From: Strigamia acuminata
Taxonomy: Eukaryota > Arthropoda > Chilopoda > Geophilomorpha > Linotaeniidae
NCBI GenBank assembly: GCA_949358305.1
Contig: OX442315.1
Location: forward strand, 11,434,427-11,498,426
Length of the DNA: 64,000 bases
Direction of reading: 5' to 3'
Shown in pieces: positions 1-64,000 of the stretch (positions are counted from its first letter, which is position 1; the number at the start of each line of letters is the position of its first letter). A program made the translations under genes and the position numbers. The notes beneath the pieces are model-generated. The model had not been told where the DNA came from. It was given only the letters and a program-made list of their open reading frames with translations, and ran no database searches.

Positions 1-2
1 AC

Positions 3-428
3 GGAAACAGGTACTTGATGAGTGAACCGGAAGTTTCGAAAGTGCATGCGCAACAGGAGGATTTCGAATCGATCGACATGCTCCGTCCGTCAGATATTCT
101 ATCCCTCGATCAGCCAATCAGAAGAGTACCCAGAATGCCATCGTCGTCGCCCGTTTCCGATCACGAATGCTTCATGGTTGAAACATCCACGTCGCCCGTA
201 GCAACCGCCGCCAAAATGGCGTCGTCGAGCGGTTACCACGGCGATCTGTATCGCGATTTCGCCTACGCCTTTGCGGATTTTACGAGAAATCACGAGACGG
301 ACGAGAGTGTGGTCGAGTTGGGGCCCGCCAGAGACAATTACACATCGACCATCACCATAGCGACGCACGACGCGTTTAATAATGTTTTTAGCAACGATAC
401 GAATCCGTTTAATAACATCATCGTTTAA
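3..428 (+). CDS. 3' end of an unidentified gene (C-terminal tail)
   Basis: An open frame enters from the left edge and ends at TAA (426-428), giving about 141 C-terminal residues. The tail is hydrophilic and rich in Ser, Thr, Asp and Asn, with no membrane segment or domain that I recognise; it ends in an Asn/Phe-rich stretch closing with NNIIV. An AATAAA at 531-536 sits about 100 bases past the stop, as expected for a poly(A) signal. The CAG/GT at 8-12 could be an intron acceptor, so the first residues may not be coding. The composition would suit the cytoplasmic tail of a membrane protein, but that is only an impression. Confidence 0.5.
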   Translation, partial: GNRYLMSEPEVSKVHAQQEDFESIDMLRPSDILSLDQPIRRVPRMPSSSPVSDHECFMVETSTSPVATAAKMASSSGYHGDLYRDFAYAFADFTRNHETDESVVELGPARDNYTSTITIATHDAFNNVFSNDTNPFNNIIV

Positions 429-2826
429 AAGTGCGGGACTGTTGGATCAAAGATGGCGCGCAGTGTGATCAAAAAATGGCGCGGATTGAAAATGGCGTTT
501 ATGTATAAAAATATTTAATTTACGTTGTGAAATAAAATTTTGAAATTGCAAATAAAAATAATCTGTGCCGAGTTAATACGGAATGTGTCGGTCTGATTTT
601 TAATTATGGAGAATAAATCGTGATGGATGGGGATAAAAAATGGCGCCACCTGTTGACCGGGTGTAAAAACATGCGCTTGTAAATCAATTTCAAGGACCAC
701 GGAGACCACGGAGTTTGATTAGCAATGCGACATCACGCTTGCCGTGTCACTCAATTCTCTCAACAGGGGTAATTAGAACGTCGACACCTGTGATTTATTT
801 CGCGCCGGAGATTACACGGTTGGGATCGGAGGCAAAACCAACAATGAATCGGTCGGTGTCAGTTAGATTTGTAGGTGTGCGGTGACATCGATTGGCCTCG
901 GGATCGACACACCTCGACAACACCCACCGTTGATCTTTACAACGTGTAATTTCGACTTTGCAACACCGGATATTGACGCAATAAATTGTTTGTTTTTACT
1001 CTAATTATTACAGGCGCGACGTGCTGTGACTGGGCGCAGACATCTTTCGGTTTCAGTCATTTTAGTTTCGATTTTGGTCATTTTTGTTGGGTTTTTAATG
1101 TAATTTTATGGGTTTTGAGTTTTTTTTGTGGGATTTTATGTGTTATTTGTTGGTAAAATGGGGTATTTTTTTGATAGATTGGATTTTAATGGAGTTTTGG
1201 TTTTGGACGGAGGTTTCGGATCGGTTGGGCGGCGGCAAGTGCACTTTCGGCCGCTTTGGATTGTGGCTGTTATCGGGGTTATAAAATATCGTGAAAATTA
1301 CGACAAAACTCACTAGAAATGCAGTAAGAATATTTTTTTTATTGAAACAATAGTTCTAACTATGTAAAATAAAAAAAAAATGACAAATTAGCCATTTTTA
1401 TATTATTTAATATGAGATTTTTAAACGATTTTTATTTCGATGGAGTTTGGATCTGTTAGCAGCATCAACCCGACCTTCACCGGCATCAAACTGTAATTAT
1501 ACCGTCGACCAATCAAAAATCATCAAATTGCTACCAAAATCACGACAAACAAACCTCGGAATATCTCTTTTTTTCCTGCAACAACACTTAAAAACAAAAA
1601 TAAATAAATAAATACAAACAAACAAAAAAAATAATTAAAAAATCAAACGATTTCCATTTCGACGGAGTTTTTGAATCTGTCGGCCGCATCAAATCGACTT
1701 TCGTCCGCATCAAACTCCAACCATCGGCGGGCTCTTCATCCAAACATCAACAAAAGTTACAAAACACCAAAAAAAAAAAAAAAAAAAAAATTCTAACCAA
1801 CACTAACTAATCTAACTACTACCATAAACAACTAAAAAAAAAATCATTCAAAATTTCATCATTTCCTAAACCCTCGAGTGCATTTCCATGATGTCACCAA
1901 GCACTCAAAAACCCAAAGTCCATCTAAATATTATGTGAAACCCGATCCCAAATTAATTAAGATAAAAACCAAACCACACTCGGTTCGACAAACTTTATTA
2001 TTTCTCTAATTTCCACACCAATTGATTGACGAAACAACAAATCTTGGATCCTGGGCGGCGATAACAAAGTGGTTGGTTCCTTTCCTTCGCAGCTTTAATT
2101 GGACTTTTGACGCATGCGGCGAAGCCGAGCAAGGCGAAGACGAGGGGAACCCCTAATAATGGTGTGCGAGGGATTAAGAGCAATTAACACACTGGGATTT
2201 GGAAGATCGTTACAATGAACGATCTCCAACCCCCAACTGCCATCAAAGTCCAACTAAGCAGATAAGACTAATTTCTTAGCTCGGGCCGAACAAGAAAAAC
2301 TTTTTGGCCTTTTTGGCGGTTACTTAGACGCAAAACTCGCTCCGAGAGCCCAACAAGACGGAGACGGGAGTGATGCGAGACCTTGGAGCGAGGCGTGTGC
2401 CTTCCACGTGCTGCTCTAATTGCCACCCAGACAGCTGGGCGGGGTTACACTTACACCTGAATGAGGGTGATGAATATTGAAGAAATGCTCACCTGCGAAT
2501 GCGATCGGAGAGGAGGAAATGAAGGAAGGAAAGGTTGACATCGCGCGTGTTGTTACGTTGGGAATGGAGTGAGTGATGGATAATGGAGGAATACGTTTGT
2601 TGCGATTGTTGTTGTTTTTGGAAGGAAATGTGCAAGGGTGATGGGGGGGTTTGGGTTTTTTGGTTTTTGATTTTTTAAGTGTGTTGTTGTGGAGTAGAAA
2701 TGAGGTGGTTAAAGGGAATTGAGTTTGGTGAATAAATTGTTTTGTTTTGGGATGGGATGGGAATGATCTGTTTGTTTTTTGTTTTGTTTTTATTTAGTCG
2801 TGGTTTAGTTTGAATGGGTTTCATTA

Positions 2827-2912
2827 AGTTGGAATTGGCATTAATTTAGTTGGAATTGGCATTAATTTAGTTGGAATTGGCATTAATTTAGTTGGAATTG
2901 GCATTAATTTAG
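2827..2912. repeat. 21-bp tandem repeat
   Basis: About four near-perfect copies of a 21-base unit (core GTTGGAATTGGCATTAAT). It is followed by a looser array of related ATTTAGT-containing units. Confidence 0.85.
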
Positions 2913-3019
2913 ACAAAATTTGAAATAATTTAGTTAAATTTGGTCATTTTAGTAAAGTTGCACATAATTTAGTAAGAATTGGTTATAATTTAGTTATGGT
3001 TATGATATAATTAAAATAA

Positions 3020-3205
3020 CTCATGATTTAGTTAAAATTTGTCTTAATTTAGTTAAAATTTGTCTTAATTTAGTTAAATTAGTCTTCATTTAGTTAAAAT
3101 TTGTCTTAATTTAGTTAAATTAGTCTTAATTTAGTTAAATTAGTCTTAATTTAGTTAAATTAGTCTTAATTTAGTTAAATTAGTCTTAATTTAGTAAAAA
3201 TTAGT
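3020..3205. repeat. 18-20 bp tandem repeat
   Basis: Roughly nine copies of a unit with core TTTAGTTAAATTAGTCTTAA. The upstream copies have AAATTTGTC instead of AAATTAGTC, so two sub-variants are arranged in blocks. Confidence 0.85.
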
Positions 3206-5013
3206 CATTTGGTCCTGATTTAGTAAAATTTGTTCCTGATTTAGTGAAAATTATACATGATTTCGTTAAATTTGATCCTTATTTGGTTAAGTTTAATCAT
3301 GATTCAGATAAATTTGGTCATGATTTACGGTAGTTAAATTTGGTGCACGATTTAGCTCAATGTATTACGATTAAGTAATCTATAAATTATAACGACCACG
3401 ACAAATCTTGACTCAACCAATGGTCAGAATTTGACTCAGGATTTTCGGATTTACTTAGAACTTGTTCATTACTTAAACATCTCGTATACACATTTTTAAA
3501 ACTGAATTAAAATCACTGACGAAATCAAATGTCGTAAATTAATACTCATCTACATCTTATCAATAATATTAACTCAGCAATAAAATAAAATAAACAAAAC
3601 CCACATACCGAACAAAATGTAGGCCTATTTCATTTCACGTATCCGCTTCCTATGTTGCCTAATACAACTGATAGTAAATAAAATCCACAAAATAAGCAAA
3701 ACACGAGATAAGTTTGTCAGCTTTATTACAAGAAAATGGATCGATTATTTACAAATGCAAAACGTTCTTCAAGACCAAAACGAAAAACCAAAAAAACTCT
3801 AAAAAATAAATTAAATTTTCGAGTTAAAAAATCTACGGAGCCTTAAAAATGGCGACTACCAAGCGGCGCTTCAACCAACTAATCAACAAGTTCGCTATTA
3901 ATGATTTTTAATATTCATTTTATTAAATTAAAGAAAAATATTTACAATATTGAAAAACATTTAACACTCACACAAACAATGAGCTACAACTTGATAAAAA
4001 TCTAAACTAATCCTCATTTGTTTCTTTGATTCATAATTGCAAATCTAAAATCTAAAACATGTTAAAATATCTATTGTTTATAAAATTGTATAAAACCTTT
4101 TTTTTTTTCATTATTATTATCTTATTTGAGGTGTGTGTGTGTGTGTTTATATTTAAATATTTTTATTATTTTTATTTTTATTTTATATAAATAATAAAAC
4201 AAATCAACAAATTTTTTTTTTGCTGCAAACTACAAATATTTAGAAAAAAAAACCAAAAAAAAAAATTATTTAACAACGTTATTTACAGGTTTAAAAAACA
4301 AAACAATTTGTTAAATTATTTCCTCTATTGTTGAAACAAAAAATTAAATAATTTGTTGATTGTTTCAACTAAAATTTCTGGCTATTTTGGTTCAGATATG
4401 TTAAAAACCTACACTGCTTTTTGTATTTTTATTTTAAATAACAACAATTTGAGAAAATATAGAAAAACCAAAAATGTTGTATACATTAGATGAGCTTAGA
4501 AGCCAAAATGACACAAGGCAGCCATCTTACTTTGAACAGGAAATGCTGCACCAATCCAAAATTTAAAAAAAAAATTTAAAAAAAAAACAAAATGGCGTCT
4601 AATTATTATTTTTTTTTATTTTCAAAAATTTAAATTTAAATTTCAGCCATTTTGAAACCACACAAGTGCAGCACATCTTTAAAAACTTTCACATGAAGCG
4701 TTTTCCACATTTAAAAATTAAAAAAAAAATTTAGAAAAATTAGAAAAATTAAAATAAAAAAAATTAAAAAAAATTTTTATTTCAAAATTAATAAAACTTG
4801 ACATCAAGATTTGTAAAAATTTGAGAAAGTTGGAAAAAGAATTAAAAAAAAAAAAAAAAACACAAAAAAAACTTTTATTTTATTAAAATAATTTTTATTT
4901 ATTTTTTAGTCAACTTTTCGCCATGAGTGTATCGACGTATTGCATGTGGGATAGGAAAAAACGAGGGAAGAAACAAAGATAAAAAGCTGAATTGGCGAAG
5001 GGAGGGCGACGTA

Positions 5014-8000
5014 TCATTGGGACGCAGTGGGGGATGATGGGACCGAATTGGTTCCACTTATCGAGCGTTGGCTGCTCTTCAATGCAGATATACTCGGGTC
5101 TCTGATCCACGGTTTGGCTCGTACGCGGTAGAACTTGGTTCCTAGTGGAACTCGATACCTGTTCTGAGTCTGCAATAAAAATTATATTATTAAATTATTA
5201 TATTATTTTTATTTTTATTTTTGCATTTTCATTTTGTTTTTGTGTTTATTTTATTGTTATTAGATTTTTTTGGTTGGGGAGAAGAGGATTTTAAGGATTT
5301 TTGCGTTTGCTGCCCCCGTGCTTTGCTGCTGTACACTGGTAGCGGAAGAATTTTAAAGGGTCAGTAAGTTTGTGTAGTATTTGTGGTTTTGGTGTAGGAT
5401 TTCAAGTTTTGGGAGCAGGGTCAGGGTGAAGGGCTAATCTAAAAGGTTTAATGAAATTTAGATGTTGTTGTGAGAAAAATATTTGTTTTAAAAAAAAAAT
5501 TTTCGATGTGTGAAAACCAAAGAAGTTTTTTGTCTAAATATCTCAAATTTGTGTCCATAAATCACAAATTTGTGTCCAAAAATCTCAAATTTGTGTCCAA
5601 AAATCTCAAATTTGTGTCCAAAAATCTCAAATTTGTGTCCAAAAATCTCAAATTTGTGTCCAAATATTTCAAAATTGTCCAAATTCTCAACTTTTGGTGG
5701 CAATTACTGAAATTTTTCACAAAATTTTTCAAACTTTTGTTTAAATTAATTAAAATCTTGACCAAATATCTCAAAACTTTCTCAGAATTTCTCAAATAAT
5801 AATCACAATTTCTGAAATATTTATCACAATTTCTAAAATATTTACCAAATTTCTCAAATATTTACCAAATTTCTCAAATATTTACCAAATTTCTCAAATA
5901 TTTACCAAATTTCTCAAAAATTTCTCAAAATTCTCAAAAATTTCTCAAAATTCTCAAAAATTTCTCAAAATTCTCAAAAATTTCTCAAAATTCTCAAAAA
6001 TTTACCAAAATTCTCAAAAATTTACCAAAATTCTCAAAAATTTATCAAAATTCTCAAAAATTTACCAAAATTCTCAAAAATTTATCAAAATTCTCAAAAA
6101 TTTACCAAAATTCTCAAAAATTTACCAAAATTCTCAAAAATTTATCAAAATTCTCAAAAATTAAACAAAATTAAAAAAAAATTATAAAAATTTAAAAACT
6201 TTTGCATTTGACAAACAAATATTCCCAAACCCACCCACCACAATCCAATCATCCAACATCCACTTAAAAAACCCCCACAATCGCCATTTACACCCAACCA
6301 TCATCACCTTACAACAACACCAACCCTTTCCCCAAACCACAACAATACAACTCTCCTTTAACCCGCCAAAACACCATCCAAAACCCCCCTCCCCCCACCC
6401 ATCTCCATTATCCCTCGCACTCGATAAATCTCCCTCTGGTCATCCCTATCACAAAGAGGACAAGAACCAAAAAAAAAACAATAAATATAAATAAAAAAAG
6501 GGGCCAAAATCGAGCACGACTAATTGATACGCATGCGCAAAGCCCGCCAGAAGCAGATTTCCAGCGCCACCTGCCGCGCACAGGTGGAAACGCATACGGG
6601 TGCGAGGTTATTGTCATCTGCGCATGATATCGGCGATTTAAATTGACAAATCGTGAAAAAATCGTCCAAAAATTGCAAATTTCAATTAATTTTATGCAAA
6701 TTTCCAATTATTTAGGGGGATTTTGTGCTGGGGGTGTGGGTGGGGGTAAACACCAGGAGTGTCAGGTGTTTTGGGAAGATGGAAGAGTTAGCAACAATGT
6801 TATCGCGGATCAATGCGGGTGGACGAATGGTAGAAAGAGATACACGAGTAAACACAACACTTTAAACAAATTTCAGGCAGCTGAGAGGGCGATGCCACGC
6901 CCCACACCTTTTCTCTTCCTCCACCCGCATTTCACCTGACGTTTGTGTTCCAACTCTTTGACACACTCACCTTCTTTGCCTGGCAGTATTCTTTGTCGGT
7001 GACTTCGGCCAGTACCCACGACCGGCTGTCGCCAGGCACTGAAATACAAAAATTTATTCGTTTAATTATTTAAAAAAAAAAAAATTATTTTAAATTTTTT
7101 AGTTTTGACGGAGTTTGCTAGAATTTCATGCGGCGGCGAGTCACCCACGACCCGCGCGAAAACACAACCAACCGTTGCTTGACGGCGAAATTCTCGTGTT
7201 GTAATTTCATTGCCCGTCGAGCCAGTCGTCCGAACGTGTTTTCGCGTATTGCCGCCCGTTTGAGGACCGCACGATCCATTTCGCGTATTCAGAGTATTCA
7301 ATGTATGGTTTGAACTTGTCTACAGCCCAAATCACCAAAATAAAAATTCTCCTCACGCCGGCCAACGTGTACCGGCCTAAAATCTATTTCGCGTCCATTC
7401 AAAATCCCAATTTATAACTCATAAAAATCACAAAACACTTTCCCCCTCGAACCCCCCAAAAAATACGACCGACTAAATACTCCTAACTATATAATTACAA
7501 AATAAATCCCTACTAAACCTCAATTTATTAACCCCTAGCCTCAAACCAGAACTAAAAGCATCACTAATCGTGGAGAAATTGGTTCAACACACCCTTCTGC
7601 TACACATTAGGCCTAAATTTATGACTTGAAGGGGCCCAGAAGCCAAAAAATGACCCCCAGACAGCACCTCTAAAAGCAGAACCCAAAAATAGAAATATAA
7701 TTCATATTTATATTGTTTATCAAGAGATAGTGAAGACACAAATAGAATTTCAATGAAGCAAGTGGCAGATGGACAGGTAACAAACAGATGTCCATCTCTA
7801 ACCTGGACAATGTCACCTGATATGACATGTAAATCAAAAGCAGGGGGCAAAAGGAAAATCCATACATTTGTGGCGCCATCTTTTGATCAGGCATGTTTCA
7901 GTAATTATCTCATCTCATTTTTTGTTGGGTCAGATCTTGATAGGGGGGGCACAGTTATCTCCATTTGTACAAACTTGACAAGTTTTACGTAAGTCCAGGA

Positions 8001-11000
8001 GTTCGGGGTACGAAAAACCGGTTTAGCGAACAACTGCACATTCTACACACTTTCTTTGTCGGGTTTCCAATAAACCTTTTGCTGTTTGTAGTGCCTGTAT
8101 AAACAGATTGGATGGCAAAAAAAACCATTAAAATGTCACTACTTCCTGGTTTGGCCACTGTGGCACTGCATCACCTGCTCACTCTGTTGTTGAAAAATAA
8201 ACCACTACACTGAGCTGCCATCTATTGGCAAAATTCAGTACTAGAAGTTGCACATTCACACTCACAGAGGGCATCAACATGCCTAGCCACCACAGCATCT
8301 CCCTAATTCATCTGAATCTCTGACAGGGGCTTTCAAATCCTGTTTCGAATCCCCAAATCTTTGAATCTTTGCATTTTATAAAAATTTTGAATTGTTCGTC
8401 GAAAATTGGACAATAGTTAAAAAACTTCGACATTTTTATTAAGATAATCATCTAAATCTTTCCAAATCCCATCCGAATCCTATAAAATCTTCGAATCTCT
8501 GACACGCATATTCTGATTGTCGTACCCCATGTAAGTTTTGGACATTACATCCAGACCTGCTATTGGGACTACAACAGCATCAATGGACACCCGCCCAGAG
8601 CCCCAGATTTTTAGGGGCCCCAAAAAAATAAAAAATTGCCAAAGTTTGTTTAATTTTATTTATATAAATCGGGGGGCCTCCATTTGGAGCCAGGGTCACT
8701 TTAAGGTGTCCCTGATGCTGGGGATACACGAGGTGCAATGCGATTCGCGCCGCCTCGCAAAGCGATTTTGACGTCATCAAAAATGACGTCAAGTCACACC
8801 TGATTGGCTGCGATCAAAATCGCTTAGCAATGCGATTCGCTCCGCATCGCTCCGCATCGCTCCTAGTGTGTCTCTAGCATGATGCACCACTATTCAGAAC
8901 AAACATACCTGGCTTCAGTCCTAATACTTCTAAGCAATCTTGGTGCAGAAAATGGTACACGGGGCCTACTAGGAACGCCAGAAAGTTTTCATGCGTTTCG
9001 TTGTAGCAGATTATAATTATATCACCTATGTTGCAACTGAAATTAAAATAGAACCATTGCACCAGCCCTGATGCCAGAAATACTCAAATACATACTTTAA
9101 GACGGAAACTTTATCTTGTTGGACTAATGTAGCAGCACTGGACGTCATAGATAACTCCATCTACAAGTACAAATTATTAATTTAAATGTATATGAAACAG
9201 AAATGTTTTAGCTTACGAGTTTGGTTTGAAGTTTATCCATTTCCTCTATTTTACATCTCAAGGTCTAAATAAAATTCAATGAATATTACATTCACGGTTT
9301 AAAATGAATTTTTGTTTTGTTTTCGCTTACACTCTCCAATTCTTTAATTCTTCCTTGGTTCTCTATTGGCGTTACACTCTGGATAAGACCACTGGAAATT
9401 TCACTGAAAATTGTCATCATTTCATTTAAATTCCACACAAAAATTAGCCCACAATTTAATAAAAATCACCTGCTGGTTGAATGAGTGTTACTTTCTTTGA
9501 TTAACCTTTCAATTTTGCTTTGTGCATTGGACAGTTCCATATCAAGCCTATCCAGTTCCATTCTGCAATAAGAATTATTTGAAGAATAAAAATAAACTCA
9601 AGATTCAACTCCTGATGTCAAGTTTGGTGCTGCAAAAAAATTTGGCTTTGAAAAAATCCAATTCAATAAGTTGTTTCTCTATTTTAGTTTGAATCCAGTG
9701 TACCAGAGTAGTATCAGAGCATAAATGGATAAAATGGTATGACAAATATAACTCCACATGAATGCACAGTTTAGACATTGGACCCCACTTGCATAATCAT
9801 TTATCGTTGACTTACAGTACAACCCCAGGCCAAAATATTGGAATACTCGGATTTGGTCAGTATTCAACGTTCCTCAAATGGGCTAGAAACAAAAGTTTGA
9901 AAGTTAAACAAATATCCACATAAATACTTTGAAAACATGTTTAATTGGCTTTATTTTAAGCAAAAAACGATAAAAAAAAAGGTGAGATATTTATCCCACT
10001 ATCCACAAAAACGTCTGTGACAAAATATTAGAATCACAAAAGGAAATAGCCAGGTTCAACTTATGTTACTTCGTTCAAGGTCCGATCATTATAACGCCAG
10101 TCTTTTTAGCATTATTCTGCAGTTTTGCTTGTTACTGCGTGAGTACAAACTGAGCAAGAGACTAGTCCCTCCTTCATTGTTAGTAGCCCCAGTCGACCAA
10201 GACAACGAAATGAATCGACTTCCTTCGTTATTCGCTTCTTGGTGCTGCCATCTCTTTACTTATTTCTCTCCCACACTGCACCATGTTCTTTCATTATCGT
10301 TATTTCTTACTGCATTCATTGGAGAACCAAACTTGACATCGTAAGATGGAAAAAATATACCGCATTTTATCAATTAAGAGCCGCGGCTCTTATTCAAAAC
10401 TGCCATTTTTGTCAGCAATTACAATTTCGGTTTTTCGTTTCTTACATTTGTTTAATGTAACAAACAAAGTCTGAACGTCACGAACAAAGCGTACGTTCAT
10501 CGTTCGTAAGGTTAAATACGGAAACAATACCGTACTTTAGTAAAAATACGCTATTCTTGGTGTCTCAGCCACGGCTACAATTCGACGGCGACTCTTAATC
10601 GGTAAAATACGGTAAACAAAATTTGTTTCCAGTCCCCACCTATTGGCCTCATCCAGTTCTTTATACTTTTGTAACTCCGCTTGATCGTCCAACAACATGC
10701 GATTCTCCGAGACCAATTTTTTCAGGAACACTGTATAAATCAACAGTTTTTATTTCAATATACATATATTTATTTTCACCTTTACCACAGCTATATCACG
10801 TACCTCGATCGGCTTCCTGCTGCTGCATTAAATCATTTTGTTTCGACCTCTGCTCTTCGATTATTTTATCCTTTTCTTCTACCACCTTATTTAGCGCTTC
10901 ATTAAATGTTACCTGAGTCAGGTAGAAGAATGAATCAATACAAAACAAAGGAAACTCAAGGTGGAAACAGTATTAAACCATATGCTTCGGTGAATTGTGG

Positions 11001-14000
11001 CGCCACCATGCAAGACAATGACCTACAGCAGCTCAGTTTGTAAAAAGAGAAGTAACTTCTCCTTTTCTTCCGTTCCCGTAAACCGATATGCAAATTTTGG
11101 AATATCGCTGATACCGATTATCGGCAACCGAATATTTTGTGTTTTACTTCAATTTTAAACCAAAAATGACATCATTTCCCGTTTAAACCCACGTTAAAAC
11201 TTAAAATACACTTAAACTAAAATTGTTGTTTTTATTTTCGACTGCAGCTAGTGCGAGGTGTGAAAAAGTTTACGTTCTTGATTCTTTTGTCAAATCTTTT
11301 TGGAAATTCAAATTGATATCGGCCTATCCGCGTGATTGTCAACACAACAAACATACCAAACCCAGATGATGACATGTTCCCTGTATTTTATTACAGCAAA
11401 AGTGCTCACATGAATGAAATTTAAATGTCAATCAAATTCAATGTCGCTAAACCTACATATCAAAACATGTAAAACAAAATACAAAGAGAAAAACCATAAC
11501 CAAACTAAAATCAAATATTTTTTTAAAAAAAAATATTAAGTACTAGTAAAAGACTAACTCAAACTTGGATGGAATGAAGACAGAAGATACTTGCACTTTC
11601 TTCTACTCCACACAGGTCTGGCAAGGAACTTGGAAGCAAGCTCTCCGTCTCCAGAACTTGACCCACTGTAATTTTGTTCGGAGTCATTAAATTTGATTGC
11701 ATTTCTTTTGACTAAAACTACATTAGTTAATAAATCATTTAAAAGAAAAAAATTTGAGATTGGTCATGATTTTTCTGGATTAACTCAAGAGTTTGTGTGT
11801 ATGTCTGCATTTATGTTAATTATCATGTAATTCTGACCTTCATTTAACCCCTGAGATAAATCAGTGACACGCATTCAAAAAGTGGTGTCCTACGTGTCTG
11901 TGTTTTTATTTTTCTATTTCATAACATCAAAAAACAAAAGCACAAACACCTAAAACCTTAAAACACTCCTTTTTGAATACAGCTAATGTTCTAACCAACG
12001 CCATTGCCAAATACTACCACGCGCCAATCAGCCCAACAAACCTGTCTTCGAATCCCATCACACCATGCACAGCATACCACAATTCTACTTGTTAAGTATT
12101 TCAACCTGCACAATACCACTGTTGGACACAATTCATCAGCCCAACAAGGACAAGTTGAGCCAAAGTGACCTGACTATTTTGTAAATGTAATATACACCGT
12201 CATTAAATAAAATTTTCGTTCGAAACTAAAACCATTTGAATGCCGTTTTTATGTCTGGAAAATGATATCGCTCAGCTGCCTTCTGTTGGTACTAAATCAT
12301 CAAATACTGAACACATTAGAATTTAATAGGCCGGCCATCAGAAATGCACAGCAGCATCACCTTCATTTGCTGCGCGCGCACATTTCCAATCTGTTTTCCA
12401 GATTTCCCATTCCTTCTAGAATTTCAGCAATATCGCCCCGAATACGTTGTCTCGGGTTTTTAATATTCCACAGCCAAGTGACAAAAACCTTACTTCTAAG
12501 CGCTTAAGTCCGGAGAACGTGCAAACAACTGCTCCACAGCTACCGAAACGGCATCAATCACTACTCTATACTCTTGTTGAACTAAAAAATGCCCCCAACT
12601 CCCATTGGTCGAGCCATTTTACTGGTGTAGTGATCCAAAAAAATAGACCCAAACACCAGAATTGCATTACAATGTACAGACATTGTAATCGATTGCGGTG
12701 TAATCACGGTGTAATTACATTTTCAAAATCATCAGCTCACTCTAGCTTACCCTGTATATCGGCACGAACCAAGTATAACAAGGACACGTATCCGTGTGTT
12801 CTTTCCTATTGATTCATTGTTCTATGCGCTGATTGGATGACAGCAATCACGTGTCACGCATTACTCGCCAACTAAGCACGTTTGTTACCTCTCGTCATCC
12901 CAGAATACAGCGCGGCTATACATTATGTGGCGCCATCGGTGGCAAAACGCACCGAACATGTGAATACGTGTCCGCGTTATCCTTGGTTCACGATATGGTA
13001 TTGCCGAGGTTAACGTGCACACAGTTACGTGGATCCGAGCCACTCTCACCTGTTTTTCCGCTAAAAGCAAAGAGCGCAACGCGTTCACCTCCTCTTCGTG
13101 CTGCCGCCGCAAGCTCGCCACCTTTAGATTGTCTTCCGCAGCCGTGGCCAACATTCGCTAAGTATCAACAAAACATGCAACAAAGTTGGTTTAATCGTTT
13201 TTAAAAAACAGAGAAAAAAAATATATAAAAGAAAAACCTTTTACTGACATAGTTTTATATATTCATAAATATAAAATAGAAATGCAGCGATCAAAATAAA
13301 TATTAGAACGTCAAATTGACCCGGCCCAAATATTAGACGTAAAGCTGCGGCCACAAAGAGCACGACAAGATGCATAGTAATAAAGCGGTATCTCCATACC
13401 TCGTCTTCAAGAGTAGTGGTGGACGGAGACACCGCTCGCTGTTTGAGGGCATCTAGTTCTTTCAGTTGGTCGTGCAACCGTTCCCTTTCCGCTCGCCAAC
13501 CGCTCTGTTCGCTCGCCAATTGCTGTTTGAGCATTTGTTCGCGCGCCGTCGCTTCTTCCAGGTGGGACGACATCAGTGCACTCCTTTCGGCCTCTTCTTT
13601 CTCGAGCGTCGCCGTGGTTTGCATCCATTGCGCTTCGATCTCTTTTTTCACTTGTTCCGCCGTCGTCTGGAGTGCGAGTTCGGTTTCGGCGCACTTCGCT
13701 GCCATCTTGTCTTCCCATTCGGAATGCAGCCTGCAAAATTACGGTTTGAGTGTTGTGTTTTGTTTAACAGGAATTGCAAAAAGGGAGTTGCTCTATCGGG
13801 AAAGGATTGATATTTTTTCTTCTTGTGGATTCGGCACTTACAGGGTCGTTATAATTACAAGTTCCGGTGCAATTGCACGAACAGGGTTGGGTTAAGACGC
13901 CGGGGGGCCTGGACTAATGAATATCCAGAAATAACATTTTTGCAACATTTCTGCAACGTTTTCAAGCAAAGAAATGCAAAAAAAATCCATTGTTGGTGGA

Positions 14001-17000
14001 AAAAAGCATTTGAAAAAAAAATAAATCTATTTTGCGGTGAAAAAATTGCATTTTGAAATGAAAAAATTGCATTTTGAGGTGAAAAAATTGCATTTTGAGG
14101 TGAAAAAATTGCATTTTGAGGTGAAAAAATTACATTTTGAGGTGAAAAAATTACATTTTGAGGTGAAAAAATTGCATTTTGAGATGAAAAAATTGCATTT
14201 TGAGATGAAAAAATTGCATTTTGAGATGAAAAAATTGCATTTTGAGATGAAAAAATTGCATTTTGAGATGAAAATATTGCAATTTGAGGTGAAAAAATTG
14301 TATTTTCCTGCAAAATATGCATTTTCCAGCAAAATATGCATTTTCCAGCAAAATATGCATTTTCCAGCAAAATATGCATTTTCCAGCAAAATATGCATTT
14401 TCCAGCAAAATATGCATTTTCCAGCACAATATGCATTTTCCAGCAAAATATGCATTTTCCAGCAAAATATGCATTTTCCAGCACAATATGCATTTTCCAG
14501 CACAATACGCATTTTCCAGCACAATATGCATTTTCCAGCAAAATATGCATTTTCCAGCAAAATATGCAATTTTTTCACCTCAAAATGCAATATTTTCATC
14601 TCAAAATGCAATTTTTTCATCTCAAAATGCATTTTCCATCAAAATAATGCATTTTCTAGTAAAATAATGCTATACGCATTATCAAAAATGCCCCAAAATA
14701 AACGTCCCTACAAACTATCACTTCATTTACCGTTCAATCTCCCTCTCGAGAACGCTCTTCCCTTCCTCCTCGACTCGTCTAACAACGCCCTCCTTCTCCT
14801 CGTTCAGACACTTAACCAGCTCCATCTTTTCCTCCTGGTACCTCTGCGTCATCTCCTCTTCCAGCTGGTTGAACTTCCTCTCCAACTCATCACACTTCTA
14901 AAACAACAACAACAACACTTCAACACAAAACAATCCAAAACCAAAACAACAAAAATCACCTCCTGCAACTCCCTATTCTCCCGCACCCGCAGATCTTCAA
15001 CGCTCCGACGCTCTCCCACAGCCACGTCCAACTCCCGCTCGTGCTCGCGAACCAATCCCCGCTTCTCTTCTTCGCACGCCAGCCTGAGCGACTCGATCGA
15101 CTCGCAGTGTTCGTCCTTGGCGGCCCGCAGACTCGCCTCGGCCTCCTCCAGCTCGCGCTCCAGCTCTTGCACGCGCTTCTTCGCGTTGGCCAGCGCCTCG
15201 GACTCGTTTTCCAGGCGCGTTTTGAACTGGCCCAGAACGTCCTCGTGCTGTTTCTGCACCTGGCCCAAAGTGGAATCGACTTCCTCTTTGTGTTTTCGCG
15301 CCAGATTGCCGCTGACGGCGGCGATTTCCTCCAGCAAGAGGGACCACACGTGTGCCATGTAGGTTTTGAACTCCTCGCGCTGCTCGATCACTTCGTTGCG
15401 CAGACCGGACATGTCTTCGTGCAGTTTGTTGGTCTTTTCTCGATCTAAGGCGTAAAGGGACTCGAGAACTCCTTCGACGACACGAAGACGGCCTTGTTGG
15501 ACGCTAAATTCTTCCTGTTTTGGAAAGAAAATTGGTTGAGATTGTTTACGATGAGAAATATGGATTTAAAGAATAAATTGGAGAAAAAAAATGGCCACAA
15601 AATAGTGAAAATAGGAATGGAGGTAAGAACGGCCGTGTGTATTAGCAATATTGTAGTATAGTGCAGCGCTTCTTAAACCACGTAATGTAGTGTAGTAGTC
15701 TCAATGGGTTATGAACCGTTATTAAACCGTATAAGCCTATTTTAAGCAGGTTTGACACCCGTACACCTCGTCGTTATAAATGAATGCAAACTTTTTTCAA
15801 TGAGAAATTAACCAAAATAAGCTTTAAAAGCGTTTTTAGATGTCCAAAATGTAGGAAATTGGCCTAAATTGCTATAAATTTACATCAATTATAATACTCC
15901 GTATTAACTTTCAGAATACAGTCGAAACTCACAGCGGGTTACGAATTAGTATCATATTTTGTCCCAATGTGTTACAAACCGGTTAGCTAAGACTACTAAG
16001 CTAAGACTAAACTGGCAGCAACCTCTTGCTCGCAGACCAGCACCCGTCCGTAGACCACAATTTGAGAAGTGCCGGTATATACTCTTGTTGAACTCAAAAA
16101 GGCCCCCAAATCCCATTGGTCGAGCCGTTTTACTGGTGAAGTGATCCAAAAAAATAGACCCAAACACCAGAATTGCATTACAATGTACAGACATTGTAAT
16201 TGATTGCCTAGGTAACTGCCAAAATTTCAAAATTATGTGCTTTCCAGATGAAGCAACCAATAAACGGAACAAACGTGAGTTTGACATTTATATGTGCATA
16301 AAACTATATTTCATAAATGGAAATAACATTTTTTAATACAAAAAAATCAAAATTACCGTACCGCCCCGTTTAAACGCCCGGGTTCAATAAAGCGCCGGCC
16401 CCGTTTTAGCGCCGGGCAGTCATCGGCGGTTTAGTGAATTGGCGCCGGCCCCGAATAAGCGCCGGGTCCCCAAAATTCACCGATTTTTTTGTAAAAAATC
16501 GGCGATTTTTGCCGAAAATTCGCCATTTTTTGCGAAAAATAGACGAATTTTCGATTATGCGCCGGGTTCAATTTAGCGCCGGGTTTCAAATTAAGCGGCT
16601 GGAAAAAAGAAATTAAACGCCCGGGCGTTTAAACGGGGCGGTGCGGTATATTAACTTAAATGGTCAAAACAATCACAAAAATAAATAAAAATCCAAACTA
16701 CTTCCCCTAGTGGTAGCATAAAGTCTGGAGTTAGTAGTAATGAGGCTCGACCAATGGGATTTGGGGGCCTTTTTGAGTCGAACAAGAATATAGAACTCCT
16801 AAATTCTAGGAAAATGGTGAATATAACTAGCAAGGAGAGTGTGACTGGCAAATACAAGCTAAGAAATTCAGGCGCGAGTTAAAATTTTCCACTACTCCTA
16901 ATGATGGGTCATCCAATTTTTTCTAAATGCCTCTATGACTAAAGAAAAGTAGAAAAAAGTGAAAAAAAAATGAAAAAAACAAGAATAAGTTATTAAAACT

Positions 17001-20000
17001 GGTCCGACTATGCCGTCTTCATCACCAAACCAAGTAGAAAGCAAAACACTGATCGTATTTCAATCCATTAAAAAAACAAAACAGAAAAAGCTGCCGATGT
17101 TTTATCTCTTGAAGAAACCAAATGCAACCGACGTAACATCAAGCAAGGATAAAAATCGTCAAGACTTACCGTTAAATCTTTTAATTTCTTTACGGTTTAT
17201 GCTATTAACGTAACCAAAGCCCCTTTAAATTGCAAATTGCAAGGCGCAAAACGTCCAATATCTCCCACATGCCACCGATTTAAGGAATAGTGGCGTAGCA
17301 AGTAGTTAATGTGCAAGTCAGGTTAATAGACCCTTTAGCAGAGCCGTAGCTAGGTTACATTTCCTCTTATGTTGCACGGGCCCCCCAATAGACCTGAGAA
17401 ACGAATTAAACGCAGAGAAAATTTCGTGAAATTTCAAATTGTTGACAGAAAATTTCGTGAAATTTCAATTTGTTGACAGAAAATTTCGTGAAATTTCAAT
17501 TTGTTGACAGAAAATTTCGTGAAATTCCAATTTGTTAATGGAAAATTTCGTGAAATTTGAATTTGTTAATGGAAAATTTCGTAAAATTTGAATTTGTTAG
17601 TGGAAAATTTCGTAAAATTTGAATTTGTTAATGGAAAATTTCGTGAAATTTGAATTTGTTAATGGAAAATTTCGTGAAATTTGAATTTTTTTATGGAAAA
17701 TTTCGTAAAATTTCAATTGTTTAATGGAAAATTTCGAGAAATTTCAATTTGTTAATGGAAAATTTCGTGAAATTTGAATTTTTTAATGGAAAATTTCGTA
17801 AAATTTCAATTTTCTAATGGAAAATTTCGTGAAATTTCAATTTGTTAACAGAAAATTTCGAGAAATTTCAATTTGTTAATGGGAAATTTCGTGAAATTTG
17901 AATTGTTAATGGAAAATATCGTAAAATTTGAATTTTTTAATAGAAAATTTAGGAAAAATTAAATTTTTTAATGGAAAATATCATTATACCGTATTTGAAT
18001 TTTTAAATGGAAAATTTCGTAAAATTTCAATTTTTTAATGAAAAATTTCGTGAAATTTCAATTTTTTAATGGAAAATTTCGTGAAATTTCAATTTGCTAA
18101 CAGAAATTTCGTAAAATTTCAATTTGTTAACAGAAAATTTCGTGAAATTTCAATTTGTTAACAGAAAATTTCGTGAAATTTCAATTTGTTAATGGAAAAT
18201 TCCCGAAAATTTGAATCGACACCCTAGTGAACTATTAACAGCCCTCAATTGCCACGCCACCAATCCACAAAACCCAAACCAACCAACCAAACGCAATACA
18301 CACGCCCAAACAAAACAAAAACAAAACCAAAACCAACACAATTCGGATACCTGCAGAGCGACCAAGGTGGCATTTTTTTCCTCCAAACTCCGTTGCAATT
18401 CCGCCACAATCACGTGATGGGACTTCACGCCGTGGCCGGCCGGAACTCCGCCCAGAGTCCCCAGCCACCCCGCTCCCCCCGCTCGCGTCCCGCTGCTCTC
18501 AGTGTACGAACTGGGCATCGATTCGTCAATGTAGAACTCCGTCGTCACAAAATCGGTGCACGACACAGCGGGCGACACCACAGACTGACCGTCCGCCTCG
18601 CTCGCTCCACTTACGTCATCGCGAGCCACGAGCGTCGCGCACTCGACCGCGTCCCGGCCCTCGGGCACGTTGTCCACTTTCTCAAACTCCTCCGTTTCGG
18701 ACTCCTTGCCCTCGTCGTGCTCGTCCACGCGCACGAGGCCCTTGGCCACGTCCGACACGTCGCTGTCCTCGTCGCTCGGCATCCGGGTGACGCTGGGGGG
18801 CGCCGAGGCCGAGAGGGGTCCCTTTAGCCGCGTCTTGACCGGCGTCAGCGGCGACTCGGCGCGGGGCATGGCGAACAGGTAGTTGAGTTGGAGTAGATGC
18901 GCAAATTCGGGCAAGGATTGTTTGAGACGCTCGACGTCTTCCGGACCGACCAGCGGTAGCTTCGAGTCGAAGGGTGGAGGGGCTTCGGTGGCGAAAGGGG
19001 GCGGTGTGTCGTCCAGTCCCGTGAAGAGGGTCCGTAAGAAGTGGTTGCTGATTTTGTCGTAGAAGGATTTGCGCAGCGACACTTCTTTCGTGTGCATTTC
19101 CAACGCCTGCTGGGAGATTGATGTCGACCACTGCAATAGAAAAGAGTTTGCATTTAGTACAGTTGCATTATTTAGGAATTAAATGCATATTTAAAATGAA
19201 TTTTCATTTATTAAAATGGTGGTCTTTTTTTTTAATAAAAAAGGCATGTCAAAGAATAATTACGTATTTAAGAGCAAAAATGCATATTTAGCATGCATAC
19301 ATAAATTGCATATTTAGGAGCAAAAATGCGCATTTAGAAGGGAAAATGCGCATTTAGAAGGGAAAATGCGCATTTAGAAGCAAAAATGCGCATTTAGGAT
19401 ATAAAAATACATATTTAGAAGCAGAATGCTTAATTTGGGAGCAAAAATGCATACTTAGGAACAAAAATGCATATTTATGTGAAAAAAAGCATATTTACGA
19501 AAAAAAAATGCATAATCACGCCAGAAAATTCCATATCTAGAAGCAAAAATGCACATTTAAGCTTTCAAAAAGCCAAAATGCACTTTTTAAAGCCAAAATG
19601 CACTTTTTAATGCCAAAATGCACTTTGAAAAAACCAAAATGCACTTTTTAAAGCCAAAATGAACTTTGAAAAAACCAAAATGCACTTTTTAAAGCCGAAA
19701 TGCACCTTTTAATGCCAAAATACACTTTGAAAAAACCAAAATGCACTTTTAAAAAGCCAAAAAGCTAAAATGCACTTTTTAAAAGCCAAAAAGCCAAAAT
19801 GCACTTTTAAAAAGCCAAAAAGCCAAAATGCACTTTTAAAAAGCCAAAAAGCCAAAATGCACTTTTAAAAAGCCAAAAAGCCAAAATGCACTTTTAAAAA
19901 GCCAAAAAGCTAAAATGCACTTTTTAAAAGCCAAAAAGCCAAAATGCACTTTTAAAAAGCCAAAAAGCTAAAATGCACTTTTTAAAAGCCAAAAAGCCAA

Positions 20001-23000
20001 AATGCACTTTTAAAAAGCCAAAATGCACTTTTAAAAAGCCAAAATACATTTTTACCCAAAATGCCCTTTTTAAAAACAAAAAAATATTCAATATTAAGGC
20101 CAAAAATAGATATTTTAAACTGCAAAATGGCTACCAATAAAATTATCACCTAAAAGTCAAAACAACTAAAAATCCTTCTTTTTCACATCTTTCGTCGCCG
20201 ACGGGACCAAACAACAAACCCGAAACACCAACGCAAACACTTCCACTCCAACCAACCTGTAAAAACGCTTTGGAAAAGGCGCGTCTTCTCACCACCTCGG
20301 TCACCGACGTGACGTACATCTCGGGCGCCGAATGAATCTGTTTGACTATTTCCAAATGGCATCGTAGCCTCTTGAGGTTTTCGTAATAAATAATCAGCTT
20401 ATTGTTCACTTCGCACATGGACCGCTCCACAAACGTTATCCAGGCCAGGCGCACGTGCAAATTCTGCGAGAGTTCGTCCTTGGAGTTGAGGCACCGCGAG
20501 CGGATGTCGTACAGGTGCTGGTGCGTCTTCTGCATCAGCTGCAGCTGGCCGCGGTGGCTGGCGCACAGGTCCGGCAGAACCGACGCGTCGCCGACGTCGC
20601 CCGCGCGCACTTGGTTGTTTTGGAATCCCTGAAAAGGGCAAAAAGTTCGTTATAACGAATGAAACACGCGGATATTTCATTTTCGTTCGTTCGTTTGGTT
20701 AGAGATTACGTTATAGCGGATAAATGCAGGATCGTTTAGTTTAGAAGATCGTTGTATTCGTTTTGGGATTAATGACTCGTTATAACGAATTAATGTGTTT
20801 TCTGAAGGAAATAAATAGAAGAGTTTACGGCTAAATTTCGTTATAACGAGTAAAGTGGGTAATGATTTTTAAAGTGGTAATTTGGATAAAACATATGGTC
20901 CAAATTTCGTTATAACGAGTAAAGTGGGTAATGATTTTTAAAGTGGTAATTTGGATAAAACTATTGTCCAAATTTCGTTATAACGAGTAAAACGAATATT
21001 TTGATTTCGGTCCATTTGGTTAAAATATTCATTACAACGAATAAAACGGGCGTCGTTTTCGTAGCATAATCTTTGGCTTATTCCATTCAAAATTTCGTTA
21101 TAACGAGTAAAAACAAAACCAAACTGAATATTTCGTTATAACGAGTAAAAACAAAACCAAACTGAATATTTCGTTATAACGAGTAAAAACAAAACCAAAC
21201 TGAATATTTCGTTACAACGAGAAAAACAGGCAAAACTCAAAATTTCGATACAGCGAGTAAAAACAGAATAATTTGGATACAACTATTCTCCAAATCTCGT
21301 TATAACGAATAAAACACATTTTGATTCCAGTATATTCAACTGAAAACTTCGTTAAAACGAGTAAAAACACATTTTCTAGAAAAACTCTTCACCTCTAGCC
21401 ACTCAAAATCTCGTTACAACGAGAAAAACAAACAAAACCAAAAAAAAAATCTCCAAAACGAATAAAAACAAGCGACACTCAAAATCTCGTTACAACGAAA
21501 CCCAACACCCAAATTCCCAACCTTAATCCCAAACTTCGTTATAACGAGACAAACAACTCTCAAACCCCTTAAAAACCCCTTTACCAGTGCAAGATCCTTC
21601 TGCTCCTGCACTTTAATCTGCGACTCGTGCATCATATGTTCCAACGCACTCAACCGCTCTTCCAACCCTTTAATCTCCTTCATCGTCGCATTATTCGCCT
21701 TATCCAGTATTTGAGCGGCCTCCACGCGCACCGCGTCGAAGGAATTGAGATTATAGTGTTGCAACCCGCGCACGCACACTTCGGCAACCTAAAAAACCAA
21801 ACGAAACAATCAATAAAACAACAAAAACCAATAAAACATTAACAAGCGGCCATTCACCTGCTCCAAACTATTCTGGTTGTCCTTGGAACTGATCCAATGG
21901 AACAGCGAATTTCTCTCGTCGTCGGGCGAGAAGTCGCCCGACCCCGACCCGCCCGTGACGGCCGCCAGTGCCGGCAACACCGGGATCCGGTCCATGGTTT
22001 TCAAATCGAGGCTGAAACTGTTAAAAAGTGAATATTAGAAAATTAAAATAAATAAAGATTGTTGGATAGATTGTGACCTAATTGCGGGGCTGCCAAGATC
22101 AATAATGAGTGTCATGGCAACCTCGACCTTGGGTTTCGTCACTTTGGTTGTGACACAAATGTTTTTGGATTTGTTTCGAATTGTTTTGGATATGATGGGT
22201 TTGTTTTTGTAAGTGGATAAACTTAGCTCGGCGTGGTGCAATAGTTTGTTGGTCGGTGCCAAAAGGAATTTCGAAATGCGTTTGATGAAATTTTGTGAAT
22301 AAACAAACGTTTAAGGTGTTGTTTGGCCTAAGGAAAGTGTTTTTGCACTTAGGAAAGGGCTAGAAATTCGTTTATGCCTAAAACAGGCTTTTTTTATGCG
22401 TTAAACAGGCATTTTTATACACAAAAGAGGCCTATTTACACCTAGAGCAAGCATTTTTGCAGTTAAAATGTCCATTTTTGCACTTAAAATGTCCATTTTT
22501 GCATTAAAATGTCCATTTTTGCACTTAAAATGTCCATTTTTGCACTTAAAATGTCCATTTTTGCACTTAAAATATCAATTTTTGCATTAAAATGTCCATT
22601 TTTGCACTTAAAATGTCCATTTTTGCATTAAAATGTCCATTTTTGCACTTAAAATGTCCATTTTTGCACTTAAAAAGTCATTTTTGCCCTTAAAAAGTCA
22701 TTTTTGCCCATAAAAATCATTTTTGCACATAAAAGTCATTTTTGCACATAAAAGTCATTTTTGCACCTAAAAAGTTATTTTTGTGGCTAAAAAGGCATTT
22801 CTACACAAAAAAAGAGGCATTTTATTGGTGAAAATTGACATTTTTGCAGCTAAAGTAATTTTTGTGGCCAAAATAGGCATTTCTACAAAAAATAGGCATT
22901 TTTGCACCTAAAGAGTCATTTTTGCATCTAAAAAGTCATTTTTACATTTAAAAAGTCATTTTTGTGCATTTTTTAGACCAAAAAGTCAAGTACTACGTGA

Positions 23001-24880
23001 TAAAAGTCATTTACAGTGCAATAAATGTTTAATTTCATCCAAAACGTAGAATATGCTGCGTATTTTTAATACGGGAGGCAATATCGGTGCGGGGTCCCCC
23101 CATTTGTGCGATTTACACTCACCATTTTAATAACTCGACGCATTCGCTGCGCGTATTCAGATACGAATTGTAATTGTCTTCAAATTTTGCTGCTCTTTCG
23201 CTGAATGACCTTAATTTGAAAAAAAATATTTTTTTAGTAGATTTGTGATTATTATTTGCATTTGGCCTTTCAAACACACTGTGCCGTGTCCTCCAAGTTG
23301 GCCACTACAGCTGCCCATCCCTGTTGTTGCAAATGCTGCTCGTGTACGAGGTTCTCGCAGTCCTTGATGATACGGTTGGCTTGGTCGTACAGCGCCTGGG
23401 CTAAACGCGCCCGCGTCACCACGGTTGGGAAATTCGGCGGTAGGTTGAGTGCGGCTTCTACCTTTTTCAGTAGTTCTTCATCTAAAGGGAAGAAATAAGA
23501 AAAGTTAACTTGTGGAAATGTGTTAAGCTCGTTATTTGTTGAAATAAGTTACGTTTTCCTTGTAAATTGCGAGAAATGTTTAGTTGTAACTTGTAAATGT
23601 GTAAATTGCCATTAATAAAACACTTTTTACATCAAAATTGCGGTTGTAAAATGGAAATTTTCATTAATAAATGGGAATTTTCAATAAAAATGGAAATTTT
23701 CAATAAAAAATGAAAATTTTCATTAAAAATGAAAATTGTCATTTAAAAAATGGAAATTTTTCATTAGAAAATGGAAATTTTACTTGTAAAAATGGAAATT
23801 TCACTTGTAAAAATGGAAATTTCACTTGTAAAAATGGAAATTTCACTTGTAAAAATGGAAATTTCACTTGTAAAAATGGAAATTTCATTTGTAAAAATGG
23901 AAATTTCACTTGTAAAAATGGAAATTTCACTTGTAAAAATGGAAATTTCACTTGTAAAATAGAAATTTCATTTGTAAAACAAAACTAAAAGCAAATTTCA
24001 CATTAAATTTCACAAATTTCCGTTTAAAACGCAAGTTTCTATTAAAAAAATTCACATTTCCACATTAAAATCCACAAATTTCACTTCACATTAATAAAAA
24101 TTAACAAAATTCCATCAACAAAAACATAAATTCCACTCGCAAAATACAAAATACCACAAACAAAATCCCAATTTACACATTACAAAACACTCCACTCTTA
24201 ACAAACACAAACACCCCGCGAATTACTTGACGAAAACCATCAAATTCAATACCTATCCCAACTTCAGCCACCGGCACCGGTGGCCGCTCATCTTCCTCCA
24301 ACGAACTCTTACTGAACAGGTAAATTGGATTCGTGTCAGTCCCAGCTGAATAATTTCCCACTCGTGTCTGTGGATCCAAACTCTCTCCCCCACTTATTAA
24401 TAGCACTTGTTTCTCCACTGGAATGCGAAATTGACTCGCTATATTCTGCTTCAGGTTCTCTACACTGCAAAAACAAATAAAATATCAACAAAACCATCAA
24501 AACAAACCCAAAAAACACCAAAAAATCAACAAAAAAACCAAAACAAACCCAAAAAACACAAACCAACTCACAAAATTAATTTTTCCTAAGTAACAACACC
24601 CAAAATAACAAAAATCTTCGTCCCAAACAGATCCGCCATTTGTAGAAACAAATCATTAACCAGCGTCAACAGCGCTATAACAAGCGAAAAAACGAAAAAC
24701 AGCGCGGAAAAACACACGGGGAAAACGTCGGACCACATTGTTGCACATGTGATTCCAAACCCACAAATATCCCGTCACAAATTAAAAATCGCGCATGCGT
24801 AGTACTCCATACCTTTTCGTGGCCAAGTCCATGTGCAGACGAAGCATCGTCCCCTCGTCGACAAAGAAAACGAACAACAT
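5014..24880 (-). CDS. RB1CC1: RB1-inducible coiled-coil protein 1 (FIP200), autophagy scaffold
   Basis: FIP200 is the scaffold of the ULK1-ATG13-ATG101 kinase complex that starts autophagosome formation. I traced 21 coding exons: 24880-24813, 24464-24253, 23481-~23276, ~23209-23123, 22017-21858, 21788-21585, 20628-20257, 19130-18351, 15514-14960, 14897-14731, 13730-13400, 13157-13050, 10912-10804, 10730-10640, 9562-9470, 9403-9331, 9264-9217, 9160-9096, 9036-8909, 7038-6971 and 5169-5014. All junctions are GT-AG with matching phase except exon 3/4, which I could not phase. The product is about 1,359 aa (human about 1,594). Residues 1-75 are ubiquitin-like, with YSAGTDTNPIYLF matching the family. 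Residues 80-440 are Atg17-like (HEQHLQQQGWAAVVANLED, KEIKGLEERLSALE, GDASVLPDLC, SQNLHVRLAW). Residues 690-1200 are coiled coil. Residues about 1244-1330 are the Claw (VPLGTKFYRVRAKPW). The start was chosen because MLFVFFVDEGTMLRLHMD aligns with the family N-terminus. Confidence 0.93.
5545..5670. repeat. 21-bp tandem repeat in last RB1CC1 intron
   Basis: About six copies of a 21-base unit (AAATTTGTGTCCAAAAATCTC without one base). Because the period is a multiple of three and lacks stops, it produces spurious open frames on both strands. It lies in the intron between exons 21 and 20. Confidence 0.9.
5806..6165. repeat. 20-bp tandem repeat in last RB1CC1 intron
   Basis: A long array of units built from TCTCAAAAATTTACCAAAAT and TCTCAAAAATTTCTCAAAAT variants, about 18 copies. 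It is arranged in blocks of CTC-type followed by ACC/ATC-type units. It lies in the same intron as the preceding array. Confidence 0.9.
7039..8908 (-). other. RB1CC1 intron 19, repeat-derived sequence
   Basis: This 1.87 kb intron separates the two exons encoding most of the Claw domain. Apart from a probable MITE near its left-hand splice boundary (8717-8878) I see no coding signal in it. The short open frames between 7.5 and 8.0 kb have no splice or codon support. Confidence 0.6.
8717..8878. mobile_element. Probable MITE with imperfect terminal inverted repeats
   Basis: The ends GCTGGGGATACACGAG and (inverted) GCTAGAGACACACTAG match at about 12 of 16 positions. Between them are nested inverted motifs: GCAATGCGATTCGC in two direct copies, AAGCGATTTT against AAAATCGCTT, and two TGACGTCA palindromes. 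No coding capacity. Confidence 0.4.
10913..13049 (-). other. RB1CC1 intron 12, no conserved content
   Basis: Exons 12 and 13 join directly in phase 0 (LLLAEKQ to VTFNEAL), as in the animal family, so nothing in this 2.1 kb is needed for the reading frame. It holds a MITE end at about 12563. A small stretch at 11590-11670 has an acceptor-like and a donor-like signal but does not splice in frame. Confidence 0.55.
12563..12730. mobile_element. Left end of a TATACTCTTGTT-type MITE
   Basis: The sequence starting TATACTCTTGTTGAACT and running through CCCATTGGTCGAGCC to GACATTGTAAT closely matches the left end of the complete element at 16078. The right end is missing here, so this is a truncated copy inside an RB1CC1 intron. 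Confidence 0.6.
14037..14300 (+). repeat. 21-bp minisatellite, forward arm
   Basis: About 12 copies of a unit with core GAGGTGAAAAAATTGCATTT; variants GAGATG and GAAATG form blocks. Three further copies appear in the opposite orientation at 14565-14635, beyond the 19-bp array. Confidence 0.92.
14305..14570 (+). repeat. 19-bp minisatellite
   Basis: About 14 copies of TGCATTTTCCAGCAAAATA, with a C variant (CAGCACAATA) in several adjacent copies. It is bracketed by the 21-bp array at 14037-14300 and inverted copies of that array at 14565-14635. Confidence 0.92.
16078..16792. mobile_element. MITE with about 50-bp terminal inverted repeats, TATACTCTTGTT family
   Basis: The left end (TATACTCTTGTTGAACTC ... 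CCCATTGGTCGAGCC) and right end (GGCTCGACCAATGGG ... GAGTCGAACAAGAATATA) are inverted copies over about 50 bases. TA-like flanks suggest a TA target. It lies in RB1CC1 intron 8 and itself holds a second element at 16354-16648. No transposase frame is present, so it is non-autonomous. Confidence 0.75.
16354..16648. mobile_element. GC-rich MITE nested in the 16078-16792 element
   Basis: The ends ACCGTACCGCCCCGTTTAAA and (inverted) ACCGCACCGCCCCGTTTAAA form near-perfect terminal inverted repeats of about 29 bases ending in CGCCCGGG, flanked by TA. The interior carries several copies of GCGCCGG and a small internal hairpin around TTTTGCCGAAAATTCGCC. It is clearly different in base composition from its AT-rich host. 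Confidence 0.75.
17412..18215. repeat. About 31-bp minisatellite in RB1CC1 intron 8
   Basis: About 26 copies of a unit with core TGGAAAATTTCGTGAAATTT plus an ATTTGTTAA spacer. The copies are diverged (GACAG or AATGG before AAAATTTCG, GTGAAA or GTAAAA after it). It ends about 135 bases before the exon 8 donor side (18351). Confidence 0.9.
19165..19560. repeat. 20-bp minisatellite (GCATATTTAGGAGCAAAAAT) in RB1CC1 intron 7
   Basis: Diverged copies of GCATATTTAGGAGCAAAAAT, with a GCGCATTTAGAAGGGAAAAT sub-block at 19327-19385. It begins just outside the exon 8 acceptor. Confidence 0.85.
19560..20060. repeat. AAGCCAAAATGCACTTTT minisatellite in RB1CC1 intron 7
   Basis: Composite array of AAGCCAAAATGCACTTTT units. 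In the later half, each unit is enlarged by an extra AAAAAGCC (higher-order 28-29 bp unit). It directly abuts the previous array. Confidence 0.9.
20640..21560. repeat. Dispersed TTCGTTATAACGA repeats in RB1CC1 intron 6
   Basis: About 20 copies of the palindrome-like motif TTCGTTATAACGAGTAAA or TTCGTTACAACGA are scattered at irregular spacing, with two blocks of exact larger duplication (about 70 bp at 20840-20980, about 38 bp at 21085-21200). The motif resembles the terminal repeat of the pogo-like element at 28398 (TTTATAACGAATCGC). Confidence 0.8.
22440..22990. repeat. 22-bp minisatellite in RB1CC1 intron 4
   Basis: About 11 close copies of TGCACTTAAAATGTCCATTT, followed by a diverged tail of AAAAGTCATTTTTGCAC units. 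It lies between exons 5 and 4. Confidence 0.9.
23640..23980. repeat. 21-bp minisatellite in RB1CC1 intron 2
   Basis: About ten copies of CACTTGTAAAAATGGAAATT (21-base period) preceded by shorter AATGGAAATTTTCAATAAAA units. The codon-multiple period creates spurious open frames on both strands. Confidence 0.92.
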
Positions 24881-25560
24881 CGTGTCACAAATACCTTAAA
24901 ACAGAAAACAAATTTAAGTTTAAAAAAAACAAAAACCAATCAAGAGCCACAACCAAAAAACCCACCAACCAATCACAGCCCACCCGCACCAGACTCTCCC
25001 GTCTTATATCTCTACCCCGTTGCTCTATACCCGCAATGTTAAATCCACAGAGCGAACAATAAAAAACAAGACACAAGACAAAACACTTTGGACGAGTTTC
25101 CAGATTCCGCCGCGCGGTGTCGTTGCGTTATGTAAGCAAAGCAATGGCATCGCACTAAAACAACGACACAGTTCTTGTGTAACGACTTTTTTCGGCGCTT
25201 TCTCGTCCGATTTTCGCGTCGTGACGTCTACCTCGATTAACTATACCCACAATTCCGCGCGATTGGTTGGGTAAATGGTGTCGGTGCGAGTTTGGTGGAC
25301 GGCGGAGTTGGCGATTTTTCAAGGTTGATTTTTTTACCTGCGCGATTGATCCGCGATCCCTAGCGATCGATTAGGCGACTAGACAGTCCACTCGTGTGTC
25401 CCCTTGCATTACCACCACGCATGTGCGTCTACATCGTTCCGTCCCGAGTCGTGGGAGAAGGAAAAGCGAGCGTCAAACAAGCTGGATATTAACAGCTGAC
25501 GCCATGTTACTACGTATTGAAAATAGAGGGCGACACCACTCGGGATATAATAAGGTTAAT
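24881..25560 (-). promoter_or_regulatory. Presumed RB1CC1 5' region
   Basis: The 700 bases upstream of the RB1CC1 start are less AT-rich and contain several CpG-bearing segments (for example around 25100-25480) but no TATA box that I can place with confidence. The location of the transcription start is not visible. No other gene is seen here. Confidence 0.3.
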
Positions 25561-25879
25561 GCGCTTTGACGTCATTGCTACCCGGGATCGGTCGGGTTGG
25601 GTCGAGGCTCTAGATGCGTGGTTAGATGGTTGTTTGGTCGACCGATCGGATTGGATAAATTGTTTTTGTGGGTTTGGGTGTCTATTTAGTGTTGGGTTGC
25701 GGTGTTTGTGGGTAAATGTTGGAACGGTTCGGTTTCGTGGATCTATTTATTGTTATTGGTTGTTCTGTATCTAATTTTTTTTTATTTTTAATTTTTTCAG
25801 CTTTCGTGATGTTGTTTGCTTTTTTTGTTTATCTATAAATATACATCGATCGGTGCTTCCGTTCGGGCTCGAAATCTAG

Positions 25880-26320
25880 TTTGCATCTAAAAATGTTTTT
25901 TTTGTTCTTTCTGTGAACTTTTGTGCATCTAAAAATTGGTTTTCCTCCATTTTTATGAATTTATGTCCATTTAAAAATTGTTTTCCTTTATTTTTATGAA
26001 TTTATGTCCATCTAAAAATTATTTTCCCCCATTTTTATGAATTTATGTGCATCTAAAAATTGGTTTTCCCCATTTTTATAAATCTATGTGCATCTAAAAA
26101 TTATTTTCTCCCATTTTAATGAATTCATGTGCATGTAAAAATTGTTTTCCTCCATTTTTATGAATTTATGTGCATCTAAAAATTGTTTCCCCCATTTTTA
26201 TGAATTTAAATGCATCTAAAAATGGGGTTTTCCCCTTTTTATGAATCTCTGTGCATCTAAAAATAATCTCCTCCATTTTATGACCCTCTGTGCATCTAAA
26301 AATGTGTTTTCCCCTTTTCA
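25880..26320. repeat. About 41-bp minisatellite upstream of RB1CC1
   Basis: About ten copies of a unit joining ATGTGCATCTAAAAATTG, TTTTCCCCCATTTTT and ATGAATTT. Related single units occur in the flanks of GFRP copies (for example near 35180, 49735 and 60870: TTTTGTGCATCTAAAAAT), so this array grew from sequence that is also part of the GFRP repeat unit. Confidence 0.85.
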
Positions 26321-26555
26321 TTGACTCCATTTTTTGGTTTGTTTTATTTGATTACAAACCTAGTTTTCTTAATTTTTTTTTATTTCACAAAAACAATGCA
26401 TTTTGAATCTAAAAACCAGACAATGCATGTTTTCAAATTTAATTTTAACCTAAACAATTACAACCAACTAGGCTTACTTTCACAAGTTGTTTGTTTCACT
26501 CCAAGCTCAAAATGACACCAAACAAAACAAAACAGGAAAATGATCAAATACGTAC

Positions 26556-26715
26556 TGTAGAAACATTCCTGCTCAGAGTCACACCTCACGCCCTCTAGTA
26601 GCAATTCTTGCAGATAGGTGGCGTCAGTCCCAGCGCTACATGACTCAAGAGTACTGAACGAATCGTGTGAAAGTGAAAGGTGATCTCCGTCTCCTGAATC
26701 GGTATCAGTCGCCAT
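26556..26715 (-). CDS. Candidate orphan first exon, unknown gene
   Basis: A 53-codon frame starts at ATG (26715), is acidic and Ser-rich (MATDTDSGDGDHLSLS at the start), and ends at a good donor (TACA/GTACGT at 26556-26555). I cannot find the downstream exon, and no family is recognised. Its last 20 codons and downstream flank recur near 35500, 47195 and 50060. Its 5' edge recurs near 52930 and 54890, so it is part of the duplicated GFRP-containing block. It may be the first exon of a passenger gene or a relic. Confidence 0.3.
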
Positions 26716-27003
26716 CAGCAAAGGAAACCGCAACAATTAATCCTAATTTCAATTCTTACGACACACAACAGTGACGTCATCCAATTTGCAAGAAACAGTG
26801 GGAAATAAATACAGATCGATGATTCAAAAATCGACAAAAATCTAAATCTTTCATCATTTCTATTCCGTTTTGCAAGTTGATTCATAAACACTTGAAATAA
26901 ACAGTAGTCGCATGAAAAACTAAATGACGATGACATCATTGCTGACTTTGAACATACATTTCAAGGTCATTTATTTATTTATTAATTTTTTCACAAATAT
27001 TAT

Positions 27004-27290
27004 TTAGGGTCCCTAAAAAACTCCTAGTAATGACCACTCGGCCAATCGTCCATTAGGGTTACGTACTGATTTCAACCATTGAAGAGCTGAATGGTCCGTA
27101 ATAAAGTAGAACTTTTGTCCATAGAAATACGGTCGAAATTTCTGTATTGCAAAAATAAGTGTTCAGTGGCTGAGTAATTTTTCTCAGCTTGACTCATTGG
27201 ACGACTTGCGTAGGCTCCAGGCTGGTGTTTTTTCTGTGTTATCTGCGTGTTGCATGTTCGCCATCTAGTGCCAAAATTAAGCACTCTGGT
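27004..27290 (-). pseudogene. Ty3/gypsy reverse transcriptase-RNase H fragment
   Basis: The minus strand encodes AYASRPMSQAEKNYSATE, then after a frameshift FRPYFYGQKFYFITDHSALQ and NGRLAEWSLL. These are the hallmark motifs of the Ty3/gypsy RNase H domain (the YASR...EKNYS...E and TDH..LQWL blocks). The frame is broken and both ends are missing, so this is a dead fragment, not related closely to the gypsy element at 37-47 kb. Confidence 0.8.
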
Positions 27291-27473
27291 GTAGAAAAGT
27301 GGTCTCCAAGGGCCCCAAGAAGGGCTGTGAAATGTGATGCCACTATACAGACCACTACCATCAATAAATTAATGAATGAATTAACTTATTTAATCATTGA
27401 AAATACTCAAATGTGAATACATCACACGAAATATACATGTGTTTGGATTCGTTGGAAGCCGACGGAGGGCGCT

Positions 27474-27901
27474 TCATGGTGAGTATAGAGTCCAAACAAT
27501 CGTTTCTGTTCCACTCGAACTGATTACTCGATAACCACTTGCTTCCAATTTATTTAAAACGACGCTAGGCGAATCATCCAGCTCGTAGTGATCACTGTTG
27601 TTGGAAAAGAAAAGAAAAAAATAAGAGGAAAATAAAAACTGGTATTGCAATTTGAACCAATTATTACGCTCTGACGGCGGTTTTAGGTGCGTGCGCCGAT
27701 GCCGATCTAAAGATTGCGTTGAGCTTTTCCATTAATTTCGGAGTGCTGGCGTCTTTATTGTCGTCAATTCTTAGCTTACTCCAATTATAGTATTCAGTAC
27801 TCCTATGCTATAAACAAATTATAATGAAAATAAAATACTGCAATTAAATAGACGGAACATTTTTTTACCTGTAAATTACAGTGCATTATCAAATACGGCA
27901 T
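27474..27901 (-). CDS. GCHFR: GTP cyclohydrolase I feedback regulatory protein, copy A
   Basis: GFRP binds GTP cyclohydrolase I and mediates its inhibition by tetrahydrobiopterin and stimulation by phenylalanine. Three exons: 27901-27869 (MPYLIMHCNLQ), 27807-27668 and 27594-27474, all GT-AG with matching phases (0, 2). The product is about 97 aa (vertebrate GFRP 84). The N-terminus matches the family MPYLL start. Exon 2 carries IDDNKD and PKLMEKL. Exon 3 carries DHYELDDSPSVVLNKLE, GYRVISSSG and VWTLY, matching the family YEYYVDDPP...LDKLE..G.RV..M.G..Q..VW.L core. The same three-exon layout as vertebrate GCHFR supports the call. Sister of copy I. The frame is intact. Confidence 0.88.
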
Positions 27902-27996
27902 CGTAAACGCTAATCCGTGTGACTGTTTGTTAAGAATAATGCTGTTCTTCTATTTTCTTACGAAAGTGGGTCGCCTCTGCAGTGTGTACAATAACG

Positions 27997-28033
27997 GGGA
28001 AAATCCCATTCAGGGTTACACTGCGCCTGCGCC
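27997..28033 (-). promoter_or_regulatory. Conserved promoter block of GFRP copy A
   Basis: GGGAAAATCCC at 27997-28007, 96 bases above the ATG, followed by TGCGCCTGCGCC at 28022-28033. The first fits Rel/NF-kB (Dorsal-type) sites and the second resembles NRF1 half-sites. The same pair recurs at nearly the same distance in copies C, D, E, I and J. Confidence 0.45.
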
Positions 28034-28397
28034 TCTGTGCATCTGCGCCACCTTGTGTCGGCACCACGATGCTGGGACATACGCACACCATATATTTACA
28101 TGTTGTATCGAATTTAGTAATTTACATGTACTCAATTATCTAGATTCGTGAAAATTGGATTTTTACCTGTGTGGAAAACTGATCATGTAAACAAACAGGT
28201 TTTCCAGAAAAGAATATGTGCGTTCAAAGTTTCGGTTCATTCCGTTTATGATAATGCCGTTTATAATAACGGCCAAAGCCGTAAGCAAAAACGTGCGTAA
28301 CCGTGAATGTGTTCATTTTTAGGCCCGTTTGTTGTATCATTTTTGCGTCGCGATTCGGGGATTCAACCCAGAATGTCTAATGCCAAAATGTCTAATA

Positions 28398-28962
28398 CAG
28401 TCGAAACTCTTTATAACGAATCGCGATATAACGAATTATCGATATAACGAATTGCTATAAATGATTTGGTTGGCCAGCCACAGAACATCATGTTAAGTAC
28501 TTTCGATATAACGAATTTCAATATAACGAATTATTCGTTATAACAAACAAGTTTTTGTGTACACTGTAATATCCACAAGCCTTTGTTATAACGAATTTTC
28601 AAAACTGATCACATGACTCACAACATCCGATGCCCATAAGCAAAGGAAAATCAAAATTTTCCTGTTTTAAAATGGCTGCCTTATCAATTTTGATTCAGGA
28701 CAAGTTGAACATTTTTAATGCTATTGACAATCACAAGAAGCCACCAATTGTAGCAGATGAGTTTAATTTGCCCTGTTCTACAATTTTCAACAATTTTAAA
28801 GAATTGGGATAAAATTGACATGAAACTTGCATGTCTATGAATAAATAATATTCTGTGTTTATGATAAAATTTAATTTTTTTACCTAATTCGTTTTAACAA
28901 ACTCTCGTTTTAACGAATCGATTTTCCGGTTCCTTGCGATTCGTTATAAAGAGTTTCGACTG
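28398..28962 (+). mobile_element. Pogo/Tigger-like non-autonomous DNA transposon
   Basis: Terminal inverted repeats CAGTCGAAACTCTTTATAAC and its inverse, about 28 bases, flanked by TA target duplications (28396-28397, 28963-28964); this is the pogo superfamily pattern. At 28630-28812 is a 60-codon frame whose segment SILIQDKLNIFNAIDNHKK to FNLPCSTIFNNFKELG fits the N-terminal CENP-B-type helix-turn-helix of pogo transposases. It then stops, so the catalytic DDE domain is missing. Total 565 bp. Confidence 0.75.
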
Positions 28963-29087
28963 TACCAAAATGTCTAAGCCGAAATGTCTAATGGACAAAA
29001 TGTCTAATCCAAAATGTCTAATGCCAAAAGCAAACAATGTCTAATGCCAAAAGCAAACAATGTCTAATGCCAAAAGCAAACAATGTC

Positions 29088-29183
29088 TATACTCTTTCCG
29101 AACTCAAGAAGAGCCCTGGAAGCTCCAAGTAGGCCAATGGGAGCCCAGCTTCCAGGGCTCTTCTTGAGTTCAGAAAGAGTATA
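29088..29183. mobile_element. Hairpin element with about 37-bp arms
   Basis: TATACTCTTTCCGAACTCAA and the rest of the left arm (29088-29124) is mirrored by 29147-29183 with few mismatches. The spacer contains CCAATGGGAG. The TATACTCTT start and CCAATGGGAG relate it to the MITE family at 16078 and 32728. Confidence 0.65.
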
Positions 29184-29900
29184 ATGCCAAAATGTTTAAT
29201 GAATCTAAAAATTTGACATACAAAAATTCATTCGGAATCGAATAATGCCAAAATGTCTAAGAAGTTTTCTTTTCTTTTTTTCTTACCTTATCCGTTTTTA
29301 GCAAAGTCGGCGAAATGAGGATTAACAGAAATAGCATATTAATTTTATTTCAAAAATTAGACATTTAAGTATTAGACATTTAGGTATTAGACATTTTCGA
29401 TTAGACATTTTGTCCATTAGACATTTTGCCCATTAGATATTTTGGATTAAACATTAACCATCCACATAACCACCCACATAAGTCTGGGAATCATATGCTT
29501 CCCAGACTTATTTGATTTCCTCAACCAGACAGCCATAAAAAATAAAACATAAAAATAACAATATTCAGACGCATTTCTGATAAGGAAAAATAATTTCAAC
29601 CCTTCGGTGACCACCGAGGTCACCGCAAAACATAATTTAACATTTACTCACATTTAGGGAGGTGGATCCTTCACCTGAAAGTGGTTAGGACATTGAAAGT
29701 TTGAACCGTTAATCCAAAGTTTGAGGCGGCCATTTTGAATTTGGTTGTAAAAACTAAAACTCGGCATAAACCGATTCATAAACCATTCCAGTCATGGTTT
29801 TGGTGGTTGCGGTTTGTGGTTATGCTTTATTTTGGCTGTTTTTGATGCCATAGAAACGGTAAAAACCGTAAAAATCAAAACTTTAAACGCGCCTAATGAC

Positions 29901-31024
29901 TTCTTCGGAAAACTAAATTCCAGTTTTACAAGGTAGATTTTAGGCATTTTGCGCATTGAAAACTACAATGCAAACACGTGTGCATGCGCAGAAGTGCCGT
30001 ACAGACCTTGATACTTCGTAACCCTTATTAAAAATGGCACAAATTGTAAACAAAAACGATGTACTAGTATTGTAATGAGCTCAAATTACTGCTAAAACTT
30101 ATAACAATAATTCTGAACTGATTGATGCCGCAACGGGACTTATCTAAATACTTCTCAAATGAAATAAACTATCTCTTAAATGGAAAATGGTGTTTATTCG
30201 TGGCTTTGAATAAAACAAGGTTAAATACAATATCAATGAAATAATTACTTTGTGATAATATAGCAAATTAAACATTCAATCAAATATTTTACGAATAATG
30301 AGAGAAGAAAGAAAAAGGGAAAATTATACAGAATCACGTCGATTCGTCGACTCCACGTCTCCGACTCGACCGCTACGTTGATGATACGTGCTCGGCGATC
30401 CGCTCGGTCCCGGCGCAATTGAATCACGGACTCAATTCCGACTCGATCACTCTCCACGTAACAATTCGAACACAATTTCGATTCGTCAAACTCTTCTTCT
30501 TGCGACTCCGTCCTCTCAGTGAATCGCAACACGCCGGTTGCGATATGGCTGCGACTAGATTCGCTCACTTCTTTCACACAGAACTCAAAATCCCTCCTAA
30601 CAATGGTTGTTAAGCAAGATGAAATCCCAAATCAACTTGAAGCTGAGCCAAGATAAATATCTCACTACTAAGTCTAGTAGCAAGAAGAATTCCCAAATTA
30701 GCAAATTGGCTAACTCAAGAATATGAAACTCTACTGAAGATCACAAAATACTGGCAATGTGCTGGGTAAGTTTTTGTGATGGTTCTCTGGTAAAGTCTAA
30801 ATTCATACTGAGGATTTTATTCCTTGCAGGAAGTGTTTCCTGCTCCAGAAGGCTGCGGGCTGGTTTCCTTGGCGACCACCCACAATTCCTCCCACCCTGC
30901 CTAACTCTCTTGTCTAGACAGGAAATCATAAAAAACAACATAAAATAAAATAAGAACAACTCAAATTAAATATTTTATTTCGGGCTCATTCCCGATACTT
31001 CTCTAGTGACCACTAGGGTCACTA
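29901..31024. other. GFRP-unit remnant followed by unassigned, LTR-like sequence
   Basis: 29901-30069 matches the far upstream flank of the other GFRP copies (CACGTGTGCATGCGCAGAAGTGCC). From 30070 the match ends. A minus-strand frame at 30577-30245 (110 codons, acidic, then a hydrophobic end) has some coding character but no recognised domain. The end at about 31000-31024 (GTGACCACTAGGGTCACTACA) looks like the edge of an LTR on the minus strand, but I could not find the partner edge or a target duplication. Confidence 0.3.
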
Positions 31025-32687
31025 CAGTATGTGGTGATTCTGATATTTATTTCAATAAAATTAATTTCACCACGAGAGAATTGTCTTTATTTAATTGCTT
31101 TGTTTTGGCAAACGCCAAAAACCAGTTAAGTATGACTTGGGGGGTGAAAACTCCCTCGGCACACTTCGCCCTAATTTGGCCAAGGTAATTTGCAAAAGCA
31201 ATGATTGTGGTGCAGAAATTCATTTGTTGCACCAGAATTAGCTTATTGCGCACCAGACGTGCGCAGGACCGGAGTGTGCTTAAACTCCAAATTTTGGAGC
31301 TTGAGCCCACTCTCGACTACATCAACAAACAAACATCACGCTATTCACTGCTCTGGATAACACTTCAGGTATTGATCTGTGATAACTGTTTTATTGAGTT
31401 GAGACTCTGCTGCTTTTACTGAAATCAGTGAAATCAGCCCCCCTTTTGTGTCTGTGTGTAACAAACGATGTTTGTTACACACAGACATCGTTTGTTACAC
31501 TCTCCTTTGCGAACTGTAACGCCCAAGGAACCCCGCTCACTGCCGACCATCGTGATGAGTCCCGTCGAGTTTACTCCGGAACTCACCATCGCCACCCGAG
31601 CAACCGTACTCGCCGTGAACCACCGCCATCGTGAGAGTCCCGTTGAGTTTACTCCGGAACTCTATGATCATTTAAATTGATATAATTTTAATTGTATTTT
31701 ATTATAAAATGTTTTTTCTGGGGTGTTCTTCAACCCCAACCTTGACATATGTGTTTACAGTTTGTTGATGTATCTGTGAGGCCACCATATGTGGGGCACT
31801 CCTTGTTAAAAACTAGGTAATAAAACACACTTAAAGAATGAGATAAAAGTTATACACTGTAAACACTGAAAACATTGTAAAGGCAAAGGCAGTGCAAAAG
31901 GTTGCACGAAATCAAGAGGCAAATGCAAATGGTTGCACGAAATTGAATAGCAAATGCAAATGGTTGCATGAAATTGAAGGCAGTATAGTTCAAAAAATTG
32001 CACAAATTTGTAATTGAAAAGGCTGTGTAACAGATTGCACGAAATGTAATACATTATGTAAATCGAATAAAAACAACTTGCATTAAACATTGAAACAAAT
32101 GAGTTAGAATAACTCTCCCCTCCCCCAAAAGAAGCTGGAAACAGCTACCGTAGTAGAAATCTAGAACATGGGGTTGAAGTTTCGAGCTGGTTGGCATAGT
32201 GCAACCAGTCGGATTCCTGGCTGTACGGCAGCTACAGGGAGTCAATAATGTCTGCCATTGTGGAATTGGAACACAGAAAAGCGCACAAAACACACACGCA
32301 TCAAACACAAGGTCTAACCACGTGGTCGCACGTGGTCATGGGTCCGAATTTGGTTGAAAAGGTCATTTGAACAGTCCGGTATGGAGAAAAAAAATCGTAG
32401 AAACACATTGCAATGAATTAAATGCACTTGCAAACTCACGAAAGCCGAAAAATAGGTCTACAACGGAATGGACAGCATGGTTGGATAACAGGGGGGTCGA
32501 AGGGCAGCGTGGTCAAAAATATGGCATGGTCGGAGGTCGAAAAATAAAGTTTTATGCATTTTTTAATTTGAAACTCATGTTTGTTCGGTTTATTGATTGC
32601 TTTGTCAGGAAAGTAAACAATTTCCTATCAATAGGTAATCACTTACAATGTCTGGTGTTTTGGCCTATTTCTGTGTGAATTAGCTCA
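31025..32687. other. No gene recognised; small inverted and direct repeats
   Basis: At 31449-31487 there is an inverted repeat (GTGTGTAACAAACGA against its mirror). At 31552-31586 and 31630-31663 there are two near-identical direct copies around CCCGTCGAGTTTACTCCGGA. At 31900-32050 TTGCACGAAAT-type units recur. None of the open frames resemble a known family. Confidence 0.4.
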
Positions 32688-32954
32688 GCCAATGGGAGAA
32701 AGACCACTCTTGTAGTGAACAAGAGTATATACTCTTGTTCGACTCAAAAGCGTGCCCTTCTCCCATTGGCCGAGCCACATTACTCCTAACTCCAGTCTGT
32801 ATTACCATAGAGTAAAGAATCTATGGTATTACTACCACTAGGAGAAGTAGTTCTTATTTTTATTATTATTATTACTACATTTTTGGATCACTACACCAGT
32901 GATACGGCTCGGCCAATGGGAGAAGGGCACCCTTTTGAGTCGAACAAGAGTATA
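32688..32954. mobile_element. MITE with about 50-bp terminal inverted repeats, plus an abutting relative
   Basis: 32728-32954 begins TATACTCTTGTTCGACTCAA...CCCATTGGCCGAGCC and ends with the inverted counterpart GGCTCGGCCAATGGG...GAACAAGAGTATA, with about 130 bases between. Immediately left, 32688-32727 is a right-end terminal repeat of another copy (CAGCCAATGGGAGAAAG...GAACAAGAGTATA), so two copies abut or one inserted at the end of another. Same family as 16078-16792. Confidence 0.75.
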
Positions 32955-33064
32955 GATCAGACAGAAAAGAGCTCCCACCAACAAAGATCACTACCGAATT
33001 TATTTATATATTTATTTAATCATTGAACACTCAAAGATAAATACACGCATTGGAAGCCTGAGCT

Positions 33065-33488
33065 TTATTCTGCGTACAAAGTCCAAACCATCAAGGTTTC
33101 CACTCCACTCGAACCGATTACTCGATAACCATATTGTTCCAATTTCGTTATAAGGACGCTGGGCGAATCGTCGAGCTCGTAGTAATCACTTGTTGGAAAA
33201 GAAAAGAAAACAAATAAAAGGAAAAGAAAAACTGTCATTGGCATTTGAACCACTAGTTACTATTTGACGCTGGTTGCAGGATTGATCGTCGTTTTAAAAG
33301 TTGCTCCGAGGATTGCCATTAATTCCTTAGTGCGGACATCTTTATTGTCGTCAATTCTCATCATAGTCCAGTGGTGTCCTCCCTGCCAAAGCAATAAACT
33401 AATAATAATAAAAATTAAATACTGTAATGAAATAGAGGTAACATTTTCTTACTTGTAATATTTTACAGCGAATTATTAAACACGGCAT
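33065..33488 (-). CDS. GCHFR: GTP cyclohydrolase I feedback regulatory protein, copy B
   Basis: Three exons: 33488-33453 (MPCLIIRCKILQ), 33382-33261 and 33188-33065. Splice phases match (0, 2). The product is about 93 aa. Exon 2 includes WTMMRIDDNKDVRTKELMAI; exon 3 includes DYYELDDSPSVLITKLEQYG, YRVIGSSG and MVWTLYAE before TAA. It has the intact GFRP core. A cysteine replaces the family tyrosine at residue 3, as in copy F, its sister. The 5' flank has lost about 60 bases that hold the kB-like motif in other copies, and the TGCGCCTGCGCC motif is consequently only about 55 bases above the ATG. Role as for copy A. Confidence 0.88.
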
Positions 33489-34030
33489 CGTAGACGCTAA
33501 TTCGTGTGACTGTTAGGAATAATGTTTTTCCGCTATTTTGTTACACTGCGCCTGCGCCAACGTGCTGCTGCGCCATCCTGTGTTGACACGACGATGTTGG
33601 GACATACGTACACCAATTATTACATTGTCATGTGCTCAGTTCTCTAGATAAGTGAAAATCGGGATTTTATTTATCAGGATAACCGTGTGTGTTTACATGG
33701 CAAGGTTTTCTGATAAACATGTCAATTATCCATAATGCATTTTTATTATCTGGAACAACAAAATGGTTGTCGATCTATTTCAGCCCCTAAACAAATCAAA
33801 TTTAGCTCATGTATCTTCTCCCAAAAGCAAGAATCGTTAAAATTTGTTATATGTACAGTATAACAAAGGAATGTATCATTTTTGTTTATAATTGATGCCA
33901 TTTTTAATAAAGGGTACGTATTACGGTCAATTCGGTGCAATATCCATGTAGGGCCTTTGTGGATAGATTTATAGATTCAAAGGAAAGCGCCCAAAAAGGG
34001 CTGTATAAAGATCTGCCACAACGCAGACCA
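33489..34030. other. Intergenic part of the GFRP unit (B to C)
   Basis: Upstream flank of copy B. It holds TGCGCCTGCGCCAACG (about 33547), then a stretch at 33670-33900 that reappears upstream of copy F (about 51350-51560), marking B and F as sisters. From 33940 the conserved 3' flank of copy C begins (GGGCCTTTGTGGATAGATTT). No gene. Confidence 0.6.
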
Positions 34031-34149
34031 CTACCGTCAATAAATTAATGAATTAATTTATATATTTAATCATTGAAAACTCTCAAATATGAATACATCA
34101 CATGGAATATACATGTGTTTGGAGTGGTTGGAAGCCGACGGAGGGCGCT

Positions 34150-34564
34150 TCATGGTGCGTATAGAGTCCAAACAATCGTTTCCGTTCCAGTCGAACTCAT
34201 AACTCGATAACCAATTCCTTCCACTTTATTTAAAACGACGATGGGTGGATCCATTAGTTCGTAGTATTCTCTGTTGTTGGAAAAGAAAAGAAAAAATAAA
34301 AGGAAAATAAAAACTGGTATTGCAATTTGAATAAATTGTTACTCTTGGCCGCCGGCTACAGGATTGTTGCTCTTTATAAGTGTACTCAAGTTTTCCATTA
34401 ATTTTGTAAAACGTGAGTCTGTATTGTTGTCAATTGTTGGCCGACCCCAGTGTTTTCCATCATGCTAAAACAATAAACAAATTATAATGAAATTAAAATA
34501 CTGCAATTAAATAGACGGGAAATTTTCTTACGTGCAGTTTACAGCGCATTAACAAATACGGCAT
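34150..34564 (-). CDS. GCHFR: GTP cyclohydrolase I feedback regulatory protein, copy C
   Basis: Three exons: 34564-34532 (MPYLLMRCKLH), 34464-34343 and 34270-34150. Phases agree and the ends are GT-AG. The product is about 91 aa. Exon 2 carries KHWGRPTIDNNTDSRFTKLM; exon 3 carries EYYELMDPPIVVLNKVEGIG, YRVMSSTG and IVWTLYAP. The LLM start is the closest in this locus to the vertebrate MPYLLI. It differs from A/I in the DPP motif (as in vertebrates) and in its exon 2 tail NPVAGGQE. Sister of copy G, and donor-type for exons 1 and 2 of D and E. Confidence 0.88.
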
Positions 34565-34659
34565 CTTAAACGTTAATACGTGGAACAGTCTGTTAAGAAT
34601 AATGCTGTTCTTCTATTCTGTTACGAAAGTAGTTCGCCTATATAGTGTGTACAATCACG

Positions 34660-34705
34660 GGGAAAATCCCATTCAGGGTTACTCTGCGCATGAGCCTGCG
34701 TGCAT
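34660..34705 (-). promoter_or_regulatory. Conserved promoter block of GFRP copy C
   Basis: GGGAAAATCCC at 34660-34670, 96 bases above the ATG, then CTGCGCATGAGCCTGCG just upstream, as in copy A. The spacing is the same to the base. Confidence 0.45.
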
Positions 34706-34818
34706 CTGCGCCACCCTGTGTCGGCACCCCGATGCTGGGACATACGCAAACCAATTATCATATTTACATGTCTTCACTTGTCTAGATAAGCGAAAATCGG
34801 AATTTAACCTTTGTGGAA

Positions 34819-36023
34819 AACTGATCATGTAAACAAACTAGTTTTCCAGAAAAGACAGACTTTGGAAACCTAAATTCTAGTTGTACGAGATAGATTTTGG
34901 GCGTTTTGCACATTGAAAACTGCAAAGCAAACACGTGTGCGTGCGCAGAAGTGCCGTACAGACCTTGATACTTCGTAACCCTTATTAAAAATGGCACAAA
35001 TTATAAACAAAAACGATGTACGAAGTATTTGATAACACATTTTAATGCTTCTTGCTTTTGGAACAAGTGTTATCCAATACAAACTGAATTTGGTTTGTTT
35101 AGAAGTTGAAATTGCGTTTTGTCAATTTTATGAATTTATGTTCATCAAAAAAGGTTTTTTCTTGCCCTTTTTGTTCACTTTTGTGCATCTAAAAATAAAT
35201 TTTTACCTTTTTAGTCACTCCATTTTTGCACTTTTATATTGCATACGTGGAAAAAGCTTTTTTTGGGTTATTTTATCTGATTACAAGTCTAGACGTCTCG
35301 ATTTTTTACTTCATAAAAACAATGCATTTTTAATCAGACAATCATGACAATCAGACTATCATGTTTTTAAATTTAATTTTTCACCTGAACAACTAAAATA
35401 AGGTTGAATGTAATCAACTAGGCTTATTTACACAAGTTGTTTTATTTCAATTTCAAAATGACACCAAACCAAGAATCGAAATAATCAAATACATACTACT
35501 GAAACATTCCTGCTCAGAATCGCACCTCACGCCCTCTAGTAGCAATTATAGTGCTTTATGCATTAGTGCAATATGACTCAAAATCGAAGAAATATCGACT
35601 ACGGACACTTGCCACCTGACGCCCGACGTTTAAAGTTTTGGCAAAAAGGGGGAATCAGATGCCTGACACCTGACACCGGACAGTTAGTCCGGAATAGTCC
35701 AGGTGTTTACTGTTTAGTCCATCCCCATGCAAACACGGTAGATGTTTAGTAATGCTAAAACTCCTTCTAGATCGGACATACTGCGCCTTTGATTTGCCAC
35801 AGAGCAAATTTACGAGGTCCGATGCAAAATCCAAGTGTAGGGTCTTTGTGGATAAAATTATAAATTCAGAGGGAAGGGCCCCAAGAAGGGCTATGAAAAG
35901 AGCTCCCACAACAAAGACCACTACCGAATTTATATATATTTATTTATTTAATCATTGAAAACACTCACAGATAAATACACGTAAGGAATATACAAGTATT
36001 TGGACTGGTTGGAAGCCCGAGCT
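34819..36023. repeat. Segment duplicated at 49374-50578
   Basis: From AACTGATCATGTAAACAAAC through GGAAGCCCGAGCTTC the sequence is essentially identical to 49374-50578 (shift 14,555). Its right part, 35401-36023, also recurs at 47091-47713 (shift 11,690), so 35401 onward is present three times. It contains GFRP-unit flank, a relic of the orphan exon (around 35500-35560), and the 3' flank of copy D. No gene. Confidence 0.9.
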
Positions 36024-36431
36024 TCAGTGAAGCGAAGAGTACAAAGTCCAAACAATCCAGTTTTCCACTACACTCGAACAGATTACTCGATAACCCAAGT
36101 GTTCCAATTTCGAGAAAAAGACGCCTGGCGTATCATCACTGTTGTTGGAAAATAAAAAAAAAATAAAAGGAAAATAAAAACTGGTATTGCAATTTGAATA
36201 AATTGTTACTCTTGGCCACCGGCTACAGTATTGTTGCTCTTTCTAAGTGTACTCAAGTTTTCCATTAATTTTGTAAAACGTGAGTCTGTATTGTTGTCAA
36301 TTGTTGGCCGACCCCAGTATCTTCCATCATGCTAAAGCAATAAACAAATTATAATGAAATTAAAATACTGCAATTAAATAGACGGGAAATTTTCTTACGT
36401 GCAGTTTACAGCGCATTAACAAATACGGCAT
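36024..36431 (-). CDS. GCHFR: GFRP copy D, chimeric, with a 15-base deletion in exon 3
   Basis: Exons 36431-36399 (MPYLLMRCKLH), 36331-36210 and 36138-36024. The frame is open, about 89 aa. Exons 1 and 2 and their introns match copy C; exon 3 and the 3' flank match copy F. The switch falls in the intron-2 A-rich tract (about 36140-36175). Exon 3 reads DDTPGVFFSKLEHLGYRVIC and lacks the five residues Y-Y-E-L-D present in F; the 15 bases are missing between two GAT triplets. These residues lie in the conserved FYEYYVDDPP motif of the family, so function is doubtful. The C-terminus is altered to SSLH. Confidence 0.75.
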
Positions 36432-36526
36432 CTTAAACGTTAATACGTGGAACAGTCTGTTAAGAATAATGCTGTTCTTCTATTCTGTTACGAAAGTAGT
36501 TCGCCTATATAGTGTGTACAATCACG

Positions 36527-36565
36527 GGGAAAATCCCATTCAGGGTTACTCTGCGCATGAGCCTG
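36527..36565 (-). promoter_or_regulatory. Conserved promoter block of GFRP copy D
   Basis: GGGAAAATCCC at 36527-36537, 96 bases above the ATG, followed by CTGCGCATGAGCCTGCG. Same block as copy C. Confidence 0.4.
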
Positions 36566-36689
36566 CGTGCATCTGCGCCACCCTGTGTCGGCACCCCGAT
36601 GCTGGGACATACGCAAACCAATTATCATATTTACATGTCTTCACTTGTCTAGATAAGCGAAAATCGGAATTTAACCTTTGTGGAAAACT

Positions 36690-37684
36690 TGTCGCGCTCA
36701 ACTCGGTCTGTCGCTGATACGTGGTATGAGTCACTCTCTAATCTCGCAATACCGCTCTAATCAAGCGGTTACCCAAAGAATGTGAAACGGCAAACAATGT
36801 AAAAGGTAAATATAATAAATGTATTTATTATACGGGAATGTACAGGTAAAAGGTATAAAATATGTAAAGGAATAAGGGTAAAAGGTAAGGTGTGTGAAGT
36901 TGGCGGGAAACTGGTCGAGGTCGTCCTTTGTTGGTGCTCTGGATCCAAGATGGCGTCCGCGTGGCAACGTGGTGTCGTCTTGGGCCGGCGTGGCAATGAA
37001 TGGCGTCCTCGTCTCACGTTTCTCGTTCGGTCCTTCGGGCTCACGCTGGTCGGGCGCGAGTGAATGCCTAAAAGGTCTTACTTCTGGTCTGTTGTCTAGG
37101 TTTAGGGTTTTGTTTAGGTGTCCGGCGATCACACAGCGGCGGACGCTTGGTGGTTCCCGGCGATACACACAGCGGCGGGAACGCTCGTCGTGGTTACTGC
37201 AATTTAGGCTTGTGCGACCGTTTGTCTGCACAACTCGCTAAATTGGAGTAGGTTTACTATTTCTAGCTGGCTTGCTAAAATAGTGTGGTAATCTTGTTTC
37301 GCAGGTTACTCTGCGGAGGTTAACACAAATCAATCGTACTCACGTTGGAAGTCCCTTGTCCTAGGTCACTCCTGAAGTCTTTGTACTTAGGCTTGATCGT
37401 TTTAGGACGTTTGGCTTTTACGTGTATCTTGGTTGATTTTTGTGTTGGTTCTGCCCGCTCAGTGCAAGGCAAATTCCTTTGCACAAAGCGGGGGGTGACA
37501 GGTGACTAAAGCCACCCAATGGTGGAGAAGACGAATCTCCTCCACTCCCCCAGGGCAGACGCCCGTCCATTGACTGGATGTCAATGCTCTGAGGGAAGGG
37601 AGGCGCGCGTGCGACTCCCCCTCTTTACCCGTATGTAGGCCACGAGAGAAACTCTTCGTGCCCCACCCCAGTCGGGTCACCACA
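36690..37684 (-). repeat. 3' LTR of Ty3/gypsy element, 995 bp
   Basis: On the minus strand it starts TGTGGTGACCCGACTGGGG and ends GTTGAGCGCGACA, a TG...CA pair. The lower flank is AACT (36686-36689). The solo LTR at 48380-49373 has AACT on both sides, and copy C lacks the insert (GAAAACTGATCATG), which fixes the boundaries and a 4-bp target duplication. It differs from the solo LTR at only a few positions. Confidence 0.92.
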
Positions 37685-37696
37685 CGTCCCCCTCCC
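37685..37696 (-). other. Polypurine tract of the gypsy element
   Basis: On the minus strand GGGAGGGGGACG directly precedes the LTR start TGTGG. This is the expected primer site for plus-strand DNA synthesis and confirms that the LTR at 36690-37684 is the 3' one. Confidence 0.85.
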
Positions 37697-37723
37697 AGCT
37701 CTGACCGCGCGTGTTCGGAGCGA

Positions 37724-40700
37724 TCAATCCTTCTTGCTGGGACCCGACGCTGGATCCATCGCCTGGGCGAAACTCACTCCAGGAACGGGCGGCTCAGCGC
37801 CGGGCGGCACAACGCCGGGCGGCAAAACCAGATCTCCAACCAAGGCTGAAGACTGGTCGCGGGGGTCCTCGTGCTCGGAAATAAAGCACAATTCGTGGCC
37901 GCCGGCTGGCTCGTACGGGGCACGTCTCCTCTCATGCAGCCAAACCCGCGGAATGAACGCCGAAAACCCGGAATTGGTGTGCCGGATCGCGTTCGCCTCC
38001 GCGGCCGTTCGAGGCGCACGGTGGGCCCTCAGCAAACGCTGATGGAGGATCAAATCGGTGGTCTGGCGCACCTGGTTGTGTAGCCAAACAAATACCGATT
38101 TCCCTTTGTCTCTCTGCGCGAGGATGAATTTTCGCGTCGCACAGCTTTTCATAATAGTTTGTCTGAGGCTTCGCCGCTTTCGCTGGCTTGGCGCTCTTCG
38201 AAACTACCGCTTGCTGGACAGTCTCTTCCCGCGCTTGTTGGGCTGCGGGAGGCGTCAGGCTCTGGCGAGCGGCGGACATCGTTGGTGGCGTCCGACATAA
38301 CAAGCGTCTGGGCTTACCCGCCACATCTGATAGGACGGGTGTCTGTGGTGTCGCCGCTGGTGGCATCGGTGGCGGCGGCGGTGGTGGAGTTGGGGCTCCA
38401 CGTGAAGCAGTTGAAGAGGCGGTGTCGCTCTCCATCGGCTCTTCACTCGTGACCATCATTGCGTGTGACTGCGCTGATGGTGTTGGCTCCCACGTGGTAA
38501 CGGCGTGGCGGAAGGCCATGCTCCGCAACTTATACCCCTCCCATTCGGGGTTCACCACGTCCCGGGTCAGCTCGAAGCGAGTCATCGCCGGGTTGGGGAG
38601 AATGGCGCTCCATTCCCCAACGAGTGCGCGAGGTATCTGCACACCCTCTCTGTCTACTACGGACCAACAGGCCATCGCCTGTCGTCCGACCCCAAAGAGC
38701 GAGGGGGTCAATAACTGGACCATGATTTTTGTCAAAGCCAGCTATAGACTGCGCCGATTTACAGGGTTGCTGCGATCAGGATCTGCAGCGAACGCACGCG
38801 AGTGGTGTTGCATCATCGAGATCCCCCACTCGATAAAATGACGCTGCGTGACGTCGGCGCCCTGCAAAGCAGCGGCGGCGGCTCTCGGGTCCTCCATCAC
38901 AAACGAGAAGGCTAAGAGCTCTTCAATCGATGGATTGGCTGCTTCTCGCGCTAGCCTCGCGTTTTCATCACGCTGTTCATACCACATCGCTGTGCGGTCG
39001 TGTCTCGCCGAGCTCGGGTAATATTCTCCGAATCGGGCGTTATGGCATTCCCGCGCAATACTCAGGTGCACGGGCAACATCACAGAGTCGTCGACGGTCG
39101 GGTTCGGCGTGACACTCGAATCCGGCGGCGTCGGCGGCGGCGGGGGCTGCGTCGGCGGCGGCAGCAGCTGCGTCGGCGGCGGCAGCGTCAGGGACTGCTG
39201 TGCCGGCAGTGGTTGCGACGTCGATGGCTGCGTCGGCAACAGCAACGTCAAAGACTGTTGTGCTGGCGGTGGCAGCGTCGCTTGCACTCCAGTCGGCGTG
39301 ACTTGGAGTGCCGGGAGCTGGCTTACAGAACTCGTCGGTGGAACGACGGCCGTAGGTGCGTTTTCTACACGCGGTCGCGAATTGACATATTCGCTTAACC
39401 ACCGTGCCACCTCGTGTGGGATCACGGTACCATCCTCGACGATGCCCATCTTGCGGGCGAACTGCATCGCGGGGTCGAAACGCGACAATTTCTTGCGTTT
39501 CATCTGAGTGATGATCTCGCGAAGGTCCCGCGTGTCTGGCGCTAGGACTCGACGCTCCCCGGAAGATCTGCCACTCGACTTCGATCGTGCTTCTCTCGCC
39601 TCCTTCGCTTCTATTGCTTTGAGAGCGTGTTCGGGAAGGGGAATTCCCCGCGCCTCGCAGCGAGCGAAATACCGCTCTTTGCGGTCTTGTTTCCGCTGCT
39701 CACGATGAGTCAGCGGGCGTCTGCCGGCACGGGGACGAGAGACTCGCTCTTCGTCACCCGAAATCCAGACTTCTCGAGTCTCTTTACCGTCTTTCATCTG
39801 ACGGTTGACAAACACCCTTGGTCTGGTGTAATTCGCGGAGTCGCGCGGTGGCTGCGCTGACGTTCCCGCTCCATCGTTTACGGTCGAGTGCCTTTCGACG
39901 CACTGTTTCTTCGACCGGCCCGGGGAGCGCGATTCGCTGCCCCCGGTTCCCTTGGAGCGCTTGCGCTTCCTTGGGAAATTATATTTGGGGCCGAGAATTC
40001 CCAAATAATGTAACTGCCACATTTCGGCTTGTGACGTGAGAATCCCCATTCTCGGTCGCCACTGTGGCGTAACTTCTCCCTGCCGAATCTGCTCGCACCA
40101 CAGGTGTATATCGGCGGTGCTCATTCCGTCGTCTTGCAAAATCCGCTCTGCAACCGCCGGCGCAGTGTCAATTAGCTGCTGGCGGTAGTGTTGATACACT
40201 TCTTCGCGGGCCTCCTCGGTCTCGGCCGCTTGCCACGCGAACAACACATGCTCCTCCACTGGCCTGCCGGAGTATTGGCTCGACAGGGCCGAGTGGAAGA
40301 TTGGTGACTTCGGGTCATCGCTGCGAGCGAGCTCTGTAGTGACAACTGCTCGAACCGACTCCGGAAACGCGTCCAGGAGTGTACAGTCGTTAACCCAACG
40401 CTTGGCGAGGGCGCGCGAAAATAATACGCGCAGGCGGTATGGCTTTGCATCTTCGCCAAAGCAGCGGCGCAGAAAATCGGGCAGTACGCCTCGATAAATG
40501 CCCGCTCGCACTATGCATGCGAGGCTGAGCGCTCCCCACGTGTTTCGGAGCTCCATCTGTAATGATGGAAACAAAATAATTAATAAAATCGCCAATAACA
40601 CGGAGATAAATAGGGGGTGGGCTCGAGGAACGTCGCTGAAACGTGCGGCCGTTCGTCGAGTCCTATTCCTGTTCATTGATTCGTCCTTGTCAGGAAGAAA

Positions 40701-40742
40701 GAGTCTTCTTGGCACATCTGGCTCACGTCCAATGATAGCCAC
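37724..40742 (-). pseudogene. Third coding region of the gypsy element, unknown function, interrupted
   Basis: A 666-codon frame (40742-38742) ends at TAG. The same frame continues at once for another 267 codons (to 37932), and near 38150 the coding character shifts to another frame that runs to 37724, so one long protein of about 1,000 residues seems to have been broken by one stop and one frameshift. Visible features: a hydrophobic segment near residues 43-60 (ISVLLAILLIILFPSL), a basic stretch (PRKRKRSKG) near 255, a Lys/Arg/Glu-rich middle, and a Pro/Gln-rich tract near 500-560. It is downstream of pol, where env lies in errantiviruses, but the hydrophobic segment is N-terminal and no envelope signature is visible. 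I do not recognise the family. Confidence 0.6.
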
Positions 40743-41908
40743 GAGACGGAATCAGGCATCTTAATCCGGAAATTCTCTTCGGATTATTTAATATTTAAAA
40801 TTAATGTGTAATAAATTAAATAAACTCGCGAAATCGTTCGTGAAAATTCCAAATGACATTTTTAGAACATGTAAATAAATGTTCTTGTCGTACAAATAAA
40901 TTTATCTAATAATAACTCCAAAATTCGGAGTTAAAGTCGAGTTAAAAACGAATCTAAAATAAATTTGTGTCATCGGAAAAATTCGCAAATAAAATAACGA
41001 ATAAAAATAGAAAACAACGTTCTATAAATTATTCCAAAATCTACCCAATAAATTAGTCCCATTCCTGGGAATATAAAAAGAAAGCTCGTTTCCTTTGTCT
41101 CGTTCGTGTCAATTGTCGTGAGTCATTTTCAAGGAGCGAGGCGACATTAAGTCTGCGATCGCGTCCTTGAAAACAAACAATAAGGAGAAAATACAATCGC
41201 TTGCGCAATCGTGGATATTAGTATAATAATTATACACTATTTCGAACGCAGAGCGTTCATGTCAAGTATTAGTCAAGTGTATCTTTAATTCAACCGCACG
41301 GAGCTAAATCTCGTGCGGCGATGCCGACTACTACCTGATCGGGTGGAACCACGTTAACGTCCTGGTCCCAATTTTCGTTTGCATTCTGCTCGATTTCAAG
41401 CATTTCCTCGTCCCCTCCTTCCTCAGCCATCGTGAGGATTGCGCGTTCAGTCAGACCACGATAAAAAAACTTAAAACTCCTCGTAAAATGGATCAAAAAC
41501 TCGGTTAAAAATAAACTCGATGTGTATCACGTGCGGACGACGATCAGCTGATTTAGCGGAAGTCCGGGTGAAAACGAGGCTATCGTGGTGGGTTCTGGGT
41601 AATTTTACTCCAGAACCAGGTGTTTATGACTTGTGCGCAGCAGCCCGTGCGCATGTTACGCTACGGGGCTCCTTTGTTTCTACACCCGTGCGCGATCGCT
41701 GCTACGGGGTCTTTTGCACGCGGTATCCGACCCGTGCCGATAATTTTGCTACGGGTCCCGCGTTTCCACGCCATCTTGTGACGTGAATTCGACCGATATC
41801 CGCTTTGTTGGACTTAGCGAAATTTTCAGAGTCTCGGATTTTGATGGCTAGCGCTGTCGATCGGTTATTTTTTTTGTTTTCAGCGTCGCCATCGACTCGT
41901 AACGTTTT
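40743..41908 (-). other. Spacer between pol and the third coding region
   Basis: About 1.17 kb inside the retroelement. It contains a 68-codon acidic frame (41496-41290, includes EEGGDEEMLEIEQNANENWD) that could be a small exon or leader. The 40760-41280 part is AT-rich, unlike the rest of the element. No known domain. Whether the third coding region is expressed by splicing or a separate promoter is not visible. Confidence 0.4.
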
Positions 41909-44900
41909 CTACTCCTTTCCTACGACCTTTCCGTCTTTTATAAACGGATTACTTCTACGGGGCCGCAGGTGATGGGCTAAGACAGGTACGATATTTTTTG
42001 TTGTTTTTTGTGTCTGTACCTCCTCATGTGTATTTCTTTTTTTATCCGTGTTTTTTGTGTTTGTTTCAGGAGTTTCTCCTGTTTCCCCCCCGACCAAAAT
42101 TGGATCCGGAACGGATTCAACTATCTCGTTTACAGGAGGTGAAGGGGCGTCGAAATACTCCTCGTTGTCACTTGGCGGTGCTTTTTCCGACTCGCCAGCG
42201 AACATATCGACGATTTGGCCGTCAGTTTTAGACTTGACTTGGCCTTTGGCCCACATTTCTTGCGGGAATTCCGGAATGTACGGAGTTAACTCTCGTACTT
42301 GTATCGATTTATGCTCGGTATTGTCCTCGAGCTTACGTAATTTATACGCGTTACCGCCATGCTTGTCGATGATCACATACGGACCGTCTCTTTTGTCGGC
42401 CAAGCTGGCGGTGATTCCTCTCGCTGCATTTGAGAGGATGTGTGTGTCCTTCCACACTAAGTCATTGATCTCGAAATTCACAAATTTTCTACCGCTTTTA
42501 TCTTCTAAAATGCGGTCGCGCATGTTAAAAATGTGCGCCATCATATGCTTGTATGTGCTCGAAATTGTTTGTTCCAATTTATACACGTACTCATGTGGTT
42601 TCTCAGGGTCCACCACATTTACCGACTCTGCCACTCGTGGGTCCCAAGGCACTCGTAGCTCCCGGGCGAAGTTGAGGTAGGCCGGAGAAAAATCTCTCGT
42701 CCTCGAGACTGTTGTTCGTATGCTGAACGCGATCTCCCTCAAGTATTCATCCCACCTATTGTGGATGTCAGTGAATATACTTAATGCATATTTGATATCC
42801 CTGTTGAGTCGCTCAACGGGATTTGTTCTGGGATTGTAGGTCGAAGTATGTGACGCCACAATCCCGAATTTCTCACAAAACTTACCCCAAATTTTCGAGA
42901 TAAATTGGGGTCCGTTATCGGATATTATTTTACGTGGAAATCCGTAACGTAACGCTACGTCGTAGATACATTCAACGATTTTCTCTGCTGAAGGTCTAGC
43001 GACGGCGTACAACTCGGGCCAACGAGTTGCTACGTCCATTATAACGATAATGTACGCATTTTTATTTCCCGTAACGGGTTTTGGGCCCATCACATCGACA
43101 CTTAAACAATCAAAAGGTGCGTAAGGCCCTAAGAAAATAGTTTCGAATGGTGATTTACTCCTCGGCTTGCACGCTTGACATCGCTGACATTGGTGGACAA
43201 AAAGAGCAATATCTTTTTTCATCCCTGTCCAGTGAAAAAGCTGTGTAGCACGATAGAGTGTTCTGCTTACTCCCGCATGGCTCGCAAGCGGGTGCCCGTG
43301 TAACAACCACAGCACGCGACCGATTAAGGAAGCAGGTATTACTACCTTTACTGCGGTGTCCGATTCACTCAAGTCATCTTGGTGATTTGGGTGATGTTTC
43401 ACCAAAAGGCCGTCATCCAATAGGTAATCTATGGATTCGTGTGCATAACGACGCTTCTGCCTTCTGGTTAAGTTGGGCGGATATTTTCCTGTCAGTACGA
43501 ACTTAGCTCTATCCTGACATTTCTTGTCCAATTTTTGTTGCACAATTATTTCCTCCCTTGTCGGGGGATTGCTTCGCATTTGCTTGCCGACATGAGCGTG
43601 GAAGGCGCTTAGAAGCGGGTCATTTATTCTCCGCTCTAGCTTAAATTCCTTCTTTGCATTTGGGTAATTGTCAGCAGCTGGTTGGTATAACCGCGTCCAA
43701 AATCCACAGAATTTTACATCTGCCGGAGACGCGGTAGGAATTTCATTCATTTTCCTTAAATCCCAACGGTGACAACTCGTCGGGCAGTAAATGATGCGGG
43801 AATCATCCTCGCCATCATCGTCAGCGTCGATAGGATCTGACACTGGTGCCCGTGACAGAGCATCAGCCACGACGTTATATTTGCCGGGCTTGTATTGAAT
43901 GGTCAAGTCGCATGCCATCAGTTCTAACTGCCATCTGGCTAGTCGACCGGCTGGCTCCTTTAATTTCATCAGCCATTGTAACGCTTGATGATCTGTGTGG
44001 ACTACAAATTTGGTATATTCGAGATAATCTCTGAATTTCCTTATGGCCCACACAACGGCCAAACACTCCAACTCTGTGGCGTTGTAATTTTTTTCAGCGC
44101 CTTGGAGTTTGCGACTTATAAACATGCACGGCAGGTCTTGTTCGACTCCGTCGCGCACGTGTGTTTGGAGCAACGCCGCTCCTAACCCAACTCTGCTGGC
44201 GTCCGTATGTAATATGAACGGCCTGTTTAAGTCGGGTAGAGGCATTACGCCGACTTCCGTCAGCATCCTCTTTATCGCATTAAATGCGATGTTGCACTCA
44301 TTTGACCAAACAAATTCGTTTTCATTCTTCAGGAGGTCGGTAACTGGGGCTGCCACTTCAGCTAGACCCGGTAGCAACCTGCCGAAGAAGTTTATCATTC
44401 CCATAAACCGTTGGACACCTTTAACGTCCTCGGGTGGTGGGAAACGATCAATCGCATCGATTTTTTCGGGGCCAATAGCTAAACCATTGACTCCAATGCG
44501 ATAACCCAGGAAGGCAAGCTCCTTTCGACAGAACTTGCTCTTGCCCGGGTGAACGTGTAACCCAGCTTTTGCCAGCCGGGTGAGCACTTGGTCGATGTGC
44601 TCAATGTGCTCTTCAAATGTTTTTGAGGCGATGACAATGTCATCTAAGTATGCTCACACAAACTGATGCAATATATCACCCAATACGCTCTCGATTAGTC
44701 TCTGAAAGGTACTGGGAGCATTCACTAAGCCAAACGGCATGACGTTGAACATCAACCGTCCAATTGGCGAGTAAAATGCTGTTTTTAGCTTATCTTCTGG
44801 CCTCATCTCAACTTGCCAGTATCCCTTCGACAGATCCATCGTCGTAACCCAAGAAAAGGGGCTAAGCTCTCTCAAAATGGATTCGATAGACGGCATCTGT

Positions 44901-45982
44901 ATGGGATCTATCTCTGTCACCGCGTTTAATGGGCGGTAATCAATGCATAGGCGTGGGTCCGAGCCCGGGCGCATCACGAGCACAACTCGCGTCGCGTATT
45001 CTCCCTGGGCCTCGGAGACAATGCCACTGTCTAGCATTTCTTGGCACATTTTTTGCACTATTTCACGTTTTTGCGGGTTCATTCCCTTATACGCAACTCG
45101 TATAGGTTTATTATCCGTCAATTTAATTTCGTGAATAGCCCTATTCGTTCGGCCCGGTTTTTTCGACAGGATCCCCTCATATTTAAGTAGGACCCTTCGT
45201 AGGGCTGCCGCTTCGTTTAATTCTAAAGCGGCGTCGGCGACAAGCGTTTCCACTACATTGTCCCGTTGCAATTCTGCTACGAATGCTTTAAAATCGTAGT
45301 CTTGAACGAATTTCTTTAGGCCTTTCTCCCACTGTGTCTTGTCGGCCGCTTCTTTAATAAGAGCTGGTGGCACGACAATTGCGGGTCTTTCTCTATCATT
45401 TCTGATATAATTCCAAGATTTCGTTATTAGATTTGGTTGTATTTCCATTGACGCCATGAGGTCTAAGCCCAACAGAAAAATTCTGTCGCATGTGGGCAGG
45501 ACCAGGAAAGGGTGTTGTTCTACCCCTCCGAGCCACTCCATGGTCAATAATATAACTCCTTTTGGACGCGCCATTCCGTTGGCGGTTTTTAGACGTACAT
45601 TTTTATTAACGCCTTTTATCTTATCGGTGAGACCCAATGATGCTACTATGTCTTCGGAAACGAACGAGCGATCTGCTCCCGAGTCTAATAGTCCCATAAT
45701 TTTTTCGCGTTCTATTGTCATGGGCAGCATACATAGGCGGCTGGTGTATTCGACCGCTACGTTGCACATGAAAACACGAAATTCTTCTGTGTCTTCGTTG
45801 ACTACTTGAGGTAATTCTTCAAGCAGTAGGTTCGGTTCTTCCACCTCAGCCTCAGCGTTTGCGGTAATTACCTGCAAAGCGTTGTTGGCCCTGTCTTGAA
45901 TTTGGGCGTTAGCTATGTCACTACCCATTTCTTTGACTGGTGGCGGCTTATCGAACCCTTTGTTAAACCCCTTCTTCTTCAT
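41909..45982 (-). pseudogene. pol: Ty3/gypsy pol polyprotein with one in-frame TGA
   Basis: Domains in order from 45982: aspartic protease (LLDSGADRSFV), reverse transcriptase (LCIDYRPLN, MPFGLVNAPSTFQ, then AYLDDI), RNase H (ILHTDASRVGLG, VVHTDHQALQWL), integrase zinc finger (H.H...C..C within HGHPLASHAG to CQRCQACKP), and integrase core with D, D and E (SVDVMG, IISDNGPQFIS, NPVERLNRD). The order RT-RNaseH-IN defines Ty3/gypsy. At 44654-44656 a TGA interrupts the frame just before the catalytic YLDD; the frame is otherwise open on both sides. It would abolish polymerase unless read through. The base composition is more GC-rich than the flanking DNA. Confidence 0.92.
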
Positions 45983-46005
45983 GAATGGCGCAGACGGTCG
46001 AGAAG

Positions 46006-47073
46006 TTATTTCTTCGCCGCCTGCGCTGACTCGTTTTTTGACTCGTTTTTTGCCATGGCGAGTTTAATCTCTGCCATCTGCTTCATTATCGCGTCAAACT
46101 TAGCGTCTTCTTTCGCTGTTCTTGGGCACTCATTGGAATAGTGACCCGGTTGGTTACACTTAAAACAACGAATATTTGATTTGTCTCTTGGGGCTTCAAT
46201 CGATTTCTTCTTTTCAGGGTCTGCTTTCGACGGTGGCGTGTAATTTTTTCGAAAATACTTTGGAATTCGGCCGGCATTTGGTTTTAACCTGGCGCGAAAT
46301 TCTTCTACCGCTCTATCTCGATGGATGAGATGTACTAGCGGTCCTTCCTCATCGCAACCCGTTGATAGAGTGTCGCGATAACTTCGTATTTCTTCGTCCG
46401 TCGAATAATCGTCTTTTTCTTCTTTTTCGTCTGATTTTCCGGCATCTTGTCCGGCTTCCTCCCCCTCCTTGACCTCCTCCAGTGTCGCTTGCATGGCTGA
46501 CGCTGTCGGTGCCTTTTTAGGGGCGGCCAAAGGGTTGGAAGGCAGCGTGGATGTCAGTTTATTTTTTATTTGTAAACCAACGCTAGCTTCCGCCAGCTCC
46601 ATTATACCGCTAAGATATTCAGTAGGGCGCATGATTTTGTCTGTCGCCCCATATCTTTCCGCACTCAACTTGAGACGGTTAGCGGTTGCTGCTTTCTCCG
46701 CTTCTGGTAAAGCGGAATAGTATCTCTTCTCGATATCTATCGTGTTCTCGAACAGGAAGGCGCTCATTTCTTCGTAGCTGCCTCCTGTCGGTGCCCTTTC
46801 TTCAAGTAGCACCCTTTGCGAGTATTCCGACAAACCGCCGAGAAAGAAAAGGTTGAATCCCGTGGCATGAAATTCCATCGGGGCCTTTTCGAACAACAAT
46901 CTGGCGCGAATGTCGTAATCCATTATGGTTTCACCAGGCATCTGGCGAAGACCTCGCATCTTTTGACTCACCTCTTCGGGTGTCTCGCCGTAGCGCAGGT
47001 CAAATCTCATTAAAAAGTCGTCCCAATTGACGCCTTTCAATCCTTGGTACCACTCACGTGCCGAGCCCGTCAT
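46006..47073 (-). CDS. gag: Ty3/gypsy gag, N-terminus missing
   Basis: 355 codons. The start (MTGSAREWYQGL) is a motif normally found well inside gypsy Gag, and the frame continues upstream of this ATG until the junction near 47085, so the N-terminal part is lost. A CCHC zinc knuckle CFKCNQPGHYSNEC is near the C-terminus, followed by a Lys-rich tail. Gag ends 24 bases before the pol frame begins, in a different frame. Confidence 0.85.
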   Translation of the reverse strand: MTGSAREWYQGLKGVNWDDFLMRFDLRYGETPEEVSQKMRGLRQMPGETIMDYDIRARLLFEKAPMEFHATGFNLFFLGGLSEYSQRVLLEERAPTGGSYEEMSAFLFENTIDIEKRYYSALPEAEKAATANRLKLSAERYGATDKIMRPTEYLSGIMELAEASVGLQIKNKLTSTLPSNPLAAPKKAPTASAMQATLEEVKEGEEAGQDAGKSDEKEEKDDYSTDEEIRSYRDTLSTGCDEEGPLVHLIHRDRAVEEFRARLKPNAGRIPKYFRKNYTPPSKADPEKKKSIEAPRDKSNIRCFKCNQPGHYSNECPRTAKEDAKFDAIMKQMAEIKLAMAKNESKNESAQAAKK

Positions 47074-47713
47074 CAGCTCGACAATAAATAAGGTTGAATG
47101 TAATCAACTAGGCTTATTTACACAAGTTGTTTTATTTCAATTTCAAAATGACACCAAACCAAGAATCGAAATAATCAAATACATACTACTGAAACATTCC
47201 TGCTCAGAATCGCACCTCACGCCCTCTAGTAGCAATTATAGTGCTTTATGCATTAGTGCAATATGACTCAAAATCGAAGAAATATCGACTACGGACACTT
47301 GCCACCTGACGCCCGACGTTTAAAGTTTTGGCAAAAAGGGGGAATCAGATGCCTGACACCTGACACCGGACAGTTAGTCCGGAATAGTCCAGGTGTTTAC
47401 TGTTTAGTCCATCCCCATGCAAACACGGTAGATGTTTAGTAATGCTAAAACTCCTTCTAGATCGGACATACTGCGCCTTTGATTTGCCACAGAGCAAATT
47501 TACGAGGTCCGATGCAAAATCCAAGTGTAGGGTCTTTGTGGATAAAATTATAAATTCAGAGGGAAGGGCCCCAAGAAGGGCTATGAAAAGAGCTCCCACA
47601 ACAAAGACCACTACCGAATTTATATATATTTATTTATTTAATCATTGAAAACACTCACAGATAAATACACGTAAGGAATATACAAGTATTTGGACTGGTT
47701 GGAAGCCCGAGCT

Positions 47714-48121
47714 TCAGTGAAGCGAAGAGTACAAAGTCCAAACAATCCAGTTTTCCACTACACTCGAACAGATTACTCGATAACCCAAGTGTTCCAATTT
47801 CGAGAAAAAGACGCCTGGCGTATCATCACTGTTGTTGGAAAATAAAAAAAAAATAAAAGGAAAATAAAAACTGGTATTGCAATTTGAATAAATTGTTACT
47901 CTTGGCCGCCGGCTACAGTATTGTTGCTCTTTCTAAGTGTCCTCAAGTTTTCCATTAATTTTGTAAAACGTGAGTCTGTATTGTTGTCAATTGTTGGCCG
48001 ACCCCAGTATCTTCCATCATGCTAAAGCAATAAACAAATTATAATGAAATTAAAATACTGCAATTAAATAGACGGGAAATTTTCTTACGTGCAGTTTACA
48101 GCGCATTAACAAATACGGCAT
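47714..48121 (-). CDS. GCHFR: GFRP copy E, near-identical to copy D
   Basis: Exons 48121-48089, 48021-47900 and 47828-47714. It differs from D by two substitutions in exon 2 (one silent in a glycine codon, one Ser to Arg change in the LST of D). It carries the same 15-base exon 3 deletion and the same C/F chimeric structure, so the D/E chimera formed before the copy was made. If the 35.4-49.4 kb duplication is an assembly artefact, D and E are alleles of one gene. Confidence 0.75.
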
Positions 48122-48216
48122 CTTAAACGTTAATACGTGGAACAGTCTGTTAAGAATAATGCTGTTCTTCTATTCTGTTACGAAAGTAGTTCGCCTATAT
48201 AGTGTGTACAATCACG

Positions 48217-48255
48217 GGGAAAATCCCATTCAGGGTTACTCTGCGCATGAGCCTG
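48217..48255 (-). promoter_or_regulatory. Conserved promoter block of GFRP copy E
   Basis: GGGAAAATCCC at 48217-48227 and CTGCGCATGAGCCTGCG, identical to copy D. Confidence 0.4.
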
Positions 48256-48379
48256 CGTGCATCTGCGCCACCCTGTGTCGGCACCCCGATGCTGGGACAT
48301 ACGCAAACCAATTATCATATTTACATGTCTTCACTTGTCTAGATAAGCGAAAATCGGAATTTAACCTTTGTGGAAAACT

Positions 48380-49373
48380 TGTCGCGCTCAACTCGGTCTG
48401 TCGCTGATACGTGGTATGAGTCACTCTCTAATCTCGCAATACCGCTCTAATCAAGCGGTTACCCAAAGAATGTGAAACGGCAAACAATGTAAAAGGTAAA
48501 TATAATAAATGTATTTATTATACGGGAATGTACAGGTAAAAGGTATAAAATATGTAAAGGAATAAGGGTAAAAGGTAAGGTGTGTGAAGTTGGCGGGAAA
48601 CTGGTCGAGGTCGTCCTTTGTTGGTGCTCTGGATCCAAGATGGCGTCCGCGTGGCAACGTGGTGTCGTCTTGGGCCGGCGTGGCAATGAATGGCGTCCTC
48701 GTCTCACGTTTCTCGTTCGGTTCTTCGGGCTCACGCTGGTCGGGCGCGAGTGAATGCCTAAAAGGTCTTACTTCTGGTCTGTTGTCTAGGTTTAGGGTTT
48801 TGTTTAGGTGTCCGGCGATCACACAGCGGCGGACGCTTGGTGGTTCCCGGCGATACACACAGCGGCGGGAACGCTCGTCGTGGTTACTGCAATTTAGGCT
48901 TGTGCGACCGTTTGTCTGCACAACTCGCTAAATTGGAGTAGGTTTACTATTTCTAGCTGGCTTGCTAAAATAGTGTGGTAATCTTGTTTCGCAGGTTACT
49001 CTGCGGAGGTTAACACAAATCAATCGTACTCACGTTGGAAGTCCCTTGTCCTAGGTCACTCCTGAAGTCTTTGTACTTAGGCTTGATCGTTTTAGGACGT
49101 TTGGCTTTTACGTGTATCTTGGTTGATTTTTGTGTTGGTTCTGCCCGCTCAGTGCAAGGCAAATTCCTTTGCACAAAGCGGGGGTGACAGGTGACTAAAG
49201 CCACCCAATGGTGGAGAAGACGAATCTCCTCCACTCCCCCAGGGCAGACGCCCGTCCATTGACTGGATGTCAATGCTCTGAGGGAAGGGAGGCGCGCGTG
49301 CGACTCCCCCTCTTTACCCGTATGTAGGCCACGAGAGAAACTCTTCGTGCCCCACCCCAGTCGGGTCACCACA
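48380..49373 (-). mobile_element. Solo LTR of the same gypsy family
   Basis: A 994-bp LTR flanked by AACT on both sides (48376-48379 and 49374-49377), inserted at the same point of the GFRP unit as the 3' LTR at 36690. No internal sequence. This is the standard product of recombination between the two LTRs of a full element. Confidence 0.92.
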
Positions 49374-50578
49374 AACTGATCATGTAAACAAACTAGTTTT
49401 CCAGAAAAGACAGACTTTGGAAACCTAAATTCTAGTTGTACGAGATAGATTTTGGGCGTTTTGCACATTGAAAACTGCAAAGCAAACACGTGTGCGTGCG
49501 CAGAAGTGCCGTACAGACCTTGATACTTCGTAACCCTTATTAAAAATGGCACAAATTATAAACAAAAACGATGTACGAAGTATTTGATAACACATTTTAA
49601 TGCTTCTTGCTTTTGGAACAAGTGTTATCCAATACAAACTGAATTTGGTTTGTTTAGAAGTTGAAATTGCGTTTTGTCAATTTTATGAATTTATGTTCAT
49701 CAAAAAAGGTTTTTTCTTGCCCTTTTTGTTCACTTTTGTGCATCTAAAAATAAATTTTTACCTTTTTAGTCACTCCATTTTTGCACTTTTATATTGCATA
49801 CGTGGAAAAAGCTTTTTTTGGGTTATTTTATCTGATTACAAGTCTAGACGTCTCGATTTTTTACTTCATAAAAACAATGCATTTTTAATCAGACAATCAT
49901 GACAATCAGACTATCATGTTTTTAAATTTAATTTTTCACCTGAACAACTAAAATAAGGTTGAATGTAATCAACTAGGCTTATTTACACAAGTTGTTTTAT
50001 TTCAATTTCAAAATGACACCAAACCAAGAATCGAAATAATCAAATACATACTACTGAAACATTCCTGCTCAGAATCGCACCTCACGCCCTCTAGTAGCAA
50101 TTATAGTGCTTTATGCATTAGTGCAATATGACTCAAAATCGAAGAAATATCGACTACGGACACTTGCCACCTGACGCCCGACGTTTAAAGTTTTGGCAAA
50201 AAGGGGGAATCAGATGCCTGACACCTGACACCGGACAGTTAGTCCGGAATAGTCCAGGTGTTTACTGTTTAGTCCATCCCCATGCAAACACGGTAGATGT
50301 TTAGTAATGCTAAAACTCCTTCTAGATCGGACATACTGCGCCTTTGATTTGCCACAGAGCAAATTTACGAGGTCCGATGCAAAATCCAAGTGTAGGGTCT
50401 TTGTGGATAAAATTATAAATTCAGAGGGAAGGGCCCCAAGAAGGGCTATGAAAAGAGCTCCCACAACAAAGACCACTACCGAATTTATATATATTTATTT
50501 ATTTAATCATTGAAAACACTCACAGATAAATACACGTAAGGAATATACAAGTATTTGGACTGGTTGGAAGCCCGAGCT

Positions 50579-51144
50579 TCAGTCTGGCGAAGAGTACAAA
50601 GTCCAAACAATCCAGTTTTCCACTCCACTCGAACAGATTACTCGATAACCGTAGTGTTCCAATTTCGAGAAAAAGACGCCTGGCGTATCATCCAGCTCGT
50701 AGTAATCACTGTTGTTGGAAAATAAAAAAAAAATAAAAGGAAAATAAAAACGACCATTGGCATTTGAACCACACGTTACTATTTGAGGCCGGTTGCAGGG
50801 TTGATTTTCAAGGTTATTCTGAAGATACCCATTAATTCCTCAATGGGGGCATCTTTATTTGCCACAGAGCAAATTTACGAGGTCCGATGCAAAATCCAAG
50901 TGTAGGGTCTTTGTGGATAAAATTATAAATTCAGAGGGAAGGGCCCCAAGAAGGGCTATGAAAAGAGCTCCCACAACAAAGACCACTACCGAATTTATAT
51001 ATATTTATTTATTTAATCATAGTCCTGTGGTTTCCTGGCTGCTGTAATAATTAACAAATAATAATGAAAATTAAATACTGTAATGAAATAGAGAGAACAT
51101 TTTCTTACTTGTGATATTCTACAGCGAACTATTAAACACGGCAT
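50579..51144 (-). pseudogene. GCHFR: GFRP copy F, exon 2 disrupted by a local insertion
   Basis: Exon 1 (51144-51109, MPCLIVRCRISQ) and exon 3 (50708-50579: DYYELDDTPGVFFSKLEHYG, YRVICSSG, IVWTLYSS) are intact and GFRP-like. Exon 2 keeps only its 3' part (50857-50780: NKDAPIEELMGI). Its 5' part has been replaced by about 163 bases (50857-51019) copied from 50345-50508, so the exon 2 acceptor and first codons are lost. Sister of copy B. Exon 3 is the probable ancestor of exon 3 in D and E, before the 15-base deletion. Confidence 0.85.
50857..51019. repeat. Templated insertion copied from 50345-50508
   Basis: TTTGCCACAGAGCAAATTTA through TTTATTTAATCAT is repeated exactly from about 500 bases to the left. 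Compared with copy B, about 14 bases of exon 2 are deleted at the site, and both junctions show short shared sequence (TTTATTT and ATCAT). Confidence 0.85.
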
Positions 51145-51742
51145 CGTAAACGCTAATCCGTGTGATTGTTAGGAATAAGGTTTTTCCGCTATTTTGTTAC
51201 ACTGCGCCTGCGCCAACGTGCTGCTGCGCCACCCTGTGTTGGCACCACGATGTTGGGACATACGTAGTACACCAATTATTACATTGTCATGTGCTCAGTT
51301 CTCTAGGTAAGTGAAAATCGAGATTTTATTTATCAGGATAACCGTGTGTGTTTACCTGGCATTAGTTTTCTGATAAACACGTCAATTATCCATAATGCAT
51401 TTTTATTATCTGGAACAACAAAATGGTTGTCGATCTATTTCAGCCCCTAAACAAATCAAATTTAGCCCATGCAACTTCTCCCAAAAGCAAAAATCGTTAA
51501 AATTTGTTATAAAACCAAGGAATATATCATTTTTGTTTATAATTGATGCCATTTTTAATTAATGCTACGGAATATTACGGTCAGTACGGCACTTACGCAT
51601 GCAAAGGTGTTTGCATGTAGTTTGCAATGCGCAAAACGTAATGCTAAGAACTCCCTCTAGATTGGACATACTGCGCCTTTGATTTGCCACAGAGCAAATT
51701 TGTGAGGTCCGGTGCAAAATCTGAGTGTTGGGCCTTTGTGGA

Positions 51743-51870
51743 CAGTGCTGGACTGGCCCGGCGGACTACTGGGAGTTTCCCGGTGGCTGCTGTGGCCTGT
51801 CCCGACTTCATTAATTGTGGCGCGGACATCCAGATTTCCCGGCAATAAATTTGTTCCCAGTCCAGCCCTG
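51743..51870. mobile_element. hAT-type MITE in the 3' flank of GFRP copy G
   Basis: Ends CAGTGCTGGACTGG and (inverted) CAGGGCTGGACTGG. It is flanked by an exact 8-bp target duplication TTTGTGGA (51735-51742 and 51871-51878). The other GFRP copies have the uninterrupted CTTTGTGGATAGATTT, which proves the insertion. 128 bp, non-coding. Confidence 0.88.
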
Positions 51871-52064
51871 TTTGTGGATAGATTTATAGATTCAAAGGGA
51901 AAGGCCCAAGAAGGGCTTTTTAAAGATCTGCCACAACACAGACCACTACTGTCAATAAATTAATGAATTTATTTATTTATTTAATCATTGAAAACACTCA
52001 AATGTGAATACATCACATGGAATATGCACGTGTTTGTACTGGTTGGACGCCGACGGAGGGCGCT

Positions 52065-52489
52065 TCATGGTGCGTATAGAGTCCAAACAATCGTTTCCAT
52101 TCCACTCGAACTCATTACTCGATAACCAATTCCTTCCAATTTATTTAAAACGACGCTGGGTGGATCCATTAGTTCGTAGTATTCACTGTTGTTGGAAAAG
52201 AGAAGAAAATGAATAAAAGGAAAATAACAACTGTTACCGTATTGCAATTTGAATAAACTGTTACTCTTGGCCGCCGGTTACAGGATTGTTGCTCTTCATA
52301 AGGATTGAACTGAAGTTTTCCATTAATTTTTTAATACGTGAGTCTGCATTGTTGTCAATTGTTGGCTGACCCCAGTGTTTTCCATCATGCTAAAGCAATA
52401 AACAAATTAGAATGAAATTAGAATACTGCAATTACATAGACGGAACATTTTCTTACGAGCAGTTTACAGCGCATTAACAAATACGGCAT
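52065..52489 (-). CDS. GCHFR: GTP cyclohydrolase I feedback regulatory protein, copy G
   Basis: Exons 52489-52457 (MPYLLMRCKLL), 52389-52265 and 52185-52065, with matching phases. The product is about 92 aa. Exon 2 has one codon more than in C (SSILMKSNNPVTGGQE region). Exon 3 carries EYYELMDPPSVVLNKLEGIG, YRVMSSSG and IVWTLYAP. The frame is intact and the product is close to C. In its promoter the kB-like site has decayed (GCGAAATCCC) while the TGCGCATGCGCC motif at about 52606 is the most complete of all copies. Confidence 0.88.
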
Positions 52490-53150
52490 CTTAAACGTTA
52501 ATCCGTGGAACTGTCTGTTAAGAATAATGCTGTTCTTCTATTTTCTTACGGAAGTGGTTCGCCCGCGAACACAAAAGACTGGCGAAATCCCATTCAGGAT
52601 TACACTGCGCATGCGCCTGCGTGCATCTGCGCCGCCCTGTGTCGGCACTACGATGCTGGTACATACGAACACCAATTATGCTTATTACATTTACACGTCC
52701 TCACTTGACTAGATAAGCGAAAATCTGAATTTAACCTTTGTGGAAAACTGATCATGTAAACAAACCAGTTTTTCAGAAAAAACTAAATTCTGTTGTACGA
52801 GATAGATTTTGGGCGTTTTGCACATTGAAAACTGCAATGCAAACACGTGTGCGTGCGCAGAAGTGCCGTACACCCGTACAGACTTTCATACTTCGTAACC
52901 CTAGTAGCAATTCCGTGATCTCCGTCTCCTGAATCGAAATTCTTACGACACACAACAGTATCACTACTGTTGTGTGTCGTAAGAATTTCACCAACTGTAA
53001 CTTGCAAGAAACAGAAATAAATATAGATCAATTCATAAATCCGTCGATATTTGGATTTATTTTTTGCAGGATGATTCAAAAACACTGGAAATAAACAACT
53101 GAGACATAATAAACCCAATGATAATGATGTCTCTGCTGACCTTGAACATA

Positions 53151-53699
53151 CAGGGTGGTTCAGAAAGTCTGGTTCACAGTAAATAATTCCCAAACTGTTC
53201 TAGATGTTGATTCAGCAAAACGATATCTAAGGTAGTATGTCGGGGGAAATCCAATTATGACATCCAATTTGACTTCTGAGGTCATCTTCAAGGTCATTCA
53301 TATTGTAACTCGAGAACCGTGACAGTTAGAGCAAAAAAGTGAATTAGAAAGTTGTAGAGCATCATCCAATTAGTCTAGAACTGTTCTTTAAAAAATTATT
53401 TCTAACTGAAAAGTTTTGAGAAAAAAGGTCTGAAACATTAGTCTACTCAGCATTGTAACTCAGCTTTGTAACCTAAAACTATTGAGGCAACCAAGTTAAT
53501 CCTCAATTAGGACACTTTGTTGGGTCATACTTGGAAGTGGAAGAGAGGAAACACAAAAGGAAAAAAATAATTTATTTTGGAAATACATTCCACATGATAG
53601 TTTTAGGTTACATACTACCTTAACAATCATTTTGCTGAATCAACATCTAGAACAGTTTGCGAATTATTTACTGTGAACCAGACTTTCTGAACCATCCTG
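53151..53699. mobile_element. Non-autonomous DNA transposon with 75-90 bp terminal inverted repeats
   Basis: Starts CAGGGTGGTTCAGAAAGTCT and ends with its inverse (AGACTTTCTGAACCATCCTG). Similarity continues inward for about 80 bases, including AACTGTTCTAGATGTTGATT. It is flanked by TA. 549 bp without a transposase. TA target and CAGGGTG-type ends fit the Tc1/mariner group. A one-ended relative starts near 58976 (TACAGGGTGAACAAAAAGTC). Confidence 0.8.
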
Positions 53700-54017
53700 T
53701 ATATTTCAAAGTCATTAATTTTTTTCTAGTGTTCATTACAGTAAAGCATCAATTATCCACACTAGTTGGGAGACAGAAGTTCTTAAAACCGATTTCTTCG
53801 CATAAACATAAAATGTTCATGCTTCTGTACATTGGCATTACAGAAAATAAAAAAATAATAAATACGGAGTACAAATTTACAATGTCCGGTGCAAAATCTG
53901 AGTGTGGGCCTTTGTGGATAGATTTATAGATTAAAAAGTAAGAACCCCACAAATGACTGTGAAAAAAGCTTCCACAACACAGATCACGACCATCAATGAC
54001 TTTATTTCTTTATTTCT

Positions 54018-54696
54018 TCATTTAGTATGTGCTGATACGGAAAGTGTGCCTGAGTAGGGCGGTTCTTCTTTGCCTGAGTAGAGCGATTCTTTTTTGCCTG
54101 AGTAGGTCGATTCTTTTTTGCCTGAGTAGGTCGATTCTTTTTTGCCTGAGTAGGTCGATTCTTTTTTGCCTGAGTAGGGCGATTCTTTTTTGCCTGAGTA
54201 GGGCGATTCTTTTTTGCCTGAGTAGGTCGATTCTTCTTTGCCTGAGTAGGGCGATTCTTCTTTGCCTGAGCAGGGCGATTCTTCTTTGTACAGAGTCCAA
54301 ACAATCGTGCTTGCCGCTCCACTCGCACCGATTACTCGATAACCAGATTGCTCCAAGTGAGACAAAACCGCGCCGGGTGCTTCGCAGATCTCGTAGAAAT
54401 GGCTGTCATTGAGAAATAGAAATAAAAATAAAAATACTGTCATTGCAATGTGGACCACTGATTACTGATGGACGCCAGTAGTCTGATTGCTCGCCGTTAC
54501 ACAGTTGGCTCCGAGTTCCGTCATTAATTTCGGCATGGAATCGTCTTTATTGTCGTCAACTCTCGTCAAACTCGCGTACCCTCCTTCCTAAAACAATAAA
54601 CAAATAATTAAAATAATAAAATAGTATATCTGTGAATAATTAGGCGAAACATTTTCCTACGGGAGATACTTGACAGCGAATTATCAAATATGGCAT
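54018..54696 (-). CDS. GCHFR: GFRP copy H with a repetitive C-terminal extension
   Basis: Exons 54696-54661 (MPYLIIRCQVSP), 54587-54466 and 54402-54018, with phases and splice ends correct. Core: LTRVDDNKDDSMPKLMTELG in exon 2; HFYEICEAPGAVLSHLEQSG, YRVIGASG and IVWTLYKE in exon 3. The family ends here, and indeed ends in KE in vertebrates, but the frame continues through ten 8-residue repeats (consensus KxES-P/T-YSG) to TGA at 54018. About 181 aa in all against about 92 for its neighbours. The tail is rich in Lys, Glu, Ser and Tyr. It sits in the 3' end of exon 3, so no splicing change is needed. Sister of copy J. Confidence 0.82.
54045..54290 (-). repeat. 24-bp tandem repeat encoding the copy H tail
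   Basis: Ten units of 24 bases (plus-strand core GCCTGAGTAGGTCGATTCTT), with variation at fixed positions (G/T in GGGC or GGTC, C/T in TTCTTC or TTCTTT). The period is a multiple of three and all ten units keep the frame open from the GFRP core. Confidence 0.95.
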
Positions 54697-54765
54697 CGTG
54701 TCGCTGTTAGAACAGTGCAGTTCTTACATTTTATTATTATACTTTTCCGTTCGTAAACAAAGACA

Positions 54766-54815
54766 GGGTAAATCCCATTCATGCGAACAATGCGCCTGCG
54801 CTAACGTGCATCTGC
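54766..54815 (-). promoter_or_regulatory. Promoter block of GFRP copy H
   Basis: GGGTAAATCCC at 54766-54776, 70 bases above the ATG, followed by TGCGCCTGCGC. A T replaces one A of the kB-like motif, still a Dorsal-type match. Confidence 0.35.
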
Positions 54816-54849
54816 GCCATCCCGTGACGGCACTGAGACACATTTTACC

Positions 54850-56690
54850 GCGCTTCAAGCAAAACAACCAGGCTTAAATCATAGGTATCATAAGTCGCCA
54901 TCAGCAAAGGAAACCGCCAACATGGTAAGTGTCAACAATATATATTTTTCGAAATTGACATTTAAATTTTTCCAGGATAATTCAAAGACACTTAAAAGAA
55001 ACAATTGTGGCATCAAAAACATGATTACGCTTACTAATGGCATGGATAAAAACTATAGATCCTGTTGAATGCAAAGAAATAAGTTGTCAACCAGTAATTT
55101 TAATTATTGGGAAAGTGAGTTTGTCATTAATTTATTTTTTTACTTTGAAAAATTCATTATTTTGATATTTTCAAATACGTAGAAAATCGAAGGTTTGCCT
55201 TTGGAAAGCATGCACAATCGGTATCACGAATGCCTTCACTTAGTTGGCTACATGGCCATCTTTTACGGCAAATTGAAGAGCCATCATCTGTATTCGAGCG
55301 AGGCGTTAACATACAAAGACCTACTTTGTTTTGGATCCACATAATGATTCATCGAATATGAAAACGTTAATGATTGGTTTACAAATACACAATAAGGGAC
55401 CGGTGTAATTGGACGTATATCGAGAGAGGCAGAATTTACTGGTGGATTGACCAAGCACGATTTATTCATGTACCGCTAAAATGCATAACTTAAATACGTA
55501 ATCTAATCATTTGTAAACTTATTTTTTCTTTCTAGTTATTGTGGCTATGGGAATTGTGGTCGTAGGGATCAAATCCTGGCCTCTACTGCTCTGCTGTGAC
55601 TTTGTTAATGGGTTTCAGCAGTGGCAAACTATGATCTTTAGGACATACTCGTAGATTAGAATCCACTGGAATAGTGTTGTAGAATTTGTTTGCAGCATAA
55701 TAAGCCAAATAAAAAATAAAAACTATTCAAATATTTTTGCAAATTTTACGTTTCTTTTTATTCCTTTGCAGTTTGATTATTGCTGCTAACCGATGGAGAG
55801 ATTGTTCACATTTTGAAGCGTTTATTAGAACTTTGGATGAATCTGGGAGCAAAAATCTATGTAAAATAATACCTAAAGCTAGATTGGAGTGCCGCTACGA
55901 ATATCTCACTGGGGCTGCACCAATCAGGTAAAGCCTGGTTCACACTTGCGGATACGTTGCATTCGTATCCGTATCCGTAAGTGTGAACCAGGCTTTACCG
56001 GGAAATCTGGAAGGGTCGGGCCACATGGACAGGCTACAGTGGGCCAGGGGCGGTCCACCAGACAACAGGTCATCGGGAAATTTCGGGTAGCCCGCTGAGC
56101 CAGTCCAAATAGGCTGCTACAGCATCTGACATCGTGACAAAAGCGAGCTGTGGTGTGTGTATTTTAATATTCTACTTATTTTTTGGTTTCTGACCTGAGT
56201 TATTTGATGGTGTATCAACCTGAAATAAAATAAAAAAAATTTTAGCTGGATAAAAGCTTATTTATTTATTGGGATTTTTTTTTCTTTCTGGATAATAATA
56301 AACATTTAGTATAACGTCGGTTAATAATTTAGAATATCGTGCACATGAGTTAAATCAGCAACAAGATGTATTAGTTAACGCATTCAAAATTAGAAGGCCC
56401 TGTACATAATTTAGCAACATTTAAACATAACCATTTCCACCTACACATTTTTCGAAAAAATATACTTCATTTAAACAATAAAAACCACGGCCCGTATGGT
56501 CGTGTTGAGCTCGCCAAAAGATGAGTCGTTGGCTTGCAACCCACTCACCAGCGGTCGCGACTTAGCCGTAGTCATCTCTGAGCAGACGACACACGATTTT
56601 CAAACTCAATTCAGAGGAAAATCTCGTCCAATTTACAGGACTAAAACCCACCACAAAAAAAAACCAGCTTCTCTCGCTTAAACACAATCG
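54850..56690. other. Intergenic, no gene recognised; hairpin element
   Basis: Near 54890-54920 a short match to the 5' edge of the orphan exon at 26715 is seen (AGTCGCCATCAGCAAAGGAA). The rest up to 56690 is low-complexity or unassigned, with a perfect hairpin at 55927-55999 followed by 56000-56110, which has hAT-like wording (GGAAATCTGGAAGG, GGGCCACATGG). Confidence 0.45.
55927..55999. mobile_element. Short perfect hairpin (AAGCCTGGTTCACACTT type)
   Basis: GGTAAAGCCTGGTTCACACT, then TGCGGATACG, is mirrored exactly by the right arm ending AAGCCTGG's inverse, with a loop of about a dozen bases. 73 bp in all, likely a miniature element. Confidence 0.7.
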
Positions 56691-56879
56691 AATGCTAAAC
56701 CAGGAATAGTGGGCAACAGCGTGTCCGGCAACACCACCGGTCATCGCCCAATCGCGACATTTCTCCGCTCACAGACGTCACATTTATCCCATTTAACAAT
56801 ACTTTCGGTATTTTTTTTACAACAGTTTTACGTCTACATAACGTTACCGCTAGATGAAACGTCTCACCTGCGTATTGGC

Positions 56880-58552
56880 GCCGACCAATCAGGATGGAGT
56901 GCATACATATATAAAGTGTTTATTATTTTAAATTATCTTACAACTATCAACAATCATCTGCAGTCGCGTTGTATCATTTCCGACCTATCAGTGCATAATT
57001 CAAGATTTAGAACCGAAATAACGATCGTGAAAGTTAAAACGTTTTTGACGAAGATCGAAAATCCACGAAGCCAATAAATTATGACGACTGGAAGCGGAAG
57101 TTCGGTGAAAATCGAAGAATTGGGAAAAGATATCTTCGATTCATGGAAAATCAACATGGAAGCGACCATGTTAATAAATCGAATGAGTTCACACAATATA
57201 GCCGAAGGTAAAAGCGTACGAGACCATTTAAGAGAATTTTTCGACGCAGCCGACACATTGAACGAAATGGGCCTAACAATTCATCCTACCATCACAGCAA
57301 AATTGCTGCTGAATAGTCTGCCGAATTCCTACTTCCGATGCGCGATCGAAAACCTTGACGAATTACCAAAACCGGAAGAGCTGAAAATCATGATCATCGA
57401 ACATTTGGACGCAGTCGAAAAGAGAAACTTAGGTTGAAAAGGTGGTGTTTGGACAGCGGAGCAAATTCACACTTCTGTTCGAACGAATCTAGATTTTCAG
57501 AAATCGAATTCGGTGAAAACTGGAAGCTGGACTCAGATGGTGCTGCCTGGGAATCGGAATCGGAAATTATTAACGGAATAGGAACAGCCCAAATTCTCGT
57601 CAAAAGTAAGAACGGAATTGTGAATTTGATCTTAGAAAATACGGTGCTCATGTGGAATATTCCAGATTACATTATATCTGTCGGAGGTATCACCGATAAT
57701 GGATACAAAGTATTGTTCGACGACAAAGTCGCAGAAATCATAAATCCGGAAGGACAAATTGCGTTTACGGCAAAACGGAAGCGAGACGGATCATATTACA
57801 TCATTGACCAAAGCGCAAAACAAGTCGAAACGATAACTCAAGCTAACATCGAAATAAAAATTGTACCAAAACCGGAAGTGCTGGAAATTATGAAAGAATC
57901 AGACGCACACGGCGAACGAAACGAAACGGCGTTAAAAAGCGAGAAACCAAAGTCGGAAATATGGTGTTTGGACAGCGGAACAGATTCACACTGTTGTTCG
58001 AACAAATCGACCTTTTCAAAAATCGAATTAGTTGAAAACCGGGTGCTGATAATGGCTGATAACAAGCGATTAGGAATTATTGGAATAGGAACAGTCAAAA
58101 TTCTTGTCAAAAGTGAGAACGGAATTGTAAATTTGAACTTAGAAGAAACGCTGCTCGTGCCGGATTTACGAACGAATTTGTTATCTGTCGGAAAGATCAC
58201 CGATAATGGATACAAAGTATTGTTCGACGACAAAGTCGCAGAAATCATAAATGCAGAAGGACAAATTGTGTATACGGCAAAACGGAAGAAGAGAGACAGA
58301 TTATATTACATCAGCGACCAAAGCGCAAAACAAGTCGAAACGACAACTCAAGCGGAAATCGAAACAGGAATACTTTTCTTTTTATTTTTCTTTTTTCTTC
58401 TTCTTTTGACCGACGCATGTTGTTGGCTATTTCTAGTCCACCCTTTTGCATTTTTTCTGCGAATTGTAGTATTATTTTCTTTGTGTTGCACATTTGCATT
58501 TATTGGTAATGTAATTTCTTTTTGTCATCCTGGTTTAACTGTTAAGAGTTGA
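56880..58552 (+). pseudogene. Decayed Ty1/copia fragment with duplicated protease-like module
   Basis: 57081-57437 encodes a copia-type Gag piece (VRDHLREFFDAADTLNEMGL, LLLNSLPNSYFRCAIE, DELPKPEELK) in which the expected stretch after NMEATMLINRM is missing, an internal deletion. A second frame from 57434 holds WCLDSGANSHFCSN and about 170 codons later WCLDSGTDSHCCSN, each followed by the same GITDNGYKVLFDDKVAEIIN or GKITDNGYKVLFDDKVAEII block. These are two tandem copies of the copia protease and its downstream segment. There is no integrase, reverse transcriptase or recognisable LTR. The C-terminus runs into hydrophobic low-complexity sequence. A TATATAAAG at 56909 could be an old promoter. 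Confidence 0.75.
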
Positions 58553-59540
58553 GGTGATTGATGTAAATTGAACTTGTAAAAAATACTCTTATGTGTTTTG
58601 ATTTAAAAATAAATATCAATTCTTTGTACAAAACAACATTACTTTGGTAAATCTGTCAGTGCATTGATTTCCTTATTTTTTGCTGGGATCTATAATTTAG
58701 GAGTCGCATTAGAAGTCTGACAAGTGAGTAGAATATCTAAGTGGTGTGGTTTTTGTCGCATCACAGTTCTGCATTTGAAACCAAGTAGAATTTTTTTAAC
58801 CTTGAGCATAACTTTCCAATACAAATGGTCAATTTTTCTTATTTTGTGAAGTTCTCATTTCATAGGTGATTCTCTGAAGGAATCTTTGTTTAATACTGCT
58901 GATCGCATTATCATTTATTAATTATACTATCTGACCAAATCCATGTTCCTTTGGTCAGAAGTAAGAATGGACTATACAGGGTGAACAAAAAGTCTGTCAC
59001 TTCACAAAATATTTCTGAAAGTGCTGACAATGCATCTAATCTGTTGATGGCAAAGTACTAAAGTTGGGTGGGGCAATCTTTTGTCGATTACTTGATGTCA
59101 TGTGACTGGATTCAACCAATCCCGAAAGTAATCATTTCACCAAATAAGCAACTAATCAAGTAATCAAGTAATCACCCCAAACCATGATTTTCTGCTGACT
59201 TGGGCCGATTATAAGTGCTCTCTCGACTGAAACTAACATGGCGGCGCCAGACCCACTTAAACTACACAAGGTCATAACATAACAAAGTCTACTCACTTGT
59301 TAGTCATTTTGGGAGACAGTCGGAACGCAACCGTTTGCCTTGCTGGCTATTCAACAACTCGTGGGCCGCTACGTGGCCCGCCCACTTCCGGAAGGGTCAC
59401 TTCCGGGGCTCGATTGGCTAATCAAGGACCCGCAGCTCCACCTGGTTACGGAGGCCCGCAACAGACGCGAGAAACACAAGAGGCTCGTGCACCAAGTGTC
59501 TTGCGCTGTAGGCGAGTGATCAGCCTGCAGTTGCAACTGG
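58553..59540. other. Intergenic, repeat remnants
   Basis: Contains a single end of a TACAGGGTG-type element (about 58976) and a GC-rich patch at 59340-59540 (CACTTCCGGAAGGGTCACTTCCGG). No gene. Confidence 0.45.
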
Positions 59541-59825
59541 TCACAAACTCCCTCTAGATCGGACATACTGCGCCTTTGATTTGCCACACAGAAAATTTGT
59601 TAGGTCCGGTGCAAAATCCGAGTGTGGGGCCTTTGTGGATAGATTTATAGATTCAAAGGGAAGAGTCCAAGAAGGGCTGTATAAAGAGCTGCCACAACAC
59701 AGACCACTACCGTCAATAAATTAATGAATTACTTTATTTATTTAATCATTGAAAACACTCAAATATGAATACATCACACGGAATATACATGTGTTTGGAC
59801 TGGCTGGAAGCCGACGGGGAGGGCT

Positions 59826-60245
59826 TCATGGTTTGTATAGAGTCCAAATAATCGTTTCCATTGAACTCGAACTGATTACTCGATAACCACTTCCTTCCAA
59901 TTTATTTAAAACGACGCTGGGCGAATCATCCAGCTCGTAGTAATCCCTGTTGTTAGAAAAGAAAAGAAAAAAATAAGAGGAAAATAAAAACTGGTGTTGC
60001 AATTTGAACCAAATGTTACTCTCTGACGCCGGTGAAAGGATTCTGCTCCGATCTAAAGATTGCGTTGAGCTCTTCCATTAATTTCGGAGTGCGGGCGTCT
60101 TTATTGTCGTCAATTCTTAGCTTACTCCAGTGCTGTCTAGACTGCCGATTCTATAAAAAAAATTATAATGAAAATAAAATACTGCAATTAAATAGACGGA
60201 ACATTTTCTTACCAGTATTTTACAGTGCATTATCAAATACGGCAT
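59826..60245 (-). CDS. GCHFR: GTP cyclohydrolase I feedback regulatory protein, copy I
   Basis: Exons 60245-60213 (MPYLIMHCKIL), 60150-60020 and 59946-59826, phases correct. The product is about 94 aa. Exon 2 carries HWSKLRIDDNKDARTPKLME; exon 3 carries DYYELDDSPSVVLNKLEGSG, YRVISSSS and IIWTLYKP. The frame is intact. Sister of copy A, sharing the longer exon 2 start and the RIDDNKD..TPKLME motif. Confidence 0.88.
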
Positions 60246-60340
60246 CGTAAACGCTAATCCGTGTGACTGTTTGTTAAGAATAATGCTGTTCTTCTATTTC
60301 CTTACGAAAGTGGGTCGCCTCTGCAGTGTGTACAATAACG

Positions 60341-60378
60341 GGGAAAATCCCATTCAGGGTTACACTGCGCATGCGCCT
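60341..60378 (-). promoter_or_regulatory. Conserved promoter block of GFRP copy I
   Basis: GGGAAAATCCC at 60341-60351, 96 bases above the ATG, then CTGCGCATGCGCCTGCG. The TGCGCATGCGC is a full NRF1-type palindrome. Confidence 0.45.
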
Positions 60379-61486
60379 GCGTGCATCTGCGCCTCCCTGT
60401 GTCGGCACCACGATGCTGGGACACATGTACACAATTATCATATTTACATGTACTCAGTTATCTAACTATTAAGTGAAAATCGGAATTTGACCTTTATGGA
60501 AAACTGATCACGTGAACAAACCAGTTTTCCAGAAAAGACAGACTTATTTGGAAAACTAAATTGTAGTTGTACGAGATAGATTTTAGGCGTTTTGCACATT
60601 GAAAACTGCAATGCAAACACGTGTGCAAGCGCAGAAGTGCCGTACAGACCTTGATACTTCGTAACCCTTATTAAAAATGATACAAATTATAAACAAAAAC
60701 GATGTACGTGGTATTTGATAACACATTTTAATGCTTCTTGCTGTTGGAACAAGTGTTATCCAATACAAGCTGAATTTGGTTTGTTTAGAAGTTGATTGAA
60801 ATTGTATTTTGTCAATTTTATGAATTTATGTTCCTAAAAAAAGGTTTTTTCTTGCCCTCTTTATGAACTTTTGTGCATCTAAAAATGAATTTTCACCTTT
60901 TTATATTCACTCCATTTTTGTACTTTTCTATTGCTTACATAGAAAAAGCTTTTTTCGGTTTATTTCATTTGATCATTTGTATCAGACCGAAATCGAACCG
61001 AAGTTTGACCCAATCCTTGACCGGTAACCTGAATACAAGCTTATTGATTAATGCTAAAAACTCTCTCCAGACCACAGGCCGTTTTTCACACACAATAGAC
61101 CATTGGAAAATTATGACATAATGCAGTTTGGCTCTGCCCACAATAAGAAAACTACAAATTAACAATGTTAATTTGCAATGGTTTTTCTCATACAGGGAGT
61201 GCAACCATTGTTACAATCACATGATCGTATCACCGACCACATTTTTCCAAAGGTCTATTGCAGCCAACAATACGAATCCTATTGGTGTGGGGCCTTTGTG
61301 GATAGATTTTTCCATTCAAAAAGAAAAGCTGTGAAAAGCGCTCCCACAACACAGACCTCTACCGCCAATTAATTTATTCATTCATTCATTCATTTATTTA
61401 TTTATTTGAAACATTCAAAGATGAATATACATTGTACGGTAAGGAATGTCCATGCGTTTGGAGGAAAGAAGCGTGCGCCGGGCGTT

Positions 61487-61910
61487 TTATGCGTGGTTCA
61501 AAGTCCAAATAATCGTGTTTGCTACTCCGCTCGAACCGATGACTCGATAACCACGTTTTTCCAACTCGGTTAAAAAGACGCCGGGTGTATCCACCGCTTC
61601 GTAGTAATATTCCCTGACCCTGTTAATGAAAATGACGAGAAAAAAATATAAGGAAAAAAAAAACTCATTGCAATTTGAACCACTTGTTACAGTGTGTCGT
61701 TGGAATAAAAATTGGGCGGACGAATACAGCTGGCACCGAGATCTGCCATTAATTTCCGAGTACACTCGTCGTAAGTGGTGTCAATTCTTGTCAAACTCGT
61801 GTAATCTCCACTCTAAAACAATAAACAAATAAAAATAAAAAACTGCATATAATTAGGCGGAACATGTTTCTTACGGGTGATATTTGACAGCGCACTATCA
61901 AATAAGGCAT
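61487..61910 (-). CDS. GCHFR: GTP cyclohydrolase I feedback regulatory protein, copy J
   Basis: Exons 61910-61875 (MPYLIVRCQISP), 61812-61691 and 61619-61487, phases correct. The product is about 96 aa. Exon 2 carries DYTSLTRIDTTYDECTRKLM and a distinctive tail (IRPPNFYSNDTL); exon 3 carries EYYYEAVDTPGVFLTELEKR, GYRVIGSSG and IIWTLNHA before TAA. The EYYYEAVDTP motif is the nearest here to the vertebrate EYYVDDPP. Sister of copy H. Its ATG is 434 bases from the ATG of the divergent ankyrin-repeat gene. Confidence 0.88.
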
Positions 61911-62000
61911 TGTAAATGCTAATCCGTGTGACAGGCTGTTCTTATATTTGTTAACTAACTACAAAAAACCGTGCAAGTTGTTCCTCCGTGAACAAAGACG

Positions 62001-62035
62001 GGGAAAATCCCATTCAGGGTCACATTGCGCTTGCG
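62001..62035 (-). promoter_or_regulatory. Promoter block of GFRP copy J
   Basis: GGGAAAATCCC at 62001-62011, 91 bases above the ATG, and CATTGCGCTTGCGCC just upstream. This interval may also serve the divergent ankyrin gene. Confidence 0.4.
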
Positions 62036-62344
62036 CCAACATGCATTAGCGCCACCCTGCGTCATCACCACGAACCCGCAACATACACAAATAATCGCAA
62101 CTCTACGTACCACAATAAATCATCTATCTTCCTTGCTAATTTCCACGTAACACACTAAGAATAAACCACCACTTCCATAATAAGTCACTTAATTGATCCG
62201 GGTACATAGGAAATGACACTTAAAACCGTAGGCGGAAACCAATGACTAACAACACCGGCGCAGGAAACGAAGAACAGCTTAATACCACGCAACCATTCAC
62301 ACAATCCCCACAACTCAGTATTCAAGTAGCCTTGACAACTCACA

Positions 62345-63538
62345 ATGAATCCAATCGACTCTCCGCCGACAAAATTCCACCGCGCCGTCCAAGCCGGCGA
62401 CGTCCAGTCCGCCGCGAAGCTCCTCTCGCTCGGCGTGGACGGCAACGAGCCCGACTGGGACAACAACGGCAAAATCGCGCTCCTCGAGGCCACTCGTTTG
62501 TCCAACGTGCAGATGGTCGACACATTACTCAAAGGCGGCTGTTCGCCCAACTCGCGCGACTGCCAGGGCCAGACGGCGCTGCACATGGCGGCGCGCAGTC
62601 GCGTGCCCAATGCGGCGCTCGTCAACGTCCTCCTGGCGGCCGGCGCCAACGCGGCGTTAAGCGACAGTGTGTCCGGCATGTCGCCGCTGCATTTGCTCGT
62701 CCAGCAGGCGGCCGGGTGCAGGAGCCACGTGGAACGTGCGATGTTTGTGTGCGTTTTACACGCCATTATTCCCGGCTCGAATGTGGACGGAGCGACGCAT
62801 GGTGGCGACACCGCGCTGCATTTGGCGGCCAAGGGACCGTCGGTGGCGTTGGCCAAGATCTTGTTGGACGTTAAGGCGGACGTGAATTGCCAGAATGCAC
62901 GCGGGGAGACGCCGTTGATGACCGCAATCGTCAATAATCAGGTATGACACTTGTTTTGGTCTTGTTGTTGCTGCGAGCGCCGCTGCTGAAGGTGGCGGTC
63001 GTTTTTGGAACTAAGATTTGAGTTTTTGTTTGGATTTGGTTTGTAATTGTTGTTTTGGTTGCAGGTTAACATCGCTAAGATAATTTTGGATGGATATGGG
63101 TGTGATGTGAATGTTCGCGACAGATATCATCAAACGGCGCTCCATTACGCGGCGAATTTCAACAGCGCCGTTGTTTTGGAGAGTTTGTTGTTGTCCGACT
63201 GCGATGTGAATGCTGTGGATTTGAATAAGGACACTGCTCTGCATTTGGCAGCTGGGAAGGCCAATGGGGCTGTGATTCAACTGCTTTTGAAGTGTGTGCG
63301 GACAAAAGCGGAGGTTAGAAACATTAATGGGAAAAGTGCAGCTGATATCGTCGAGGAAAGCAGTTTTAATCATCTGAAAAAGGTAGTATTGAATGAATTA
63401 TGTTGAAATGTATTGACTAACGATGGATTTAATGTTTATTTGCAGTTGTTTTTAGTTAAAAATGAAGATGTTGTGATTTTGAGGCATCCAGAGAAGTTGA
63501 AAATGAACGATGGACGTATTTTAGAAGCATTTGCTTGA
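62345..63538 (+). CDS. Ankyrin-repeat protein, complete three-exon gene
   Basis: Exons 62345-62941, 63065-63382 and 63446-63538, all GT-AG in phase 0, giving 335 aa. About seven ankyrin repeats occupy residues 10 to 300, with clear consensus pieces GQTALHMAARS, GDTALHLAAKG, NARGETPLMTAI, RYHQTALHYAANF and NKDTALHLAAGKANG. No signal peptide, membrane segment or extra domain. The start codon is the first ATG of the frame. The conserved C-terminal exon reads HPEKLKMNDGRILEAFA. An AATAAA at 63689-63694 lies about 150 bases past the stop. The ankyrin-only layout resembles IkB or GABPB-like proteins, but there is no N-terminal DSGxxS degron, so I do not assign a symbol. Confidence 0.9.
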
Positions 63539-63688
63539 AGTTTTGGTTTAAAAACAGTCAATAGATGGCGTTAGGTGTTATTTTGTTGATGTTTTGTGTC
63601 AGTTGTGTTTAGTTTCATTTGTTTTCACTAGATGGAGACAGATGTCTCGATGTTTTTGTGTTGTTTTTACAGTTGGTTTTAATTATGT

Positions 63689-63694
63689 AATAAA
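63689..63694 (+). terminator. Poly(A) signal of the ankyrin-repeat gene
   Basis: AATAAA about 150 bases after the stop codon. Confidence 0.6.
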
Positions 63695-64000
63695 AGATAT
63701 TGAAATCCATCAAACTAAATCGTAATGAAAGGATTTTTATGTGGAAATGTTTTTTTTTTTAATTTTTTAATCCCGGAAAAGGAAAAAGTAATTAAAAAGT
63801 AAAAAGTAAAAAAAAAAAAAATTCTTTAATAACAAGTAATAAATTTAAACGTCTCAATTTTTATTCCTAAATTGATTTTTTTTTTGCACAGTGGAATCTG
63901 GTGAGAGGAAATAGAAATTAATAGTTCAAGTTACTTTGAATTTGTAATCACTATTCAATTAAAAAGTAAAAAAAAAAAAAATCAAAACAAGATGAGATTT
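63695..64000. other. AT-rich intergenic end of window
   Basis: Poly-A/T runs and AAAAGTA-type repeats. Nothing coding seen. Confidence 0.6.

Follow-up and report, generated by a model that had tools for sequence, protein, structure and literature searches.

A local array of ten GFRP-type genes with changing surface loops in a centipede genome

Introduction

The supply of tetrahydrobiopterin (BH4) is set by the GTP cyclohydrolase I feedback regulator, GFRP. Snake venom phospholipases form a tandem gene family in which exons change faster than introns. Human GFRP acts as a pentamer on the GCH1 decamer, and its loop around L40 contacts R235 of GCH1, according to the available portion of PMC7750480. 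Most teleosts carry one gchfr gene and salmonids two, the salmonid pair being attributed to the salmonid tetraploidisation in the accessible text of PMC1890551; one GFRP orthologue in C. elegans and none in Drosophila are given in the accessible text of PMC4423366. These accounts of most teleosts and of C. elegans agree with the preliminary description of the present locus, which took GFRP to be usually single-copy in animals.

Here, a window of 64,000 nucleotides from the centipede Strigamia acuminata was analysed, in which the minus strand carries a local array of ten GFRP-type genes (27474-61910). They form a local family derived from one GFRP gene; elsewhere, the genome retains an ordinary GFRP and one GCH1 locus.

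Results

Third-exon matches to PF06399 were collected by whole-genome search. Eleven were obtained; ten of them lie in the window, each on the minus strand and over the curated PF06399 cut-off, and the other lies elsewhere in the genome. The array begins with the ATG of G1 at 61910 and ends with the G10 stop codon at 27474. Spliced models with GT..AG introns gave open three-exon frames of 89-180 aa for nine of the ten units (G1-G4 and G6-G10), with intron phases 0 and 2 in all nine intact copies, as in the ordinary gene. Eight spliced array products (G1-G4, G6, with which G7 is 99% identical, and G8-G10) and the ordinary GFRP were run against Pfam, and 9/9 were over the PF06399 cut-off, with E values of 1.3e-15 to 1.6e-7 for the array products and 2.1e-29 for the ordinary GFRP. 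When one array product was compared with PDB, all four GFRP sequences were matched (E 7.8e-7 to 7.5e-6). The preliminary description, made from the letters of the window, had the ten single-strand units with exact ends, the nine open frames, the GFRP exon layout and the family assignment right; the MPYLL-type start that it gave applies to G4, G6, G7 and G8, the others starting with MPYLI (G1, G2, G3 and G10) or MPCLI (G5 and G9). As judged from sequence, the array copies are true GFRP homologues.

Under neutrality, at least nine of ten frames would stay open with an estimated probability of no more than 7.5e-6; this estimate considers substitutions only and takes the copies as independent, though they are not fully so. 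Each intact copy (9/9) has a GC-rich motif of the GCGCA.GCGCA type in its own upstream region. No secretion signal peptide was seen by eye in the array proteins. Separately, a 57-bp promoter-like match was located on C1, with no GFRP-like frame among the frames listed there.

The GFRP-like genes, all on the minus strand, are arranged as follows. G1 (61487-61910) has exons 61910-61875, 61812-61691 and 61619-61487 and encodes 96 aa; G2 (59826-60245) has exons 60245-60213, 60150-60020 and 59946-59826 (94 aa). G3 (54018-54696; exons 54696-54661, 54587-54466 and 54402-54018) encodes 180 aa and ends in a C-terminal tail made up of ESPYSGK-type repeat units. G4 (52065-52489) consists of exons 52489-52457, 52389-52265 and 52185-52065 (92 aa). 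The broken copy G5 (50579-51144) has exon 1 from 51144 and exon 3 from 50708, and a 167-bp copy (50854-51020) of sequence from the 3' flank of the array interrupts its exon 2. G6 (47714-48121; exons 48121-48089, 48021-47900 and 47828-47714; 89 aa) is a chimera with a G5-like exon 3 and a G8-like 5' part. G7 (36024-36431; exons 36431-36399, 36331-36210 and 36138-36024; 89 aa) is its near-identical duplicate, and the YYEL stretch is missing from both. The remaining genes are G8 (34150-34564; exons 34564-34532, 34464-34343 and 34270-34150; 91 aa), G9 (33065-33488; exons 33488-33453, 33382-33261 and 33188-33065; 93 aa) and G10 (27474-27901; exons 27901-27869, 27807-27668 and 27594-27474; 97 aa).

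By whole-genome search, an ordinary, fully conserved GFRP was located on the same chromosome (chromosome 2), 11.3 Mb from the array (C3:122854; 84 aa; full-length Pfam match of 101.5 bits), and GCH1 was found at one locus, with a conserved C-terminal region. The expansion reported in the preliminary description is local and accompanied by a single GCH1 locus, but the ordinary GFRP had been missed. A search for PTPS yielded a single match (C5), and the matching stretch contains in-frame stops. With COX1 as query, the best named match among 120 listed of 7999 was a different geophilomorph, Mecistocephalus marmoratus (84%).

In a tree constructed without G5 and G7, the array forms one clade (support 100) beside the ordinary copy (support 95), its stem being long (1.48 substitutions per site). 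Retrotransposon insertions are present in the array. Two minus-strand segments, 35396-37684 and 47086-49373, are duplicates of each other, 99.8% identical over 2289 bp with 3 mismatches and 1 gap. The first holds G7 with the spacer downstream of it and an LTR at about 36690-37683; the second holds G6 with the spacer downstream of it and an LTR at about 48380-49372. The LTR is about 993 bp (TG..CA), with a 4-5 bp target duplication and a purine tract beside the 3' LTR. This layout fits a tandem duplication that would have been followed by LTR-LTR deletion. Exon exchange and recent duplication show that the array is active.

G20, G74 and Q75, present in 28/28 aligned GFRPs, occur in 0/9 intact array copies, and the same loss was obtained in a second alignment (8 copies). 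The 28 references comprised 26 of 40 database matches, human GFRP and the ordinary copy; the G.GQ[TS] motif is present in 39 of the 40 matches, the exception, P0159, lying outside the reference set. The state of T17 is alignment-dependent, being absent from all nine copies in one alignment, with G1 having T there in the other. D21, D25, M29, P53, G64, Y65, V67 and W79 are kept in all nine. Inserts sit in loops 10-16, 22-25 and 38-45, and the loop matching the GCH1-touching loop of human GFRP carries inserts and fast-changing codons. Judging by their sequences, the array copies are not simply extra GFRPs.

Codon models M1a and M2a were compared for eight array copies. Over the 52 codons of exons 1-2 the resulting 2dlnL was 13.4, and over the 41 codons of exon 3 it was 10.9; with gap-free columns only, the values were 13.5 and 8.9, respectively, and the whole coding region of seven copies without the chimera gave 22.95. 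The favoured class has an omega of about 3.4-3.7 at 22-41% of codons; overall omega was 1.15 (exons 1-2) and 0.99 (exon 3). In null simulations, run with omega at 1 or lower, the observed likelihood gain was reached in 0/57 and 0/56 cases. When only the best-aligned 31 codons of exons 1-2 were used, the test was not significant (2dlnL 4.34); some of the signal therefore derives from the freely varying exon 2 stretch, where the alignment is least sure. Favoured sites were listed by plain posterior probabilities above 0.8; loops and inserts hold 16 of the 19 favoured codons versus 27 of the 74 others (p = 0.0002), and several favoured codons map to the loop contacting GCH1 in human GFRP.

Mean divergence of the eight copies was 0.51 in exon 2 and 0.17 and 0.20 in the introns. 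Divergence at nonsynonymous exon sites was above that of the non-coding flanks (p < 0.05) in five of seven pairs; this did not hold in G1-G3 and was reversed in G4-G8 (0.065 against 0.113). In two pairs, synonymous sites likewise diverged more than the flanks (p < 0.05), and the contrast may therefore owe something to gene conversion or to constraint on introns. Of 108 pairwise comparisons of exon length, 94 differed by multiples of three, and alignment inspection traced the remaining 14 to one 6-base indel cut by the column limit. Intron indels measured 1, 2, 5, 7, 10 and 11 bases.

Discussion

The kept core and the surface loops that change unusually fast suggest that the GFRP fold may have been re-purposed in this array rather than simply multiplied. 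In our estimate, there is close to an even chance that this GFRP-fold family has been re-purposed and that diversifying selection acts on it. The array proteins would still fold as GFRP-type pentameric discs, and phenylalanine- and BH4-dependent feedback would be left to the ordinary copy. The array would supply small, varied scaffolds for binding, the loops of which track a changing partner; by guesswork, this might be a host partner that itself varies, or a protein from a parasite, a gamete or a selfish element. New loop combinations would keep arising by gene conversion and unequal crossing-over. It is a bolder and doubtful proposal that, in one centipede lineage, a strictly conserved metabolic regulator gave rise to many exon-shuffling genes for variable binding discs and that these serve in recognition or conflict, the GCH1-docking loop having become a variable contact surface.

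Alternatively, the copies could be altered but working GCH1 regulators, forming mixed pentamers with the ordinary GFRP or binding GCH1 without phenylalanine sensing, by which BH4 synthesis would be tuned or blunted by tissue or stage. Homology and kept core speak for such a role, as do the one GCH1 locus with its conserved C-terminal region, the separate upstream region of each copy with the GCGCA.GCGCA-type motif in all nine intact ones, and the human pentamer-on-decamer arrangement (PMC7750480, available portion), but Q75 and G74 are gone and inserts and fast codons are found in the L40-region loop, which in human GFRP touches R235 of GCH1 (same portion of PMC7750480). One conserved enzyme is, moreover, no obvious cause of diversifying selection. 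The loss of residues, the inserts and fast change in the GCH1 loop and the support for selection would together fit new binding partners better than the tuning of one conserved enzyme, and we consider continued GCH1 regulation unlikely. This alternative corresponds to the 'several regulators for one enzyme' of the preliminary description, which the lost residues, the inserts and fast change in the GCH1 loop and the codon-model support for diversifying selection make less likely.

It is rather unlikely that the copies are decaying or nearly neutral duplicates from unequal crossing-over with little or no function, the omega near 1 reflecting relaxed constraint. Nine of ten frames are open, for which the neutral estimate is 7.5e-6 at most, core residues are invariant, exon lengths differ mostly in threes, unlike the intron indels, and null simulations with omega no higher than 1 fall short of the observed likelihood gain; these points weigh against the overall omega of 1.15 (exons 1-2) and 0.99 (exon 3), the broken G5, the missing YYEL of G6 and G7, the retrotransposon insertions within the array and the non-significant 31-codon subset, all of which decay would explain. 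Capture of a GFRP gene by an LTR (G6 and G7 inside LTRs), considered because 2.3-kb direct repeats flank a retrotransposon, was rejected, with the LTR lying upstream of each gene and gag cut at the 47086 junction.

A tenfold GFRP array marked by positive selection and the loss of conserved residues would represent a fate of this regulator that is undescribed in open-access literature listings. As a natural variant set, the array also bears on the residues that link GFRP to GCH1 and to phenylalanine, and it raises the question of whether a fast-evolving binding family can grow out of a metabolic sensor's scaffold.

Like snake venom phospholipases, the array has introns and flanks that are more alike than its exons, exon exchange and an omega above 1 at many sites; unlike them, it is derived from a cytosolic metabolic regulator and is without a secretion signal by eye. 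With the GFRP family (PF06399), it has in common the MPYL start, size, core residues and a Pfam match over the cut-off, and with the ordinary GFRP of this genome the exon layout and intron phases. It departs from the family in its ten copies, the absence of G20, G74 and Q75, the loop inserts and the codon-model support for diversifying selection. The salmonid gchfr duplicates, as given in the accessible text of PMC1890551, likewise provide more than one GFRP gene per animal, but these are two copies, whereas the centipede has a local array of ten, altered in sequence.

Array layout and gene content

The profile of the GTP cyclohydrolase I feedback regulator (GFRP; Pfam PF06399) was searched against the whole 237.5-Mb genome, giving 11 matches. 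Ten lie in the window (C3:11434427-11498426), where all are on the minus strand; the eleventh is at C3:122854. Four exon matches to GCH1, the regulated enzyme, were found at a single locus on C1. The array ends claimed in the preliminary description (27474 and 61910) were exact, and its ten copies, nine of them open, were recovered in full. In order of descending coordinate, the units were named G1 to G10. The nine units other than G5, whose exon 2 is broken, are split into three exons by GT..AG introns (61-79 bp, phases 0 and 2) and encode 89-180 aa in an open frame. A 268-bp DNA query derived from G2 matched ten genomic places, every one inside the array. Chromosome 2 of S. acuminata is given as an autosome of 37.79 Mb in an excerpt of its genome report (PMC10556566). 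In the 15,068-bp mitochondrial contig, COX1 reads TGA as Trp; its best named counterpart among 120 of 7999 matches was that of another geophilomorph, Mecistocephalus marmoratus (84%).

Upstream of the ATG (69-131 bp), a GCGCA.GCGCA-type motif, which resembles an NRF1 site, was present in 9/9 intact copies; 7/9 have AATAAA no more than 160 bp from the stop. The GC-rich upstream core of the array also has a 57-bp, 82% match at C1:23141585-23141640, distant from any GFRP match.

Family membership

As the preliminary description had proposed, the array belongs to the GFRP family: the cut-off was exceeded by all ten third exons and by 8/8 spliced products tested, and one product also matched PDB chains of GFRP. 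The gene at C3:122854 shares the exon/intron layout of the array units and encodes an ordinary 84-aa GFRP (full-length Pfam match, 101.5 bits; 59% identity with nemertean GFRP). In a protein tree with G1-G4, G6 and G8-G10, the array formed one clade (support 100) that has a long stem and is placed beside this ordinary copy (95).

Divergence and selection

Divergence was analyzed in eight copies, omitting G5 (broken) and G7 (a near-copy of G6). Mean values were 0.17 and 0.20 for the introns, 0.24 for the promoter stretch, and 0.23, 0.51 and 0.29 for exons 1, 2 and 3. Codon models M1a and M2a were compared using a custom-written implementation, giving 2dlnL 13.4 for exons 1-2 (omega 3.4 for 41% of codons) and 10.9 for exon 3 (omega 3.7 for 22%). 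Gap-free columns gave 13.5 and 8.9, respectively, and the whole coding region of seven copies, without the chimera G6, gave 22.95. Null simulations never reached the observed value (0/57 and 0/56 runs). When exons 1-2 were restricted to their 31 best-aligned codons, 2dlnL was 4.34, which was not significant. In pairwise counts, nonsynonymous sites exceeded non-coding flanks in 5/7 pairs (p < 0.05); G1-G3 did not reach this level and G4-G8 showed the reverse. Because synonymous sites, too, exceeded flanks in two pairs (p < 0.05), part of the contrast may stem from gene conversion or intron constraint. Our favoured reading, held at close to an even chance, is that the array would be a GFRP-fold family that was re-purposed and evolves under diversifying selection.

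Residues and loops

Array copies were aligned with 28 GFRPs, of which 26 came from a set of 40 database hits; the other two were human GFRP and the product of the gene at C3:122854. All 28 GFRPs, but 0/9 array copies, have G20, G74 and Q75; the same holds for T17 in this alignment, T being kept by G1 in another. The G.GQ[TS] motif was found in 39/40 hits, a list that leans towards conserved proteins because hits were selected by shared words. The exception, P0159, one of the 14 hits omitted from the alignment, is a divergent GFRP-like protein with KGELW instead of GQT, the sole such hit. D21, D25, M29, P53, E61, G64, Y65, V67 and W79 are retained in all nine intact copies.

On the fold predicted for the nemertean protein (mean pLDDT 95.2), the array inserts sit in loops. 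Loops or inserts hold 16/19 codons with posterior > 0.8, versus 27/74 others (p = 0.0002). Array copies might instead be altered regulators of GCH1, perhaps acting in mixed pentamers, a reading that we consider less likely. The GCH1 C-terminal region, GVFREDPKTREEFLTLIRN included, appeared conserved on reading. One of the loops that are longer and altered in array copies surrounds L40 of human GFRP, whose backbone is bonded by GCH1 R235 in the human complex, according to an excerpt of PMC7750480.

Frame upkeep

That the array consists of decaying duplicates is about as probable as the altered-regulator reading, and likewise less so than re-purposing. G5 has lost its frame to a 167-bp stretch copied from the 3′ flank of the array. 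The probability under neutral substitution of 9/10 frames being open is 7.5e-6 or less, assuming independent copies. Pairwise exon indels were multiples of three in 94/108 cases, the remaining 14 single-base entries being read as a 6-base indel clipped by the column limit of the alignment; intron indels followed no such rule.

Turnover of the array

The near-identical G6 and G7 are chimeras of G8-like and G5-like parts. G6, the copy tested, is 94-100% G8-like from upstream through intron 2 and 88-100% G5-like thereafter. Segment 47086-49373 repeats 35396-37684 (3 mismatches, 1 gap), and both genes are preceded by an LTR of ~993 bp that is bounded by TG..CA and a short target duplication. A Ty3/gypsy-type retrotransposon (36690-49372, minus strand) carries gag, protease-RT and RNase H-integrase frames, gag being interrupted at the 47086 duplication junction; frame 38742-40751 in this region had no Pfam match. 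In the simplest order, the LTR element would have inserted first, followed by tandem duplication and then loss of one internal part through LTR recombination.

Other features of the window

In G3 the GFRP-like domain is fused to a C-terminal tail (54018-54290, minus strand) built of ESPYSGK-type repeats, whose period was judged by eye as 24 bp. Minus-strand exons at 13241-21788 resemble those of an RB1CC1/FIP200-type autophagy gene; one matched ATG17_like weakly (E 2.4e-5, below the curated cut-off). An ankyrin-repeat gene adjoins the array in opposite orientation (62336-63406, plus strand), and at 57359-58552 (plus strand) lies a frame with the pol polyprotein domain Pol_BBD, within which ~430 bp are duplicated. 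The stretches 13855-15362 and 5455-6187 consist of long tandem repeats of low complexity in which several frames are open.

Comparison with other animals

No report of an expanded GFRP family was found in the open-access library searched, judged by titles and abstract starts. According to excerpts of earlier work, most teleosts have a single gchfr and salmonids a pair (PMC1890551), and C. elegans has one GFRP orthologue whereas Drosophila has none (PMC4423366).
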